This document shows, piece after piece, positions 1 through 64,000 of a stretch of 64,000 bases of DNA. The first letter of the stretch is position 1. Every line of letters starts with the position of its first letter. Position numbers and translations under genes: made by a program. The DNA is from Mesocentrotus franciscanus (taxonomy: Eukaryota; Echinodermata; Echinoidea; Camarodonta; Strongylocentrotidae): NCBI GenBank assembly GCA_037976565.1, contig CP137679.1:6927973-6991972 (forward strand), written 5' to 3'. The notes under the pieces are model-generated. The model was not told the origin of the DNA and made no database searches. It saw only the letters and a list, made by a program, of their open reading frames with translations.

Positions 1-1858
1 CTCTATGAATGTAAGATTTCATTTCAGGCCTATATGATAAATACGGTTCTGGATGCTTTGCTGACAATTTTTAAGTTGAATTTGAATGTGTGATTTCTGG
101 GAAAATCAATTAAACTTCTGTAGGATCTCTGTTTTCTGTTTAAATATGTATTAAACCTGATGATGAAATATAAATATTTTTGTTTTGGAGGAATAATAGG
201 GATTCTGAATACTAAATATAAAAGTTAACAGTTAATGATAAAGTGTACCTGTCAATATCTTAACCTGTTAAATACTTAGCCAGAGAAGGATTATGCATTT
301 AATATCAGAATCAAATCCTGTTTAACTGGTTAAGAGATGTAAATACAAAAATGATAACATGTAAAATGTAAGGAAAAGCAAAACAAGGAAGGAAAATAAG
401 TGAGGAAAAAGTAAAGAAAAACAAAATCAAATAACAGAAGCAAACAGAAGAAGAAAAAAAGAAGAAAAAAAACAGAAGCGTGTTTAATAGGGGTATAATC
501 ATCATTTGGTGACTCATTTTCAATACATAGAAGAAGCTGACAAAGAGTGACCAAATTCCTAACATTTACAAATTGACTGACAACATCTTAGAATGGAGTA
601 GTCACATGCATTCCCAATCCTCCTTTATACAGCTTCCTTGTACGTGGAGATGTTGCATAATCCAAGCCCTTGTTATTTCTTAGTAAGAAAGATTTATCTG
701 TTTTCATGGAGCAAAGTAATTAGGATGGTCCTTCTACAGGTTGTGTAAGTATATCACTGACGACACAACACCACTATTCCATTCTATTTTACCTTGTGCA
801 GAATGTCATATGAATTACAACCAAATTGAATCTAAATTACATCTAAAGTAAAGGCCTAGTCCTCGATATGATCTCATAATTGTAACAATAATTTTGTACA
901 TTTTGTATTAGATAGGCCCCTACCATGATTCTTTGCCTAGTCTCACGTAACTCTTGGTGTTGCATTAGTAGGTCCATGTCTAACTGACAACAATAATTAT
1001 ACTTTTGATTTCAAAAGATACTACCGGTACTTAGAAATTCTTGTGTTATGCAAAAATTGTAGCCATCAAACATGACTGGAATATCAATGCACTCATCAAA
1101 AGTGTGTAAGATAGTAAGTTATTATCAAAACTGACATGTAGCGACTTATTTCTATAAAATATTATCGATTGTTGGAGACTTTTGTTATTTCTCACCTTGC
1201 ACCCATACTGAGATTTTTTTATTTTTTTCACAAACATGAAAGAGGCAGTTTCTTATTCATTAACACAGTCAAGAGACATACCGTATCTTGATCCGATCTT
1301 ACCAGTTCATATGAACTGAAGCTAAATTTCTATACAGGTTATTCAACCATTTAACTTTTTATATCTCAATAAAGTTACGTAGTGGGGCTTATAATATACC
1401 CTCTCTCATGAATAAAGAGGGGGACTATATATATATGCCTTTAGTTGGAAGAAAATGTCAAGGGTCATACAGAAAAGCTTCTTCTATTATCACACACATT
1501 CCAAAACCTGTTTGACAACTAGGAGCACAGTTGAATTCCATGCTCCTAGCTGCCCATCCATTTAACTAATCTAGATTTTTCACAGCTCTTTCATTATTTT
1601 GCCAATTTGCTGATTTTTCTGTCATGAAACTGACAATATGTTTACTACCCTTGAAGCGAGCCGTGCTCGAGACCTAAAGGGGGTACAAAGAGAGGGAAGA
1701 AAAGAATGGACAAAGCCATTGAAAAGGACAAGGTATTAACTCTCAAAAGAAGCAACTGTTGACACGAAACAGTGAAAAGGGACACCCAGTCATGACCCAG
1801 TAGCACCTTGTGTTTATGAGGAGAGAAATAGATACAGATAAGAGAAAGAAAGAGAGGA

Positions 1859-1887
1859 AGAGAGAGAGAGAGAGAGAGAGAGAGAAC
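1859..1887. repeat. (GA)n microsatellite
   Basis: Uninterrupted AG dinucleotides, inside a longer purine-rich patch from about 1820. Confidence 0.9.
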
Positions 1888-1966
1888 AAAAATTATGATG
1901 ATGAGAGGATGAGAAAGATATACAGAGATAGATTCAGAAAGATAGAGATAGAAAGATAGAGATTGA

Positions 1967-2006
1967 AGATAGATAGATAGATAGATAGATTGATTGATAG
2001 ATAGAT
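1967..2006. repeat. (GATA)n microsatellite
   Basis: Tandem GATA units with minor GATT variants. Confidence 0.9.
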
Positions 2007-2113
2007 TTATAAATATATAGATATATATACAGTCTTAGAGAGATATACACTGGAGAAAGAGAAATATACACTGGAGAAAGAGAAATATAATCAGAAAAAT
2101 AGGTTTTGGGTAT

Positions 2114-4927
2114 GGATGCACATGAGAGTTATATTTTGTATATTTTTTAAACAACAGAAAAAAAAGTTGCACTGGAAAACATAGAAAACGTTTAGGATAA
2201 AAGTTGACCCAGAATTCAAGAAATAAGTAGGAGTACCGTGAATAAACTACATTTACAATATCGAACCATGATAGGAATTTTTAAAAAAATCAATAATAGA
2301 GAAAGACAGAAAGAGAGGGAAAAAAAGATTGAGACAGTGAATAAAAATGCTACAATATTCTAAAATTGAACTTTGCCCATGTGACTCATGAAGTGCAAAT
2401 AAACCGATTGATTTGAATCTGAATTATAAAGGAGAGGTGATAACAATCAAAACATCTTTCTGTCTATGCAAGCAAGCGTAACGGGCGCACAGTTTGAATA
2501 ACTGAAATGGCTATTCAGATATCATAGTTTTAGGTTGTTGTTGAAGATTTTTGTTTTGTATTGGCTTAAAGACATATGGTGAAGTGAGCAAGCTTGTGAA
2601 GTCACCGTCCAATGAGCTTGAATAATGGAATACCTTGGACGAAAGAATGGGACGTCTTTTTCACCCGAAAGAAAGTTTAATAAAGGACATATTCTCTGAT
2701 GACTGATAATTGTCTCATAATGGGGTCTTCAGTGACGTTTGCAGCATGACTCCAGTCTTTTCTTTGCTTGTTTATTACCCCCTTCATCTGTGGTGACACT
2801 TATTTTTGTGTCAGAGTCGACTTCATAAGGACGTGTGTCCCACTTTTTGTTCGAATCTGGTCTAATCTTTGATCGTCAATACATTTGCTATATACCAGCT
2901 TTGAGGATGTTCCTGTGAAGCCAATAATGTGTTGGTTAACCAATTGATGATGTATGATGTTTGACACAAGGGATCGGAATGCAAGGTTCAATGTTACATT
3001 ACTCATTTCACCATAACTTTTCGTGGAGATTTAAATTAATTTGTAAGCCTCATTGATTTCTGCACATGGTGTTAACCATGGGATTGCTCTTGTGTAGCTT
3101 GTACATAAACTATGGAGACCTACCTCTGTATCAATCTTTGTAGTCACCAGGACAGCTTTATAGTTACTGGTAGATTTCTGTCATCCTTCAGTACTTGACA
3201 TGTTTATGATTAGACTGTGATGCTGATATTATACATGTAATGGAATAGGAAACGTCCTCAAAAGATTAAATGTAACGAAATGGAACTTACATGTATGTGT
3301 TAGTTATAATGAAACGGAACTTAACTCGTCAGTGTATGGTGAAACGTAAGACGAACAGAAGTAACTGAAAATTTTATCCAAGACCAAGTATTTTATGAGT
3401 ATCACATTACGGAGGCTATCAAATTGCTGCACTAATTGCCATGGTAACGCACACTTCTCTGAAACCTGTGATTGAGAGGATTCCACTGTGAATATATTTG
3501 GAATTTTGCTGGTGGACGGAACTTGTGGAAACTGTCACTCGTTTACTTCCTGGAGTTGCAAAAGCTTCTTTTAAAAGGATTTTATATACTGAGAGTGAGA
3601 TTAACGGATAAGCAGTGATGAACATAACGATGGCCAAGCTAACTGTGAGTTGAGTTGAATTTTATGTTGGGTGAAGGCCTAATCAAATATATCAATTGTT
3701 TTACTAATAATTTTTCTTTTTTGTGTGTAGTCCATTATTCTTAGGAAATACTGTTATGAAATTTGAAATAGATGATATATAACAAGAAGATCAGGTAATC
3801 TCACATTTTTCAAATGCTTACAATATGAGTATTATTTCTGATTATTGTATAGTTCCTTTTTTATAGTTTTTATCATTATAGAATATAGATTTTATTTGTT
3901 ATGAAAGACTACCACTTTCATTCAAAATATGCTTATTGATACAGGCATATACAGATACAACGTGTGAAGGAATAACCCCCAAATGTAAATTAATTTTTGG
4001 TTAACTAATTATTTATATTTTTAAAGGTACTATGTCCTATTTGCACGCCCAAAAAATAAAAAGGTTAAATTCCAACAGCATTTGAAAGACAATACTAATT
4101 TAGAACTTCCCTCAAAACGAAAGGGCTTGAAAATGGCTTTTAGTGGGAAAATAAGGACCATTAGTTGTCGAATCGACTTAAGTGATTGCAATCACCTAAG
4201 TATAATAGTCTGATTTTCAGACCCTTTTACCAAATGGTCGTACATTTTGTGCTGCACAAAGATTCAATCAGTTTAATTTTGGCCTTTACAAGTAGTGGGT
4301 TATTGATGTAGACAAATGCTCATGTACCTGTTACAGCTCATTTTATGTATGTTATTACCAAAGAAAAAAAGATGTCAGTCAGTCTCTCAATAGTGTCTGA
4401 CAGTGAAGTCTAGAAGGTAAACGGGTTTCCTTGCATAATTTGAACACTAGGACACTGCTAATGTTTAAATTTCACAGATGGGACATACATGACATATTCA
4501 TAATTCCTGCAAAATTCTACAGAATTTGATGTTAGCTGCAAAGGGACATAGTTTCTTTATTACATATATTTCTAGTACTAATAAGCAACCAATTTCAAAG
4601 GTATTCAACTGTAATACAGTCAGCACATTCATACATGAGTCTTTGAGACCCATTTGTTTGCACCATCATTAATGTTCAGACATCAATCAACTAGTTAATT
4701 AACCGACTTTCCCCTTGGTGAACATGAATTGGTTTCCAGAATATTATCCCATGTTTAACGATCTAGCCTATATCTCTCGGGAGGGGCAAAGACATATGAA
4801 CCCAAGAAAAGGTTTAGAAAATGTTTAATATTTCATAGAGGGATTTGGGGCGCAATAAAACCATACAGAGGATGATGCCATCTGAGGATGATGTGCTCAT
4901 GAATAGATGATGTGCAGATGTGGTCGA
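2114..4927. repeat. Left copy of a 2.8-kb near-identical duplication flanking the assembly gap
   Basis: From the sequence starting GGATGCACATGAGAG to the last base before the Ns, this copy aligns along its whole length with 5428-8236. Differences are scattered single-base changes and homopolymer-length differences (for example ACGTTTGC versus ACGCTTGC, and GATCGGAATG versus GATCGAATG). By eye the identity is about 99%. No gene is recognised inside; small open frames occur in both copies and are disrupted between them. Confidence 0.97.
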
Positions 4928-5427
4928 NNNNNNNNNNNNNNNNNNNNNNNNNNNNNNNNNNNNNNNNNNNNNNNNNNNNNNNNNNNNNNNNNNNNNNNNN
5001 NNNNNNNNNNNNNNNNNNNNNNNNNNNNNNNNNNNNNNNNNNNNNNNNNNNNNNNNNNNNNNNNNNNNNNNNNNNNNNNNNNNNNNNNNNNNNNNNNNNN
5101 NNNNNNNNNNNNNNNNNNNNNNNNNNNNNNNNNNNNNNNNNNNNNNNNNNNNNNNNNNNNNNNNNNNNNNNNNNNNNNNNNNNNNNNNNNNNNNNNNNNN
5201 NNNNNNNNNNNNNNNNNNNNNNNNNNNNNNNNNNNNNNNNNNNNNNNNNNNNNNNNNNNNNNNNNNNNNNNNNNNNNNNNNNNNNNNNNNNNNNNNNNNN
5301 NNNNNNNNNNNNNNNNNNNNNNNNNNNNNNNNNNNNNNNNNNNNNNNNNNNNNNNNNNNNNNNNNNNNNNNNNNNNNNNNNNNNNNNNNNNNNNNNNNNN
5401 NNNNNNNNNNNNNNNNNNNNNNNNNNN
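4928..5427. other. Assembly gap of 500 N
   Basis: Exactly 500 N characters, a round scaffold-gap length. The left copy of the duplication ends at the last base before it and the right copy begins at the first base after it. Confidence 0.99.
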
Positions 5428-8236
5428 GGATGCACATGAGAGTTATATTTTGTATATTTTTTAAACAACAGAAAAAAAGTTGCACTGGAAAACATAGAAA
5501 ACGTTTAGGATAAAAGTTGACCCAGAATTCAAGAAATAAGTAGGAGTACCGTGAATAAACTACATTTACAATATCGAACCATGATAGGAATTTAAAAAAA
5601 AATCAATAATAGAGAAAGACAGAAAGAGAGGGAAAAAAAGATTGAGACAGTGAATAAAAATGCTACAATATTCTAAAATTGAACTTTGCCCATGTGACTC
5701 ATGAAGTGCAAATAAACCGATTGATTTGAATCTGAATTATAAAGGAGAGGTGATAACAATCAAAACATCTTTCTGTCTATGCAAGCAAGCGTAACGGGCG
5801 CACAGTTTGAATAACTGAAATGGCTATTCAGATATCATAGTTTTAGGTTGTTGTTGAAGATTTTTGTTTTGTATTGGCTTAAAGACATATGGTGAAGTGA
5901 GCAAGCTTGTGAAGTCACCGTCCAATGAGCTTGAATAATGGAATACCTTGACGAAAGAATGGGACGTCTTTTTCACCCCGAAGAAAGTTTAATAAAGGAC
6001 ATATTCTCTGATGACTGATAATTGTCTCATAATGGGGTCTTCAGTGACGCTTGCAGCATGACTCCAGTCTTTTCTTTGCTTGTTTATTACCCCCTTCATC
6101 TGTGGTGACACTTATTTTTGTGTCAGAGTCGACTTCATAAGGACGTGTGTCCCACTTTTTGTTCGAATCTGGTCTAATCTTTGATCGTCAATACATTTGC
6201 TATATACCAGCTTTGAGGATGTTCCTGTGAAGCCAATAATGTGTTGGTTAACCAATTGATGATGTATGATGTTTGACACAAGGGATCGAATGCAAGGTTC
6301 AATGTTACATTACTCATTTCACCATAACTTTTCGTGGAGATTTAAATTAATTTGTAAGCCTCATTGATTTCTGCACATGGTGTTAACCATGGGATTGCTC
6401 TTGTGTAGCTTGTACATAAACTATGGAGACCTACCTCTGTATCAATCTTTGTAGTCACCAGGACAGCTTTATAGTTACTGGTAGATTTCTGTCATCCTTC
6501 AGTACTTGACATGTTTATGATTAGACTGTGATGCTGATATTATACATGTAATGGAATAGGAAACGTCCTCAAAAGATTAAATGTAACGAAATGGAACTTA
6601 CATGTATGTGTTAGTTATAATGAAACGGAACTTAACTCGTCAGTGTATGGTGAAACGTAAGACGAACAGAAGTAACTGAAAATTTTATCCAAGACCAAGT
6701 ATTTTATGAGTATCACATTACGGAGGCTATCAAATTGCTGCACTAATTGCCATGGTAACGCACACTTCTCTGAAACCTGTGATTGAGAGGATTCCACTGT
6801 GAATATATTTGGAATTTTGCTGGTGGACGGAACTTGTGGAAACTGTCACTCGTTTTACTTCCTGGAGTTGCAAAAGCTTCTTTAAAAGGATTTTATATAC
6901 TGAGAGTGAGATTAACGGATAAGCAGTGATGAACATAACGATGGCCAAGCTAACTGTGAGTTGAGTTGAATTTTATGTTGGGTGAAGGCCTAATCAAATA
7001 TATCAATTGTTTTACTAATAATTTTTCTTTTTTGTGTGTAGTCCATTATTCTTAGGAAATACTGTTATGAAATTTGAAATAGATGATATATAACAAGAAG
7101 ATCAGGTAATCTCACATTTTTCAAATGCTTACAATATGAGTATTATTTCTGATTATTGTATAGTTCCTTTTTTATAGTTTTTATCATTATAGAATATAGA
7201 TTTTATTTGTTATGAAAGACTACCACTTTCATTCAAAATATGCTTATTGATACAGGCATATACAGATACAACGTGTGAAGGAATAACCCCCAAATGTAAA
7301 TTAATTTTGGTTAACTAATTATTTATATTTTTAAAGGTACTATGTCCCATTTGCAGGCCCAAAAAATAAAAAGGTTAAATTCCAACAGCATTTGAAAGAC
7401 AATACTAATTTAGAACTTCCCTCAAAACGAAAGGGCTTGAAAATGTCTTTAGTGGGAAAATAACGACCATTAGTTGTCGAATCGACTTAAGTGATTGCAA
7501 TCACCTAAGTATAATAGTCTGATTTTCAGACCCTGTACCAAATGGTCGTACATTTTGTGCTGCACAAAGATTCAATCAGTTTAATTTTGGCCATTACAAG
7601 TAGTGGGTTATTGATGTAGACAAATGCTCATGTACCTGTTACAGCTCATTTTATGTATGTTATTACCAAAGAAAAAAGATGTCAGTCAGTCTCTCAATAG
7701 TGTCTGACAGTGAAGTCTAGAAGGTAAACGGGTTTCCTTGCATAATTTGAATACTAGGACACTGCTAATGTTTAAATTTCACAGATGGGACATACATGAC
7801 ATATTCATAATTCCTGCAAAATTCTACAGAATTTGATGTTAGCTGCAAAAGGGACATAGTTTCTTTATTACATATATTTCTAGTACTAATAAGCAACCAA
7901 TTTCAAAGGTATTCAACTGTAATACAGTCAGCACATTCATACATGAGTCTTTGAGACCCATTTGTTTGCACCATCATTAATGTTCAGACATCAATCAACT
8001 AGTTAATTAACCGACTTTTCCCCTTGGTGAACATGAATTGGTTTCCAGAATATTATCCCATGTTTAACGATCTAGCCTATATCTCTCGGGAGGGGCAAAG
8101 ACATATGAACCCAAGAAAAGGTTTAGAAAATGTTTAATATTTCATAGAGGGATTTGGGGCGCAATAAAACCATACAGAGGATGATGCCATCTGAGGATGA
8201 TGTGCTCATGAATAGATGATGTGCAGATGTGGTCGA
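5428..8236. repeat. Right copy of the 2.8-kb near-identical duplication
   Basis: 2809 bases matching 2114-4927 in direct orientation. It begins at the first base after the gap, and identity is lost after GGTCGA at 8236, where the left copy is cut by the gap. This is the geometry of two overlapping contig ends that were not merged. Confidence 0.97.
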
Positions 8237-9390
8237 GAGGGAGAGGAGGACGTGGGGAGGAGGGTATTGATGGACGGAAAGCTGAATAGCAAATTAAAGG
8301 ATATTGCTAGAGGGGAGAGGAGAAGAACTTATCAAGTGAGCAGGTGCAATCACTGAAGACAGTAGTTGAAGTGATGATGATGAAGAGGAGAAGGAGGAGG
8401 AGACTTTAAGAGGATGGCTGGATGCATCATGCTGCAGAAGGAGATGGAGAGAGACGGGAGGGGAAGGATTGTAAGACATATACATGTACATGTATAAACA
8501 AAAACAGACAAAGTGAAAGAGAAACAGACAGACAGAAATACAGACAAAACAAAGAAAAGCAGAAACATAGGAGAAGAAAAAGAGAAAGAGTGAGATGGTC
8601 AGACAGACAAAAAGAGAGAGAGATTGGAAAGGATGTGGGTATACTATCAGGAAGACAGATTGACAGAAAGAAAGAGAGGGGATAAGAGAGATAAAGAAAG
8701 AACCAGAGACAGGCAGTTTCCTACATAGTATGGAGCATACTAAAGTGCATTGCAATTATGTGTGGCTGAAGATATAAGAATGAGATCAATCTACAGCCCC
8801 TCCCCCAAAAAAAAAAAAGAAACAAAGAAATGAGTTAACATAAGGAATGAAGACAGATTTCAGTTTAGGACAAAGAAAATTGCATAAAAATTAGTAAAGG
8901 CGAAGAGAGACAAAATGGGGCCACAGAGTGAAAAGCTGACGACAAAGCAGTCATGAAAATAAAATTATCAGTAAATTACTGTCAAAGGGAATAAGAAAGA
9001 GTGAGGAGTAGAAACTAACGAGGCGGGTGCATTGAGACAGAAAAAAGAGGCCCTGGGTAGGAAAACAAGAATAATGAAAGTGGAAATGAAACTTAAGAGA
9101 TGATGCGAGGAGATGCTATCCCTGATGCGGGGAGATGCAATCCCTGATGCCTTCCTTCCTTCACCAGCATCTCCAAATGATGACTCATCCTCCATCGTCA
9201 TTACATATGAGTAAAGACCACATCAGTGGGACTGGTAGGCGCATGCATAATTTGCCTCCTTCTTCCCCGACCATAGCTTCACAGAAGCCATGTTATTAGC
9301 CATTGAAATCACTGTGTTTCTTAATTGATGCAATGATGATATTTCTTATCAAAGAGATGAAGGAGAAAGTGTGAGAGAGAGAGAAAGAGG

Positions 9391-9421
<31 letters not shown>

Positions 9422-9660
9422 GTCATTATCAGCTTGGGACCACACCCACTTCTAGGTAATTTATTGACTCATGATGTAATTTCTATCTTGTTTTCCTTTT
9501 CTTATTTACAATCAAATTCAGACTTGTTCTGCTTAAGTAGTAATTTAATGACTATTTAAAATAAGAGGTTAATGACACATTGAGGGGATGCATGAGTGAT
9601 GTAACTCATGTAAGTAAAATGCATACATCTATAATAATGGCTACAGCTAAATGGGGGGGG
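8237..9660. other. Purine-rich non-coding stretch
   Basis: Long GA-rich runs, for example 8370-8480, 8510-8700 and a GA microsatellite at 9372-9421, with a G run at about 9651-9664. Open frames here are low-complexity products of the purine bias. Confidence 0.6.
9372..9421. repeat. (GA)n microsatellite
   Basis: Purine dinucleotide tract with a pure GA run at its right half. Confidence 0.9.
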
Positions 9661-10430
9661 GGGGTAAAGGGGTTCATAAAATAGATCCAAACTTTATAGA
9701 CAAAGACACAAAGAACTAACTAGAGACAATTAAACAATGAAATATGTTTCTAAAAGAATCTTATTCTTAGGTTATTATGGCATCTTTCAAAGGTAGTTTA
9801 GATTCATGTTTCAATATTTCTTTTACTTTAATTTTATTAGGAAATCAGCCTAGACAGGCCATTGGCCTTTGATTCTGCCTGCACCTTACCATGTCCTGTA
9901 TACATCAAATGCTGTTTTTATATTCCTGTAATTCTAAGGTTAATGCAAAGTTTTGGGAAATTTTGAAAATTGGATGGATAGCAATTCTTTAAAATTTTGA
10001 TATATTTGGATGCCCCTGTGGATGTATTATAAGCACTAGAAAATTTAGCCCCTAAAACACTTCTGCTTTCGAACAAATTGAATAATCAAAATTTACCGGT
10101 GCTCCTGGTAAATTTCAAATATTTCAAATAGCGCCTAAGGCCATTCCATGGTAGCTGCGACCATGAAAGTCTCAGAATATGCAGTTCTGATATATATAAT
10201 TTCCAAACGGGAATAGCAAATCGGTCGATTGTAGTTGAGAAACATTGTTTTAAAGCTAAAGTAATATCAGTCTTGAGAGGGAGCTCTACAACATAAAGAG
10301 TTTATTATTTACAATTTCATCACTTTAGACTCGCTTTCAACCGCGACAATGATCATTGAATACTGTAAAATCGCATATGCTTTCAATATGTTCATTTGAA
10401 CCAAATTCATGAACCCATACCAAACCTTAG

Positions 10431-10485
10431 TGGAGCCAGAAGGGTGTTAACTGATCTACATGAACTAAATGCCCTTCTTGGTCTG
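10431..10485. repeat. Small hairpin of the GCCAGAAGGGCGTTAAC family
   Basis: Left arm GGAGCCAGAAGGGTGTTAAC, right arm AATGCCCTTCTTGGTCT. The arms pair imperfectly around a short AT-rich loop. Confidence 0.7.
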
Positions 10486-10710
10486 ATTATATTTCTCCAT
10501 TTGTTATCATATACTTTTAGTATTTTTAAATAGATATGAAATAAACCTGAATAATGAATCTTTAAAAAAAAATGTAGTAGATCATAAAAACTGCAGCTGT
10601 TGTAACAAAGCACCGCTTCTGGTATATTAACACAGTCTGACACCCATCTTGGTTCTGGCTATCAGTGGGGGGCTGTCTGAAATGCACTGGATATCATCAC
10701 TTCATCTCTT

Positions 10711-10769
10711 TGGAGCCAGAAGGGCATTAACTCAAATATTTTACGCAGAGTTATGTCCTTCTGACCCCA
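10711..10769. repeat. Small hairpin of the GCCAGAAGGGCGTTAAC family
   Basis: Left arm GGAGCCAGAAGGGCATTAAC, right arm GAGTTATGTCCTTCTGACCC. It lies about 230 bp after the previous member. Confidence 0.7.
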
Positions 10770-12648
10770 GCATAAATTTTGTCTCAGGGGCATGCCTGTA
10801 GGTTATAGGAAGATTGTAGATAGGGAAAGACAAAGGTCGAGTGCCCAGATGTGTTCCTTTGTTAAAAAGCCGTTTTACACCCCTACATTTCTCTAAGCCA
10901 CCTAAAGTGTATAATACACATGGATGTAGAAAAGATTCTTCTTCAATTTTCTTTGACATTTCTCTTGTAACACTTCTTGTTTGAGAATGGTATTATTTCT
11001 GCATAATTCATATCATGCTAATTGAGCAGATGCTACTTGTATTTTGCTTCCATGAAAACTTTTGTTGATATCAACGGTTGTCCTGTTCTCCAAAAGATGC
11101 CTCTACTCAACCTTCTCAAAAACAAAGAAAACACTAAGTAGGCAAATTCTTTTTTAACCCATGAAATGAAAATAAGTTTGCCTGAAACATTTTAATACAC
11201 TTTTTAGAAAGCAGTGTAAGATAGATCTGTGCACACTTTGGAGATTATCATATTGTCATAGTTATTCAAAGAAAGTATTATGGTGGGAGGCTAGGAGCTG
11301 AGAGTTATTTAGCTCAGGAAAGCTCTAAAAGAGCTCTAGTGAAAAGAAGCAATGGAATATAGAAATATTACCTTGAGGGAATGTACTTTCACAACAGCAA
11401 CTACTAAATCTAAAATAGCTCGTGTAATCAGAAAATGTGTTTTTGCACTGTAAACTTCAGCATGCTCAAAGTTTATTTTAGATCAAGTAATGTTATCAAG
11501 GTTTACAAGAGAGAGAGTTCATTATCTCTCTTGAACGCATTACTTTAGAACATATGCTTATCAACCTGAGGCAATGTTATTATACTGTCTCAGGAATCAT
11601 CAATGTTTAGATAAATAGACCTCTTTTCTTCTGTCAAAACCACAATATCCTCTGAAACCATGTGCTTAGCTTGACATGAAGAGAGATAGAAGACGACTTC
11701 CAAAGCAAACCAAGACGGGCATTTAATTGGAAAATGGGAGAACTTCTAGCCTGGGGAAGGGAAGGGGATGAAATATATTGGCAGAGCTTTTAATTATGAT
11801 ATAAGAAGAGACATAAAGATAACACCAGCTGCATTTGCACTGCAAGCAAAAATCGTCAATATTTCCTGTTTTGATATTTAAGGTGGATTAATAATTTTTC
11901 TTAAAGAAATGAGCTTTATTAATAATCATGGAATCAATGATAGAGTTAAACAGCAGAATGAATTTAAGCCTTTCAGGGTAATATGATCATGAAAATGAAA
12001 TAATATAAGACTAGGTTTTGAGTTGTTTACTCATAACGAACCAGGATGTATAAATGGATAATAATATATAAAACTACAATTTGAGACATGGATTTATAAT
12101 ATTTAAACCAATAATTATTGCATACCTGTATGGTATATACATGATTTATAAAAGATATATTGCTTTGAATAAAGAATTTATATTCCCATGGATGCTTCAC
12201 AAAAGTGCTTTGGAAACCAACATAGGTTATTACTAGTCTGTAGACACAGACTCCATGTTGACAGTTAAAATCAAAAGTTCCACAAAGCCTTCAGCCTAGC
12301 TTAATTTTGTGAGTATGTGGCTGTAGAGTAGCTTTAGTACAGCCGGCAGGTCCTGTGGAATGTTGTCTTGATATAGTCTAACTGTTCAGACCCTGTTTTA
12401 CATGTTACATGGAGGATGAAGGGATGAGCATCATGAGGGCTTGCGCATGCCAACTAGGTCATCTGTAAATTCTATTTTCCACAGTGTCCATGTCCAAGGA
12501 CAAACCATGAACAAGTTGACATTCCTTGTCAACAATGGAGGCGAAAAGCAACACACAGATATTCAGTGAAATATGACTCACGTTCATAGAGTAGGAACCT
12601 GACAATGAGGGGTAGTGCAGAGGAGGTGTGACAGACAGGACATGACTG

Positions 12649-12690
12649 TCTGCTGAGAGCCAGAAAGGCATTAATCTGGCTTTCAACAGA
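12649..12690. repeat. Compact hairpin of the GCCAGAAGGGCGTTAAC family
   Basis: Arms TCTGCTGAGAGCCAGA and TCTGGCTTTCAACAGA pair around AAGGCATTAA. The outer arm is kept but the inner GTTAAC arm is lost on one side, which suggests an internal deletion. It directly abuts a triplet microsatellite. Confidence 0.75.
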
Positions 12691-12732
12691 TGATGATGAT
12701 GATGGTGGTGGTGGTGGTGGTGGTGGTGGTGG

Positions 12733-12775
<43 letters not shown>

Positions 12776-12783
12776 AATGATGA
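12691..12783. repeat. (TGA)n/(TGG)n triplet microsatellite
   Basis: Uninterrupted triplets with GAT, then GGT, then GAT phases. Read on the minus strand it gives a poly-His run, which is not a gene. Confidence 0.95.
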
Positions 12784-13457
12784 TGGGGATTTAAATGATA
12801 ATACATGTATTGTTTACCCTGGATAGATCAGAATTAGAAAACACTGTTTCTCCCTGAGCACCGTACAGTCCTATTTTGCTCAGAGCCTATGTGGCTCTCT
12901 ACAGACAGTGAGCTCAAACTGACATCCTGGTCAGAAGAGTTCACTTCAAACAGTTCATTGACATTGCAAATATGCCGGGTCTTGTCAGTTTATCAGGAAT
13001 ACTATGTTGACCACAAAGTCTTACGTATCGAGTAATAGTACCATCTAATAATACAGAAAATTTTGAAGTGGTCCTATGCTTTATTTAGGCTATTGTTCTA
13101 AATGTATGGTAGTCATTTTGGGGGCGATGTAAGTTCAATGGTTCAATGATATGTTATGATTGACGTTTTCATATTTATTGTTTACCGCCTTACAATAAAA
13201 TTATTTTGTAAAAATATAGTCCTAGCATAAATTTGTTTCCTGATAATTTCTGTGGAGGAATTTTTAAGGCTACCTTCTACAATTGGTTAGAGGTTTTTAA
13301 AATGATATTGGTCAGTGACAACATCTCTTGACATAGCTTTTGACAATGGAATATTTTGACAATGAATTTCTATGACTATTTATTGAAAAAGTGAGAGAGA
13401 GCCTGACCTTGTGTTATATTAGGAAAGTAGTGTAATCTATTCTGTTAACAATATAAC

Positions 13458-13520
13458 TGTAAAGCGTATTTGAACATGTATATGGAAAATGCGCTATATA
13501 AATACATTATTATTATTATG
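13458..13520 (+). repeat. SINE 3'-end fragment
   Basis: AAAATGCGCTATATAAATAC followed by ATT repeats. This is a tail arrangement common to tRNA-derived SINEs of marine deuterostomes and fishes. No head is recognisable upstream. Confidence 0.5.
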
Positions 13521-13944
13521 ATATGATGAAGATTTCTTTACACAAACTCTACCATTTTCATCACTGAAATAAATACTTGCAAGAAATTTATGTGAGACAG
13601 TATGTTTTTTTCTGTTTTTCATATAAAAGGTTACCTGCATTTCATGGGACTTTTATTGCATTTCGTCTGTTCTGTTCAAATTTGATAACGATTATAGGTC
13701 TATTAATATATCAATAGTTTTGATATGCTGTATGTTCTGAATAGTTTGATTTTATGAGTGGCTAGTTCTTAAATTCTTTCTCTGCTTCACATTTATCGTA
13801 ACCTCCCTCACATCCAAACTTTGCTCTTTGGCTTTAAGTCAACAACACTTTACCATGAAATGCAGTCGAGCTTGAAATACCTTGTTTTCAAGCTGAATAT
13901 ACAATGAGATTTGTAGTGAAGCATTCAGATGAGACTAACACCTG

Positions 13945-14522
13945 AAAGGAAAGTCCAACCTTGATAACACACTACTCTAGAAAAAAAGCAGATAAAACAA
14001 AGAATCATACAGGTGAAATTTGACAAAAAATTAGAAATTATGAATTTTTGAACGTTGCAATCACTAAAGGTATGGGCTCTTCAAATTGGCTGAATAGGTA
14101 ATGTCTCTGTGATGTAGTGGCGGACAACTTTCCTGTTCGTTTTAACACACAAAAATAACTAAAATTTCAATTTTTCAAAAATATATGACTTGGGATAGTC
14201 TTTACTTTTTAGAGGACCTGTAATAATATACTTGCCATAGTATATTTTGAGTAGTGCCCCAAGGGTGAAGGCACTTGGGAGAAAAAAACAGAAATTAGTG
14301 ATATTTTTGTACACGACAAACGGGAGAGTTATCCATCACTACGTCACAATCCTCTGACAAAATGCCAATTTCAGATTCGCATAACTGTAGTGATCTCATA
14401 TTTCAAACATTCATAACTTTCTTATTATTGGTCCAATTTATTTCAAACTTTTGCCATTCTGTTTCTCTGATTTACTGCTTCCATTCAAATAACTTATTAA
14501 CAAGGTTGCATTGCCCTTTAAA
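13945..14522 (+). mobile_element. MITE-like element with imperfect long terminal inverted repeats
   Basis: Begins AAAGGAAAGTCCAACCTTG and ends with AACAAGGTTGCATTGCCCTTT; the two ends are imperfect inverse complements, and the pairing extends inward (GCAGATAAAACAAAGAAT against ATTCTGTTTCTCTGATTTAC). A second copy lies inverted at about 19296-19772, sharing blocks such as GTGCCCCAAGG and CAAACGGGAGAGTT. No transposase frame is present. Confidence 0.65.
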
Positions 14523-15080
14523 ATCTGTAATTTAGTTATTGTATTCTAACATTCTTGATTTTCCAGAACTCTACTGATCTGGATTATCTCTTACAAATCT
14601 GTTTTCCTATATCCACTTTATCCTACTTTTTCATTGTTCCACCCACCATTCTCTTTTTCATTTATCCCCTTTCTTCCTCTGTCTTGTTTTTGTTTCTGTC
14701 TCTCTCTCTCTCACTTTTCCTCCTCTTTCTCTCTCTCTCTCTTCCTCTTCTGTCCCTCTCTCTCTCACTTCCTCATTCACGCACTCACTCTTTCCTCTCT
14801 CTTCCTCTCCTTCCCTCTCTTCTTCTCCTTACATGTATGTCTCTTCCTCTCATTCCTACTCTCTCTTTCCTTCCCCCTCTCCCTCCCCTCTCCCTCCCCT
14901 CTCTTTCTCTATTTCTCTCTCTCTTTTCCCCTCCTTATCTGAGCGTTTGTGTATTATATGTGCATGTTTCTCTCCCATCTATCGTCTCATTTATATTTCT
15001 TTCTCTACATTGTATTTTAGAAACTAGCAGTTTTGTAGGCCTAAACATTGTGTTGTAACTTTGTCAATTATCCATACAAA
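14523..15080. repeat. CT-rich (pyrimidine) tract
   Basis: Degenerate CTCTCT/CCTC repeats from about 14698 to 14938. The Ser/Leu-rich open frames across it are artefacts of the simple repeat. Confidence 0.85.
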
Positions 15081-15535
15081 GCTGTTATTCTTTCCAGACT
15101 TACTGCATGTGTATTTTTTCACACATTACTCACCAAATCTCTCTTCCTGGAAAACTAACCAAGATATACGTTGCTATTATGCATCCTGTTTATCTAAAAA
15201 TAAGGTGTAATAAAAAAAGCGGGAATAAAGTATTCAATTTCAGAACTGGAAAAACCAAGAATTTAGATGATTCAACCGCCCCCCCCCCAATATTCATGAA
15301 TACCGGTACCATAAATGGGTCTCTCTAAATTCTCAGTAAATGTAATGAAAGCTAGCATTATCGATTTTTCAGATTCTGAGTTATGGAAACAGTGTGGGCG
15401 ATGGTATATGTTCTTGGATTTGACTTAGGGGGTGAAAAGGTAAAAGAGAGGAAAAAAAGGGAATATGATATCCTTAAAAGATTCCAGACAAAAATTGTTT
15501 GCATGTGGCGTGTTTATACCCCTCAAGGTATACTA

Positions 15536-15689
15536 GGACCGGTCTACGCTAGACCAGTCTATGTTAGAGCAGTCTAATGGTGAGTGTGAAGGCACAACTG
15601 TGCCAGGAAGTGTACCTCTGGACAGATCCAGAAGACCACATGACGTGCTGTGGAGTGGTCTAGTGGATCAGTCTAGCATAGAACGGTCC
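15536..15689. mobile_element. Small MITE-like inverted repeat
   Basis: The left arm GGACCGGTCTACGCTAGACC (15536-15555) is inversely matched by the right arm ending CTAGCATAGAACGGTCC (15673-15689), with further pairing inward. The interior of about 100 bp shows no coding. Confidence 0.5.
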
Positions 15690-15902
15690 AATGAAGTGAG
15701 TGAGAATGGGGTCATATTTGTGAGATGTTAGTAATCGTTTGTTGACAGCAGCATCTTTCCAGATACCCCCTCACCCTCAGTGGTGATGAAAAAATAAGAT
15801 CGAAAGGGGATGATATTGAAAGGATTGTGACAACCTTTCAACCTCCCTGATTCTGCTCTTTTCTACATTCTCTCTTCTCTGCATGTTTCTTTGTATACCA
15901 TC

Positions 15903-16283
15903 TTCTCTCTCTCTCTTTCTTCCCCTCCATCCCTTTCCCATCTCTATCATTCTCTCTCTGTCTCTCTCTCTGTCTCTCCCTCCATCCATCCCGTGCTTAA
16001 CCCTTTCCAATTGCTATCACTCTTTTTTCTCTCCCTCTCTCTCCTCTCTCTCTCCTTCCATCTTCCATCTATCCATACATTTATCCCTTTCCCATCTCTA
16101 TCACTCTCTCTCTCCCCCTTTTCTATCCACCCTTCATCCAGTCTCCATCTCTATAATTCTCTCTCTGTCCTTCTGTCTTTCTCCCTCTCCCTCCATCCCT
16201 TCCCCATCTCTATCATTCCCCCTCTCTCTCTCCCCCTCTCCATCTCCCTCTCCACCCTCCCTCATCCCTCCTCCTCTCTTCCA
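15903..16283. repeat. CT-rich (pyrimidine) tract
   Basis: Imperfect array of CTCTCT with recurrent TCCCATCTCTATCA blocks spaced irregularly, that is, a degenerate minisatellite inside a microsatellite. Confidence 0.85.
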
Positions 16284-17349
16284 CTCCTTCTATTGACTCT
16301 CTTGACCCCATGGTCATGTGCATTCCCAGTAGAGGTCAAAACCTTCCTGAAATGAGGACAGTATGTTATTGTTGTTGTTATTGTTGTTATCCCTCCCCTT
16401 AATCCCACTAGAGCCATCATGGGTTGGTTGTTCCTCTGTCATCAAGGGAGTAAGATAGTCTCACAATTCTTACCTTGTTTATAAGGACAATCTACTCTCA
16501 TATATGGGACTGTAGAGCAGGTTTAGACTATGTAAGGCTGTAGCCTGTACTGTATGAAGCAACTTTCTTTCTTGCAGGATAGTAGAATTTCTATCGAAAG
16601 GGCTACTTTTAGCCTGTAGAATGAAGCAAAAAATCAGGCAAAAACAAAACAAGCAAACGAACAAAAGAAAAAGGAAAACAGGCTTAGATCTGGGAAAAAT
16701 ATAGCCCTATGTGTCAACCAATTTGTTTAATTGGCCTCAAAAGTACCTGCAGAAATACAATTTAAGTAGGAGGTCTATTTTTTAAGTATTATAAATCATC
16801 TTTGTAGTTTCAGTGTGTCTTAAAGAAAGATGTTTAAATGGTAGGCATATAGCCTTAACGATAACAAATGCCTTCTACAGTTTTACTTGGACAAGCTAGA
16901 TCTCATAAATTACTTGAGATTATACATGCAAATTTAGTGACAGACAGTGGACATTAGTCTTTGAACAGCAGAGTCCAATACATTCTTGAGATTTGACATG
17001 ATGTTGACATGGCTTGAATCAACAAGGTAACAGCCTAGTGTACGTTGTAGGCCTTGATCAGTGATACATTTGTTGCACGATTGACAGTCAAAAGTTGATA
17101 ATTCTTTATTCCTCTTCAGTGATTTCATTGATTTGGTGGGATTTGATGCAGGTTTTTATATGATTTGATGTTTATTGAATGTAGGACATGTCCAAGATAT
17201 GTTGAACTCTATGTTACTAAACCTCTATGTTACTGACTAATTCAAAAAGAAAAAAAGTGTACATATCTGATGATTGTATAATGTTGATAGCCTAGCTCTA
17301 CCAATAGTACCATGGCCTGACTAGCTTGAAGTTGGATCACATTAAATTG

Positions 17350-17424
17350 TCTGTTCAGAGCCAGAAGGGCGTTAACTCGTTGTTAGAGTACGTGATGCCA
17401 TTCTGGCTTCAAAGTTCAAACAGA
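17350..17424. repeat. Small hairpin of the GCCAGAAGGGCGTTAAC family
   Basis: Left arm TCTGTTCAGAGCCAGAAGGG then CGTTAACTC. Right arm GATGCCATTCTGGCTTC then AAACAGA. The left flank ATTAAATTG is shared with the member at 37468. Confidence 0.8.
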
Positions 17425-18059
17425 TGAAATATCAAGAACAGTTATATATTAAGGTTACTTATGTACAATATTTGAGCACACTTTAATGTATTGGACACCA
17501 ATTAAAAATATACCACATAATCACCCTGTAAGGCTGTATAGAGGCTGCAACAACAAATCTGCAGTCAGAAATGGAATTTGCTACAAGTTGTGTCTGATAG
17601 GTTCAGACTAGCAGCAGCCACTCATACAGCACAGGCATTCCATTTCAGTTGAATGGCCTACCAATCTGACTTTGGAAATACAACTCCTCTGCATGTTATT
17701 GTGTGTGTGGTACTGGGGCGTACACACAGATAGACTGGTATATAGGTAGACTGGAAGATACCATTCTCTACATGGATTTGTATAGCAAGGACAAGGCTTT
17801 GATCGTTGTTCTGGTGGACGAATTAGCATGGAACTGTAGGCGGTTGGTTGCGGAATGGACTATACATAGAATGGTAGTACTGCCCAATTGATGCTCTTGT
17901 GTTCTGCTGGAGCTAGGTACTGGAAAATATTTGTTAATTCACCATTGGTCATAATTACCTACAATTATTTGATTGGGATAACTATGGAGCAAGTTCACTT
18001 TTGTTTTCACACCAGTGTAACTGTATGCATCAGCCAACAGAGAAGACTGTGACTCCAGG

Positions 18060-18083
18060 CACTCTCTCTCTCTCTCTCTCTCT
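18060..18083. repeat. (CT)n microsatellite
   Basis: Uninterrupted CT run. Confidence 0.9.
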
Positions 18084-18974
18084 TTATCCGAGCTGATTTA
18101 CTCCTTGGTATTGGTAGCAAAGGAAGGAAGCTGGAGAAGTTGATACCGGTGTAGGATACTGTTAGAATTGGGCTGGGACTGCATCGGCAATACTTCTGGT
18201 ATCCTGTCTTCTAGTGGTATTTATCAGAAGATGGAACCACTTATCGCCGAAATGTAGCGTCTTTGCTGGGCATAGCTCACAATGTCTTGACCATGTTGAC
18301 ATGCAGATTCAAATGATTAGAAAATCCAAGGAATATCTGGAGTTATCGCACGAGATGGAATCCTACTAACTGAGCTGAGCTGAGTGAAATGGAATACAGA
18401 GCAAGATTTTGAAGAAAACTTTCCATGTACTACTAGTTAGCAGGTGGGAAAATAAACATGATGAAGTAAATACTAATGAAGAGAACTAACTTACCGATCG
18501 TGCCTTGGGCTGCTCTCTTTATTGCAGTTGCGAAATACTTGCAGACCTGGTATACTTGGGAAATAAGTCCTTGTGTTCTATTATTAGAATGAATGTAACA
18601 ATTCATGAATACACAAGAACCATGTCAACTTGCAAGGCCTGCTCAAATATCATTTTATCAGGACTAGAAATGTACTGATGATAATTTTCCTAGAATACAT
18701 AGAGCTGCTTTTAAGGCAAAGTACTTCCAAGCAACACTGCGCTGTGTTGAATCTGTGGATATCTAGAACCAGTACTATTTAAATTATCATCTACAGAGTG
18801 TGTATATCATGTAATGTATTATGGACAAGACAGATTATTCTGCGTTTGCAACACAGGAATAGCCTGAAATACGCCTCCTAGAATTAATTGAGTCACTTTA
18901 GTGTACAACAAAGAGATATAAGCGTATGACGCCTCATGGATGCTTTTGTGATGTATGACTCACGTGAATGATGG

Positions 18975-19064
18975 TCACCAAGACACTCACCAAGACACTC
19001 ACCAAGACACTCACCAAGACACTCACCAAGACACTCACCAAGACACTCACCAAGACACTCACCT
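18975..19064. repeat. 12-bp minisatellite, unit CACCAAGACACT
   Basis: About seven near-perfect head-to-tail copies. The period is a multiple of three, so one frame repeats a four-residue unit, but no gene context supports coding. Confidence 0.95.
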
Positions 19065-19295
19065 CTCCAAACATCCACATCTTACCCCATCTGCTTTGAT
19101 GAGGCAGTTCCAAAAAAGGTATTAGAACATGCTACATGATGTGAATGTATTGTATCGTGTCATTCGTGTGATTGGCAGCGGCAGACTGGCCATGGGGAGT
19201 TTGGGGAGTTTTCCCCACAGTCCGGTCTATTATTTTTTAGCTTTACAAGAGTTGGTCATTTTGCAGTCGGAGGCGCGATTGTCAAACTCTATAGT

Positions 19296-19772
19296 TTGAA
19301 ATGACCAATAATAAGAGAGATATATGCTTGTTTGAAATATGAGATCACTACAGCTATGCAAACCTCAAATCTGTAATTTTGGTCAGTGGATTGTGACGTA
19401 GTCAACTCTCCCGTTTGTCCTGTACAAATGTATTATTAATTTCTGTTTTTCTCCCAAGTGCTTTCTCCCTTGGGGCACTACTGAACATGTATTATGGATA
19501 TCATATTATTATAGGTTCTCAAAAGAAAAAAAGTTGAAATTTTAGTCATTAAGTGTTTGGAAAGTTGTCCGCCACGAGATCACAGAGCTCCAGAGGCATT
19601 ACCTATTCACCCAATATGAAGAGCTCAAACCTATAGTCTAGTAGTTTAGTGCTTTTAACTTTCAAAAATTCATAACTTTCTCATTTTGTGTCTGATTTCA
19701 CCAGTATGCTTCTCTGATTTTCTGCTTTCTTCTAAAGTAGTTAGCTTTCAACGTTGGAGATCCCTTTAACCC
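19296..19772 (-). mobile_element. Inverted second copy of the MITE-like element at 13945-14522
   Basis: Reading on the minus strand, the order of blocks follows the first copy: TTAAAGGGAT end, sequence resembling ATTCATAACTTTC, GCGGACAACTTTCC, GTGCCCCAAGG, ACAAACGGGAGAGTT, AATAAGAAAG-like end. The far end appears truncated. Confidence 0.65.
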
Positions 19773-19810
19773 TAGATTCTATTTCCCAGCAGACATTAAA
19801 ATCATAATTA

Positions 19811-19835
19811 TCTGTTCAGAGCCAAAAGTGACTTT
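19811..19835. repeat. Half-site of the hairpin family
   Basis: TCTGTTCAGAGCCAAAAG is present, with no pairing arm downstream. Confidence 0.45.
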
Positions 19836-20029
19836 ATTACTTGATTGAAATTATTTAAATGCATCAATATGAAGGTGCACCAGTTTCTAGCACTTGGCAG
19901 GAAATAAAACAAATGTTGTATTGGGTTATTTTTATTGAGTGTGTAGATGAGATGAGGTCATTTACATAACTGATATGAGCTTGTTTACTTCTCTAGTGCC
20001 TCGGTGGAAATATAAATAAATATATATGG

Positions 20030-20090
20030 TCTGTTCAGAGCCAGATGGGTGTTAACTGTGTGTTATAACGCCTGTCTGGCTCCAAACAGA
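20030..20090. repeat. Small hairpin of the GCCAGAAGGGCGTTAAC family
   Basis: Left arm TCTGTTCAGAGCCAGATGGG then TGTTAAC. Right arm TATAACGCCTGTCTGGC then TCCAAACAGA. The terminal TCTGTT/AACAGA pair is intact. Confidence 0.8.
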
Positions 20091-20091
20091 C

Positions 20092-20393
20092 GATATATTG
20101 TCGCCTGGCTGGCAGAAGGGCGTTAGCTCGAATTTCAAATAAAAAATGATGCGCTATGCAGAAGGGCGTTAGCACTAAATCGCCTCAAATTTTTATAAAA
20201 CTGACTTATTTCCGAACAAAATTTGTGGCCGTGTTCTACTATTACATTTCTATTAGTCTTTTAAGTTTTATACCAATTTTCCGGACGGAAAGCAGTTTAA
20301 ATATAAAACACATCTTTAAGTGCTAATAATTCGAAGAGTAGTTTTCGGGTCGCTCGCGCGCTAACGCTCTTCTGCCACCCGGGCGACGATATC
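20092..20393. mobile_element. MITE-like element with terminal repeats related to the small hairpins
   Basis: The left end GATATATTGTCGCCTGGCTG continues to GCAGAAGGGCGTTAGC. The right end GCTAACGCTCTTCTGCCACC continues to GGGCGACGATATC. About 35 bp of terminal inverted repeat flank an interior of about 230 bp that holds another internal GCAGAAGGGCGTTAGC at about 20159. The core matches the hairpin arms, so this may be a longer family member. Confidence 0.7.
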
Positions 20394-20400
20394 ATCTATT

Positions 20401-20416
20401 CAATTCAATTCAATTC
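20401..20416. repeat. (CAATT)n pentamer run
   Basis: Three tandem CAATT units. Confidence 0.6.
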
Positions 20417-20928
20417 AAAAAGATTCACAATGAGTGCAACTATTAAAGGGAATCGTAATGAATGGACATGAATATTCCACAACTTTGAACCTCTTTGATT
20501 TCAGCACTATACTAGTATACTTATACATTACAACATCAACATACATAAAGCAGGGACATGCATATCACACAATACCTGGTCTAAGTCTGTATAAACGATA
20601 ATGGTTACTACATGTAGTTGGTGACAAAACTGTTTTCTTCAGTTTTCAGTGAGGACTGCTTTGTTATAACGTTGATACATTGTATGAAATATCCACTAAA
20701 TGGTCCTTGGTTTTCAAAGATCAATTCAAGGTAAAAATGCATGATAATCAATGCAACACCTTTCTGAGTTCCTGGTAACCTATGTGATCTTTGGGTCTGT
20801 GAGTGACATCCATTTCCTAGTAGTACATAGGGTAGACATGCTGAAGGGGTATCAATCTCATGAGAGGGCCTGCTATTCTCAAGATGTAAGTTACTCCTCG
20901 GTATCACTTTCACATCCTGATTCGCTGC

Positions 20929-21345
20929 TCTCTCTCTCTCTGTCTGTCTGTCTTTCTCTGTCTCTGTCTGTCTGTCTGTCTCTCTGTCTGTCTCTCTGTC
21001 TCTGTCTGTAATGTCTCTCTTTCTTTTCCTTTCTCAGTGTCTTTCTAGGTGTCTGTCTCTCAGTCTCTGCTCTTTCCCTCCCAGTCCCTGTTTCACTAGT
21101 TAGGCTTTCCACCCTATCTCTCTCTTCTTCCTCTTCTTCTTATTCTACAAGCTCCATCTCTGTAGGCCTATACATCTTTCTCACTCTCTGTAGTCTATTT
21201 GTTTCTGCCACTTTCTGTGTCTGTCACCCGCTCCCCCTCTCTCTCTCTCTCTCTCCATCTGTCTCCCATTCTTTTGCCTCATCATCCTCCCTCTCTTTTC
21301 TTTTTCCTCTTCATCTCTCTTGGTAATTATCTCATTTACCAAGGA
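20929..21345. repeat. TCTG/CT-rich pyrimidine tract
   Basis: TCTG and TCTC units, purest at 20929-21010, then degenerate to about 21320. Arg/Glu/Thr-rich or Ser/Leu-rich frames here are artefacts. Confidence 0.85.
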
Positions 21346-22274
21346 GCTCAAGTACAGCATTGATTAAAGCCTGAACGGATCTCTCATTTCGCCGAGTGAT
21401 AGTGACTATTGCAATGCCATGTGTACAAGCATGAGGTTTCGCTCACAACACCATTTACTTCAGTGTCCCAGAAAGTACTTGAGCTGAGGCTGTGGAGTTG
21501 CAAGTAATATTAATTATATTGCCTTCGCTTTTGCTGTATGGTATATAATTTTTCCAAAAATTATGAAAGTTTCATAGCTCGTCTCCAATGAATATAAGAA
21601 ATTAATTTTTCTATGTTAGATTTCATAAATATGAAAGAGAACTTACAAATCATTATTTTATTAACATATCGGCCTCCTAACTTCTCTAATAGAAAATAGT
21701 AAGCTTGTTGGTATGCCCTTTCTTTCAGTAATGAATTTTTTATTTTTTATTAAAGCTGCATACATGTTTGTTTTCACAACAAATAAAGGCCTACTATTCC
21801 AGACGGAACGTGTATTAACTAATGTGCTCATCTTATACTTATTATCTTTAATTCATTTCTTCTTTTATTCTGGTATTTATTCTCCAATGCCTCGACCTTG
21901 CTTGGCGATAATTTGGCGTGCTTGTTATTCCCTGCTATCAGACAATACATTAACACTCTCCTGTCATACTGTTGCCCCAGAAGCAAGCTTGTAGGTCTAC
22001 AAGGGTACAGCATGATTAGATACACATGGGACTAACAGAGCAAGCAAACATTATAATGGCAAATAGAGATTGGGGATCAGTCTTTATCCATAGTACAAAC
22101 ACCCAAGAAAACACCTCTGACCTTTCTCCTCTTCTTGTGATAGCGTGGAAGTGTCTAGCTACCGGTAGTCTAAAGGTCTGGTGATGATGATGTCAAGTAA
22201 AATTGACAACTAATGAATCTATCAAATGTATACTGGATATGAATGACTTGTGGCATGTGAATGATATTTGCCAA

Positions 22275-22560
22275 TTGATAATGATAATAATAATATTAGT
22301 GCTAATAACAACAATAATAATTATAATAGTAATAGTAATAATCATCAGCAGCAGCAGCAGCAACAGCATCGATGGTGTTCTTCCTGACGGCCCTGCAATT
22401 TTTATAATCCAACCAGTAACCAGGTAGTAGGTACCCATTTACACCTGGGTGGAGAGTGGCAAATGTGGATTGAATATCTTGCCAAAGAAAATTTGTCCTT
22501 GGTTGGTCTTGGATTGAGAGTCCAGTGACAGAACTACTTGAATTTGATTCAAGGTGTATG
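22275..22560 (-). mobile_element. tRNA-derived SINE with central core and ATT/GCT tail
   Basis: On the minus strand the sequence reads CATTTGCCACTCTCCACCCA, then GGTGTAAATGGGTACC, then a tail of triplets (GCT, ATT, TTA) ending about 22275. The core (plus-strand 22431-22467) is the same as in the elements at 46470 and 56660. The head, with its promoter boxes, is degenerate here. Confidence 0.65.
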
Positions 22561-22643
22561 ATACTTAAGCTGAGTACGAAGAAGAAATATTAGAAAATCC
22601 AATTAATGAGGACCCTATTTGTTGAACTGTAGTGCGTTATACA

Positions 22644-22711
22644 TCTGTTTAGAGCCAGATAGGCGTTAACTCTTATAATTTGATAGAGAGTTGACAACGC
22701 CCTTCTGGCTG
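22644..22711. repeat. Small hairpin of the GCCAGAAGGGCGTTAAC family
   Basis: Left arm TCTGTTTAGAGCCAGATAGG then CGTTAACTC. Right arm GAGTTGACAACGCCCTTCTG then GCT. The outer right end is diverged. Confidence 0.8.
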
Positions 22712-24000
22712 TAATGAGGATATGATGCATATATGTATGGGCCGATTGGGGCTGGTAGCCGATTGGGGCTGGTACTAGCCTGGTAGCTGCTGATTTTGCA
22801 TTCATTTGCTATCCAGCATGATTTTGTAATGCAACCTATCTATTACATTGGATCAAAGTTTTAGATAGCATTGTTTGTTTGATATTTAAGATGCAAAGTA
22901 ATTAGCAGAACATGTTATTACCATTTGAAGTATAAAGCCATCCATATAAAGCATTTAAGGTTGTCCATAAACCTCCCCTTGCCTCATGGCCAACTAATAA
23001 TGCATGTGTTGTAACAAACAATATTGTTTGGTTTGACATGATAGGCATTGTAGATACAAATTAATTTCAGTAGAGGTGTGCGATTTGTTGTTGAGAACAA
23101 TCTTTCTTTTTAATTGGTATGTAACCTTCAGAGTTACGAGGAAATATTTTCAAGCACTTTTAAGTATTCTTTAACCTTGGGTATTCAATTCGACTGTCAG
23201 TGATCCAAATCCACTTGATTTGTTTGAGTATTTTCTATAGTTTGTGGATATATACCTCAAGTATGGCTCACTTATCTGCTTTTGTAGTAGAAGGTTGAAA
23301 ATGACTAAGCTAATAAGAATTTAGCCCTGGAAAAGTGGAAAGCATGAAAGGGTCTCTAGAAAGCAAAAACTCTGGAAGATACTGGTGAGATATTAATAAA
23401 GAAATGTATTTATAAGCCATTGAGTTGTCCCCAGTCAAATGCGACCATTTCTATAGAAATATTTTGTAAGTATGTGAAAAATTAATTTGTCCTGATTTAT
23501 GTTTACATGTGAATGTGACATATTAGACTTCATTACATCTAAACAAATTCAACAAAGGCCCTAATTCAACCATGAAATAACCTTAAAAACATCAAATTTA
23601 CAAGGGGTATGAATAATTTTGTTGGTAACTGTACATGCACTCGCATTCTGACTTGGACGAAGTAATATAATAAATCACTATTATATAATTAATGTACAAA
23701 AAGTAATTTTTTAACAGGGAAGTTACTTATCTGAATGTATATTTACGCCTATAACCTGTACCTTTAATTTGGGTAGACAAGCCTATATTCTGATGTTTGG
23801 CCACATAAAGACACTCATTTACATTAATCCAGTTGCTATTGATTTTGCAAGGTCATGAAAGCTGTATAATTGATTTCTTTCTTGAATAATGAATACACCA
23901 CCCTATATATGTTGTAAGTATCGTATCTAGTAGAGCCTATACAAGGCCTTGATTCTGCTGGTAAATTATACATTGACTTCTTTAGGTAAGCCTGCTCTGA

Positions 24001-24145
24001 GGCCTGTTTCATAAAACTTGTTGTCTATAACAAATGCTAAATTCAATGACAAATTTACTCCTAGCCAATTGAATGCCACGATTTTAGTAGCTTATAATGG
24101 TTATTGTAACTTGTTATTGGTAACAATATTTGTGAAACAGGGCCC
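24001..24145. mobile_element. 145-bp MITE with terminal inverted repeats GGSCCTGTTTCAYAAA
   Basis: Starts GGCCTGTTTCATAAAACTTG and ends TATTTGTGAAACAGGGCCC; the ends are inverse complements over about 17 bases, and pairing continues (TTGTTGTC against AACAATAT). A trinucleotide TGA flanks both sides (23998-24000 and 24146-24148), a possible 3-bp target duplication. Confidence 0.75.
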
Positions 24146-25016
24146 TGAGATTCTATTTGTATTAACTCGTTGACAACTGAATTTTCTAAGCCCCATAGGC
24201 TTCATCATTTGGTCCAATCGGTTCCCGTAGACAAAGATAATCCACTTTAATCCAATAATACAGAAAAATAACTTGAATCTTAATCAACCATGAATGATGC
24301 AGTGATGTCAGATGTGTGTATAATATGCATCCCATGTATTGAGATTGTAAGAAGCTTAGTAAACCTTTGAAAATTGTATTTATTCACATATTTATATGAT
24401 AATGTGAGTGTAGTTCAAATATACTGACAGGAAATATAAGTATATTTTTAAACCAAATTTCCAATTAGTATAACTATAAATTTGCTACTGCTTAAAGAAA
24501 TTGTAAATTACAATTACATTGTGAAATTTGTAGTTGTAAGTTGTGCAATAAGCAATCTCCATACCACTTTTTATAGCACAACATATTCTGTATCATTGAT
24601 GAAACTACATGTAATTTTCCATTGGCTACTTGGTTGACTTATACCAAAGCTCAGAAACATGTAGCTGTACATTTATTGCTTGTATTTTTGTACAAGGATA
24701 AACTCTGTACTTTTTGCATCGCTGCATCCCCCTAATTAACACAAATACAGTGAGCGTGTTGAATTATCTCATTAGGGACTGGTATATGGCCAGATTGTAA
24801 TTAATTTCTGAATGGGAACGAGCAAGATGCTGATGGTGATGGGTTACCCAATAAAGAGACATGTCATGTGTGTGTAGTCCCACGCACGTACAATGGCGTT
24901 TGTCAACCTGCAAGGATATCTGACAGACAATTGGGTTTCGTTCTGCCATGGACCGGCTGTCGTGTTGTAAATTTGATGGCCGCAGATGTTGAGCTTCTCC
25001 TCTTTATGATCCCTTC

Positions 25017-25348
25017 TTTCTAGTCTTCTTGTTCGCAGACTTGAATTTTGTTTTTGAGCTTGAAGTTTGGATTAAGACTGTACATAGGAGAAATGAGAGT
25101 TGTTTCTAGTCTTCTTGTTCACAGACTTGAATTTTGTTTTGAGCTTGAAGTTTGGATTAAGACTGTAGCATAGGAGAAATGAGAGTTCTTTCTAGTCTTC
25201 TTGTTCGCAGACTTGAATTTTGTTTTTGAGCTTGAAGTTTGGATTAAGACTGTAGCATAGGAGAAATGAGAGTTCTTTCTAGTCTTCTTGTTCGCAGACT
25301 TGAATTTTGTTTTGAGCTTGAAGTTTGGATTAAGACTGTAGCATAGGA
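25017..25348. repeat. 86-87 bp tandem repeat, about 3.8 copies
   Basis: Units start TTTCTAGTCTTCTTGTTC at 25017, 25103, 25189 and 25276. Copies differ by a few bases and by a 1-bp period change, so no reading frame is kept through the array. Not a CRISPR array: there are no unique spacers and the context is eukaryotic. Confidence 0.95.
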
Positions 25349-26759
25349 ATGGCATAAATATTTAAACTTGAATGTCACATGGCATTAAAACCAAACAACA
25401 ACATCCAGTGATTCTGGAGAAAAGAGGTGATTAAAAATACAAGGAAATCTAAACTTTCTGTAGCTGATTGAAGAAAACAAAAACCCTCTCATAAACAAAC
25501 GTATTATTTGCAGTAATGTCCAAAAAAACATGAGCATATGCAAGTGTAGGCCTGATATGAATGAGCTGTATCGTCTATACCGATACATTAATAATGACTT
25601 TACTTCGGATATCTTTTGCCTTGTGTGATAGTATCACAATATGGTGGATGGTTTAAAGTATAATTCCAGTAAATTTTTTCATTTTCTGAGGACCAGAAGT
25701 CCTTTTGACTGGTATCGATTGATCGATACCGCCCTCAAGGCTCATGGTATACAATTTGTTGTAGAGATTTCATGATTTAGTCTGTGAATTTGTCAAGAAT
25801 TTGCAGGATAAGTCAGGTTAATATTTGTGTCTGTTTCTATGAATCAAAGAATGTAATAGCAAGCAAAGTATGTTTCATATAGCTTAAAATGTTTTTAACA
25901 ATATCTTATTGTAACACCATCCGAGGAAACTTAATTGCTTCCTGTTATTACCAACACGTCTTGAAAACTCTTGATAGGTGGAATCTTTATTGCCCAAGAT
26001 ACAAAACACAGCCTTCTGCAGTCAGTCGGCAGCCCCGAAAAAACACGTCTAGTTTATTCCACAAGTTACAGTCCTCGCGAGCGTGACCTCGATTTGACCT
26101 CAGAAGTCGCGAAAGAAGACTCGTTTTGAAATGCTTGTAGCTCCGTTATGAAATAAGATTTTCAAATGATTGTTTCTGTTTTGTGGAGTTAAAAGTTGAA
26201 ATCACGGAAATATCATCTTTATATTTTCAAAAAAGAGTAAACAAACCATGAAATCAGTAGTTAGAACGATGACTTATTTTCGAAAATTTGAAGTTTGTAT
26301 TTTCGTCTTAAATTCCTCAATATTTTGCGAAGGCCCCAAAGTAGCTTCAAATTATGAAAGGAAATTTATTAAGCTTTCAAAATATGGTAAAATAGTAACT
26401 TGATGACTTTTAGATGGGTCAGCATCCAGCTATAAAAGTACTGATGTCGATTTTACTTTTGGAGGTGAAGTCGCACACAGCGTTCGTGCCTCGGACCGTC
26501 TGTCCGTACAAAATGACGTCATCTTACATTTCGCAAACTTCGTATTTGCCCTTAAAACGTCCTCTTATCCTTACAACTAGGGTATATTCCCATTAAATCG
26601 GTATGGATACGATCACTTCTTAATAATTTGTAATTATATTTACACAAGTGCGATAAGAAGTCGTCATTCCTTGTTCCCAAGTATACTCTGGTCCCATGTG
26701 TTCGATTTCGTGTATGCATTATCTCTGCCCATTGTTCCACGTCCACCTACACGTCGCTC

Positions 26760-27165
26760 ACATTTGTCTCGCACTCTCTCTTTCCCTTTTTTTTTTAAAA
26801 TCTCTCTCTATCTCCCTTCTTATTCATATATATCTTCCCTTTTTATCTCCCACTCTCTCAAGGCCGTGCAGTATAGGGGCAGGGACACTTGCCCCAGAAA
26901 TTTTCAAACCCTTTTGTTTTTTCATTCAAAAATTCAAAAATCGTTCATTTCAATTTTAAAAATGCATTCTTGTCCCCCTCCCTCCCCCCCCAGGAAAAAT
27001 TCCTGCGTGCAGCCTTGCTCTCTCTCTCTCTCTACCAACTTCTCTCCGTCTGTCTGGCTTTCTTTTTAAAAACTGTCTCACTCTCTCAATCTCCCTCTTT
27101 GTACCAACTTCACTCTTTCTGTATGGCTCTCTTTAAAAAAAAAACTTGTCTCTCTCTCTCTTGCT
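26760..27165. repeat. Interrupted CT-rich tract
   Basis: CTCTCT runs at both ends, interrupted at about 26860-27014 by a patch whose ends CAAGGCCGTGCAG and GCGTGCAGCCTTG are inverse complements apart from one or two bases. That patch looks like a small insertion into the microsatellite. Confidence 0.55.
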
Positions 27166-27573
27166 AAATTCTTCTTTTCTCCAAATTACTTGCTTTGAGT
27201 TTTCTTCAGTCAGATGCATGAATTTTCTTAAACTTAAATTAGCTCATACCTACTACATCTGTTAATTGCGTCAAGGCATATCTCATATTTCCATCTTTCC
27301 ACACTTTCAGTAACTGTTAATACAGCGAAACAAACAAAGCCAACAACTTCAGTTACATCTATGTATATTTATTAAGTGTACCAAGTTACATGGCAAGGTC
27401 AATAAAAACTACTTCACAGTGGAAGCTGCTGTGTAGAATGCAAAGACATAACATTTGTACGCAAGTATCTTTAAGTTCCACGTACACCTAAACTTGCGCC
27501 ATGGTACCCTGTAGTACGTGAAATATACAAACATCTCTCTCAAACCTTCTTCTGCATAGCTTGAGAAAAAATA

Positions 27574-28262
27574 TCAACATGTATATTGGTTTAAAAATGA
27601 AGAAGCAGATGAGGTAGAAGCAGTTGAAGAAGAAGCAGACGGCAGAGAAGCGGGTACAGTAGAAAGAGGCATATTTATCTTCTTCTGTTTTTTGCGGTGA
27701 GGTGTCCACAACATCTTGAGTTCCGAAGGAACACACTTGCTAGTACAAGTTGGACATCGCACATGTAGACATTTAATTATTGCAACTTTGACATTCTCTG
27801 ACAATGTCTTCTTTGCGAAGAAAATGAGATGTGGTCCATCACGCAAAAACAGGTCACGGTATGTACAAAAGCTTGAAGGCAGATCAACAAAAGCACAGTT
27901 AGAGAAAGAAGTGGTGAGAGCTAGAATGAAGCTTAAGATTGTAGAAAACACTAGTTTCGTACAAAAGCTGACAATCCCAGCGAGGTAAAATACTTCTCCC
28001 TAGCTGTAAAGTATAAATCTGTGTAGGCACTGCTATCCCAATCCTAGACACTCGTAGACAAATTGTTGGTTCCAACGTGGATAAACATAATTTCAATATC
28101 TTCAGTAGCTACAATATTCCTTCTGATAATATGACCTCAAGGACTATAATGGTACAGCCAGGAACAAAAAAGACTTCACTCTGCAGTTCCAAATTATCCT
28201 GAACGCCACGAAGAATTGAATCCCCATACACATGCACTTTCCCCCAAAGTGAAGACAGGTCT
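27574..28262 (-). pseudogene. Broken SGNH/GDSL-hydrolase-like domain remnant
   Basis: On the minus strand, in order: VYGDSILRG (about 28235-28205, the nucleophile GDS block), then a PGCTI block, then FIHVGTNNLS (about 28090-28055, the block with Gly and Asn typical of the fold), then VFSTILS, then RDLFLRDGPHL (about 27857-27825, the Asp-x-x-His block). The blocks lie in different frames and are broken by stops (for example after NNLSTSV and after AFVRN), so the gene is dead. A CPTC..KC cysteine cluster follows in the last frame, which ends near 27574. Such SGNH domains are common in retrotransposon proteins and transposon-linked genes of marine invertebrates. The parental element is not identified. 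Recognition is by motif order only. Confidence 0.5.
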
Positions 28263-29560
28263 TGGGGATACCTGTAGGCTGTAATGTCATGATATAAAAT
28301 AGAAAGAAAATTAGAAAAATGTTAAAAATTAAATCTTTTTAAAGATTATTCCATGGTTGAGTAAATACAAGTTTTATCAGTATGCTAGAACAGTGCAGGT
28401 TAGGGCAAGTGTGGTACATGATGTACATCTTCGTTGCCATAATAATAATCAACGAAATTGGTTGTGGTAGTTCACGCCAGAAAGACAATGAATACCCCTT
28501 TTATAAAAATAATACAATTGCAAGGTAGTGTAGATTTAGGCCAAATTAGGGAACAAATTTATAGAAAAATAATCTGACCCAATTCTATATTCAGAGAAAG
28601 AAATGATTGATATATTAATTCCTCATTAATTCCTCATAAATTAGCCAGCTCTACCTAACTAAATCTGAGACAAATTCACTAAAAATTCCTCCCAAGATCT
28701 AACGCTACTCGCTAGACTTCTACTTTAATTTTAGCAATGTTACTTCTTGCTATTTTATTTAGTTTTACTATTTCAAGTGAGATACATTTGCATAATATAA
28801 TTAAGGCACAAAACTGCAAAAGAGGCAAAGAGCTGAACTGAAGCAAGACTCGAAAAGTCGAATTCGAATGATTTATTTTTCAGTTACAGAGCAAGACATC
28901 AAATTATACATATGGGACTAGACTCTACAATCAATTCGTGTACGATCAGACAAATTAGAGTCGAAAATTCGTTACGCGAAGGTCACGTGACACTTCATGC
29001 ACAAAGACAACATCGCAAAACAACAATTTTCGAATTTTCATCGACTTTGGATGAAATTTTGATCGCTTTGTTTATTTTGAAGCCAAAACGAGTTTGGTAT
29101 CAGAATTTCGGTCAGAATCTCATCTATTCAAAGAGCTGGAATTTAACGTCATCAGATTTGTAGATGGGTCAGGATCCAGCAAAGTATCAGTGCATGCAAA
29201 ATCAACTTCTTGAAATAGCAGCTTCTTTTATCCTCCGTATCTTTGTCAAATAATGTCAGATTTAGCTCAAAAAAACAAAAAATGATTCGTTATTTATTGG
29301 ACGGCAAGACTTACCCAGTCATGGCTCCGGTTGCGAATCATTTCTGCACAATCGCAGTCGACGTTCGGAGAGTCATATTCTCGTAAAATCTCGTAGTGCG
29401 CGAGACAAGCCGAGAGCTTGTGAGAGACGTAGAATAAAATTGTTCGTTTTGCTCATTAGCATATGCCGCTGCGTACGGACTGTCTGTTGCAATATTGTTT
29501 TGATGTGACGTAGATAGTGACTCGGCTCTTATGAAATAATGTTGTGGTAATTTAGGATGG

Positions 29561-32500
29561 GAAACAAATATGATAGTGACAAAGTATCATGTTTTCCCCA
29601 GAAGGGCTGAATGCCTGAACCTGAAATATCAATTTTGTCAAATTTCTATTACCTTAATACTCTGGATTGCTCAAGTAATTGAGCTATAACTATTAGCAAT
29701 TTGGATGATCTTTGATGTCTGAATTTATATCTGTCGGATACGTGTAGCCAATGATTTGCTATACGCTCCATGATTGTAACCAAAGTGTTGGAATGTATTT
29801 CCTAACAGTGTAGTATGTACATCCGTTGTCTTTCTTTCTGCTAGGTACAGAATGCCATGTATTTCTCTTGAAATCTGATTTAATATCCTGGCTCCAAAAC
29901 AATATGACACTCCACAGTCAATGAACATGGGCTGGAGAGGATGACATGCATTTCTTTTCAAATCTAGCCTGTTTGAGGACCATGGAAATTGCAATTCAAT
30001 GACTTGGCTCTAAAACAATGTGATAGAAAGTATTTGAGCATGGAATAGAGAGGATGATATATTGTATTTCTCTTGGACTCATAGTTGATCATGGTCCAAA
30101 CCATCATGGCAATTGGTCCTCCACGGATGCAGAGAATGAAAGAAGCCACTTCCTGGTGTGCATGAGCCGAAGAAGAAAAGGAAGTGATGTCAAGTGACAC
30201 TATGTCAGGATATGAGAATGGATGATGGGCGTAGACATGGGATGTGGGGGCTACCCCCGTAATGTGGGATACATTTTATATATCTTTCTTTTTAAATCAA
30301 GTCCCCCACCCCGTCTGATTTATACTAGTGACAGATACAACTCAAAGTGCATGTGGCTTATGAAAGGGGGTAAGGCATTTATCAAACTGTGCATTAATGC
30401 CTGTAGGCACACACTTTGCTCATTTTCAGCAACTGGAGTTGTGAGACATTTAATAAAGCAACATCCGCCCCCATGTATTTATGCCACATAGTCTCTGATT
30501 CTGTGGTATATGTAAGGGACAGGGGGTCGAATAACCCTATTTTCTATAAAGCAAATTAATGCCCATGATGGGCCCATGGGCACTTTGCTAATTTTTCTCT
30601 CCCCCCCCCTCCTGCTGAAAATCATTTTGCAGCACCTCAAGTAGCATAATACAGTGACCCTCCTGCTCCTTCTAAAGCCAAGGCTGAGCCCGTCATTACA
30701 AGAAAGTCCAGTTACTTTGAAGCTTATATTTGCAACAAGTTCAGTTCAGCTTAACCCCCTCGTGGGATTTATCCCCTAAATAGTTATTATATTACATCAC
30801 TTGGACCAACAATATGACCCTAAAAAGGACACCTACGCCTCAAAAACCAACAACAGGAACCGTTTGTGTTGTGCTTTGCAGGAATTCACAGATACAAAGG
30901 CTAATTGAAGAAAAAAATGGTAGCTATCAATGCATCCTGTTATAAGTCATAAAAACCAGAGGGTTTTCCTGAAATTTTGAACAGATTCACAGCAGCAGCA
31001 GCCAAGCTAACTACCTACAAGCTAACATTGTGTGTACCAACTGTAGCTATTCATTGCATACAGGGATCTAGCATTTGACAGAGACATATGTGGGAGAGTT
31101 GGTGCAGACAGAAGTCAAGTCCAGAGATATGAGTTATTGGAATTCATTTGGTGATGATTCTTGCATATATCATTCAGAGAAAGCTTATGTCTACTTGAGA
31201 GTTGCCTTACTCTACCATCAATCATCCATTATTCTCATATTTTGTTATGCAGAAGATTAAAGGAGGATTAGGTCCATGGCATAGATGAATTTGATGTTGT
31301 TTCCAGTCGTTCAATTGGATGTATCATAACGAGAAGTTCTTGAGCAAAAGATAGAGAAGAAAATAAAACATTGTCAGAGGAAAGACTGCGTTACATGTAT
31401 CTGTTTTTATATTGTCAATACTGTTGTTGAATAACTTAATTCATCTGATATGGATTTTAAGTAGTATTTAAAAAAGATTTTTAGTGACCTAGTCTTGAAG
31501 AAAGTCTAGTCAGCAGCTGGCATTCAAGCTACACCTTTATAACTCCAAAGTACAGTGATCGCAGAAAGGCCTAAATTATTAATCACATCGTCATCAATCA
31601 CCCACAAAAACCTTTGCGAAAAGATCTGAAATGTCATCAGTTTTGTTGTGGATATTACTGCATGGTTCATGTAACTTTGCTTGTCATGATGAAATGTTCT
31701 GACGTTCTTTAATGACAGTAAAAATACAACGTCGTTTTTGTTTTCGCTCTGTCGCTAGCAAGGTGGTAGTACTTTCGAGGTTGACGCAAGCGAGTCTTGC
31801 CAACATACCATCTTCGTTGATTCTTCTAGCATTCGAGATGTCAGGTGTCGTTGGGTTCTTGAAGCAAAACGTGACATGTATGACTAGCGAGAATGTTCTA
31901 CCGGATGTCCCAAACTGCCTGAATTGTGATTCCCATCGAAGCCACACCATATTGTTAAATAATTAAGCACAATATGGCCTTTAGCCTGCAGGTAGACGAG
32001 GCCAATTTCATGTACATGGAGTCTAGTACTTGATACATTGTAACGTTATTTACAGTTGCGTGAGTACGACATTACATCGGCTGTGTCAGAATATTATTCT
32101 CTTCAGAAAAATTTGAGGCCAATTTGATGAACGTGGAATCTTGTGCTTGATACATTGTTATGTTAATTAGAAGTGCATAAACAAAACATTATATCAGCTG
32201 CGTCAGAAAATTTGTCTCTTGGAAAATTTCCAAGATGTATCCGATTAGGCAAGGAAGTAAGGATGATTCCTATGTGGTAAGTTTTCTTGTTCACTGTTCT
32301 TATATTGGTTGCACTTTCAGTTTCACAATCATTTTACTTACCGGTATAGTTATTCAGAATGACAAATGTATAGTCAGGATTTATGTGCTATTCTAATGGC
32401 AGGTGTGTATGGTCACCTATGTTTTACAGTAGGCCTATAGGTTTTGTATGTTTTGTGAGTCAAGCATGATCGAGGCATTCAAGTGTGTAAAAGTTATATC

Positions 32501-32778
32501 AATCTGAAAATCAAGATGGAAATCTATACAGTCTGGTCAATATATTCTTAACACATTCATGAAGAATTGAGTAAATTGTACAAATTTCTATTTGTTCTAC
32601 TTATTATTATTTTTTACTATTCAGTGGTTATCTGATGTAACACTATATAAATGTGGAATAACTACCAGTATATACGATGTAGATAGTCTTCAAACTGCAG
32701 TGCATTGTATTTTATAGTTCAATATAATGATATCATGCACATGTATAAACCTAGTAGAACTTAGACACACATTTCATA
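29561..32778. other. AT-rich non-coding stretch
   Basis: No gene recognised. C/G homopolymer patches occur at 30240-30310 and 30600-30612. A CpG-richer patch at 31690-31970 is open on both strands (84 and 88 codons) but matches nothing I know. Confidence 0.5.
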
Positions 32779-32781
32779 TTA

Positions 32782-33439
32782 GACCCCTGTTACACATGCG
32801 TCAGCTTTTAAAGCCGGCTTCGGAGGCGGCCTCATGCCTGCAATTTGAAGCCACCTCGAGATCATCAAACCCCTGTTACACATATCTCGGGCCCGCAATT
32901 TTGTGTCTACACATAGGCCGGCCTCACGTCGCCTTTTCACGAGCTGACGTTGGGGCGCACTCCAGGAAGACAGAAAGAGAAAGTGATAGAATGATAAAAA
33001 CAAAGAATAACATAAGGAAGGACAGAAAGAGAAAGTGATAGAATGATAAAAACAAAGAATGACATTAGAGAACGTGATAGAAGGAAGAAACAAAGAATAA
33101 CATAAGGAAAGACAGAAAGAGAAAGTGATAGAATGATAAAAACAAAGAATAACATAAGAGAAGATGGCAAAGCGCCCGATGTATTATGTTGATATATGAT
33201 GACAGGTCACGTCACTTCCACTTATAAGCCAGCCCGAGTCCACTTTGGTGTTACACCTACTGATTGCGGGACTGAGTCGGACTCGGGCCGGCCTCAAACC
33301 ACATCCAGAGGTGGACTGAGTCCACCTGGCCTCAGTCCGGCCTCAGTCCGGCTTTTCAAAAAAAGTTGATGTTACACATACGTCGAGCCGCCTCCGGGCC
33401 GGCCTCAGTCCACTTTCAGATGTATGTGTAACAGGGGTC
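32782..33439. mobile_element. PIF/Harbinger-like MITE, 658 bp, with TTA target duplication
   Basis: The left end GACCCCTGTTACACATGCGT and the inverse complement of the right end (GACCCCTGTTACACATACAT) match at 18 of 20 positions. Both sides are flanked by TTA (32779-32781 and 33440-33442), the 3-bp target type of PIF/Harbinger elements. The interior is unusually rich in GCCGGCCTC and CAGTCCGGC motifs in both orientations, and holds a 50-bp-period minisatellite. No transposase is present, so it is non-autonomous. Confidence 0.85.
32967..33160. repeat. About 51-bp minisatellite inside the MITE
   Basis: Units built on GACAGAAAGAGAAAGTGATA and GAATGATAAAAACAAAGAAT, three full and one shortened copy. 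Purine-rich. Confidence 0.9.
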
Positions 33440-33968
33440 TTACTTTATTTTCTTAATGCTATATTCTTTTGATGACACTTCCGTGACACTTCTGCGACAT
33501 TTTGAATAATTGTCTGGCTCCAGAACAAAGGGTGATGAGAAATCAATACCCTTTCAAAACAAGAAATGTCTTGATTTATGACATCATTTTGAAGTGTGCT
33601 TTTGAAATGAAGGCCATAAAACAGAGAGGGAATCGAACATGAGCCAAAAGTTGCTATAATAAATCAATGTAATGCTGCAGCCAGCAAGCAGGCGCGCACT
33701 GGCTGTGTTTAGACAAACCGACAATTTTTATTCTCTTTGCACAATCTTTACTCCTTTGTAATCTTTACTCCATTTGAGTTTATTAATGTTTTCAAGATTG
33801 GTACAAATCTCTAGATATCAGGTCATGTACATGTGTAGGCTGACATTGTTGTGTTCTCTTGTGGCACAGAAAGTTAAATGATTAGTACAGTGTACATAAA
33901 AGATGGTCATTTTAATGTAATGTTGGTACCAATATTGATAACAAACTATTGATCATGGCCATATTGAC

Positions 33969-34012
33969 TGATGGTGATTATGATGGTGATGGTTATGATG
34001 ATGATAGTGATA

Positions 34013-34047
<35 letters not shown>

Positions 34048-34096
34048 AGTGGTGATGATAATGAGGATGGTAGTGATAATGGAGATGGTGTTGATG
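33969..34096. repeat. (GAT)n triplet microsatellite
   Basis: GATGAT array, purest at about 34012-34047, with GGT and AAT variants. It gives an Asp-rich or Ser-rich artefact frame. Confidence 0.9.
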
Positions 34097-34632
34097 ACAA
34101 CAGTTGCAATAATAGTTCTTTATTTATGAATATTATTGTATTGATTTCAGTTATGTGTATCAGAGTCATAATTGTCAGCAAAAACAACCTAATATAATAG
34201 CTTATGTATTATAAAAGGAGAGCTTTGGGATTTCCAAATCATTGTACTTGAATTATTTGACTGATTGAACCGACATAGAAACCAACCCATCGGCAACATA
34301 TTTGCCAAGCATATGTTCCCCTACAGCACCTCTGTGTCCTATTACATCTGATCTGCCCTTGGCCAAGCAATGCACTTGAATCTGTTGCATTTTGTATGAG
34401 AGCAAATAATGGATGGCGCTCAGTTATCAGGGGACATGAGAGCCAATTCACACAGCTAGGAATTTAACATGTTTGACTATGGGCTCCGTTCACACAAGAG
34501 GAAAAATTCTATAAAGAACTCATAAAGCTAATTCACAAGAAAATCTGACTATACATGTAGGTGCTTTCACACAAGAAGAAATATTGTAATATGCTTTATC
34601 AAGAAACACATGTAACATACAATATCCAAAGT

Positions 34633-34722
34633 CCTTAGGAAGCGCATAGAGACATTATATCATAATGTAATATGCACTTTACAAGAACGGCATACATTTA
34701 TTATTATTATTATTATTATCTT
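34633..34722 (+). repeat. SINE-like 3' end with ATT tail
   Basis: TAGGAAGCGCATAGAGAC, then TATGCACTTTACAAGAAC, then ATT repeats (34699-34719). This resembles the tails of other SINEs in the window. The upstream part (34480-34600) repeats TTCACACAAGA twice. Confidence 0.4.
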
Positions 34723-34933
34723 TGCCTCTTGCCTTTCCTTTACATGTGAAGTTTTTTTCTTTCTTTTCACAGCAGCTTTAAGCTGTGTCATTTCAGATTG
34801 ACCTAATTATGTTAAAGATGACATTGATATTTATATCATGAAGATTTCATATCTCCAAGTATCATAATTACATAGTGCTAAGGTTTAGAGATTCTAATTT
34901 TACATTTGCCCATTTTGTTTTTCTCTGTTGCAG

Positions 34934-35052
34934 GGTATCCCGAATCGTATGAAAAAGGCTCTGAAACGGACAAAGAGCGTAGGTAAATTTGTAGAACCAC
35001 CACGTCAGCAACCCTTCAGACCTACAAAGGAAGATATAGAGGAATGTGGAAG
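34934..35052 (+). CDS. DAB2IP: Coding exon of a SynGAP/DAB2IP/RASAL2-type RasGAP: basic N-terminal segment
   Basis: Internal exon of 119 nt. It is preceded by a pyrimidine-rich tract ending TTGCAG and followed by the donor GTATGT. Reading opens in phase 0 with GIPNRMKKALKRTKSVGKF and ends ...DIEECG plus the two bases AG, which the C of the 45342 exon completes to Ser. The basic KRTKS stretch resembles the Lys/Arg-rich segment ahead of the PH domain in vertebrate DAB2IP and RASAL2. In that family this segment lies in the N-terminal membrane-associating part of a protein that switches off Ras at the plasma membrane. There is no initiator ATG at the exon start, so at least one more coding exon lies 5'. 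A 15-bp minisatellite begins about 40 bases past the donor. Assignment rests on splice phase, order and motif resemblance. The symbol denotes the family, not a proven one-to-one orthologue. Confidence 0.75.
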
Positions 35053-35093
35053 GTATGTATCTCATGAGGACATTATTATGGTTCTATGTCTCA

Positions 35094-35260
35094 CTGGTCA
35101 CCACTCCCCACTGGTCCTACATCCATTGGTCCTATACGTCCGTTGGTCCTACGTCCACTGGTCCTACGTCCAGTGGTTCTATGTCCATTGGTCCTATGTC
35201 CATTGGTCCTACATCCATTGGTCCTACGTCCATTGGTCCTACATCCATTGGTCCTATGAG
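35094..35260. repeat. 15-bp minisatellite just after the RasGAP exon donor
   Basis: About eleven units of CCATTGGTCCTACGT with A/G and C/T variants. It begins about 40 bases downstream of the donor at 35053. The 15-base period keeps a frame open, giving repetitive artefact peptides. Confidence 0.95.
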
Positions 35261-35424
35261 TTAGGCCAGTAGGACATTTTTTTAAAGTCTTCATTTGCAT
35301 TGACTCCTGTATGTTCAACCTGTCCTTTCCCCTACTGAGTCTCATCATGCAAATGGACGTTATACAACTACGTACATGTCTAATAAAAATAGGACCAATT
35401 GTTTTGGATCAGTGGGATATAGAT

Positions 35425-35625
35425 CTAGTTTGTTTGTTTGTTTGTTTTACCAGACTGCCAAGAAAGCATGTGTAAGTAAACAATCAGGTGACTGATAGCT
35501 TTAAGTCCTTTCCAAGGAACTTGGTAATGAGGATTAATGCCTTACCAAAGGGCACTAGCACATTGACTTGGTTTCGAACCTGGGACCACTGCTCTACCAC
35601 TGAGCCATCGTGCCTCCTGGTTTGT
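35425..35625 (-). mobile_element. tRNA-derived SINE
   Basis: On the minus strand a clear tRNA-like head: A box TGGCTCAGTGGTAGAGC (plus-strand 35591-35607) and B box AGGTTCGAAACC (plus-strand 35570-35581). A body with GTGCCCTTTGGTAAGGC follows, and a tail of four AAAC units (plus-strand TTTG repeats at 35429-35447). The polymerase III boxes are near consensus, so this copy may be fairly young. Confidence 0.9.
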
Positions 35626-35781
35626 AGGACTGAAGAAGGTAGACCGTCCCATGTATCGTTTTTTTTTGTAGTTTCAAGAACATTGTGCTCCACTCTCCTG
35701 TTAATAACAAAGTTATGTTGTACTTGTTTCTTGGTCTATATTAGCTAGATACCATTCCAGGTTTAAAGGGAAGCATGTAAG

Positions 35782-35810
35782 CTGTCCAGAGCCAAAAGGA
35801 TGTTAACTTT
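35782..35810. repeat. Half-site of the hairpin family
   Basis: CTGTCCAGAGCCAAAAGG then ATGTTAAC, with no pairing arm downstream. Confidence 0.45.
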
Positions 35811-36278
35811 TGTGTGGAAGTTGATCTCCTTCAGTCTCTCAGCAGAGGACATGTGAAGCATACTCTCAATGAAAATTTTGACAAAATTTGGGAAATGCCA
35901 AAGCCTTGTAACAGCTCTAACCATGACAGCCCAAAGGGAAACTTGGCATGCCTTGAGGCATCTAGAACTCTAAACATAATTGAGAACAAATATGATTTTT
36001 ATTTATTCTCCCTTTACAGAATTTCCATCCTGATTGCTTAAATCCGCCCATGGTTTTTCAATTAGAAAGAGGCCTTAAAGAATGGAATATTTCTTTGGGA
36101 ATGTTTGTTTTGTAATAAGTCCTCAGGATGAAGAAGTCATGAATGTTTATTGTTTTATTTGTGAGATCATAATCAATTCCACATTGTTTCAGTGTTACCA
36201 TGAATGTTACCATGATAACAAAGGAAACAGAGGAAAACACCAATGACATATGGGTATGGTGGTGGTTTTGTTAGCCAA

Positions 36279-36337
36279 ACAGCTAAAAGTGTGTTAACTC
36301 ATATCCTATAACACAGAGCTAACATCCTTCTGGCTCT
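36279..36337. repeat. Small hairpin of the GCCAGAAGGGCGTTAAC family
   Basis: Left arm CAGCTAAAAGTGTGTTAAC is diverged; right arm GAGCTAACATCCTTCTGGCT. Related half-sites follow at about 36390 (TGTCCTTCTTGCTC) and 36527 (CGCCCTTCTGGCTTTC). Confidence 0.6.
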
Positions 36338-37467
36338 CGTCTCCTGAGAGACATGAGGTGATGACTTGTATCCTCTTAAATGAAGTAATGTCCTTCTTGC
36401 TCTTTTAAACAGATATCTTTATCTTAGAAAATCTGTGGTTGAGTCTTCCTCTTGTAATGCGACATGAACAGTAACATGCATCATGAAATGTTTGTATAGA
36501 CACCAAACTGTCAAGACTTGTATCGCCCTTCTGGCTTTCAAAGTTATCTTCATCTTGAAACCTTCATGATGTTATCTTCCTCGAGTATTATGATATGGAG
36601 ATTCACATGGTTAAAGAAATGTTTAAATTAAAACCAACTGTCCAGAAGTGATTGGTCCAGGGTAGAAGTCCAGAGGTTGAATTGTACCAGGGGTGCAATT
36701 GTTTGTCATTTTAGATTAGCATCGAATCACTGTCATTTGATAGAGGCGGTGTAGACTAAAGTTCTCGAGGCCTCCTCCATTCATACATGGATTTTCAGAA
36801 AGCACCGTTTATGAAGCATATGAAGCTGCATGGGATGTCTTTGCTAAGGGTCACATGTTGTCATTAGCAGTATTAACTGCTTTATTGCAGGCAAAGAACT
36901 TTATTCCTGATTGAATTATATTTCTTCATTGGTATTCAATATTGTGTTACCAGACTGGACAGCCTTGTTGATGAGATGATCTTGATATTTATAATTGTAA
37001 CACTGTCATTATCATTGGAGTTGATGTATCTTTATTCATTTATGATTTTCAAGGGGCCATGGTAGATGTCACATTGAATTTCCAAATTATTGCTCTCATA
37101 GTTGTTTAATCATTTAAAAATATCAAAACATTGGATTTGTACAAACTTAGAGACAGATAAGTATTGCCAACTGGTAAATAACTTAGTATGTAACCTCAGC
37201 TTTTCTTGATAAACTTGATATCAAACTTTAATGCAAAATATTCCAATATTTTCATGGGAAGACGGCTTAACCGCACATCAAACAGTGTACAAATGCCCCT
37301 CCAACGGGAACAAACGGGATTAATTTCAAAATGTCAATTGGGTCTAAATGTGGAGTTCATTACCTAATCAACGATTGAATGATCTTGTTATTTGGTTCAT
37401 AGTAACAGGCCATCAGTATGATCAGTGGCACTGTTTCCCATCTGGTGCTGATTTTACAAGCGCATTA

Positions 37468-37555
37468 AATTGTCTGCTGACAGCCAGAAGGGCATTAACT
37501 CAATGTAAAGCCAAGTACACATGTTAACGCCCTTCTAGCGTTCAGCAGACAATTT
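37468..37555. repeat. Best-preserved hairpin of the GCCAGAAGGGCGTTAAC family
   Basis: Left arm AAATTGTCTGCTGACAGCCA then GAAGGGCATTAAC. Right arm GTTAACGCCCTTCTAGCG then TTCAGCAGACAATTT. Arms of about 33 bp differ at a few positions around a loop of about 22 bases. Confidence 0.85.
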
Positions 37556-38577
37556 AAACCGTATTCAATTTTAAAGATCAAAGAGATCGAAACTGAGTAT
37601 AGACACAAAAACACTTGAGCCACAATGGTCCTGCTTTGTAGCATCAGAAAGTTTCGTAAACGTCATGCTTATAAAATTAGGTCAGAGGTAACTGGTAAGC
37701 AAGAACATTAGTATAGAGTGAAACTCCTGCATTGTGTGTTAGAAAGCAAGAAGCACACTGACAGAACTTATTGTATGCATAGTTAACTTCCTTTTGACTC
37801 TCAGAAGATGATTTCGCTCTCTCAGCATTCAGGTATTAAGTCTCACCAGCCACCATTTTGTACACCAGGGTTGAGGGAGATGGCTAGAATGAAACGCATC
37901 GACATAGCACCAGTGCAGGGTTTGAACCCACAACCTCATGAACAAAATTGAAGGAAACAAACCACATATCTATGTACCTAACAAAGTTGCTAAGTTTACT
38001 GATTTTAAATCTTCCTTGTTGAAATTTGCGAGGAATACCAAATGTTTTTTTTTTCTCCAAAATTTTTTTTGAATGTTTCGCACTAAAAAGTCATGAAAGG
38101 AGTTTCGGTACACTTTAATTAATCAATTACCCGGAGGCATCATAAAAAGGGGGAAAGTCCCCCGCCCTAAATAAAATAAATAAAAATAGAGGAAGCAAAG
38201 GATATTTGCCTATCAAAAAAGACACAGTATCCTATCACTGTGGATCCCATTATCACAGGAAATGTTGTTGTTGCTGTTTGGCTGTCAAGATACATCCTTT
38301 TGATAGTCAGCTAGAAAACAAAACTGTCAAACAAACTGAACAAAGTATTCAAAAGAAGAGGAGTTTATGCTGTCATGTCCCATGTTTTGTTTACACCATT
38401 GTTTCTGTTAAAGGAAGAATTTTGTCTTCTTCTTCTTGACTTGTATTGCTTTGTAACCTAAGGCAAAAACACACTCCCTGTATATGGAATTTCATCTTAA
38501 CTAGAATAACGGATCTTTAAAACACAAAAATTCTGTCACTAAAGAAACATAACTTTCCTGTCCAGCCTCTCCCACCA

Positions 38578-38640
38578 CTATCTCTCCATCTCTCTCTCTC
38601 TCTCTCTCCATCTCTCTCTCTCTCTCTTTCTTTCTCTCTC
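38578..38640. repeat. (CT)n microsatellite
   Basis: CTCTCT runs interrupted by CCAT and TTTC. Confidence 0.9.
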
Positions 38641-39034
38641 TAAGTAAAAACTGGATTGTGTATTTTATTATGAATCTGCAAGACAGAATTTACTTAGTCC
38701 ACCCTGAAATAGGTCAAAAATATGCCTCATGCCGGATTTGACACTGTAATTTAATTTATTTCATTTGATATTTTTATCCCTAAATTTGATCATACAAATT
38801 GAACTTAATTGATATGGATGTGATGAAGGGACTAAGAACATGCATAATGCACGTTTTCAATTAAACATACACAGTAAAACATTTGCAATGCAATTTGAAA
38901 TCATGACTTGATTGAGTATACACATAGGCCCATTTAAAGCTAAGATAAACAATTGTGAGAAAAAAAAGAATGATAGATTTGTAGTTTGGACTTTGGATTC
39001 ATCAGCTGTAGATACTTCTTTTACCCCCCCCCCC

Positions 39035-39065
<31 letters not shown>

Positions 39066-39539
39066 AATAAAGTGAAAGTTTTCTCTTGTTAATATGACAT
39101 ATTATTCTCTGACTTTAGTAAGATTTAGTACCCATTTGACTTCATGACTTTTTGACATGTACATGTATGATATCAATCCACCTGTATGCTGATAATTTAA
39201 TCAGTTGGTTGGTCAATCAATCAATATGAGGAAACTGACAAATCAAACATTTACCGGGTAGTTTGATTCACTAGCACTTTAACCTCCTAAATTTTGCTAG
39301 AACCCAAAATATTATGAAATGATTATTTTGAGAGATCCCCTTCAGTACACATTCAACAGCTGTCCATGTGTTACATCAAAAGTCTGGCACTCAAGTCTAT
39401 CACTACCAGCAACAACATTTCCAATGTAACGACTCAACAACCCGCAACTGCTCTCCCTCCCAGCGAGCAAAGCGGCCAACAGCAGCTATCAAATTGAGGA
39501 AAGGAGTGTAAACATCATTTGGGCACAAGCCTGTCGTGC

Positions 39540-39950
39540 TAATTTGTGCCCCCCTGCCGTCACCCTTACAGGGTCTGTCCTAGCACCCTCGTTGAAACAA
39601 ATTACTACCTGCGTACTTCAAGAGCCACGCTCTCGCTTCACTCACTCCTCTCTCCTCCGGTAGCTCTCCCCAAATATGGACTTGTTCCCGATTCAAAACC
39701 TCTCGGCGGGAGTTCTACCAGTCATTTTCGGCAATTATGGATCTCAATCGAGGATTAGTCTGTGATTGTTTGAAGAAGAACTGAAGAATCGGTTCCGTAG
39801 CTTGAACTTGGTCGGGTCACATACCAAACATTCTTCCATCAGCTCAGCTGTTTCTTGAAAGGAATTCTGGATTGATACCATCATTCACAATACTTTGTTC
39901 TATTGGATTGTTATACAAACTACAATGAAAATGTTTTCACTAATATATAG
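39540..39950 (+). other. Candidate alternative first exon (5' UTR plus short coding start) of the RasGAP gene
   Basis: Within the 10.3-kb intron, a locally GC- and CpG-richer stretch of apparently unique sequence leads to an ATG at 39925. It is followed by AAA ATG TTT TCA CTA ATA TAT AG and then the donor GTAAGA at 39951. The reading stops in phase 2 with AG, exactly what the PH exon acceptor at 45342 needs (AG|C). A spliced product would begin MKMFSLIY and run into the SPIMFGS sequence of the PH exon. There is an in-frame TGA upstream of the ATG and no ATG between them in that frame. Alternative N termini from internal promoters are known in this family in vertebrates. Exon start and promoter position are not determinable here; the exon itself is inference. 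Confidence 0.3.
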
Positions 39951-41175
39951 GTAAGATTTTAACTATCTAAATTTGAACCACAATTTTTATTCAGTTAAAA
40001 ATCAATATTTCTTTTTAAAAGCTTAATGTATTTGTTTTCTAAAAGTCAGTCATTCATAAATCTCTGTTCAGGTTAATTTCAAGTTCAAAACCTTTATTTG
40101 ATTTGAATCACAATTCTTATTCAGGATAGCACAAAGTGAAAGATAATTACTGATTAATTTCTCAAGACACTAAATGCCCATAAATTTATTATGTTATTCA
40201 TATTTTCTAGAATATTTTGTGAACAATTATACAATATGTACTTCAATTTTAATTCAAAGCGGGCAAACCATACCTTTAATAGTACACTTTGAATATGTTC
40301 TTTAAGAAAATGTAAATGTGTTTATGAAAAGAAGGGTACAATCAAATAAAATTTAAATAAAGCATAATTAATTCAAATGAATAAGCAATAAAGTACTCTA
40401 TTGATTGGAGCAACAAATCTAACATTGACAGATATTAATCCCATGCCATTATTTCAATTATCACTTTGTGCATGCTGTTATGGGAGTTTCCCCAAGATAA
40501 GATTATCTTATCTCCATATCTCCACAACCTTGTATATAGGCAGCCAAGGAAATCCATGTCTGACCCCTTCATGTGTTATTAGCCTCAACTAATAAGATTT
40601 TAAATAGCTCGTTCATTAATTATCACTTACTTGATAAAGAAAGTTGTATGTCATGCGTACTAAACACACAAACAATCCAACCTTTGTAATAAGGTCCTCT
40701 AAAAAGAAGAGACCCTAGCGAGTAATACATTAACTTTCTTATATTTTGTCTGCTTTTATTCAAAATTTCACCAGTCTCTGATTTTTCTGTTTTCTGTTAG
40801 AGTAGTTACACATGACAATGTGGTGTTCCTTCATGAATTATACTAATTGCTCCTGAGTATGTTTGAAGGCAAAGGGGCCTTACCAAAACTATGTACAAGC
40901 CAACAGGTCATTAGAATATTCCTTTATCAGAATCCAATTTCATATTCCAGATTGCACTTCAAGGGGCATTCCTTTGCATCATTAGATTTGGTGACGAAAT
41001 TGAGGTTAAATCAAGTGTATATTTCATGACTTTTCCCCGCAGACCATTTCTAGAAGTGAGTCAAGATTTGTTCCTTTCTCTCGATCTTGTCTCCACCAAT
41101 GTGAGCAGTGATTAGCCCTTCATTCAGACTACCAGATTTCATTGTATAGCTATACGATAAGTCATTGCTTTTTAC

Positions 41176-41480
41176 CTAGTCTGAATATTGTATAAAGAAA
41201 GTTCAAATTACGAAATGTAGTATCGTGAAACGCGTGTTTGAGCATCAGGGTCCCACTTTAATCTGAACATCTTATCATACGAAAATAGTATAACTGGGCA
41301 TAGCTTATGAGCGTGCACTGATGACTGGTTGACTGTCATGTCAATTGATCTCTTCTTTATATGATGTTGTTTTTAATTAGTCTGTACACCCTCTCGCAAT
41401 ATAATGATTCTTTATACAACGTACAACGTTTTTTTATACTTTTTTTGTACAACATTTCTTTATACAACATTTTTGTATAC
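41176..41480. repeat. Interspersed repeat, copy 1
   Basis: Shares TAGTCTGAATATTGTATAA, GTATCGTGAAAC, GTGCACTGATGA, the ATGTCAATTGATC/ATGTCAAATCACTC block and TTCTTTATACAACG with 51747-52060 in the same order. Diverged; no terminal repeats identified. Confidence 0.5.
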
Positions 41481-44400
41481 AAGGTTCTTAGATATTTCCT
41501 TCCGTCTGAACAGATACTATATCTTGAATGCTTAAACATGGTGACTAACCATTTATACCTGACTGTGAATTGCATTAGTGAATCAGCAGTTTGGAGTTAG
41601 GTAGACTAGAGACACCGAGATACAAGTAACACTGCCAGCCAGAAATTGGATTTGACCAAGAGTCGCAAGGAGGGGTTGAAAGTTGCCAAAAAGGCGGTCG
41701 TAGGTTATCTGGAGAGATTTATTGGGGATGATCTAACATATATGCTTCAGTGACATTTTACTCTAAAAGAGATGGGTTCTTGAGTTGCATTGATGCGATT
41801 TAGTTTGATCAAGGAGTTACTAGTAACCCCTTGATTTAATGTCAGGTTTAGGGTTTAATAGCAGTGAGATATTGTATTGTTTCCAGGATCGAGGTTAGGA
41901 ATTTTCGTTCAGGAAGAACTCAACTTGCAAGTAGTACACTGAAATTTGATGAGTTGATTGATATCTTTTCTGGAAAATCTGATGCAAGTATTTATAAAAC
42001 AAAAGTAAGTTACATTGCTGATGTGTATATTATGATAAGGTAATAGGCTGAGACCCTGTGGTTTAGTTGCACAGGTTGATATATCATTGGGTGATCTAGT
42101 TTTATTTCCTGCAATGTGCATAAATCCTAGACAAGGTATTTTGTCTAAATTCACCACCCTTAACCCAGGATACCCGGTACAAAGAAATTCTGTGAATGCT
42201 TGTAACTGTAAGCAAACACATTTTTATTTGGGATGACAAAAGTGCACTGCATGGTCAATATACGAGGTACTCATCAATCTAATGTTTTGGTATATCAAAA
42301 TGCAAAATAAGAATAAGGAACAAAATTTGATGTCAATACTTTTGCCATTTTAACTTGATGAAAAAGAATGGATTTTCTTGTAAACCTTGTGTAATGAATT
42401 ACAAGCTATATCCCAATTTTATCTGGTCAGAGGCAGAAGAGCATCACCCCATACCATTTAACACAAGTTTCATGGCCTTATAGCTCTTGAAGGATGATAA
42501 TGTCTCTTGGTTGTCTGTAACCCAAGATAGAATGTTACATAATGGACCATCTCCACAAACAACTCCTGGTCCAGTTTCAAGAAATGTAAGGGTAGATGGG
42601 AACATGTAGGGGATGGGTATGAGGTCAAACACGGTAATGTTACAGGTCATCCAGGCACAGAAGGGTCTCTTATAGCTTGTTCAGAATACAGGGAATTCAT
42701 ATGAAACTCAAAATAAATGTTGTATGAAGTATTATCGTATAGTGAAGGGCCATACATACAGCCTGTTATTCATGTAGACCGATCTTTGATAACTCAACTG
42801 CTGATATTATTTGCTTCTTAAAAAAGGTTAAATAGTAGTACATGTACCTTTTGAACTTGCACACATTTCTGAGGTCTGCCTCTTGACCTTATAATGGGTC
42901 AATATGAATACAGCTCAACCAGCAAATATCAGGTCCTTGGTATACTTTATATGATCTTAGGTCAATGCTTCTTCTTGTACACATCAATATATTGAAGGAA
43001 GTTGGCTAATGGCTTTAAAAAAAAAACCCTGTCAGAAGTGAAAAATGAAATAGATGAATTATATATTTCAAAGGAAAGCTTACAAGCCATAGATTACAAT
43101 AATACCAATCATATGCTACTTTAGTGCCTGTCAGACGAATAACAGCTCTCTGAAAACTTCGAAATCTAAAGCTTTGAAAATCGGGAGTTGTCAACCTATA
43201 AACTAGCTATCGAATTGATGACATCATCTTATGTAAAGTAAGAGTATGCATATTCACAATGACTTCGCATTAATTAAGCACGGCTCATCGCCTCGGCTAT
43301 ATAGGCGAGCTGATTGGGTGCACATATTATGTCGTCACTGTAACCGCTGCAAATTTGACCCCTGTTGACCATGTAATTTGGAGAGGTATGGAAAATAAGG
43401 TTTTAAATCGCTTTTGTACAATACTGAAAGGGAAAATATTTTGAATCCCTTTATATTTGTATTCTATGTTCATTCAGCTTTCCATTGATAAAAAGTTGTA
43501 ATTTCATTGGATAGGGTCTTTAAGTTATGATTAAAGGAAGGGAATCACCATCTCTAAGTTTGTTGTCCACTTTTGTAGTCAAAAGGAACATATTTGAATT
43601 TTACATTTAAATAAAATGTCATGAAGATTTAAGTGTAGTGACAGTCTCTGGCTGTCAGCAACTTCAGTACACTAGCTTTGAGGTGCTGTCTACAATCTTA
43701 TTGTTCACCCCTGTGACGTTAATTGAGTGTTTATGCCTGCAATAGTCTCCCTCACAGCTTATAATTTGAAGAAGAAAAAATCCCTTCTTGAATTTTTCTG
43801 AAAATAGCTGATATTGAGAAGAAGAAAAGAAGCTTGTCTGTGATATTGTTTTCTTGGTAAACAAAATGTCATCACCTTGTGATAGAAATGTGATGGTAGT
43901 CAAGAATTGTTAAGTAGGTCAATAAACATGTTTTATTATGTCTCCAATGTCTTCAACATTTACTCTGCTGAGTCTGCTCTCTCTCTGTAATGGCTGAAAG
44001 GATTTTAAACTTTTCTAGCTTACAAGGAATGGCATATGAATATTCAAAATGAGATCATTAATTCTTACTCAAATTTGTGCTCCACATTCAAATCCAGACA
44101 ATTAAGGCATCCCAAACTGCTTGACCTTGTGTCATGATGTCATATACAATTTTCCATCATGATAGTATTGGACTTCCACCAAAAAACACTACCCACGGAT
44201 GTTTACTCACCTAAGGACTCCATCAGTCAGTAGGCATAGGTGCTTTTTCCATTAGCCTCAACAAAGTTGAGCTTGAGATATTATCTGTGGAGAATCGGAA
44301 GGGCATTAATTATGTCTGTGTTCAAGTATTTGATCAGCGCTTCTCAAGTCTGAATTTGGAGTTCCCTATCTTCATTAGACCAAGTTGAGCAATTCCTATT

Positions 44401-45341
44401 TTGTTTGGGTATGAGCTCCAGCTATCTCACTCAGTCTAAGCTACCACAGCTCAAGCTAATTGTGATCAGGCTAATTTCCCCAAGTCAGAATTACTGGCCT
44501 ATTTTTAAAAGTTTGGTCTAATAGAGACTAGACTAATAGGCCTTCAGAAGCTATAACTCCTGTGCTAAACAACACATACCGGCTGTTGTTAATCCTATGC
44601 TCGTCCCAAAATCACAAACCAATTTTCCCAGAGTATTTTGAAATACTATTATTCTAATGAATATTTTTTGAAATACTGTTTTGAATACTTGGTCTAATGG
44701 AGACTAGCCTGAGAGTCCTTCAGAAGCTCTGACTCCTGTGCTATGCAACACATACCGGCTGTCGTTAATCATTTGCTCATCCTACAATCACAAACCGATT
44801 TTCCAGAGTAGGAATGCCTGTCGTATTGTCATGGCCACGCTGGCTAATGTCTTGGAAATAAGCCCTGACGTAATTCTCATTTCAGTCCTACGAAAGTCAT
44901 ACCCGCAGCGAGTGGTATTTATAGCGGGATGTGTGGTGGTGAAGCTCACAGGTTATTGTTGTTGCGGATAAACTTTAAAAGTCATCTGAAAATATTTGCA
45001 CTGGAGAAGAAACAGCATGAAGTTGACTGACTGTTCTTCAATGCTAGTGTTCGAGTATGTCACAATCGTTCTTGTACTTCCTATTTAGAAATAACAATCT
45101 TGTGTTATCTCTTGTGACATGATAACATGAATTCTGCTTCTTGCTCACTCAAATTTTGTTGTTTTAATTGCAAGGCCTTTTTTCCTTGTTTTCTGATCCA
45201 TAACTTCATTGGAATCCTGTCATCTGTTGATTCCTACAAGCTTTGCGTATGCTTTTAAAAGGGTCTTTTGTTCAATTTCATGCTTTTATCATTTGTATTA
45301 ATTTTTTATTCAATTCTCGTTTTCTTACTCTTCCTCTGCAG

Positions 45342-45569
45342 CCCCATCATGTTTGGGTCCCACATCAAATCCTCGCGGTCTCATGAGTCCCTCAATTTGG
45401 GACAGCAGTCATCGTTGGATGTCATCGACCTCGCTGGCAATGACCTGGTGGTCAGACCTCTCCATTCCAGCATCCTAGGCCAGGACCATTGCTTTCAGAT
45501 CAAGACCTCATTAGGAAGCAAGTACTACTCCTGCCGCTCAGCAAGCGAGAGGGACAAATGGATCGAGAG
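45342..45569 (+). CDS. DAB2IP: Coding exon of the SynGAP/DAB2IP/RASAL2-type RasGAP: linker and PH domain (C-terminal half)
   Basis: Exon of 228 nt between CTCTGCAG and the donor GTAGCC. The first C completes an AGC Ser codon from the previous exon. The translation contains SRSHESL, then RPLHSSILGQDHCFQIKT, then YYSCRSASERDKWIE. These are hallmarks of the split PH domain in SynGAP, DAB2IP and RASAL2: the SHESL phosphosite region, the HSSILGQ block, and the final helix with its invariant Trp (DKWIE). The PH domain binds membrane lipid or proteins and positions the RasGAP module. The exon again ends with AG in phase 2 and its length is an exact multiple of three, so skipping it would keep frame. 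Open frame continues upstream into the intron, but the acceptor and the homology both place the exon start here. Family identity is strong; the paralogue name is not resolved. Confidence 0.93.
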
Positions 45570-46469
45570 GTAGCCCTCATATTATTTATGTGTATCTTAA
45601 TGAACAGTCCTACCATGATTAATGTAGGTCCAACATTGCGGTACCACAAATCCCCAACCTGGAACCACATCCATAACCAGGAGTGGAGCCTAGATAAGGT
45701 CCCATATCGTGTCCTTGTGGTACCACAAATCCTTCAACCGCATTGAAAAACCAACAGTGGTCACTAGAAATCTTTAACACAATATTGTAATTGTGAAGAG
45801 AGTAAGGACCAACGTTAACCCTTATAGTTATAATCCCTACCTCTCATTGTTCTTACATAGCACGGTTTAACACTTTTCAAAAATTTTGTTTGAAGTTATT
45901 CTTCCAAACTGTATTGGTTGTAGAGTCTTCTCTGGGGTATGTGCAGATGTTCCCCTTTTAAAACTCAAAGTAAGTCCCTTTTAGTGCTCTGGAGGTTGAT
46001 GACATTTAGATGTACACGTATCAGTTACTGCAAAAGATGTTCATCAGCAAAACAAAATGATTAAGCTATAACATTTTTGATAACAGGAAAAGAGTGGGAG
46101 GGAAGCCAATGCAAAGATCTGTCTTTCCAGAGATTGTCTCGGCCAGGGCCCTTCTATAAATGCACAGTAGCTATTTCTGAAGCAGTCATGGGCTCTGGAT
46201 TGTAATTAGAAGAACGGGCATAAGGAGTGAAAAGTAACGACACAGTTAAGCACATTACACTGTGAAGAGGATATTGCCAATTTGAGCGTAGGTTGAAGAT
46301 TTGAGGAGGGGTGAGGGGGAGGGGGGTGCTCTACTGACCAGAATAGATGTTGATGACAGGCAAGATTTGACTAAATTTCCTCTGTTTTGTATTCCTGTGC
46401 CAATCTTTCTCACACTTACATGAGTTAAATGACAAAGCATTGCCTAGATAGCTTTTCCATATCATCCAC

Positions 46470-46715
46470 ATTTAGAGGTGGTGTAGTCAAGTGTATTGCA
46501 CACATAACTGGAGATGCAAAGGTTGTAGGTTCAAGCCCAGGGGTGCGGCAGTAGTCTACATTTGCCACACTAGACCCAGGTGTAAAATGGGTACCAGGAG
46601 AAAGGAATACCGTGAATGCCTTGAGAAGTGAAATTGGTAGCTAGAGCCAGGGTAATATTTGAGTTCCTTGAGTACCTCACATAGTGGATATGAGAATGAT
46701 AGAAATATCCAATAT
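46470..46715 (+). mobile_element. tRNA-derived SINE with central core
   Basis: B-box-like TAGGTTCAAGCCC at 46526-46538. Core CATTTGCCACAC, then GACCCAGGTGTAAAATGG and GTACC at about 46560-46595, shared with the elements at 22275 and 56660. The A box is degenerate. The 3' end runs directly into the TAG/ATT microsatellite at 46716, which may have expanded from the SINE tail. Confidence 0.75.
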
Positions 46716-46760
<45 letters not shown>

Positions 46761-46761
46761 A

Positions 46762-46837
<76 letters not shown>

Positions 46838-47067
46838 TCACCTTTATCTTCATCATCATAACAATCATCATCTTCATAAATATCATTATCATTATTTTTA
46901 TCATCATCATCATCTTCATCTTCATCTTCATCTTCATCTTTATCTTCATCTTCATCTTCATCTTCATCTTCATCTTCATCTTCATCTTCATCTTCATCTT
47001 CATCTTCATCTTCATCTTCATCTTCATCTTCATCTTCATCTTCATCTTCATCATCATCATCATCATC

Positions 47068-47103
<36 letters not shown>

Positions 47104-47104
47104 T

Positions 47105-47138
<34 letters not shown>

Positions 47139-47178
47139 TGTTATTGTTATTATTATTGTTATTGTTATTATTATTATT
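46716..47178. repeat. Compound microsatellite: (TAG)n, (TCATCT)n and (ATC/ATT)n
   Basis: TAG units to about 46837, then TTCATC hexamers in about 20 consecutive copies from about 46912 to 47050, then CAT, CGT and TAT triplets. All units are multiples of three, so frames stay open across the whole block and give meaningless Ser, Ile/Phe or Met/Lys homopolymers. Confidence 0.97.
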
Positions 47179-48735
47179 TCAAGACACTGTATTGGTCCTC
47201 ACCTCAGTCAGTGGTAGGGCAGATTACTTTTAATACTCAGTTGCTGAATAGCTTTGGCCTGATTTTGCCTGGCCGATTGTCTCTACCATTACTTTCGTTG
47301 GACAGAAATAATAGCATCGGGGTGCAATAACCCTTCATTATGTGCCCTTGCTTGTAGCCCTCAAAAAAATCAGAAGACAATTTGTTAATAAACAGCCACT
47401 ACTACCTAAAGAGTACTTTAATTCACAGTCACAGCCATAGCTTAAAAAAGAATGAGTAAAAAAGACAATTGAAACGTCCAACTACTGCGTATAATTCCCT
47501 TGAATGTGGGATGCCTAGAATAATCAACTTTTCCTCACTTTTGGCACCGGACAAAAACTGCAGGGACAAAAACTGCAGACTATGCTAATTGTCCTTCGAT
47601 GTCCCAATTATTCCCTGGAAAGAATGAGGCATTCTTTTTAGATCCAAACATTTCCCAAATTTTCCAATATATTCATCAACGTGCGTGTTATATTAATTGG
47701 AGAAGTAGATTGTTTCGACCTTGTATGTGCCATATAGCAATATCTAAAAGACAGTAATTGCTGGGCAGAGAGGTAGTTGACACTGCTAAAAATACCCCCC
47801 TCAGTCTCAACAAACAAATCCATTCCTTCGTGTCCTGTCCTATCGCCAGTGCCAATCATATTGCCTCTTGGAGAAAATGTCAAAAAGTAATGTGTAACGG
47901 TTTTTATGACATCATCAAGGAAAGTAATATCTTTCAGGGGAACAAGATGTGTTGTTGTCACTTCGCTGTCGGCTTTTTCTTGTAAAAAGGATATAAAAAG
48001 GATAAAAGCACCTAAAAATATTCTGTAAAATACCTTCCTTTTATTCCATGATGCACTATTTTTGATAGGTGTATTTAACAAGTTCACTTTCAGTCACTTT
48101 TGGCAAGTTTGCAACTGTCATATAAGTCCTACAATGTTAAAATATGAAATTGAAGTAATGCTAATATTTTCAAAGATATAAAATTGATGGTATAGTTCCA
48201 AATATATGTGTATGTCTTTGCGAAATTGGAAGTGAATCAACTGATAAGGTACTGTAGATCTCAAAAGAACTTGATGATAATTTTTGTTTACAATATTGAG
48301 GAAGGTTCATGCAACCAGTGTTTAGAGTTAGACACAACATATCATATAAAGTCAAATAACCTCGAAGAAATTTAAATTGTTTCCTGTGTACTATGTACAT
48401 GGAAGTGACCTACAGGTATGTCCGGACGTTGATTGGTCCGCAAGTAATTAATTACAGTTGTTAGTTCTACTTATTGTGCTGCCTACCGAGTTTATTTTGA
48501 TTAAAACAGCACTACTAACCCACCCACCCCCTCCCTATTCAATAACCATTTATCCTCTGAGAAAGACCTTAGCCCCCCCCCCCTTTATGATGCCCGTGCC
48601 CCTTCAATGTCTGGACCAACATTATGCAACTTGTTAGTATTGTATGGGATAGTATGGGACTAAGTACCTTGGACTTGCCACAGTATATGTTTATTTTTAT
48701 TTTTAATGATCTCTCTTTTTCTTTGTTTCTCTCAG

Positions 48736-48837
48736 CATATTGAGTGCACACTATCCTGACAAAGATGAAAGAAGAAGAACGGACTCCTCTCTCAATATCT
48801 GGGTGGTAGAGGCAAAGAACATCCCTCAAAAGAAAAA
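48736..48837 (+). CDS. DAB2IP: Coding exon of the SynGAP/DAB2IP/RASAL2-type RasGAP: end of PH and start of C2
   Basis: Exon of 102 nt with acceptor TTTCTCTCAG and donor GTGAGT. AG from the previous exon plus C gives Ser, then ILSAHYPDKDERRRTDSSLN and IWVVEAKNIPQKKK follow. The second block matches the first beta strand of the C2 domain in DAB2IP-type proteins (family pattern LWVIEAKxLPxKKK). The DKDERRR stretch corresponds to the PH-C2 linker. The exon ends with AA in phase 2; the next exon supplies G to complete Lys. The length is 34 codons exactly, so the exon is phase-symmetric. Just downstream, from about 48863, the intron carries a CT-rich stretch. Confidence 0.93.
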
Positions 48838-50637
48838 GTGAGTACAATCTTCATAATCATCTCCCCCCACTCGCTCTCTCTATCTCTCCCTCTCTCTCTC
48901 TCTCACTCTCTTCCCCCTCTCCATCTCCCTCTCTATTAAACATCCCAATGCTCATTGAGTGATACAATATTTGAAAAGGACCATTTCAGATTGATGAAAT
49001 CATTTATTTAACAGTCCAGAACCCTGTCGTATATAGAGTTTTGATTGCTCTAAATCAGTTTTAAGTTCTTTTACCAATCAGTCGCAGTATCTTTAATGTA
49101 AAGAGTTCTGACTTATCATCAAATCAGTTGAATCAAATCAAGTGCAAACATTGATAAGACAGCGCCCAGAATACGGCCATTCTTTCTTAGAGGCAGAATT
49201 TTTATTTTTTCCTCAGAGCAATAAAGATGAAGTAATCTTAGAATATGTAGACTATAAGCTGTTTTAATGTCTTCAAAAGAGAGGAGAGTCTCATACTCCA
49301 GACTCAATTTAAACAGTATTTCAAGAAAAAGGGGAAAACCCATTCTCTGTTGAAATTAGAATATAATCTGATTTTTCACTTCAAAGTAAGCTCCCTTATT
49401 TTAGCAAGCTGCTATCCAGATGACTTGATTCAGGTTGAATATTATCAGGTTACTTTTAAATACTTTCCCTACTTATTCTATAAACGTCAGTTGAAAGAAG
49501 AAAAAAAATCATTCAAATATTTCCAGTGGGCCTAGTAGAAGAAGGGTTACATGCTGTACATTGCAGTTTAAAGTGAAAAGAAACTTGCTTGATGGCCTAG
49601 AAAAATATTAGAAAGTATATTCATACAAGGGTAGATTCCATTATTAAGATGCTAACAAATTATGTTCACAACCATTCAAGAAATGACTTTGAACGAAAAT
49701 TGTTAGAGATATTTGTACACATGTTTTTCACCTCCAGGTTTGTATTTTTATGTTACCGGTAAATAGGCTCTACACTTTTAGATTTCCCTATTGAAGTTGA
49801 TATAGGGGACATTTAAATAATTTTCTTTTTTAATTGTCTCACTTAAAAATAAACTAATGCTACAGTTGGGATGGACGAGAGTAAGTAAACATATTTTAAA
49901 AACCAATCTCACATAACTTATGCTCATACTTATTCACAGCTGTCTTTCATTTTACCCACTCTTGTTCAATATTGTGGCAGTCGTTATTATGTTTGTGAAA
50001 TATTATCATGCAAGAGCATATAGAAAGTTATCACCTTTAGTTTGTTATGCATCTATTATTTCCACATTGTTTGTTTATGTGTTTGTGTATTTGTTTTAGA
50101 ACAGAACCTGCCTCTCCCCCTTTTCTATAGTGTAAATAAATGAGAATTTAGGTTTTCACAATGATAATAATTATGGTTACTTTTGGCAGTTGTCAAGGTG
50201 AATATTTGTATAAGTAGAAAGTGTTAAAAAATTCAAGGTATTTGAATGATTATTTAAGCACCACAATGTTTATTGGTATATTTTCTGTAATATTTTTGTT
50301 TTGGTCTTCACCCTCACCTATATATTAATTAAATAAAGTGGGTTTTTTATTGTTCAGTTAAGGGTTAAACACGTATTTGATTGGGGGGTGTGTGTGGATA
50401 AAGCGATTGAAAACAACAAAATTGTTTGAATAGGCAATATGCTGAAAGTATGAAATAAAGTGCCATAAATTATTGAATAGAGTATCTGAATTTCACATTT
50501 AGGGCTTCATTAAATTCTGTTATTAAGTTAAGAAGGGTTTTTTTTTTCTTTGGGGTTTACTAAAATTGGGGTTTATCTCATATGTGGTTGGTGTATACCG
50601 GTATTGACTTTTATAAAAGGAGAAAATTATAATGGAC

Positions 50638-50835
50638 CAGACAGTTTTATGGGAATATGAAATGAAAGATATCAAATAAAGAAACTGACTTGCACATTTT
50701 AGCTTGTAATTGGTCTGTGTATATATATGGGCTATAAAAGATTGGAAATAATCTTGTTTGACAAAGACAGTTATGTGAAATTTTGAAATGAAAGATATCA
50801 AATAGAGAACCTGACTTGCCCATTTTAGGCCTGAT
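50638..50835. repeat. Two-copy direct repeat, period about 127 bp
   Basis: GAAATGAAAGATATCAAATA, then GACTTGC.CATTTTAG, occurs at about 50658 and 50785. A weaker third relative may precede at about 50450. Confidence 0.8.
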
Positions 50836-51746
50836 TACATCTGTTCTATCATTAAAGCTTAATACATTCAAAATTTATTACCTTGTATGTGGGTGTAGAT
50901 ATGGATCATTTAATATTTAATGATTCATAGAAGACATCAATCAGTTCATGTTTTGACTAATTGTGTAAATATCATACACAGTCATAATTGCGCACTCATC
51001 CATGTCATGTAATGACATTTGTAGATATAGATATAGTATTATTTCTCTCATTTTACTTGCAGATTAATAGTATTGTGAACTTAATCATCTGAATTCATTA
51101 AGCTATGCTTGTACACATAGATTTAGCAATAGGCCTACTTGATGAAATGGTTGTTACATGGTGTATGTGTTTGGTTCAAATGTAGACAAAAAAAACTGCT
51201 ATTACCTCAACTTTTTATTTTACTTAAGTCAGAATTAACATAGTGAAGAACATATATCTTGTGTTACACTCTTACAAATTGCGGCTGAAATGAAATGGAT
51301 ATTTTAAAGACAGAAAAATAAATATTTATGGAATTGGTGGGTGGGACTTTGTAATTAAAGACAGGGTCATGGATTGTAAAGTACTTATTATGGAACACTG
51401 TGTACAAGATTTGTAATGAAGAAACTAATCCCAATTGAATAGCAATCTTTATGAAATCCTATCTGTGATATATGTTCATAGCACTTCAAGAGTTGACTAT
51501 TTCAATTCAGATTGCATTCCAGCCGCCATTGGGACACCATTCGCTCAAGCAAAACTCAAAACCCATTAATCATGGCCTTTAGTCACTTTTTTTTCGCGTG
51601 GCGTATGTTTAGCGTACACCAATGCACAGTAGCGCTTCATAGATATCCATCATGCACGTTGCACTCCTCTTTCAGCCTAGCACAATCCATCATATAGCTG
51701 CTGTATATGATGGATTGTAGCTGTTCAATAAATTATTAATATTTTC

Positions 51747-52060
51747 TAGTCTGAACATTGTATAATGAAGCGTCTTTGAGGAAAACGCCAAATAGGGAAA
51801 GTGGAAAGCGTTATAAGCATTGTTTCAAAGGAAAACTCAATAAAGAATCAGAGTCCACTTCTAATGGGAACATGGTATCGTAAAACAACCATTTAATTGG
51901 GTGGGGCTAATCTTCAGTGTGCACTGATGATTTGCCAGCTAACATGTCAAATCACTCTTCAAAATTAGTTTCTTTATACAATGTTTGTTGATACGATACA
52001 TTTCCAAGTGTATGTGCCCCATCTGTTTTATGATGATTCTTTATTCAACGTTTTGTCCCC
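51747..52060. repeat. Interspersed repeat, copy 2
   Basis: Direct-orientation relative of 41176-41480, with shared blocks TAGTCTGAACATTGTATAA, GTATCGTAAAAC, GTGCACTGATGA and TTTCTTTATACAATG. Confidence 0.5.
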
Positions 52061-52735
52061 TGGTGTAAATGACTAGATCTCCATCATGCACATTGCACTC
52101 TCACCGATGACTCACGCTAGCTGGGCATAGTTGGAATATCTCACGTTCATACCGCCGAGTCAATATCATAAGGGCTCTCGCTGCTTAAAACAATACTGCT
52201 CGCAAACAGAAGGGTTAGACACAAAAATCAATGCAAACATATTAACTCAGTGGGGGAAGTGGTTATATGGCTGAGTTGGAGATAGAAAAAATGTAAATAG
52301 TGCTGAGTAATTTGTGAATGATGCGTTTCAAGTAATACCATTTGGGATGTGGTGTTAGTAAATGATAACTGAGTGGTATTCAGAGAATTAGATATCGATT
52401 CAAATTGCCAACAAATTTATTTGTTTGCTTGGAAGTACAGGCCACTTTTATTGGAGAGCATATTCATAAAACTTTGATAAAACAAAAACATATTTAATGC
52501 TATGATTTTTTATATATATTTCTTTTCCCAGATGAACAGAATTATACAAGTACAGAGTAATACCATGCATTTCCAAATCTAGAAATTACTTTTTGATATG
52601 AAAGAGAACTTAGATTTTTTTTGTGTGTGTGTGATATTGCCTCAGAGACGTATTTCTATATATATAAAAGTATAGTTCTACTTTTATTATTCTTGTAAAT
52701 TTGAGCATATTTGCTTTGGTTCTGTTGTATAGTAT

Positions 52736-53251
52736 ACAAATAATGAATGTTTATGAGTTCAATAGTGCGAATATTTTCATGATTTGAAAGATTAACGTTC
52801 TATTCAACGAGGCTGGCTGACGCCTCGTTGAATAGAACATTAATCTTTCAACTGACGCCTCATTGAGTAGAACGTTAATCTTTCAACTAATAAAAATATT
52901 CGCACTATTGAACGAATGAAAAACAATCATTATTTGTTTTATATAATATCTAAGTAGATCTAATAGAACGTTAATCGGTCAACGAATTATGCTTTGCTCC
53001 TTATATTAATAATATATTAAATTTGGAGTCGGGCCTTCTCGATTACATTCAGATTGCCTTCGCGTCAGATGCGTGCAGCTAAGACAATGAAAACAATGAT
53101 ACGCGCAGGGCAGAGAGGTACGCAGTCTAAATATAACCAAAAATGCACAGCGAATATAACCAAAAATGCACGATCGTTCAATAGATTATTTATTGAATAT
53201 CATGTGACCAACAATCCTCCAATCAAATGACAAGGATCTACTTAGATGTTA
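52736..53251. mobile_element. Nested inverted-repeat (foldback-like) element
   Basis: The inner palindrome has arms GATTAACGTTCTATTCAACG then AGGC (52790-52813) and GCCTCGTTGAATAGAACATT then AATC (52822-52845). The right arm is repeated once more in direct orientation at 52853-52887. The outer arms TTCAATAGTGCGAATATTTT (52759-52778) and AAAATATTCGCACTATTGAA (52893-52912) are exact inverse complements. A third shell pairs ATCTAAGTAGATC (52948-52960) with GATCTACTTAGAT (53236-53248). Confidence 0.75.
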
Positions 53252-54155
53252 TATTAAATCATCTAAACACTACAAAAACTGAATTTTCCCTCATTGTAAA
53301 AGAGGTTCATGAGAGATTCTGTTGCTGCCTAAATGGTTGCTTGAGGAGTATCAAATCCACTGAAGCCATTGACTTTGCACTTCATGCCTATTCCATATAT
53401 TTTCTTTTTGTGAATTATTGCAAGAAATCCTGCATGTTTGGACACATCCAATAGATGGTTTGTTTAATGTGAATACCCCTATGCCTTTGTATTTGAATAA
53501 AAGTGGACCATTTCCCCCATAGTCCTATGTTTTTCTTGTTAAATGTCTTAAATGTATTAGCTATGTTCCACCAGAAATTATTGCACTCCATTATTGTATT
53601 CATGTTGTTCCCCTTTCTTAAAATATTCAATATCAATTAAGAAATGTTTAGATCTTTTGCTTGTTTAGACATGTAGAAATAATTCAAATTACCTTATCCA
53701 CTCGTGCTTGATGAAATTATAAGTATACAGGTGTCTAAAAAAATGCAACTTGACTTTGATTGGCTACATCTTAGAAAGTAGAAAGCCAATCAAAACCTTA
53801 TTGCAGTTTTTTTTTAGACACCCCATAAAATAGAAATGTTACCCTGCACATCTTCTGGTAGTTTCCCTGCATCATTATTTAGAAAATATCTTTTATTTTT
53901 CTCTGTTATTTCGTTTTTTGACCAGTGAGAGTAAGAAACTTATTGTTTGTGGAAGATGCTTGTAAGAGATGTTGAACTGTTTCTTCAAACTTTTTCTAGT
54001 TGTTCCTTCAATTGTTCTGGTTTATCCCTTGAATGACTTATACCCCTATTGTCCTTATGTATTAATCTGTCTTTTCCTACAAGCCCTTCATGTTCTTCCT
54101 CAATATATTCTTTTTTATTATCACTTTGAACCACTTATGTCCTTGTTGCACTCAG

Positions 54156-54254
54156 GTACTTCTGTGAGATCTGTCTTGATGATAGTCTCTATGCCAGGAC
54201 CACACCCAAGCAGCGAAATGACATGGTCTTCTGGGGAGAACAGTTCACATTCAA
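54156..54254 (+). CDS. DAB2IP: Coding exon of the SynGAP/DAB2IP/RASAL2-type RasGAP: C2 domain
   Basis: Exon of 99 nt with acceptor TTGCACTCAG and consensus donor GTAAGT. AA plus G completes Lys; the exon then encodes [16 protein letters not shown], a short variable loop, and [10 protein letters not shown]. This is the diagnostic C2 core of SynGAP/DAB2IP/RASAL2 proteins (CELCLDD.LYARTT...VFWGEHFEF). In the family the C2 domain helps Rap/Ras GAP activity and membrane binding. The exon ends with AA in phase 2, so the next residue is probably Asn or Lys. I could not find the following exon (family expectation: a Leu-Pro pair soon after) in the remaining 9.7 kb, so the next intron probably runs past the window end. 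Confidence 0.95.
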
Positions 54255-56908
54255 GTAAGTCTATCATACCGCCCCACCCCCCCAAAAAAAAAACCTCACT
54301 TGCAAAAAAGGGTGTACTTGTCTAGATTGCCAAGTAAGATCACTCGTAGGCCAGATTACCCTGAATAATACTGGTACCCCTTTCAGAAACCCCTGCTCCC
54401 ATTATGCCCATTAAAGTAATGTTCATTAAGCAATTAATAGCGTGTTCACAAACTATCAAAAGCCGCATGATAGGAACGTTTTTTTATGAGCGCCCATTCA
54501 GGATCCCCGTATCATGCGGGATCAATGCGGAGTTACTGGAAATTAAATGACCTTTGACTGATATCAGGGTGAGATAGTGCAAATTTCAAATGCCAAAAAA
54601 TGCCGGTATTATGCATATGAAAGCAGTACTTAAATAGTGCACATTATTTTGATACATTAATAAACTACTATAATGCTCCTATTATGTTCCCTATGGGGTT
54701 TATGAAAGGGATATAAGGGAGCTCTGACATTTACATGAGTGTTCAGAGTGCCGCACCTGATTGCAATAGAATGACATTCTAGACCACATCGGTATATATA
54801 TTAATATACAGTTATATTATTGTGTTATACAGTTACACAATTATACATGTAGTACAGCTGCACATTCAGTTCCAAGAGCAGTTTATCTTTCGATATGGCA
54901 GCAACAAAAAAACGAGCAACAAAACATGAAAACTGTTTCAAGTGTTTTAGGAATATGTAGTATTCCTACTGGAGACTCTTCTGGACCACTCTGAATAAGA
55001 GTTCTCTTGAATGGGAGTAAGAATGAGGGTATAAAGCAGCACTCTATCACTGAGTCCTGGACTAGCACAGATGTTCTGCTTGGAAATATGATATCAGAAC
55101 TATTAGGCAATCATACCTACATGTATACCTAGGTAATTACAAATAGCATGTGAATATTTCAATACATTTGAGATTTCATTTCATTGAATAAGCCAGAAGA
55201 AACATGCTCTCTCTCTGAGAAATGTGTCGGTGCTAGGTCAGGGTGTACCTCATTCAACCCTGAATGTGCTTTTAGTTATCATTGGCATGGTCTTTAATAT
55301 GTTTATTCAGTTACGATGTTTACTTGAGCTGATGTGTAAGTGTTGACTTGAATTATGCCGACAAGGCAAGTTTTAGCATGTATCCAGTATTACCGGTGTG
55401 GCGGTGTTCAATGAACCAGAGTATTCCCAAGAAACCTTTCCAAACTTAGCCCCATCAGGAAGGCGTCTCAATCCTTGCCAAATAATTCCCGGCATGGCGC
55501 TACACATATGCCAAGTCTGCCATCACTTCCTATAACCCTATACAATCTGCAATCTGATCAAGAATCTTGTTTTATTTTTTTTCTTATGCGTAGTGGTAAT
55601 AATGGTCATATTTCAATTGGAAACCCCGTAGAGACTCCAGTCTAATGCTTTGTTTTGGTGCAGCTTTTTCACTGTAAATTGTTTTGGTCTACAGTGTCGT
55701 CATCAAATATCTTTGCTTAACCAATAGGGTGTTTAGCAGTATTTCATCAAAACTCCCGTCATATTTTCCCTAATCTTAATTGGCATCCCTTTTCTTACAA
55801 TATTACCTGTGATATACTATTCTGGCATGAAATTATACACATGTAGCAGGGTTCAACACTGATTTGTTTGTTGTAGGGGTCTGAAGCAAATATTAGGGGT
55901 CCATATTCACTAAGTTCATGTTAAGATTTTGACAGTTAGTGGGGTACAGAATGAAAGATTTTTGTCCTGGGTGTACCAGACACTTTATGCCAAGAATTGG
56001 TTATGGCATTATTATCCCAAATCTTGCTCAGGTTCCATTTTTTTTCATGTTTTGGTAAGTTTTTGGTTTGCATTTTATCCATAACTAATTTCAGGATGAA
56101 GAGGGCTGATCTTATCTACATCAAAAGTTAAGAAAGATGTATCCCTGAACTTGGCATTCATGCATTGATCTTATCATTGTGGATGTAGCGTTTCCTATGG
56201 GATTGCACATTCTTGGCCATAGTCCTCATCTTGTTTGGGAGGGGGGATGTTTAACAGAATGTTTGAATTAAGGTTGAAACACAAATACTGCAACCAATTT
56301 TCATTTCCCTGTGAATCCAAATTGGTTATTAGTATATGGCACCCCACTCCCTTACTGAAGTCCAAGGCTTTTAACATCAGTATAGTAGTAGCAAATTCAT
56401 GTCACTTTGATTGATATCAGATATGAGAAGATATATGCTACATTAATTACCGGTAATATTACCGAGGCCTTGTTTAAATGGTCATTTTAAGAAGGGTTAA
56501 AAGACAACATCAACAAGTTTGTAAACAAAAGAAAGTTAGGAGGGATGGACGATGGAAAGCTGAATGTACATCTGCACCGTAGTCCAAAACTCACCGCCCA
56601 CTGAGGAGTGTTAAAAGATAATATATTTTATTAGAAGAAATTAGCGATAATAATAAATAGAGGTGTTGTGTCCCACTGAATAAGACTCTGGACTGTGAAC
56701 CACAATGTACAGGGTTTGAATTCCTGTTGCAGCAAGACATTAATTTACATTTGCCACTCTCCACCCAGGTGAGGTAAATGGGTACCAGCAGGAATTAATT
56801 CCTTAAAATGCTAGAGCGCTGTAATGGCAGCCATGCTAAAGTGGGATAATAATAATGTAGCGCCACGAGTCGCAATGTGCCAGACATAAGCGCAAGACTC
56901 CACTATTA
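54255..56908 (+). other. Non-coding stretch, probably intron, up to the Helitron
   Basis: AT-rich sequence following the C2 exon donor. A short palindromic patch built on CCGCATGATA / TATCATGCGG at about 54462-54520 looks like an eroded MITE. A SINE occupies the right end (56660-56860). No exon with the expected C2 continuation is seen. Confidence 0.5.
56660..56860 (+). mobile_element. tRNA-derived SINE with central core
   Basis: B-box-like GGGTTTGAATTCC at about 56713. Core CATTTGCCACTCTCCACCCA then GTAAATGGGTACC at about 56750-56787. The tail AGTGGGATAATAATAATG ends near 56860. It lies about 50 bp from the Helitron 5' end. Confidence 0.75.
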
Positions 56909-56979
56909 TCTATATATTAATACGCAAAATCGCCGCGGGGGGTACGTAACGGTCTGCCAATGTGAATTTTTGGACATCA

Positions 56980-57195
56980 AACCCGTCTTTCCTCGACCGT
57001 ACCCGCCTCTGCCGTCGCGGGAACGGCGACACAATTCAAGGACCCGCGCGCATGCCGCGTGCCACGTCGACCCGTGGTCGCCGTCCATGTCGTTATAGAG
57101 GTGGTTTCGGGGTTCCGGGAGGACGGGCGAGAGCACGGCCGGCGTCGTCCGTGCAAGGAGGCGAGAGTGAGGCGGCGAGCGTGCACCCGCCCTCT
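56980..57195. other. GC- and CpG-rich block in Helitron unit 1
   Basis: Strikingly GC-rich in an AT-rich window (CGTCGACCCGTGGTCGCCG and similar). The counterpart in unit 2 is at 59340-59585. Open on both strands, but frames shift between the two copies, so coding is not supported. It could be a captured host CpG-rich segment. Confidence 0.7.
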
Positions 57196-57876
57196 GTCTA
57201 ATTATTCAAAGAGATCACACTATTAAGGGACGGTCCTCTCCATAATGTGTTGTAGCAAATATGCACGATGCAAAGGGTCGGGCCTATCCCGTGTGAGGCA
57301 TCTTGCTATATATACGCAGTAGCCAAACTGACGTGAACGTAATATGTTGGTTCTACGCTCACACACACACACACACAGTCGAGTTTCGTGCGACTGCCAC
57401 AATTTATTGGCACAAACCGTCCGATTTTTCGCGTAAAATCTTTACTTTGAAAATAGTTATACAAATTCTATGAACCATTCCAACATAATCATAATCCAAG
57501 CTTCTGATTTATTGGTCTTTTCATGAAAACTACATTGAAATCACAACAATAATACCGCAAATAGATTGTAATTATCGAGATCTAACTAACGAGAAGGTAA
57601 ATTCAGCGAGCTTACGTAATTTCAAATGCCTCCGCACGGGCAACTCCAGCGGTGTCAGGCCAGTCACGGCGCTCACACAATGCAATTTACAACTGCAGCA
57701 CTCTAGCTACTGCAGTACCTGTATAGCGTGTATTTAGATCATTCAATGTTTCATGTTTGAGCCGTGCAATTAATTGTTTTTTTCTTTATTTCTTTTTGAA
57801 TGTGATGTGAATGTGAGTACGGTACGTACATGCTATTACAGAAGTGTGCAAGGAATGATAGGCCTACAGGTGGAAG

Positions 57877-59212
57877 CAGGCGCTGATCCAGGGGGCAGGC
57901 CCTGCCCCCAGCAAAGAAAAAAAAAGAGAGAGAAGGAAAAGAAGGGAAAGAGGAGAGAAAGGGAAAGAAAGAAGAGGAAGAAGAAAAGAAAAGGGGTAAA
58001 AAGGGAGATGGGGGCGAAGGGCCTTGCCTCCCGGTCTGTTGCTCCCCCATCAAAAAAATAAGAGAGAAGGAAGGAAAGGGAAAGAAAAAGGAAAAGAGGA
58101 AATAAAGAGAAAGAAAAAGAGGAAGAAAGGAAAAGAAGGGGATATCAGTTGCAATTTTCTCGCCAACAAGTTGTGAATCGAGGGCCAAAAACCCTTGCCT
58201 CCCCCGCCACCGCCAACAAAAGAGAGCTAAAATGGAACAAAAAAGAGTAAGAAGAAAAGAAAGGGTGAAAAGAAGGGAGATCAGTTGCGATTAATCCCGC
58301 CAAAAACGTGTGGATCGGCCCTTGCCTCCCTTCCCAGCACACCTAAAAGAGAGAGAAAGAAGGAAGATAAAGGAAAAAAGAGAAAAAGAAAGGTAGGGAG
58401 ATCAGTTGCGATTTTTCCGCCAACAAGGTGTAGACTGACGGGGCTTGGGTGCTTGGGGGGGGCCTGCCCCCAAATAAAATTCAAACGTGGTTTATTTCTA
58501 ATTCGATACCGGTGATTTACAAATGTTGCTGAAATGACATAATTTTCCGAGATTTTTAGTACATTATACATTTGTACGCGTTTGTTGGAAAATGACAAAT
58601 TCCCAAATTTACAGTCAGGCAAGAAATATACTTATTTAGAGGCCTACATGTCAGGGTCCGCGGAACGGCAGGGCTCGGGGGCTCGAGCTCCACCCCTCCC
58701 CACTTTTTTCAAAGAAAGAGAAAGAAAGAAAGAATAGTGACCTGCCAGTGTCACAAAATAAGGTATCAAAATATGCTCATCTGACCGTGATTAAATGCCT
58801 AAAACCCTGAGCTTCTGGCTCCGCCCCTGACCCCACGCCAATGAGTGACCTGCCAGTGTCACAAATAAGGTATCAAAGTATACTCATCTGACCGTAATTA
58901 AATGCCTAAAACCCTGAACTTCCGGTGGCTCTGCCCCTGGACCCACTCAATGGCCCTAAGGCGCACCCCTGGATGCTTATCTGACGGTAATTTAATGCCT
59001 AAAACCCTGAGCTTCTGGGGCTCCGCCTGACACCCGAATCACTTTGAAAACGTTGAGCGAGGCTTGCATGTAAGAGTGGGGTGATGCAAATTTTTTGTCT
59101 GCCCGGCCTCCCCCAAAAAACGCTTTTGCTCATTACGCCACATTACCTACCAATATTTGGCTCGCATAACTTCAAATTTGGGCCCCCCTAAGGAATCCTG
59201 GATCCGCGCCTG
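57877..59212. mobile_element. hAT-like non-autonomous insertion in Helitron unit 1
   Basis: Ends CAGGCGCTGATCCA and TGGATCCGCGCCTG are inverted repeats and are flanked exactly by GGTGGAAG on both sides (57869-57876 and 59213-59220), an 8-bp target duplication as made by hAT transposases. The interior is purine-rich (57912-58390) followed by about 110-bp subrepeats. No transposase is present. Confidence 0.85.
58737..59035. repeat. About 110-bp subrepeats inside the hAT-like element (unit 1)
   Basis: GTGACCTGCCAGTGTCACAA and CATCTGACCGT.ATTAAATGC recur at about 58737 and 58846, with a partial third (CTTATCTGACGGTAATTTAA) at 58974. Confidence 0.85.
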
Positions 59213-60392
59213 GGTGGAAGGGATATAAAACGAATATACAATGACTCATTCTCGAACAAGCTAAAACTATTCGCACTCAGGAACATCAATAGTACTGTTC
59301 TCCTCAACGCGCTGGGGTGCGTAACGGTCTGCCAATGTGAATTTTTGACATCAAACCCGTCTTTCCTCGACCCTGCCCGCCTCGGCCGTCGCGGAACGGC
59401 GACACAATTCAAGCGGACCCGCCGCAATGCCGCGTGCCACGTCGACCCGTGGTCGCCGTCCATGTCGTTAAGAGGTGGTTTCGGGTCCCGGGAGGACGGG
59501 CGGACGAGCACGGCCGGCGTCGTCCGTGCAAGGAGGCGACGAACCCGCGAGAGTGAGTCGGCGAGGCGCACCCGCCCTCTGCACGTCTAATCAAAGAGAT
59601 CACACTATCAAGAGACAGTCCAGTCCATGATGTGTTGTAGCAAATATGCACGTCGCAAAGGGTAGGGCCTATCCGTGTTAGGCATCTTGCTATATGCAGT
59701 CTAATCAAAGAGATACTTTATCAAGAGACACTCCACTCACGTCATGTAGCGTAGCACATGCATGATGCGATGGGTTGGGCCTATCCCGTGAGGCATCTTG
59801 CTATATATACGCAGCAGCCAAACTGACGTCAACGTAATACGTGGTTCTACGCTCACACACGTACACACACAGTCGAGATAATTCGTGCGACGGTTACAAT
59901 ATATTGGCACAAACAGTCCGATTTTTCGCGTAAAATCTTTACTTTGAATATATTTGTACAAATTCTGTGGACCATGCCAACATAATCATAGTCCAAGCTT
60001 CTGCTTTATTGGTCTTTTTATGAAAACTACATTGAAATCACAACAATAATAACGCAAATAGATTGTAAATGTCGAGACCATATAACTGAAGAGAAGAAAA
60101 ATTCAGCGAGCTTAGGTAATATCACATGCCTCCGCACGGGCAACTCCAGCGGTGTCAGGCCAGTCACGGCGCTCACACAATGCAATTTAACCTATGCAGT
60201 AACTGCAGCACTCTAGCTATACTGCATGTAGTACCTGTATATAGCGTGTATTTAGATCATTCAATGTTTCATGTTTGAGCCGTGCAATTGTTGTTTTCTT
60301 TTATTTCTTTTTTGAATGTGATGTGAATGTGAGTACGGTACGTACATGCTATTACAGAAGTGTGCAAGGAATGATAGGCCTACAGGTGGAAG

Positions 60393-61793
60393 GAGGCGCG
60401 GATCCATGGGGGCAGGGGCCTTGGTCCCCCTCCCAGCAAAGAAAAAAGAGAGAGAAAGAAGGAAAAGAAGGAAAAGGAGAGAAAGGGAAAGAAAGAAGAG
60501 GAAGAAGAAAAGAAAAGGTGTAAATAAGAAGGAGATGGGGGCGCGAAAGGGCCTTGCCTCCCAGGCTGTTGCCTCCCCACCCCTCATCAACAAAATAAGA
60601 GAAGGAAGGAAAGGGAAAGAAAAAGGAAAAGAGGAGATAAAGAGAAAGAAAAAAGAGGAAGAAAGGAAAAGAAGGGGATATCAGTTGCAATTTTCTCGCC
60701 AACAAGTTGTGAATCGAGGGCCAAAAACCTTGCCTCTCCCCGCCCCCGCCCCAACAAAAGAGAGCTAAAATGGAACAAAAAAGAGTAAGAAGAAAAGAAA
60801 AGGGTGAAAAGAAGGGAGATCAGTTGCGATTAATCCCGCCAACAACGTGTGAATCGGCCCTTGCCTCCCTTCCCCCAGCACACCTAAAAGAGAGAGAAAG
60901 AAGGGAAGGGAAAGAAAAAAAAGAGAAAGAAGAAAGGTAGGGAGATCAGTTGCGATTTTCCCGCCAACAAGGTGTAGATCGGGGGCGCTTGCGTACTGAC
61001 GGGGCTTGGGTGCTTGGGGCCTGCCCCAAATGAAATTTAAACGTGGTTTATTTCTAATTCGATACCGGTGATTTACAAATGTTGCTGAAATGACATAATT
61101 TTCCGAGATTTTTAGTACATTATACTTTTGATGCGTTTGTTGGAAAATGACAAATTCCCAAATTTACAGTCAGGCAAAAATATACTTATTTAGAGGCCTA
61201 CATGTCAGGGTCCGCGGAATGGCAGGGCTCGGGGCTCGAGCTCCACCCCCCTCCCCACTTTTTGTGGAAAAAGTATATTAAAGAGAAATAGAAAGAAAGA
61301 GAGAAAGAAAGAAAAATAGTGACCTGCCAGTGTCACAAAATAATGAGGTATCAAAATATGCTCATCTGACCGTGATTAAATGCCTAAAACCCTGAGCTTC
61401 TGGGGCTCCGCCCCTGGACCCCACGCCAATGAGTGACCTGCCAGTGCCACAAATAAGGTATCAAATTATACTCATCTGACCGTAATTAAATGCCTAAAAC
61501 CCTGAACTTCCGGTGGCTCTGCCCCTGGACCCACTCAATGGCCCTAAGGCGGACCCTGGATGCTTATCTGACCGTAATTTAATGCCTAAAACCCTGAGCT
61601 TCTGGGGCTCCGCCCTGACCCCGAATCACTATGAAAACGTTGAGCGGGGCTTGCATGTAAGAGTGGGGTGATGCGGATGTTTTGTCTGCCCCGCCTCCCC
61701 CAAAAAAAAAAAACGTTTTGCTCATTACGTACCAATATTTGGCTCGCATAACTTCAAATTTGGGCCCCCTAAGGAATCCTTGATCCGCGCCTG
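60393..61793. mobile_element. hAT-like non-autonomous insertion in Helitron unit 2
   Basis: The same element, with GGTGGAAG at 60385-60392 and 61794-61801. The ends read GAGGCGCGGATCCA and TGATCCGCGCCTG. Identical target duplications in both units show that it inserted before the 2.4-kb duplication. Confidence 0.85.
61318..61625. repeat. About 110-bp subrepeats inside the hAT-like element (unit 2)
   Basis: Same array as in unit 1, starting GTGACCTGCCAGTGTCACAA at about 61320 and again at about 61433, with a partial third at about 61562. Confidence 0.85.
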
Positions 61794-61811
61794 GGTGGAA
61801 GGGATATAAAA

Positions 61812-61986
61812 CAAATATACAATGACTCATTCTCGGAACAAGCTAAAACTATTCGCACTCAGGAACATCAATAGTACTGTTCTCCCTCGGGCCGCGATGG
61901 CCCTCGGGAGAATATAATACGATTTGATGTTCCTTCGATGCGAATAGTTTTAGCTAGATCCTCGAGTGTCATTTTATGTATATTTG
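61812..61986. repeat. Large palindrome near the right side of the Helitron
   Basis: Left arm blocks CTAAAACTATTCGCACTC, AGGAACATCAATAGTAC and TTCTCC are inversely matched on the right by GGAGAATATAATA, GATTTGATGTTCCT and GATGCGAATAGTTTTAG. The centre CCCTCGGGCCGCGATGGCCC then TCGGGAG is itself palindromic. In unit 1 only the left arm is present at 59230-59313, so the palindrome is cut at the unit junction. Confidence 0.8.
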
Positions 61987-62467
61987 TATATTATTTTCAG
62001 TGCATGCATGACAACAATATTCGTATAGATAACGAGAGTGAGGATCCGGAAAGGGATAGTGAAAAAGTAGGAACGAATTTAAGTGACGACAATAATCGTA
62101 ATTAACGAAAGTAAAAGAAAGTATTAGTCTAAAATATATGCATCAATTTTAATTACAACTTATTGATTTCACTGTTTTCTTCCAATTTTCAAGTTTTATT
62201 ACATGATACATATTTATAAAAAAAAATTCAAAATGATACATGGGACAGCAAACAAAAGGTTGATATTCTAACGAGTACAATATTAATGAAAAGAAGAAGA
62301 AAAATTATAAAATGATAAAAAGAAATTATCTTTAAAAAATATTATTAAAATATAAAAATAAATTTAAAAAAATATATAATAATATTGATAATAATAATCG
62401 TTAGCACATATCTATTTTCAACCCCACCCTCCCTAGAATCCCGTGGATTTTCCACGGGTCCTGCTAG

Positions 62468-64000
62468 TTTTATTATTAATAGGACAAAATTGTAAGACAA
62501 CATCAAAAGTATGTAAACAAGAACAGATTTCAGATGGGAAGGAGAGCAAGAGATGCTCATGTATGTGTTTTTGTAGTGTGAGGAAGCCGACACTCAATTG
62601 ATTACTTCCTACAATCTGCTTAGAGGGCTAGAGACGGATTTCAAGAGGGATTACTCTGGATTATACCCATAGCCTGCCCCTCGTTGAAGACAGTGAAAAT
62701 ACCGTCAAGTATTTAAGCATTCAATTGCCTTTGTTCATTGCCAAGGGCCACTACCAGTATGCTGATTATATTTAAAGGGATAAATCAAGCAATACTGATG
62801 CTCCTGCTGTAACTCGGGTCTCAAAACATTATCAAATAGTTTTAGTTGGAGAAGCAACATAATCGCACAGGCTTTTGAAATATTAAAGTAAGCCACTTTT
62901 AGTAGCCTTAATTTTCCATCATCTTTTGTAATGTGAAAAGATTGTAGAGACGTATAAGCTAAACATGATTTCTATGGGATATACAAAAGGGTATTGAAAT
63001 AGCCCTAGAGTTGTTGTTTTGGGGGAAAAGTTGTCTGCAATTGAGATAAGTGTAGAAATACAAACATCTACCATAACTTCTTGAGAAAAATATATTCTTT
63101 TAAAAGGCAAAAGTGCCATTATTTGATGTGATAAATTTGCCACTTGTATTTCTTTGTTGTTGTTTTTTAGATGAATTTTAAAATCATGCACTTTGCATTA
63201 AATGCCAACAATGCGTACAAATTTTTCCGTAGAAATACGTTACAAGATGTTTCTTTTTGTTGGTTATCAGATCGGTGTCCCTCACTCTTTACATGGATTT
63301 TTGTGTGTGTAACGGTCTGAAAATGTCATACAGTTCATTGATGCCTTCTCGAATCATCATATTCACAAACAATCATTTCTATTTCTAGAAACTCTCCAAA
63401 TCTAATTGACTTTGATAATTGATGTGAGGGAGATGATTCTGAATAAGTTCAGTCAACTCTGTCTGATGATTATTTCTCAGTTGGATAGTAATTAGAGTTC
63501 ACAAAGTACAGAATAAACAAGGCTTCATGCAGAGTTTGACATGTATTAAAAAACAAGAGGCTTGTCAAGTATTACATATCTGTGTGTATAATGCCTCTTC
63601 AAGGCTCTTGATGTACTGTAATCATGAAAAAGAACTTTCAAGGGTCAGAGTTTCCAGTAATACTGACTCTTTAATACTGCTCTATTGAATCAAGCACAAT
63701 TGTCTTATTTTGATGAATCCTGATAGTGTAATTTGATTCTTTCAGATCAAAATATTTATGAGTTTAGATTTGTTGATAAACATGCAAACCTAACAAATTT
63801 TCTTGGATATTCCCTGTCAGACCTTACCGGTACTTATGAATCCTTGAGAGCGTTCTATTCATTGTATGTAGTTTAATTAACATCCTTCATGTACAATATA
63901 TGATGTAGAATTTTTTACAAGCATAAAAAGAAAACAATTCAGAATTCGAATCAACCAATTAGTTGGTAAGTCAAGATTATGTAAATTTTCTTGCACATGA
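62468..64000. other. AT-rich non-coding stretch at the window end
   Basis: No exon recognised; probably intron of the RasGAP gene, since the C2 domain is unfinished at 54254. An acceptor-like T run ending TTTTTAG at about 63170 is not followed by sequence fitting the family. Confidence 0.5.

What the first reader, a model, noticed from the sequence alone, without database searches (positions are those of the whole stretch)
10431..37555. A family of small hairpins with arm motif GCCAGAAGGGCGTTAAC
At least eight hairpins of 42-90 bp (10431, 10711, 12649, 17350, 20030, 22644, 36279, 37468) and several half-sites (19811, 35782, about 36390, about 36527, possibly 37780) share one arm: TCTGTTCAGAGCCAG then AAGGGCGTTAACTC. 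The arm sequence is conserved while the loops differ, and several copies carry compensating-looking changes in both arms. One roughly every few kb is high for an element this short. No feature type I know explains it; it may be a very small MITE, the relic of a longer element, or a transcribed structural repeat.
Basis: partly seen in the sequence, partly recalled or inferred. Interest (0 to 1): 0.75.

Follow-up and report, generated by a model that had tools for sequence, protein, structure and literature searches.

The report
Tiny palindromic mobile DNA element family
These small hairpins are old copies of a 77-base piece of mobile DNA, built almost entirely of its own two inverted ends, scattered in probably tens of thousands through one animal genome and now decaying without sign of use.

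Summary
The hairpins are real. They are decayed copies of one dispersed repeat, a 77-bp nearly palindromic MITE: two 31-bp inverted arms (CGTCTGTTCAGAGCCAGAAGGGCGTTAACTC) around a 15-bp loop (TGTGTTAAAGTATAT). The same genome (773 Mb, unnamed, held as G000) has 71 places with both exact ends (control 0), and roughly 27,000 copies by extrapolation. Well-kept copies are flanked by a short target duplication, ATAT preferred (19 of 66 identical at 4 bp; shuffles mean 7.9, maximum 14 of 400). A younger 290-bp MITE abuts one hairpin in the window. It shares the CGTC...GACG ends, a 4-bp duplication, and CAGAAGGGCGTTARC at the same distance from the end, so one transposase type probably moved both. 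Decay is CpG-driven. Copies crowd into CpG-poor DNA around a RasGAP gene. No transposase or superfamily was found, and Repbase/Dfam could not be consulted. Verdict: a new member of a known kind, the palindromic MITE, like human Made1.

The parts
10419..10497 (-). decayed copy of the 77-bp palindromic element; strand here and below is that of the loop TGTGTTAAAGTATAT where it can be told
   Evidence: arm score 31.1 and RNA fold z -2.11; orientation 64 against 53
10699..10781 (-). decayed copy
   Evidence: arm score 42.6; fold z -4.61
12643..12700 (.). shortened copy with the loop and inner stem lost; orientation not decidable
   Evidence: arm score 34.9; fold z -4.68; fitted with a central deletion, orientation 46 against 46
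17348..17426 (+). copy with 4-bp direct repeat AAAT on both sides (17344-17347, 17427-17430)
   Evidence: best arm score 49.9; flanks read
19805..19842 (+). lone arm, no convincing partner
   Evidence: leave-one-out score 22.3 above background maximum 18.0; no hairpin (z 0.08)
20028..20092 (+). copy with 4-bp direct repeat ATAT on both sides (20024-20027, 20093-20096); inner stem shortened
   Evidence: fold z -9.32
20099..20388 (+). 290-bp related MITE, ATAT on both sides (20095-20098, 20389-20392), inverted ends CGTCGCC...
   Evidence: 634 first-look candidate places in the genome, 40 scored at 91-100% identity, the window's own copy among them; its ends score above background with a hairpin-only profile
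20112..20127 (+). shared motif GCAGAAGGGCGTTAGC in the left end of the 290-bp MITE
20158..20173 (+). second identical motif copy 46 bp inside; absent from a sister subfamily
22638..22725 (-). decayed copy
   Evidence: arm scores 38.8 and 27.3; fold z -6.81
   Evidence: arm scores 35.5 and 30.4; fold z -2.86; orientation 72 against 63
36266..36350 (-). decayed copy with homologous loop TGTGTTATAGGATAT
   Evidence: right arm leave-one-out score 16.9, under the background maximum 19.2, and aligned loop; orientation from the alignment
36514..36551 (-). weak lone arm (strand is that of the arm)
   Evidence: nhmmer E 0.072
37471..37551 (+). best-paired copy; flanks AAAT and ATTT, not a direct repeat
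   Evidence: fold z -11.55
   Evidence: right arm score 35.4, left arm -7.0, not above null; gapped fits; 37737-37814 does not fold well (z 0.21)
   Evidence: arm scores 31.7 and 8.1; loop TGTGTTAAATGGTAT; 42416-42493 does not fold well (z 0.24)
   Evidence: left arm 33.1, right arm not above null; loop TGTGTTCAAGTATTT in the gapped fit; does not fold (z 0.71)
45259..45570 (+). host-gene exon region, RasGAP PH domain; the hairpins lie in or next to a gene
   Evidence: PF25321 E 9.4e-28

Best explanation
Each hairpin is a copy of one non-autonomous DNA transposon, a 77-bp palindromic MITE made of two 31-bp terminal inverted repeats and a 15-bp loop. Shown: one family with fixed ends, homologous loop, genome-wide dispersal, and a short duplicated target (ATAT preferred). 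Also shown: a younger 290-bp MITE with the same terminal CGTC, the same inner motif CAGAAGGGCGTTARC at the same spacing, and a 4-bp duplication. Inferred: a transposase encoded elsewhere recognised the end plus this motif, cut the element out and joined it to staggered cuts at ATAT-like sites. Since then copies have decayed as neutral DNA does, fastest at CpG. The hairpin shape follows from the element being nearly all inverted repeat, not from selection on RNA.
For: 71 places with both exact ends on 19 of 21 contigs, control 0; 15 perfect-armed hairpin places with one homologous loop, control 0. In 66 copies, clear sequence conservation stops at the 4-bp target, and the 4 bp are identical in 19, shuffles mean 7.9 and maximum 14 of 400; this was the strongest 4-bp register among 80 register-and-length combinations scanned, z 6.5. 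The two central bases are duplicated at z 5.1 and 4.1. In the 290-bp family the 4 bp are identical in 11 of 13 copies parsed by script and in 17 of 21 read by eye in the alignment. Thirteen of these 21 were picked with matches reaching into the query's ATAT flanks (and the window copy is another), so the ATAT share is biased; among the 7 picked without that, 4 are identical, all non-ATAT (AATT, AATT, AAGT, AAGT, the last two one event). The two families' first 31 bases match at 22 positions in register, 0 of 200,000 shuffles reach it, maximum 21. CpG sites carry 37% transitions against 13% at other C/G sites. No stem covariation in 33 and 38 copies.
Against: No autonomous copy or transposase was found. 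For the 77-bp family only the two central target bases are individually significant; the outer A and T are too uniform to test, and among the 33 older regional copies no duplication was clearly detectable. The copy at 37471 has AAAT/ATTT flanks, which is not a direct repeat. No empty sites were examined.
Confidence: 0.92

Rival explanations
1. The hairpins are a transcribed structural RNA or microRNA-like family kept by selection on the stem.
For: Several copies fold far better than shuffles (z to -11.55), and they lie in or next to a RasGAP gene. A 10-copy alignment gave a weak excess of both-side changes (20 of 500 shuffles).
Against: No excess pairing in 33 or 38 copies. The loop is as conserved as the stem. 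RNAalifold finds only 3 pairs, no hairpin, in the 10-copy alignment. No Rfam family reached its gathering score in the window, and none was reported over the hairpins up to E 1. At the CpG of the stem the commonest base is A in the 5' arm (23 of 38) and T in the inverted 3' arm (18 of 38, C 17), which do not pair with each other's neighbours as the ancestral CG did. Several clear copies no longer fold.
Confidence: 0.04
2. The repeated thing is a regulatory binding motif, CAGAAGGGCGTTAAC, multiplied or kept by selection in a gene body, and the pairing is incidental.
For: The motif is shared by two otherwise different elements and sits inside a cluster at one gene region.
Against: The unit of repetition is the whole 77 bp with fixed ends and target duplication. 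Copies occur on 19 of 21 contigs. In 38 well-kept copies the inner stem that holds the motif is no closer to consensus than the loop, and its CpG decays faster. The information profile of 20 window arms does peak over the motif, which this does not explain away entirely.
Confidence: 0.03
3. The cluster spread locally by segmental duplication of flanking DNA instead of transposition.
For: Some copies elsewhere are duplicated with their flanks: L052/L053, L083/L116, L070/L117 (flanks 29-30 of 30 identical), L044/L045, L038/L039.
Against: Clear sequence conservation ends at the 4-bp target in 66 copies from many contigs, no further pair among these 66 shares flanks, and flanks of the window copies show no shared sequence.
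Confidence: 0.02

Closest known systems
Made1 (MADE1), human palindromic MITE of the mariner group
   Same: Same plan and size class: Made1 is 80 bp, two 37-bp inverted repeats around 6 bp, and forms hairpins when transcribed (PMC1784062, passages read). Here 77 bp, two 31-bp inverted repeats around 15 bp.
   Different: No sequence relation was tested or seen. Target is an ATAT-like site, not strictly TA (TA for mariner is recalled). No small RNAs of this family are known to me; none were searched for.
290-bp MITE of the same genome (window 20099-20388)
   Same: CGTC...GACG ends, 4-bp target duplication, CAGAAGGGCGTTARC starting at position 15.
   Different: Of the ten bases between end and motif eight differ, the interior is unrelated, and copies are much younger (40 scored copies at 91-100% identity). 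It agrees with the hairpin end at 5 of positions 1-11 and so fails Repbase's rule of one mismatch there (rule read in passages of PMC4455052).
Chapaev (CACTA-like) transposons
   Same: Target duplication of 3-4 bp (PMC4079192, passages read).
   Different: Chapaev ends are invariably CAC...GTG (same passages); here CGTC...GACG.

Membership tests
MITE (miniature inverted-repeat transposable element) | terminal inverted repeats at fixed boundaries | tested here: met
   66 copies, conservation ends abruptly outside the target bases
MITE (miniature inverted-repeat transposable element) | target site duplication | tested here: met
   19 of 66 identical at 4 bp against 7.9 by shuffling, maximum 14 of 400; at least the two central bases
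MITE (miniature inverted-repeat transposable element) | short, non-coding, many dispersed near-uniform copies | tested here: met
   77 bp; 71 exact-ended places on 19 of 21 contigs, control 0; AGCCAGAAGGGC 5559 against 14
MITE (miniature inverted-repeat transposable element) | derivation from an autonomous transposon whose ends it shares | tested here: inconclusive
   A longer non-autonomous relative was found; of 24 variant ends, the 8 read carry MITE sequence behind the end, L144 only in part; no transposase found
Tc1/mariner (as for Made1) | strict TA target duplication (recalled) | tested here: not met
   290-bp family: AAGT/AAGT, AATT/AATT; 77-bp family: ATTT/ATTT (3), AAAC/AAAC (1) among matches
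piggyBac or Kolobok | TTAA target (recalled) | tested here: not met
   77-bp family: ATAT is the commonest identical pair, 11 of 19; 290-bp family: 18 of 40 scored copies match through both ATATs, one TTAA/TTAG among 13 parsed
Chapaev | CAC...GTG termini | tested here: not met
   termini are CGTC...GACG; rule from PMC4079192
structural RNA / microRNA family | base pairs kept by covariation | tested here: not met
   0.665 against 0.658 (1005 of 5000); 0.722 against 0.730 (8336 of 10000); weak excess in 10 copies only
Repbase or Dfam catalogued family | match to an entry | not testable with these tools
   neither library is held; the 12-base core occurs in the paper library only in one unrelated paper

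The most novel reading that the evidence does not exclude
The 77-bp and 290-bp elements belong to an undescribed transposon lineage with an ATAT-like 4-bp target and a bipartite end signal (CGTC plus CAGAAGGGCGTTARC at position 15). Its palindromic members pile up in CpG-poor, probably germline-methylated gene bodies, where host transcripts could feed them to Dicer, as happened with Made1 and mir-548.
Probability: 0.12. Interest if true: 0.5.

Novelty: new member of a known kind. Interest (0 to 1): 0.3.

Why it matters
It shows that a striking set of matching hairpins at a gene can be explained by a tiny palindromic transposon and its decay, with no RNA function needed. The comparison of two families that share only the terminal CGTC and an inner 15-base motif points to what the transposase recognised. 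The crowding of copies into CpG-poor DNA at a gene is a testable lead on how methylation domains and mobile elements interact in an invertebrate-type genome.

Tried and rejected
Rfam at gathering threshold: 0 matches; up to E 1: three weak matches, none over the hairpins. Exact 19-mer in viral contigs and 21-mer in bacterial/archaeal genomes: 0. Paper library: GGGCGTTAAC gave 49 papers, and the 20 listed titles look unrelated; AGAAGGGCGTTA/TAACGCCCTTCT gave one unrelated paper; searches for palindromic MITEs with sea urchin gave 2 papers whose listings are on other elements and 0. RNAalifold on 10 copies gave 3 pairs and no hairpin. My first idea that ATAT belongs to the arm was wrong: it is the target. 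My first idea that the family lies everywhere at one copy per few kb was wrong: five 10-kb stretches elsewhere had none, and the genome-wide rate of AGCCAGAAGGGC predicts 1.9 per 264 kb against 9 found. Attempt to find an autonomous copy through variant ends: 24 places, 8 read, all with sequence of the same MITE behind the end (L144 only in part), one with a large internal deletion. TSD scan on 33 older regional copies: no clear signal. In one search the two lines labelled CG use a wrong offset; I rely only on the per-position table below them. In one search the 3' arm of e44278 failed to fit (4 letters) and was left in the mean.
Full report
What the window is. It is animal DNA by its gene: the frame at 45259-45570 carries a RasGAP-type PH domain (PF25321, E 9.4e-28), and an exon with the RasGAP domain lies about 29 kb further on in the same direction (PF00616, E 1e-8). 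The genome is held as G000, 773,163,409 bases in 21 contigs, and the window is C14:6927973-6991972. No tool names the species.

The observation. The motif is strongly over-represented: 17 hits against 1.14 expected. A 35-base arm profile finds 24 arms; scored leave-one-element-out, 18 of 22 arms tested exceed everything in 4 Mb of simulated sequence. In the window they make up 13 full or shortened elements, two lone arms, and one longer relative. For three of the 13 (12643, 37730, 44278) the second arm is seen only in gapped alignment, and the copies at 37730, 42416 and 44278 no longer fold.

It is one repeat with one loop. Aligned in the right orientation, loops of window copies are homologous. 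Genome-wide, the pattern AGAAGGGCGTTAAC, 6-36 free bases, GTTAACGCCCTTCT has 15 places and its control none; read by eye, the loops are variants of TGTGTTAAAGTATAT, one of them shortened, and two pairs of the 15 share flanks. A pattern of the two outer ends, TCTGTTCAGAGCC, 42-52 free bases, GGCTCCAAACAGA, has 71 places on 19 of 21 contigs, control 0. The two arms were never quite identical: in the better-kept copies the 5' arm has TTCAGAGCC and the 3' arm, read inverted, TTTGGAGCC. The full element is CGTCTGTTCAGAGCCAGAAGGGCGTTAACTC, TGTGTTAAAGTATAT, GAGTTAACGCCCTTCTGGCTCCAAACAGACG: 77 bp.

It moved. Of the 71 places 69 were fetched, and 66 remained after dropping duplicates. Outside the terminal CG, four positions on each side are clearly non-random (A, T, A, T preferred); beyond them the flanks are near background. 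These four bases are identical on both sides in 19 of 66 copies, against 7.9 expected and at most 14 in 400 shuffles; 80 combinations of register and length were scanned, and the strong ones are this one (z 6.5), its two central bases (z 6.6) and windows that contain them. Position by position, the two central bases are duplicated beyond doubt (0 of 2000 shuffles each); the outer two are too uniform to test, z 1.1 and 1.8. The inverted alternative, that ATAT belongs to the element, reaches no z above 1.8. In the window, 17348-17426 has AAAT and 20028-20092 has ATAT on both sides; 37471-37551 has AAAT and ATTT, which does not fit.

A relative with the same ends. Directly beside the hairpin at 20028-20092 lies a 290-bp element, 20099-20388. 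A first look found 634 candidate places in the genome; the 40 scored are 91-100% identical, the window's own copy included. Its end pattern has 181+172 exact places, control 0. A script parsed 13 of 21 copies and found identical 4-bp flanks in 11; read by eye in the alignment the count is 17 of 21. Thirteen of the 20 fetched copies were chosen with matches that reach into the query's ATAT flanks, so ATAT is over-represented among them; of the 7 chosen without that, 4 are identical, as AATT twice and AAGT twice (the AAGT pair shares flanks and is one event), one is TTAA/TTAG, and two have a damaged left end. Its first 31 bases match the hairpin's at 22 positions without a gap: CGTC, then ten bases of which eight differ, then CAGAAGGGCGTTA and three of the last four. 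Two different elements that share an end and an inner motif at fixed spacing are best read as two passengers of one kind of transposase; that step is inferred. A sister subfamily (L138-L142, L144, L145) lacks the second motif copy found in the window's element, and L142 is shrunk by an internal deletion, which shows how such elements can approach a bare palindrome.

It is decaying, not selected as RNA. In 33 copies from the 264 kb around the window, transitions at the CpG sites run at 0.373 against 0.128 at other C/G sites, while transversions are alike at 0.115 and 0.118. Arms of one element are no more alike than arms of different elements: 0.665 against 0.658 in 33 copies (1005 of 5000 shuffles reach it), 0.722 against 0.730 in 38 well-kept copies (8336 of 10000), 0.638 against 0.644 in the 13 window elements (p 0.66). 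The loop is as close to consensus as the arms, 0.851 against 0.834. Against this stands a weak excess in a 10-copy alignment (67.9% of cells paired against 65.2%, 25 of 500; pairs with both sides changed 15 against 11.1, 20 of 500), which the larger sets do not repeat.

Where it lies. The 264 kb around the window hold 46 rows of arms (44 without the two ends of the 290-bp element), and the reversed control gave no arm. They avoid CpG-rich stretches: in 6-kb bins, 27 bins with CpG ratio under 0.5 hold 43 rows and 17 other bins hold 3 (rank correlation -0.59, p 2.9e-5); 4-kb bins give -0.48 and 12-kb bins -0.52, but the twelve 22-kb bins only -0.29, p 0.36. The RasGAP exons found lie in the dense part. 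That low CpG marks methylated gene bodies in invertebrates is recalled and was not measured here. Five arbitrary 10-kb stretches elsewhere, four of them with CpG ratio 0.70 or more, held none. Against a strict rule, seven of the eight seed loci are this element (L005 is not), and three of these seven lie in stretches with CpG ratio 0.80-0.92 and one at 0.54; they were found through an intact CpG and so favour such DNA. Clustering is general on the stretch seen: over the first 7.24 Mb of C1, where the listing ends, the variance-to-mean ratio of merged AGCCAGAAGGGC hits is 2.0 to 4.0 against about 1, 0 of 5000 simulations reaching it; the rarer AAGGGCGTTAAC clusters clearly only at short range (4 gaps within 1 kb against 0.17; 22 within 120 kb against 17.8). 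From 5559 exact AGCCAGAAGGGC (control 14) and 9 in the 264 kb, I extrapolate about 27,000 copies; with 9 as the base this is uncertain about twofold, and some hits lie in tandem arrays.

Verdict. A palindromic MITE, the same kind of thing as human Made1 (PMC1784062, passages read), with a different target and no tested sequence relation. Superfamily unassigned: Tc1/mariner, piggyBac/Kolobok and Chapaev each fail a defining feature. Whether Repbase or Dfam lists it could not be checked.

Noticed in passing
G000:C1:2312036-2312929 and C1:6607799-6609210: The motif AGCCAGAAGGGC recurs at exact 49-base steps (19 hits), and 8 hits lie mostly 82 or 164 bases apart with one step of 744: tandem arrays apparently grown from the element.
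   Followed up: no
G000:C9:1623625, 1635552, 1647488, 1671281: Four identical copies at about 12-kb spacing (one step doubled); the first two share 30 of 30 flank bases on each side, so a 12-kb tandem duplication probably carries the element.
   Followed up: partly
window 52739-52931: A larger unrelated inverted repeat, arms of 75 bases at 83%, with an inner 30-base pair of arms at 97%; scored weakly by Rfam mir-506, far under its threshold.
   Followed up: no
window 3307-3661 and 6618-6972: Two stretches 3.3 kb apart give the same translation in the part listed, on the minus strand, on either side of an assembly gap of N at 4928-5427: a local duplication or an assembly artefact.
   Followed up: no
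window coordinates about 104,000 to 164,000 (L023-L028): CpG ratio rises from about 0.4 to 0.67-0.84 and hairpin elements all but vanish (1 weak row in 60 kb): a domain edge.
   Followed up: partly
L138-L142, L144, L145: Subfamily of the 290-bp MITE without the 46-bp repeat of the inner motif; L142 is a strongly shortened copy.
   Followed up: partly
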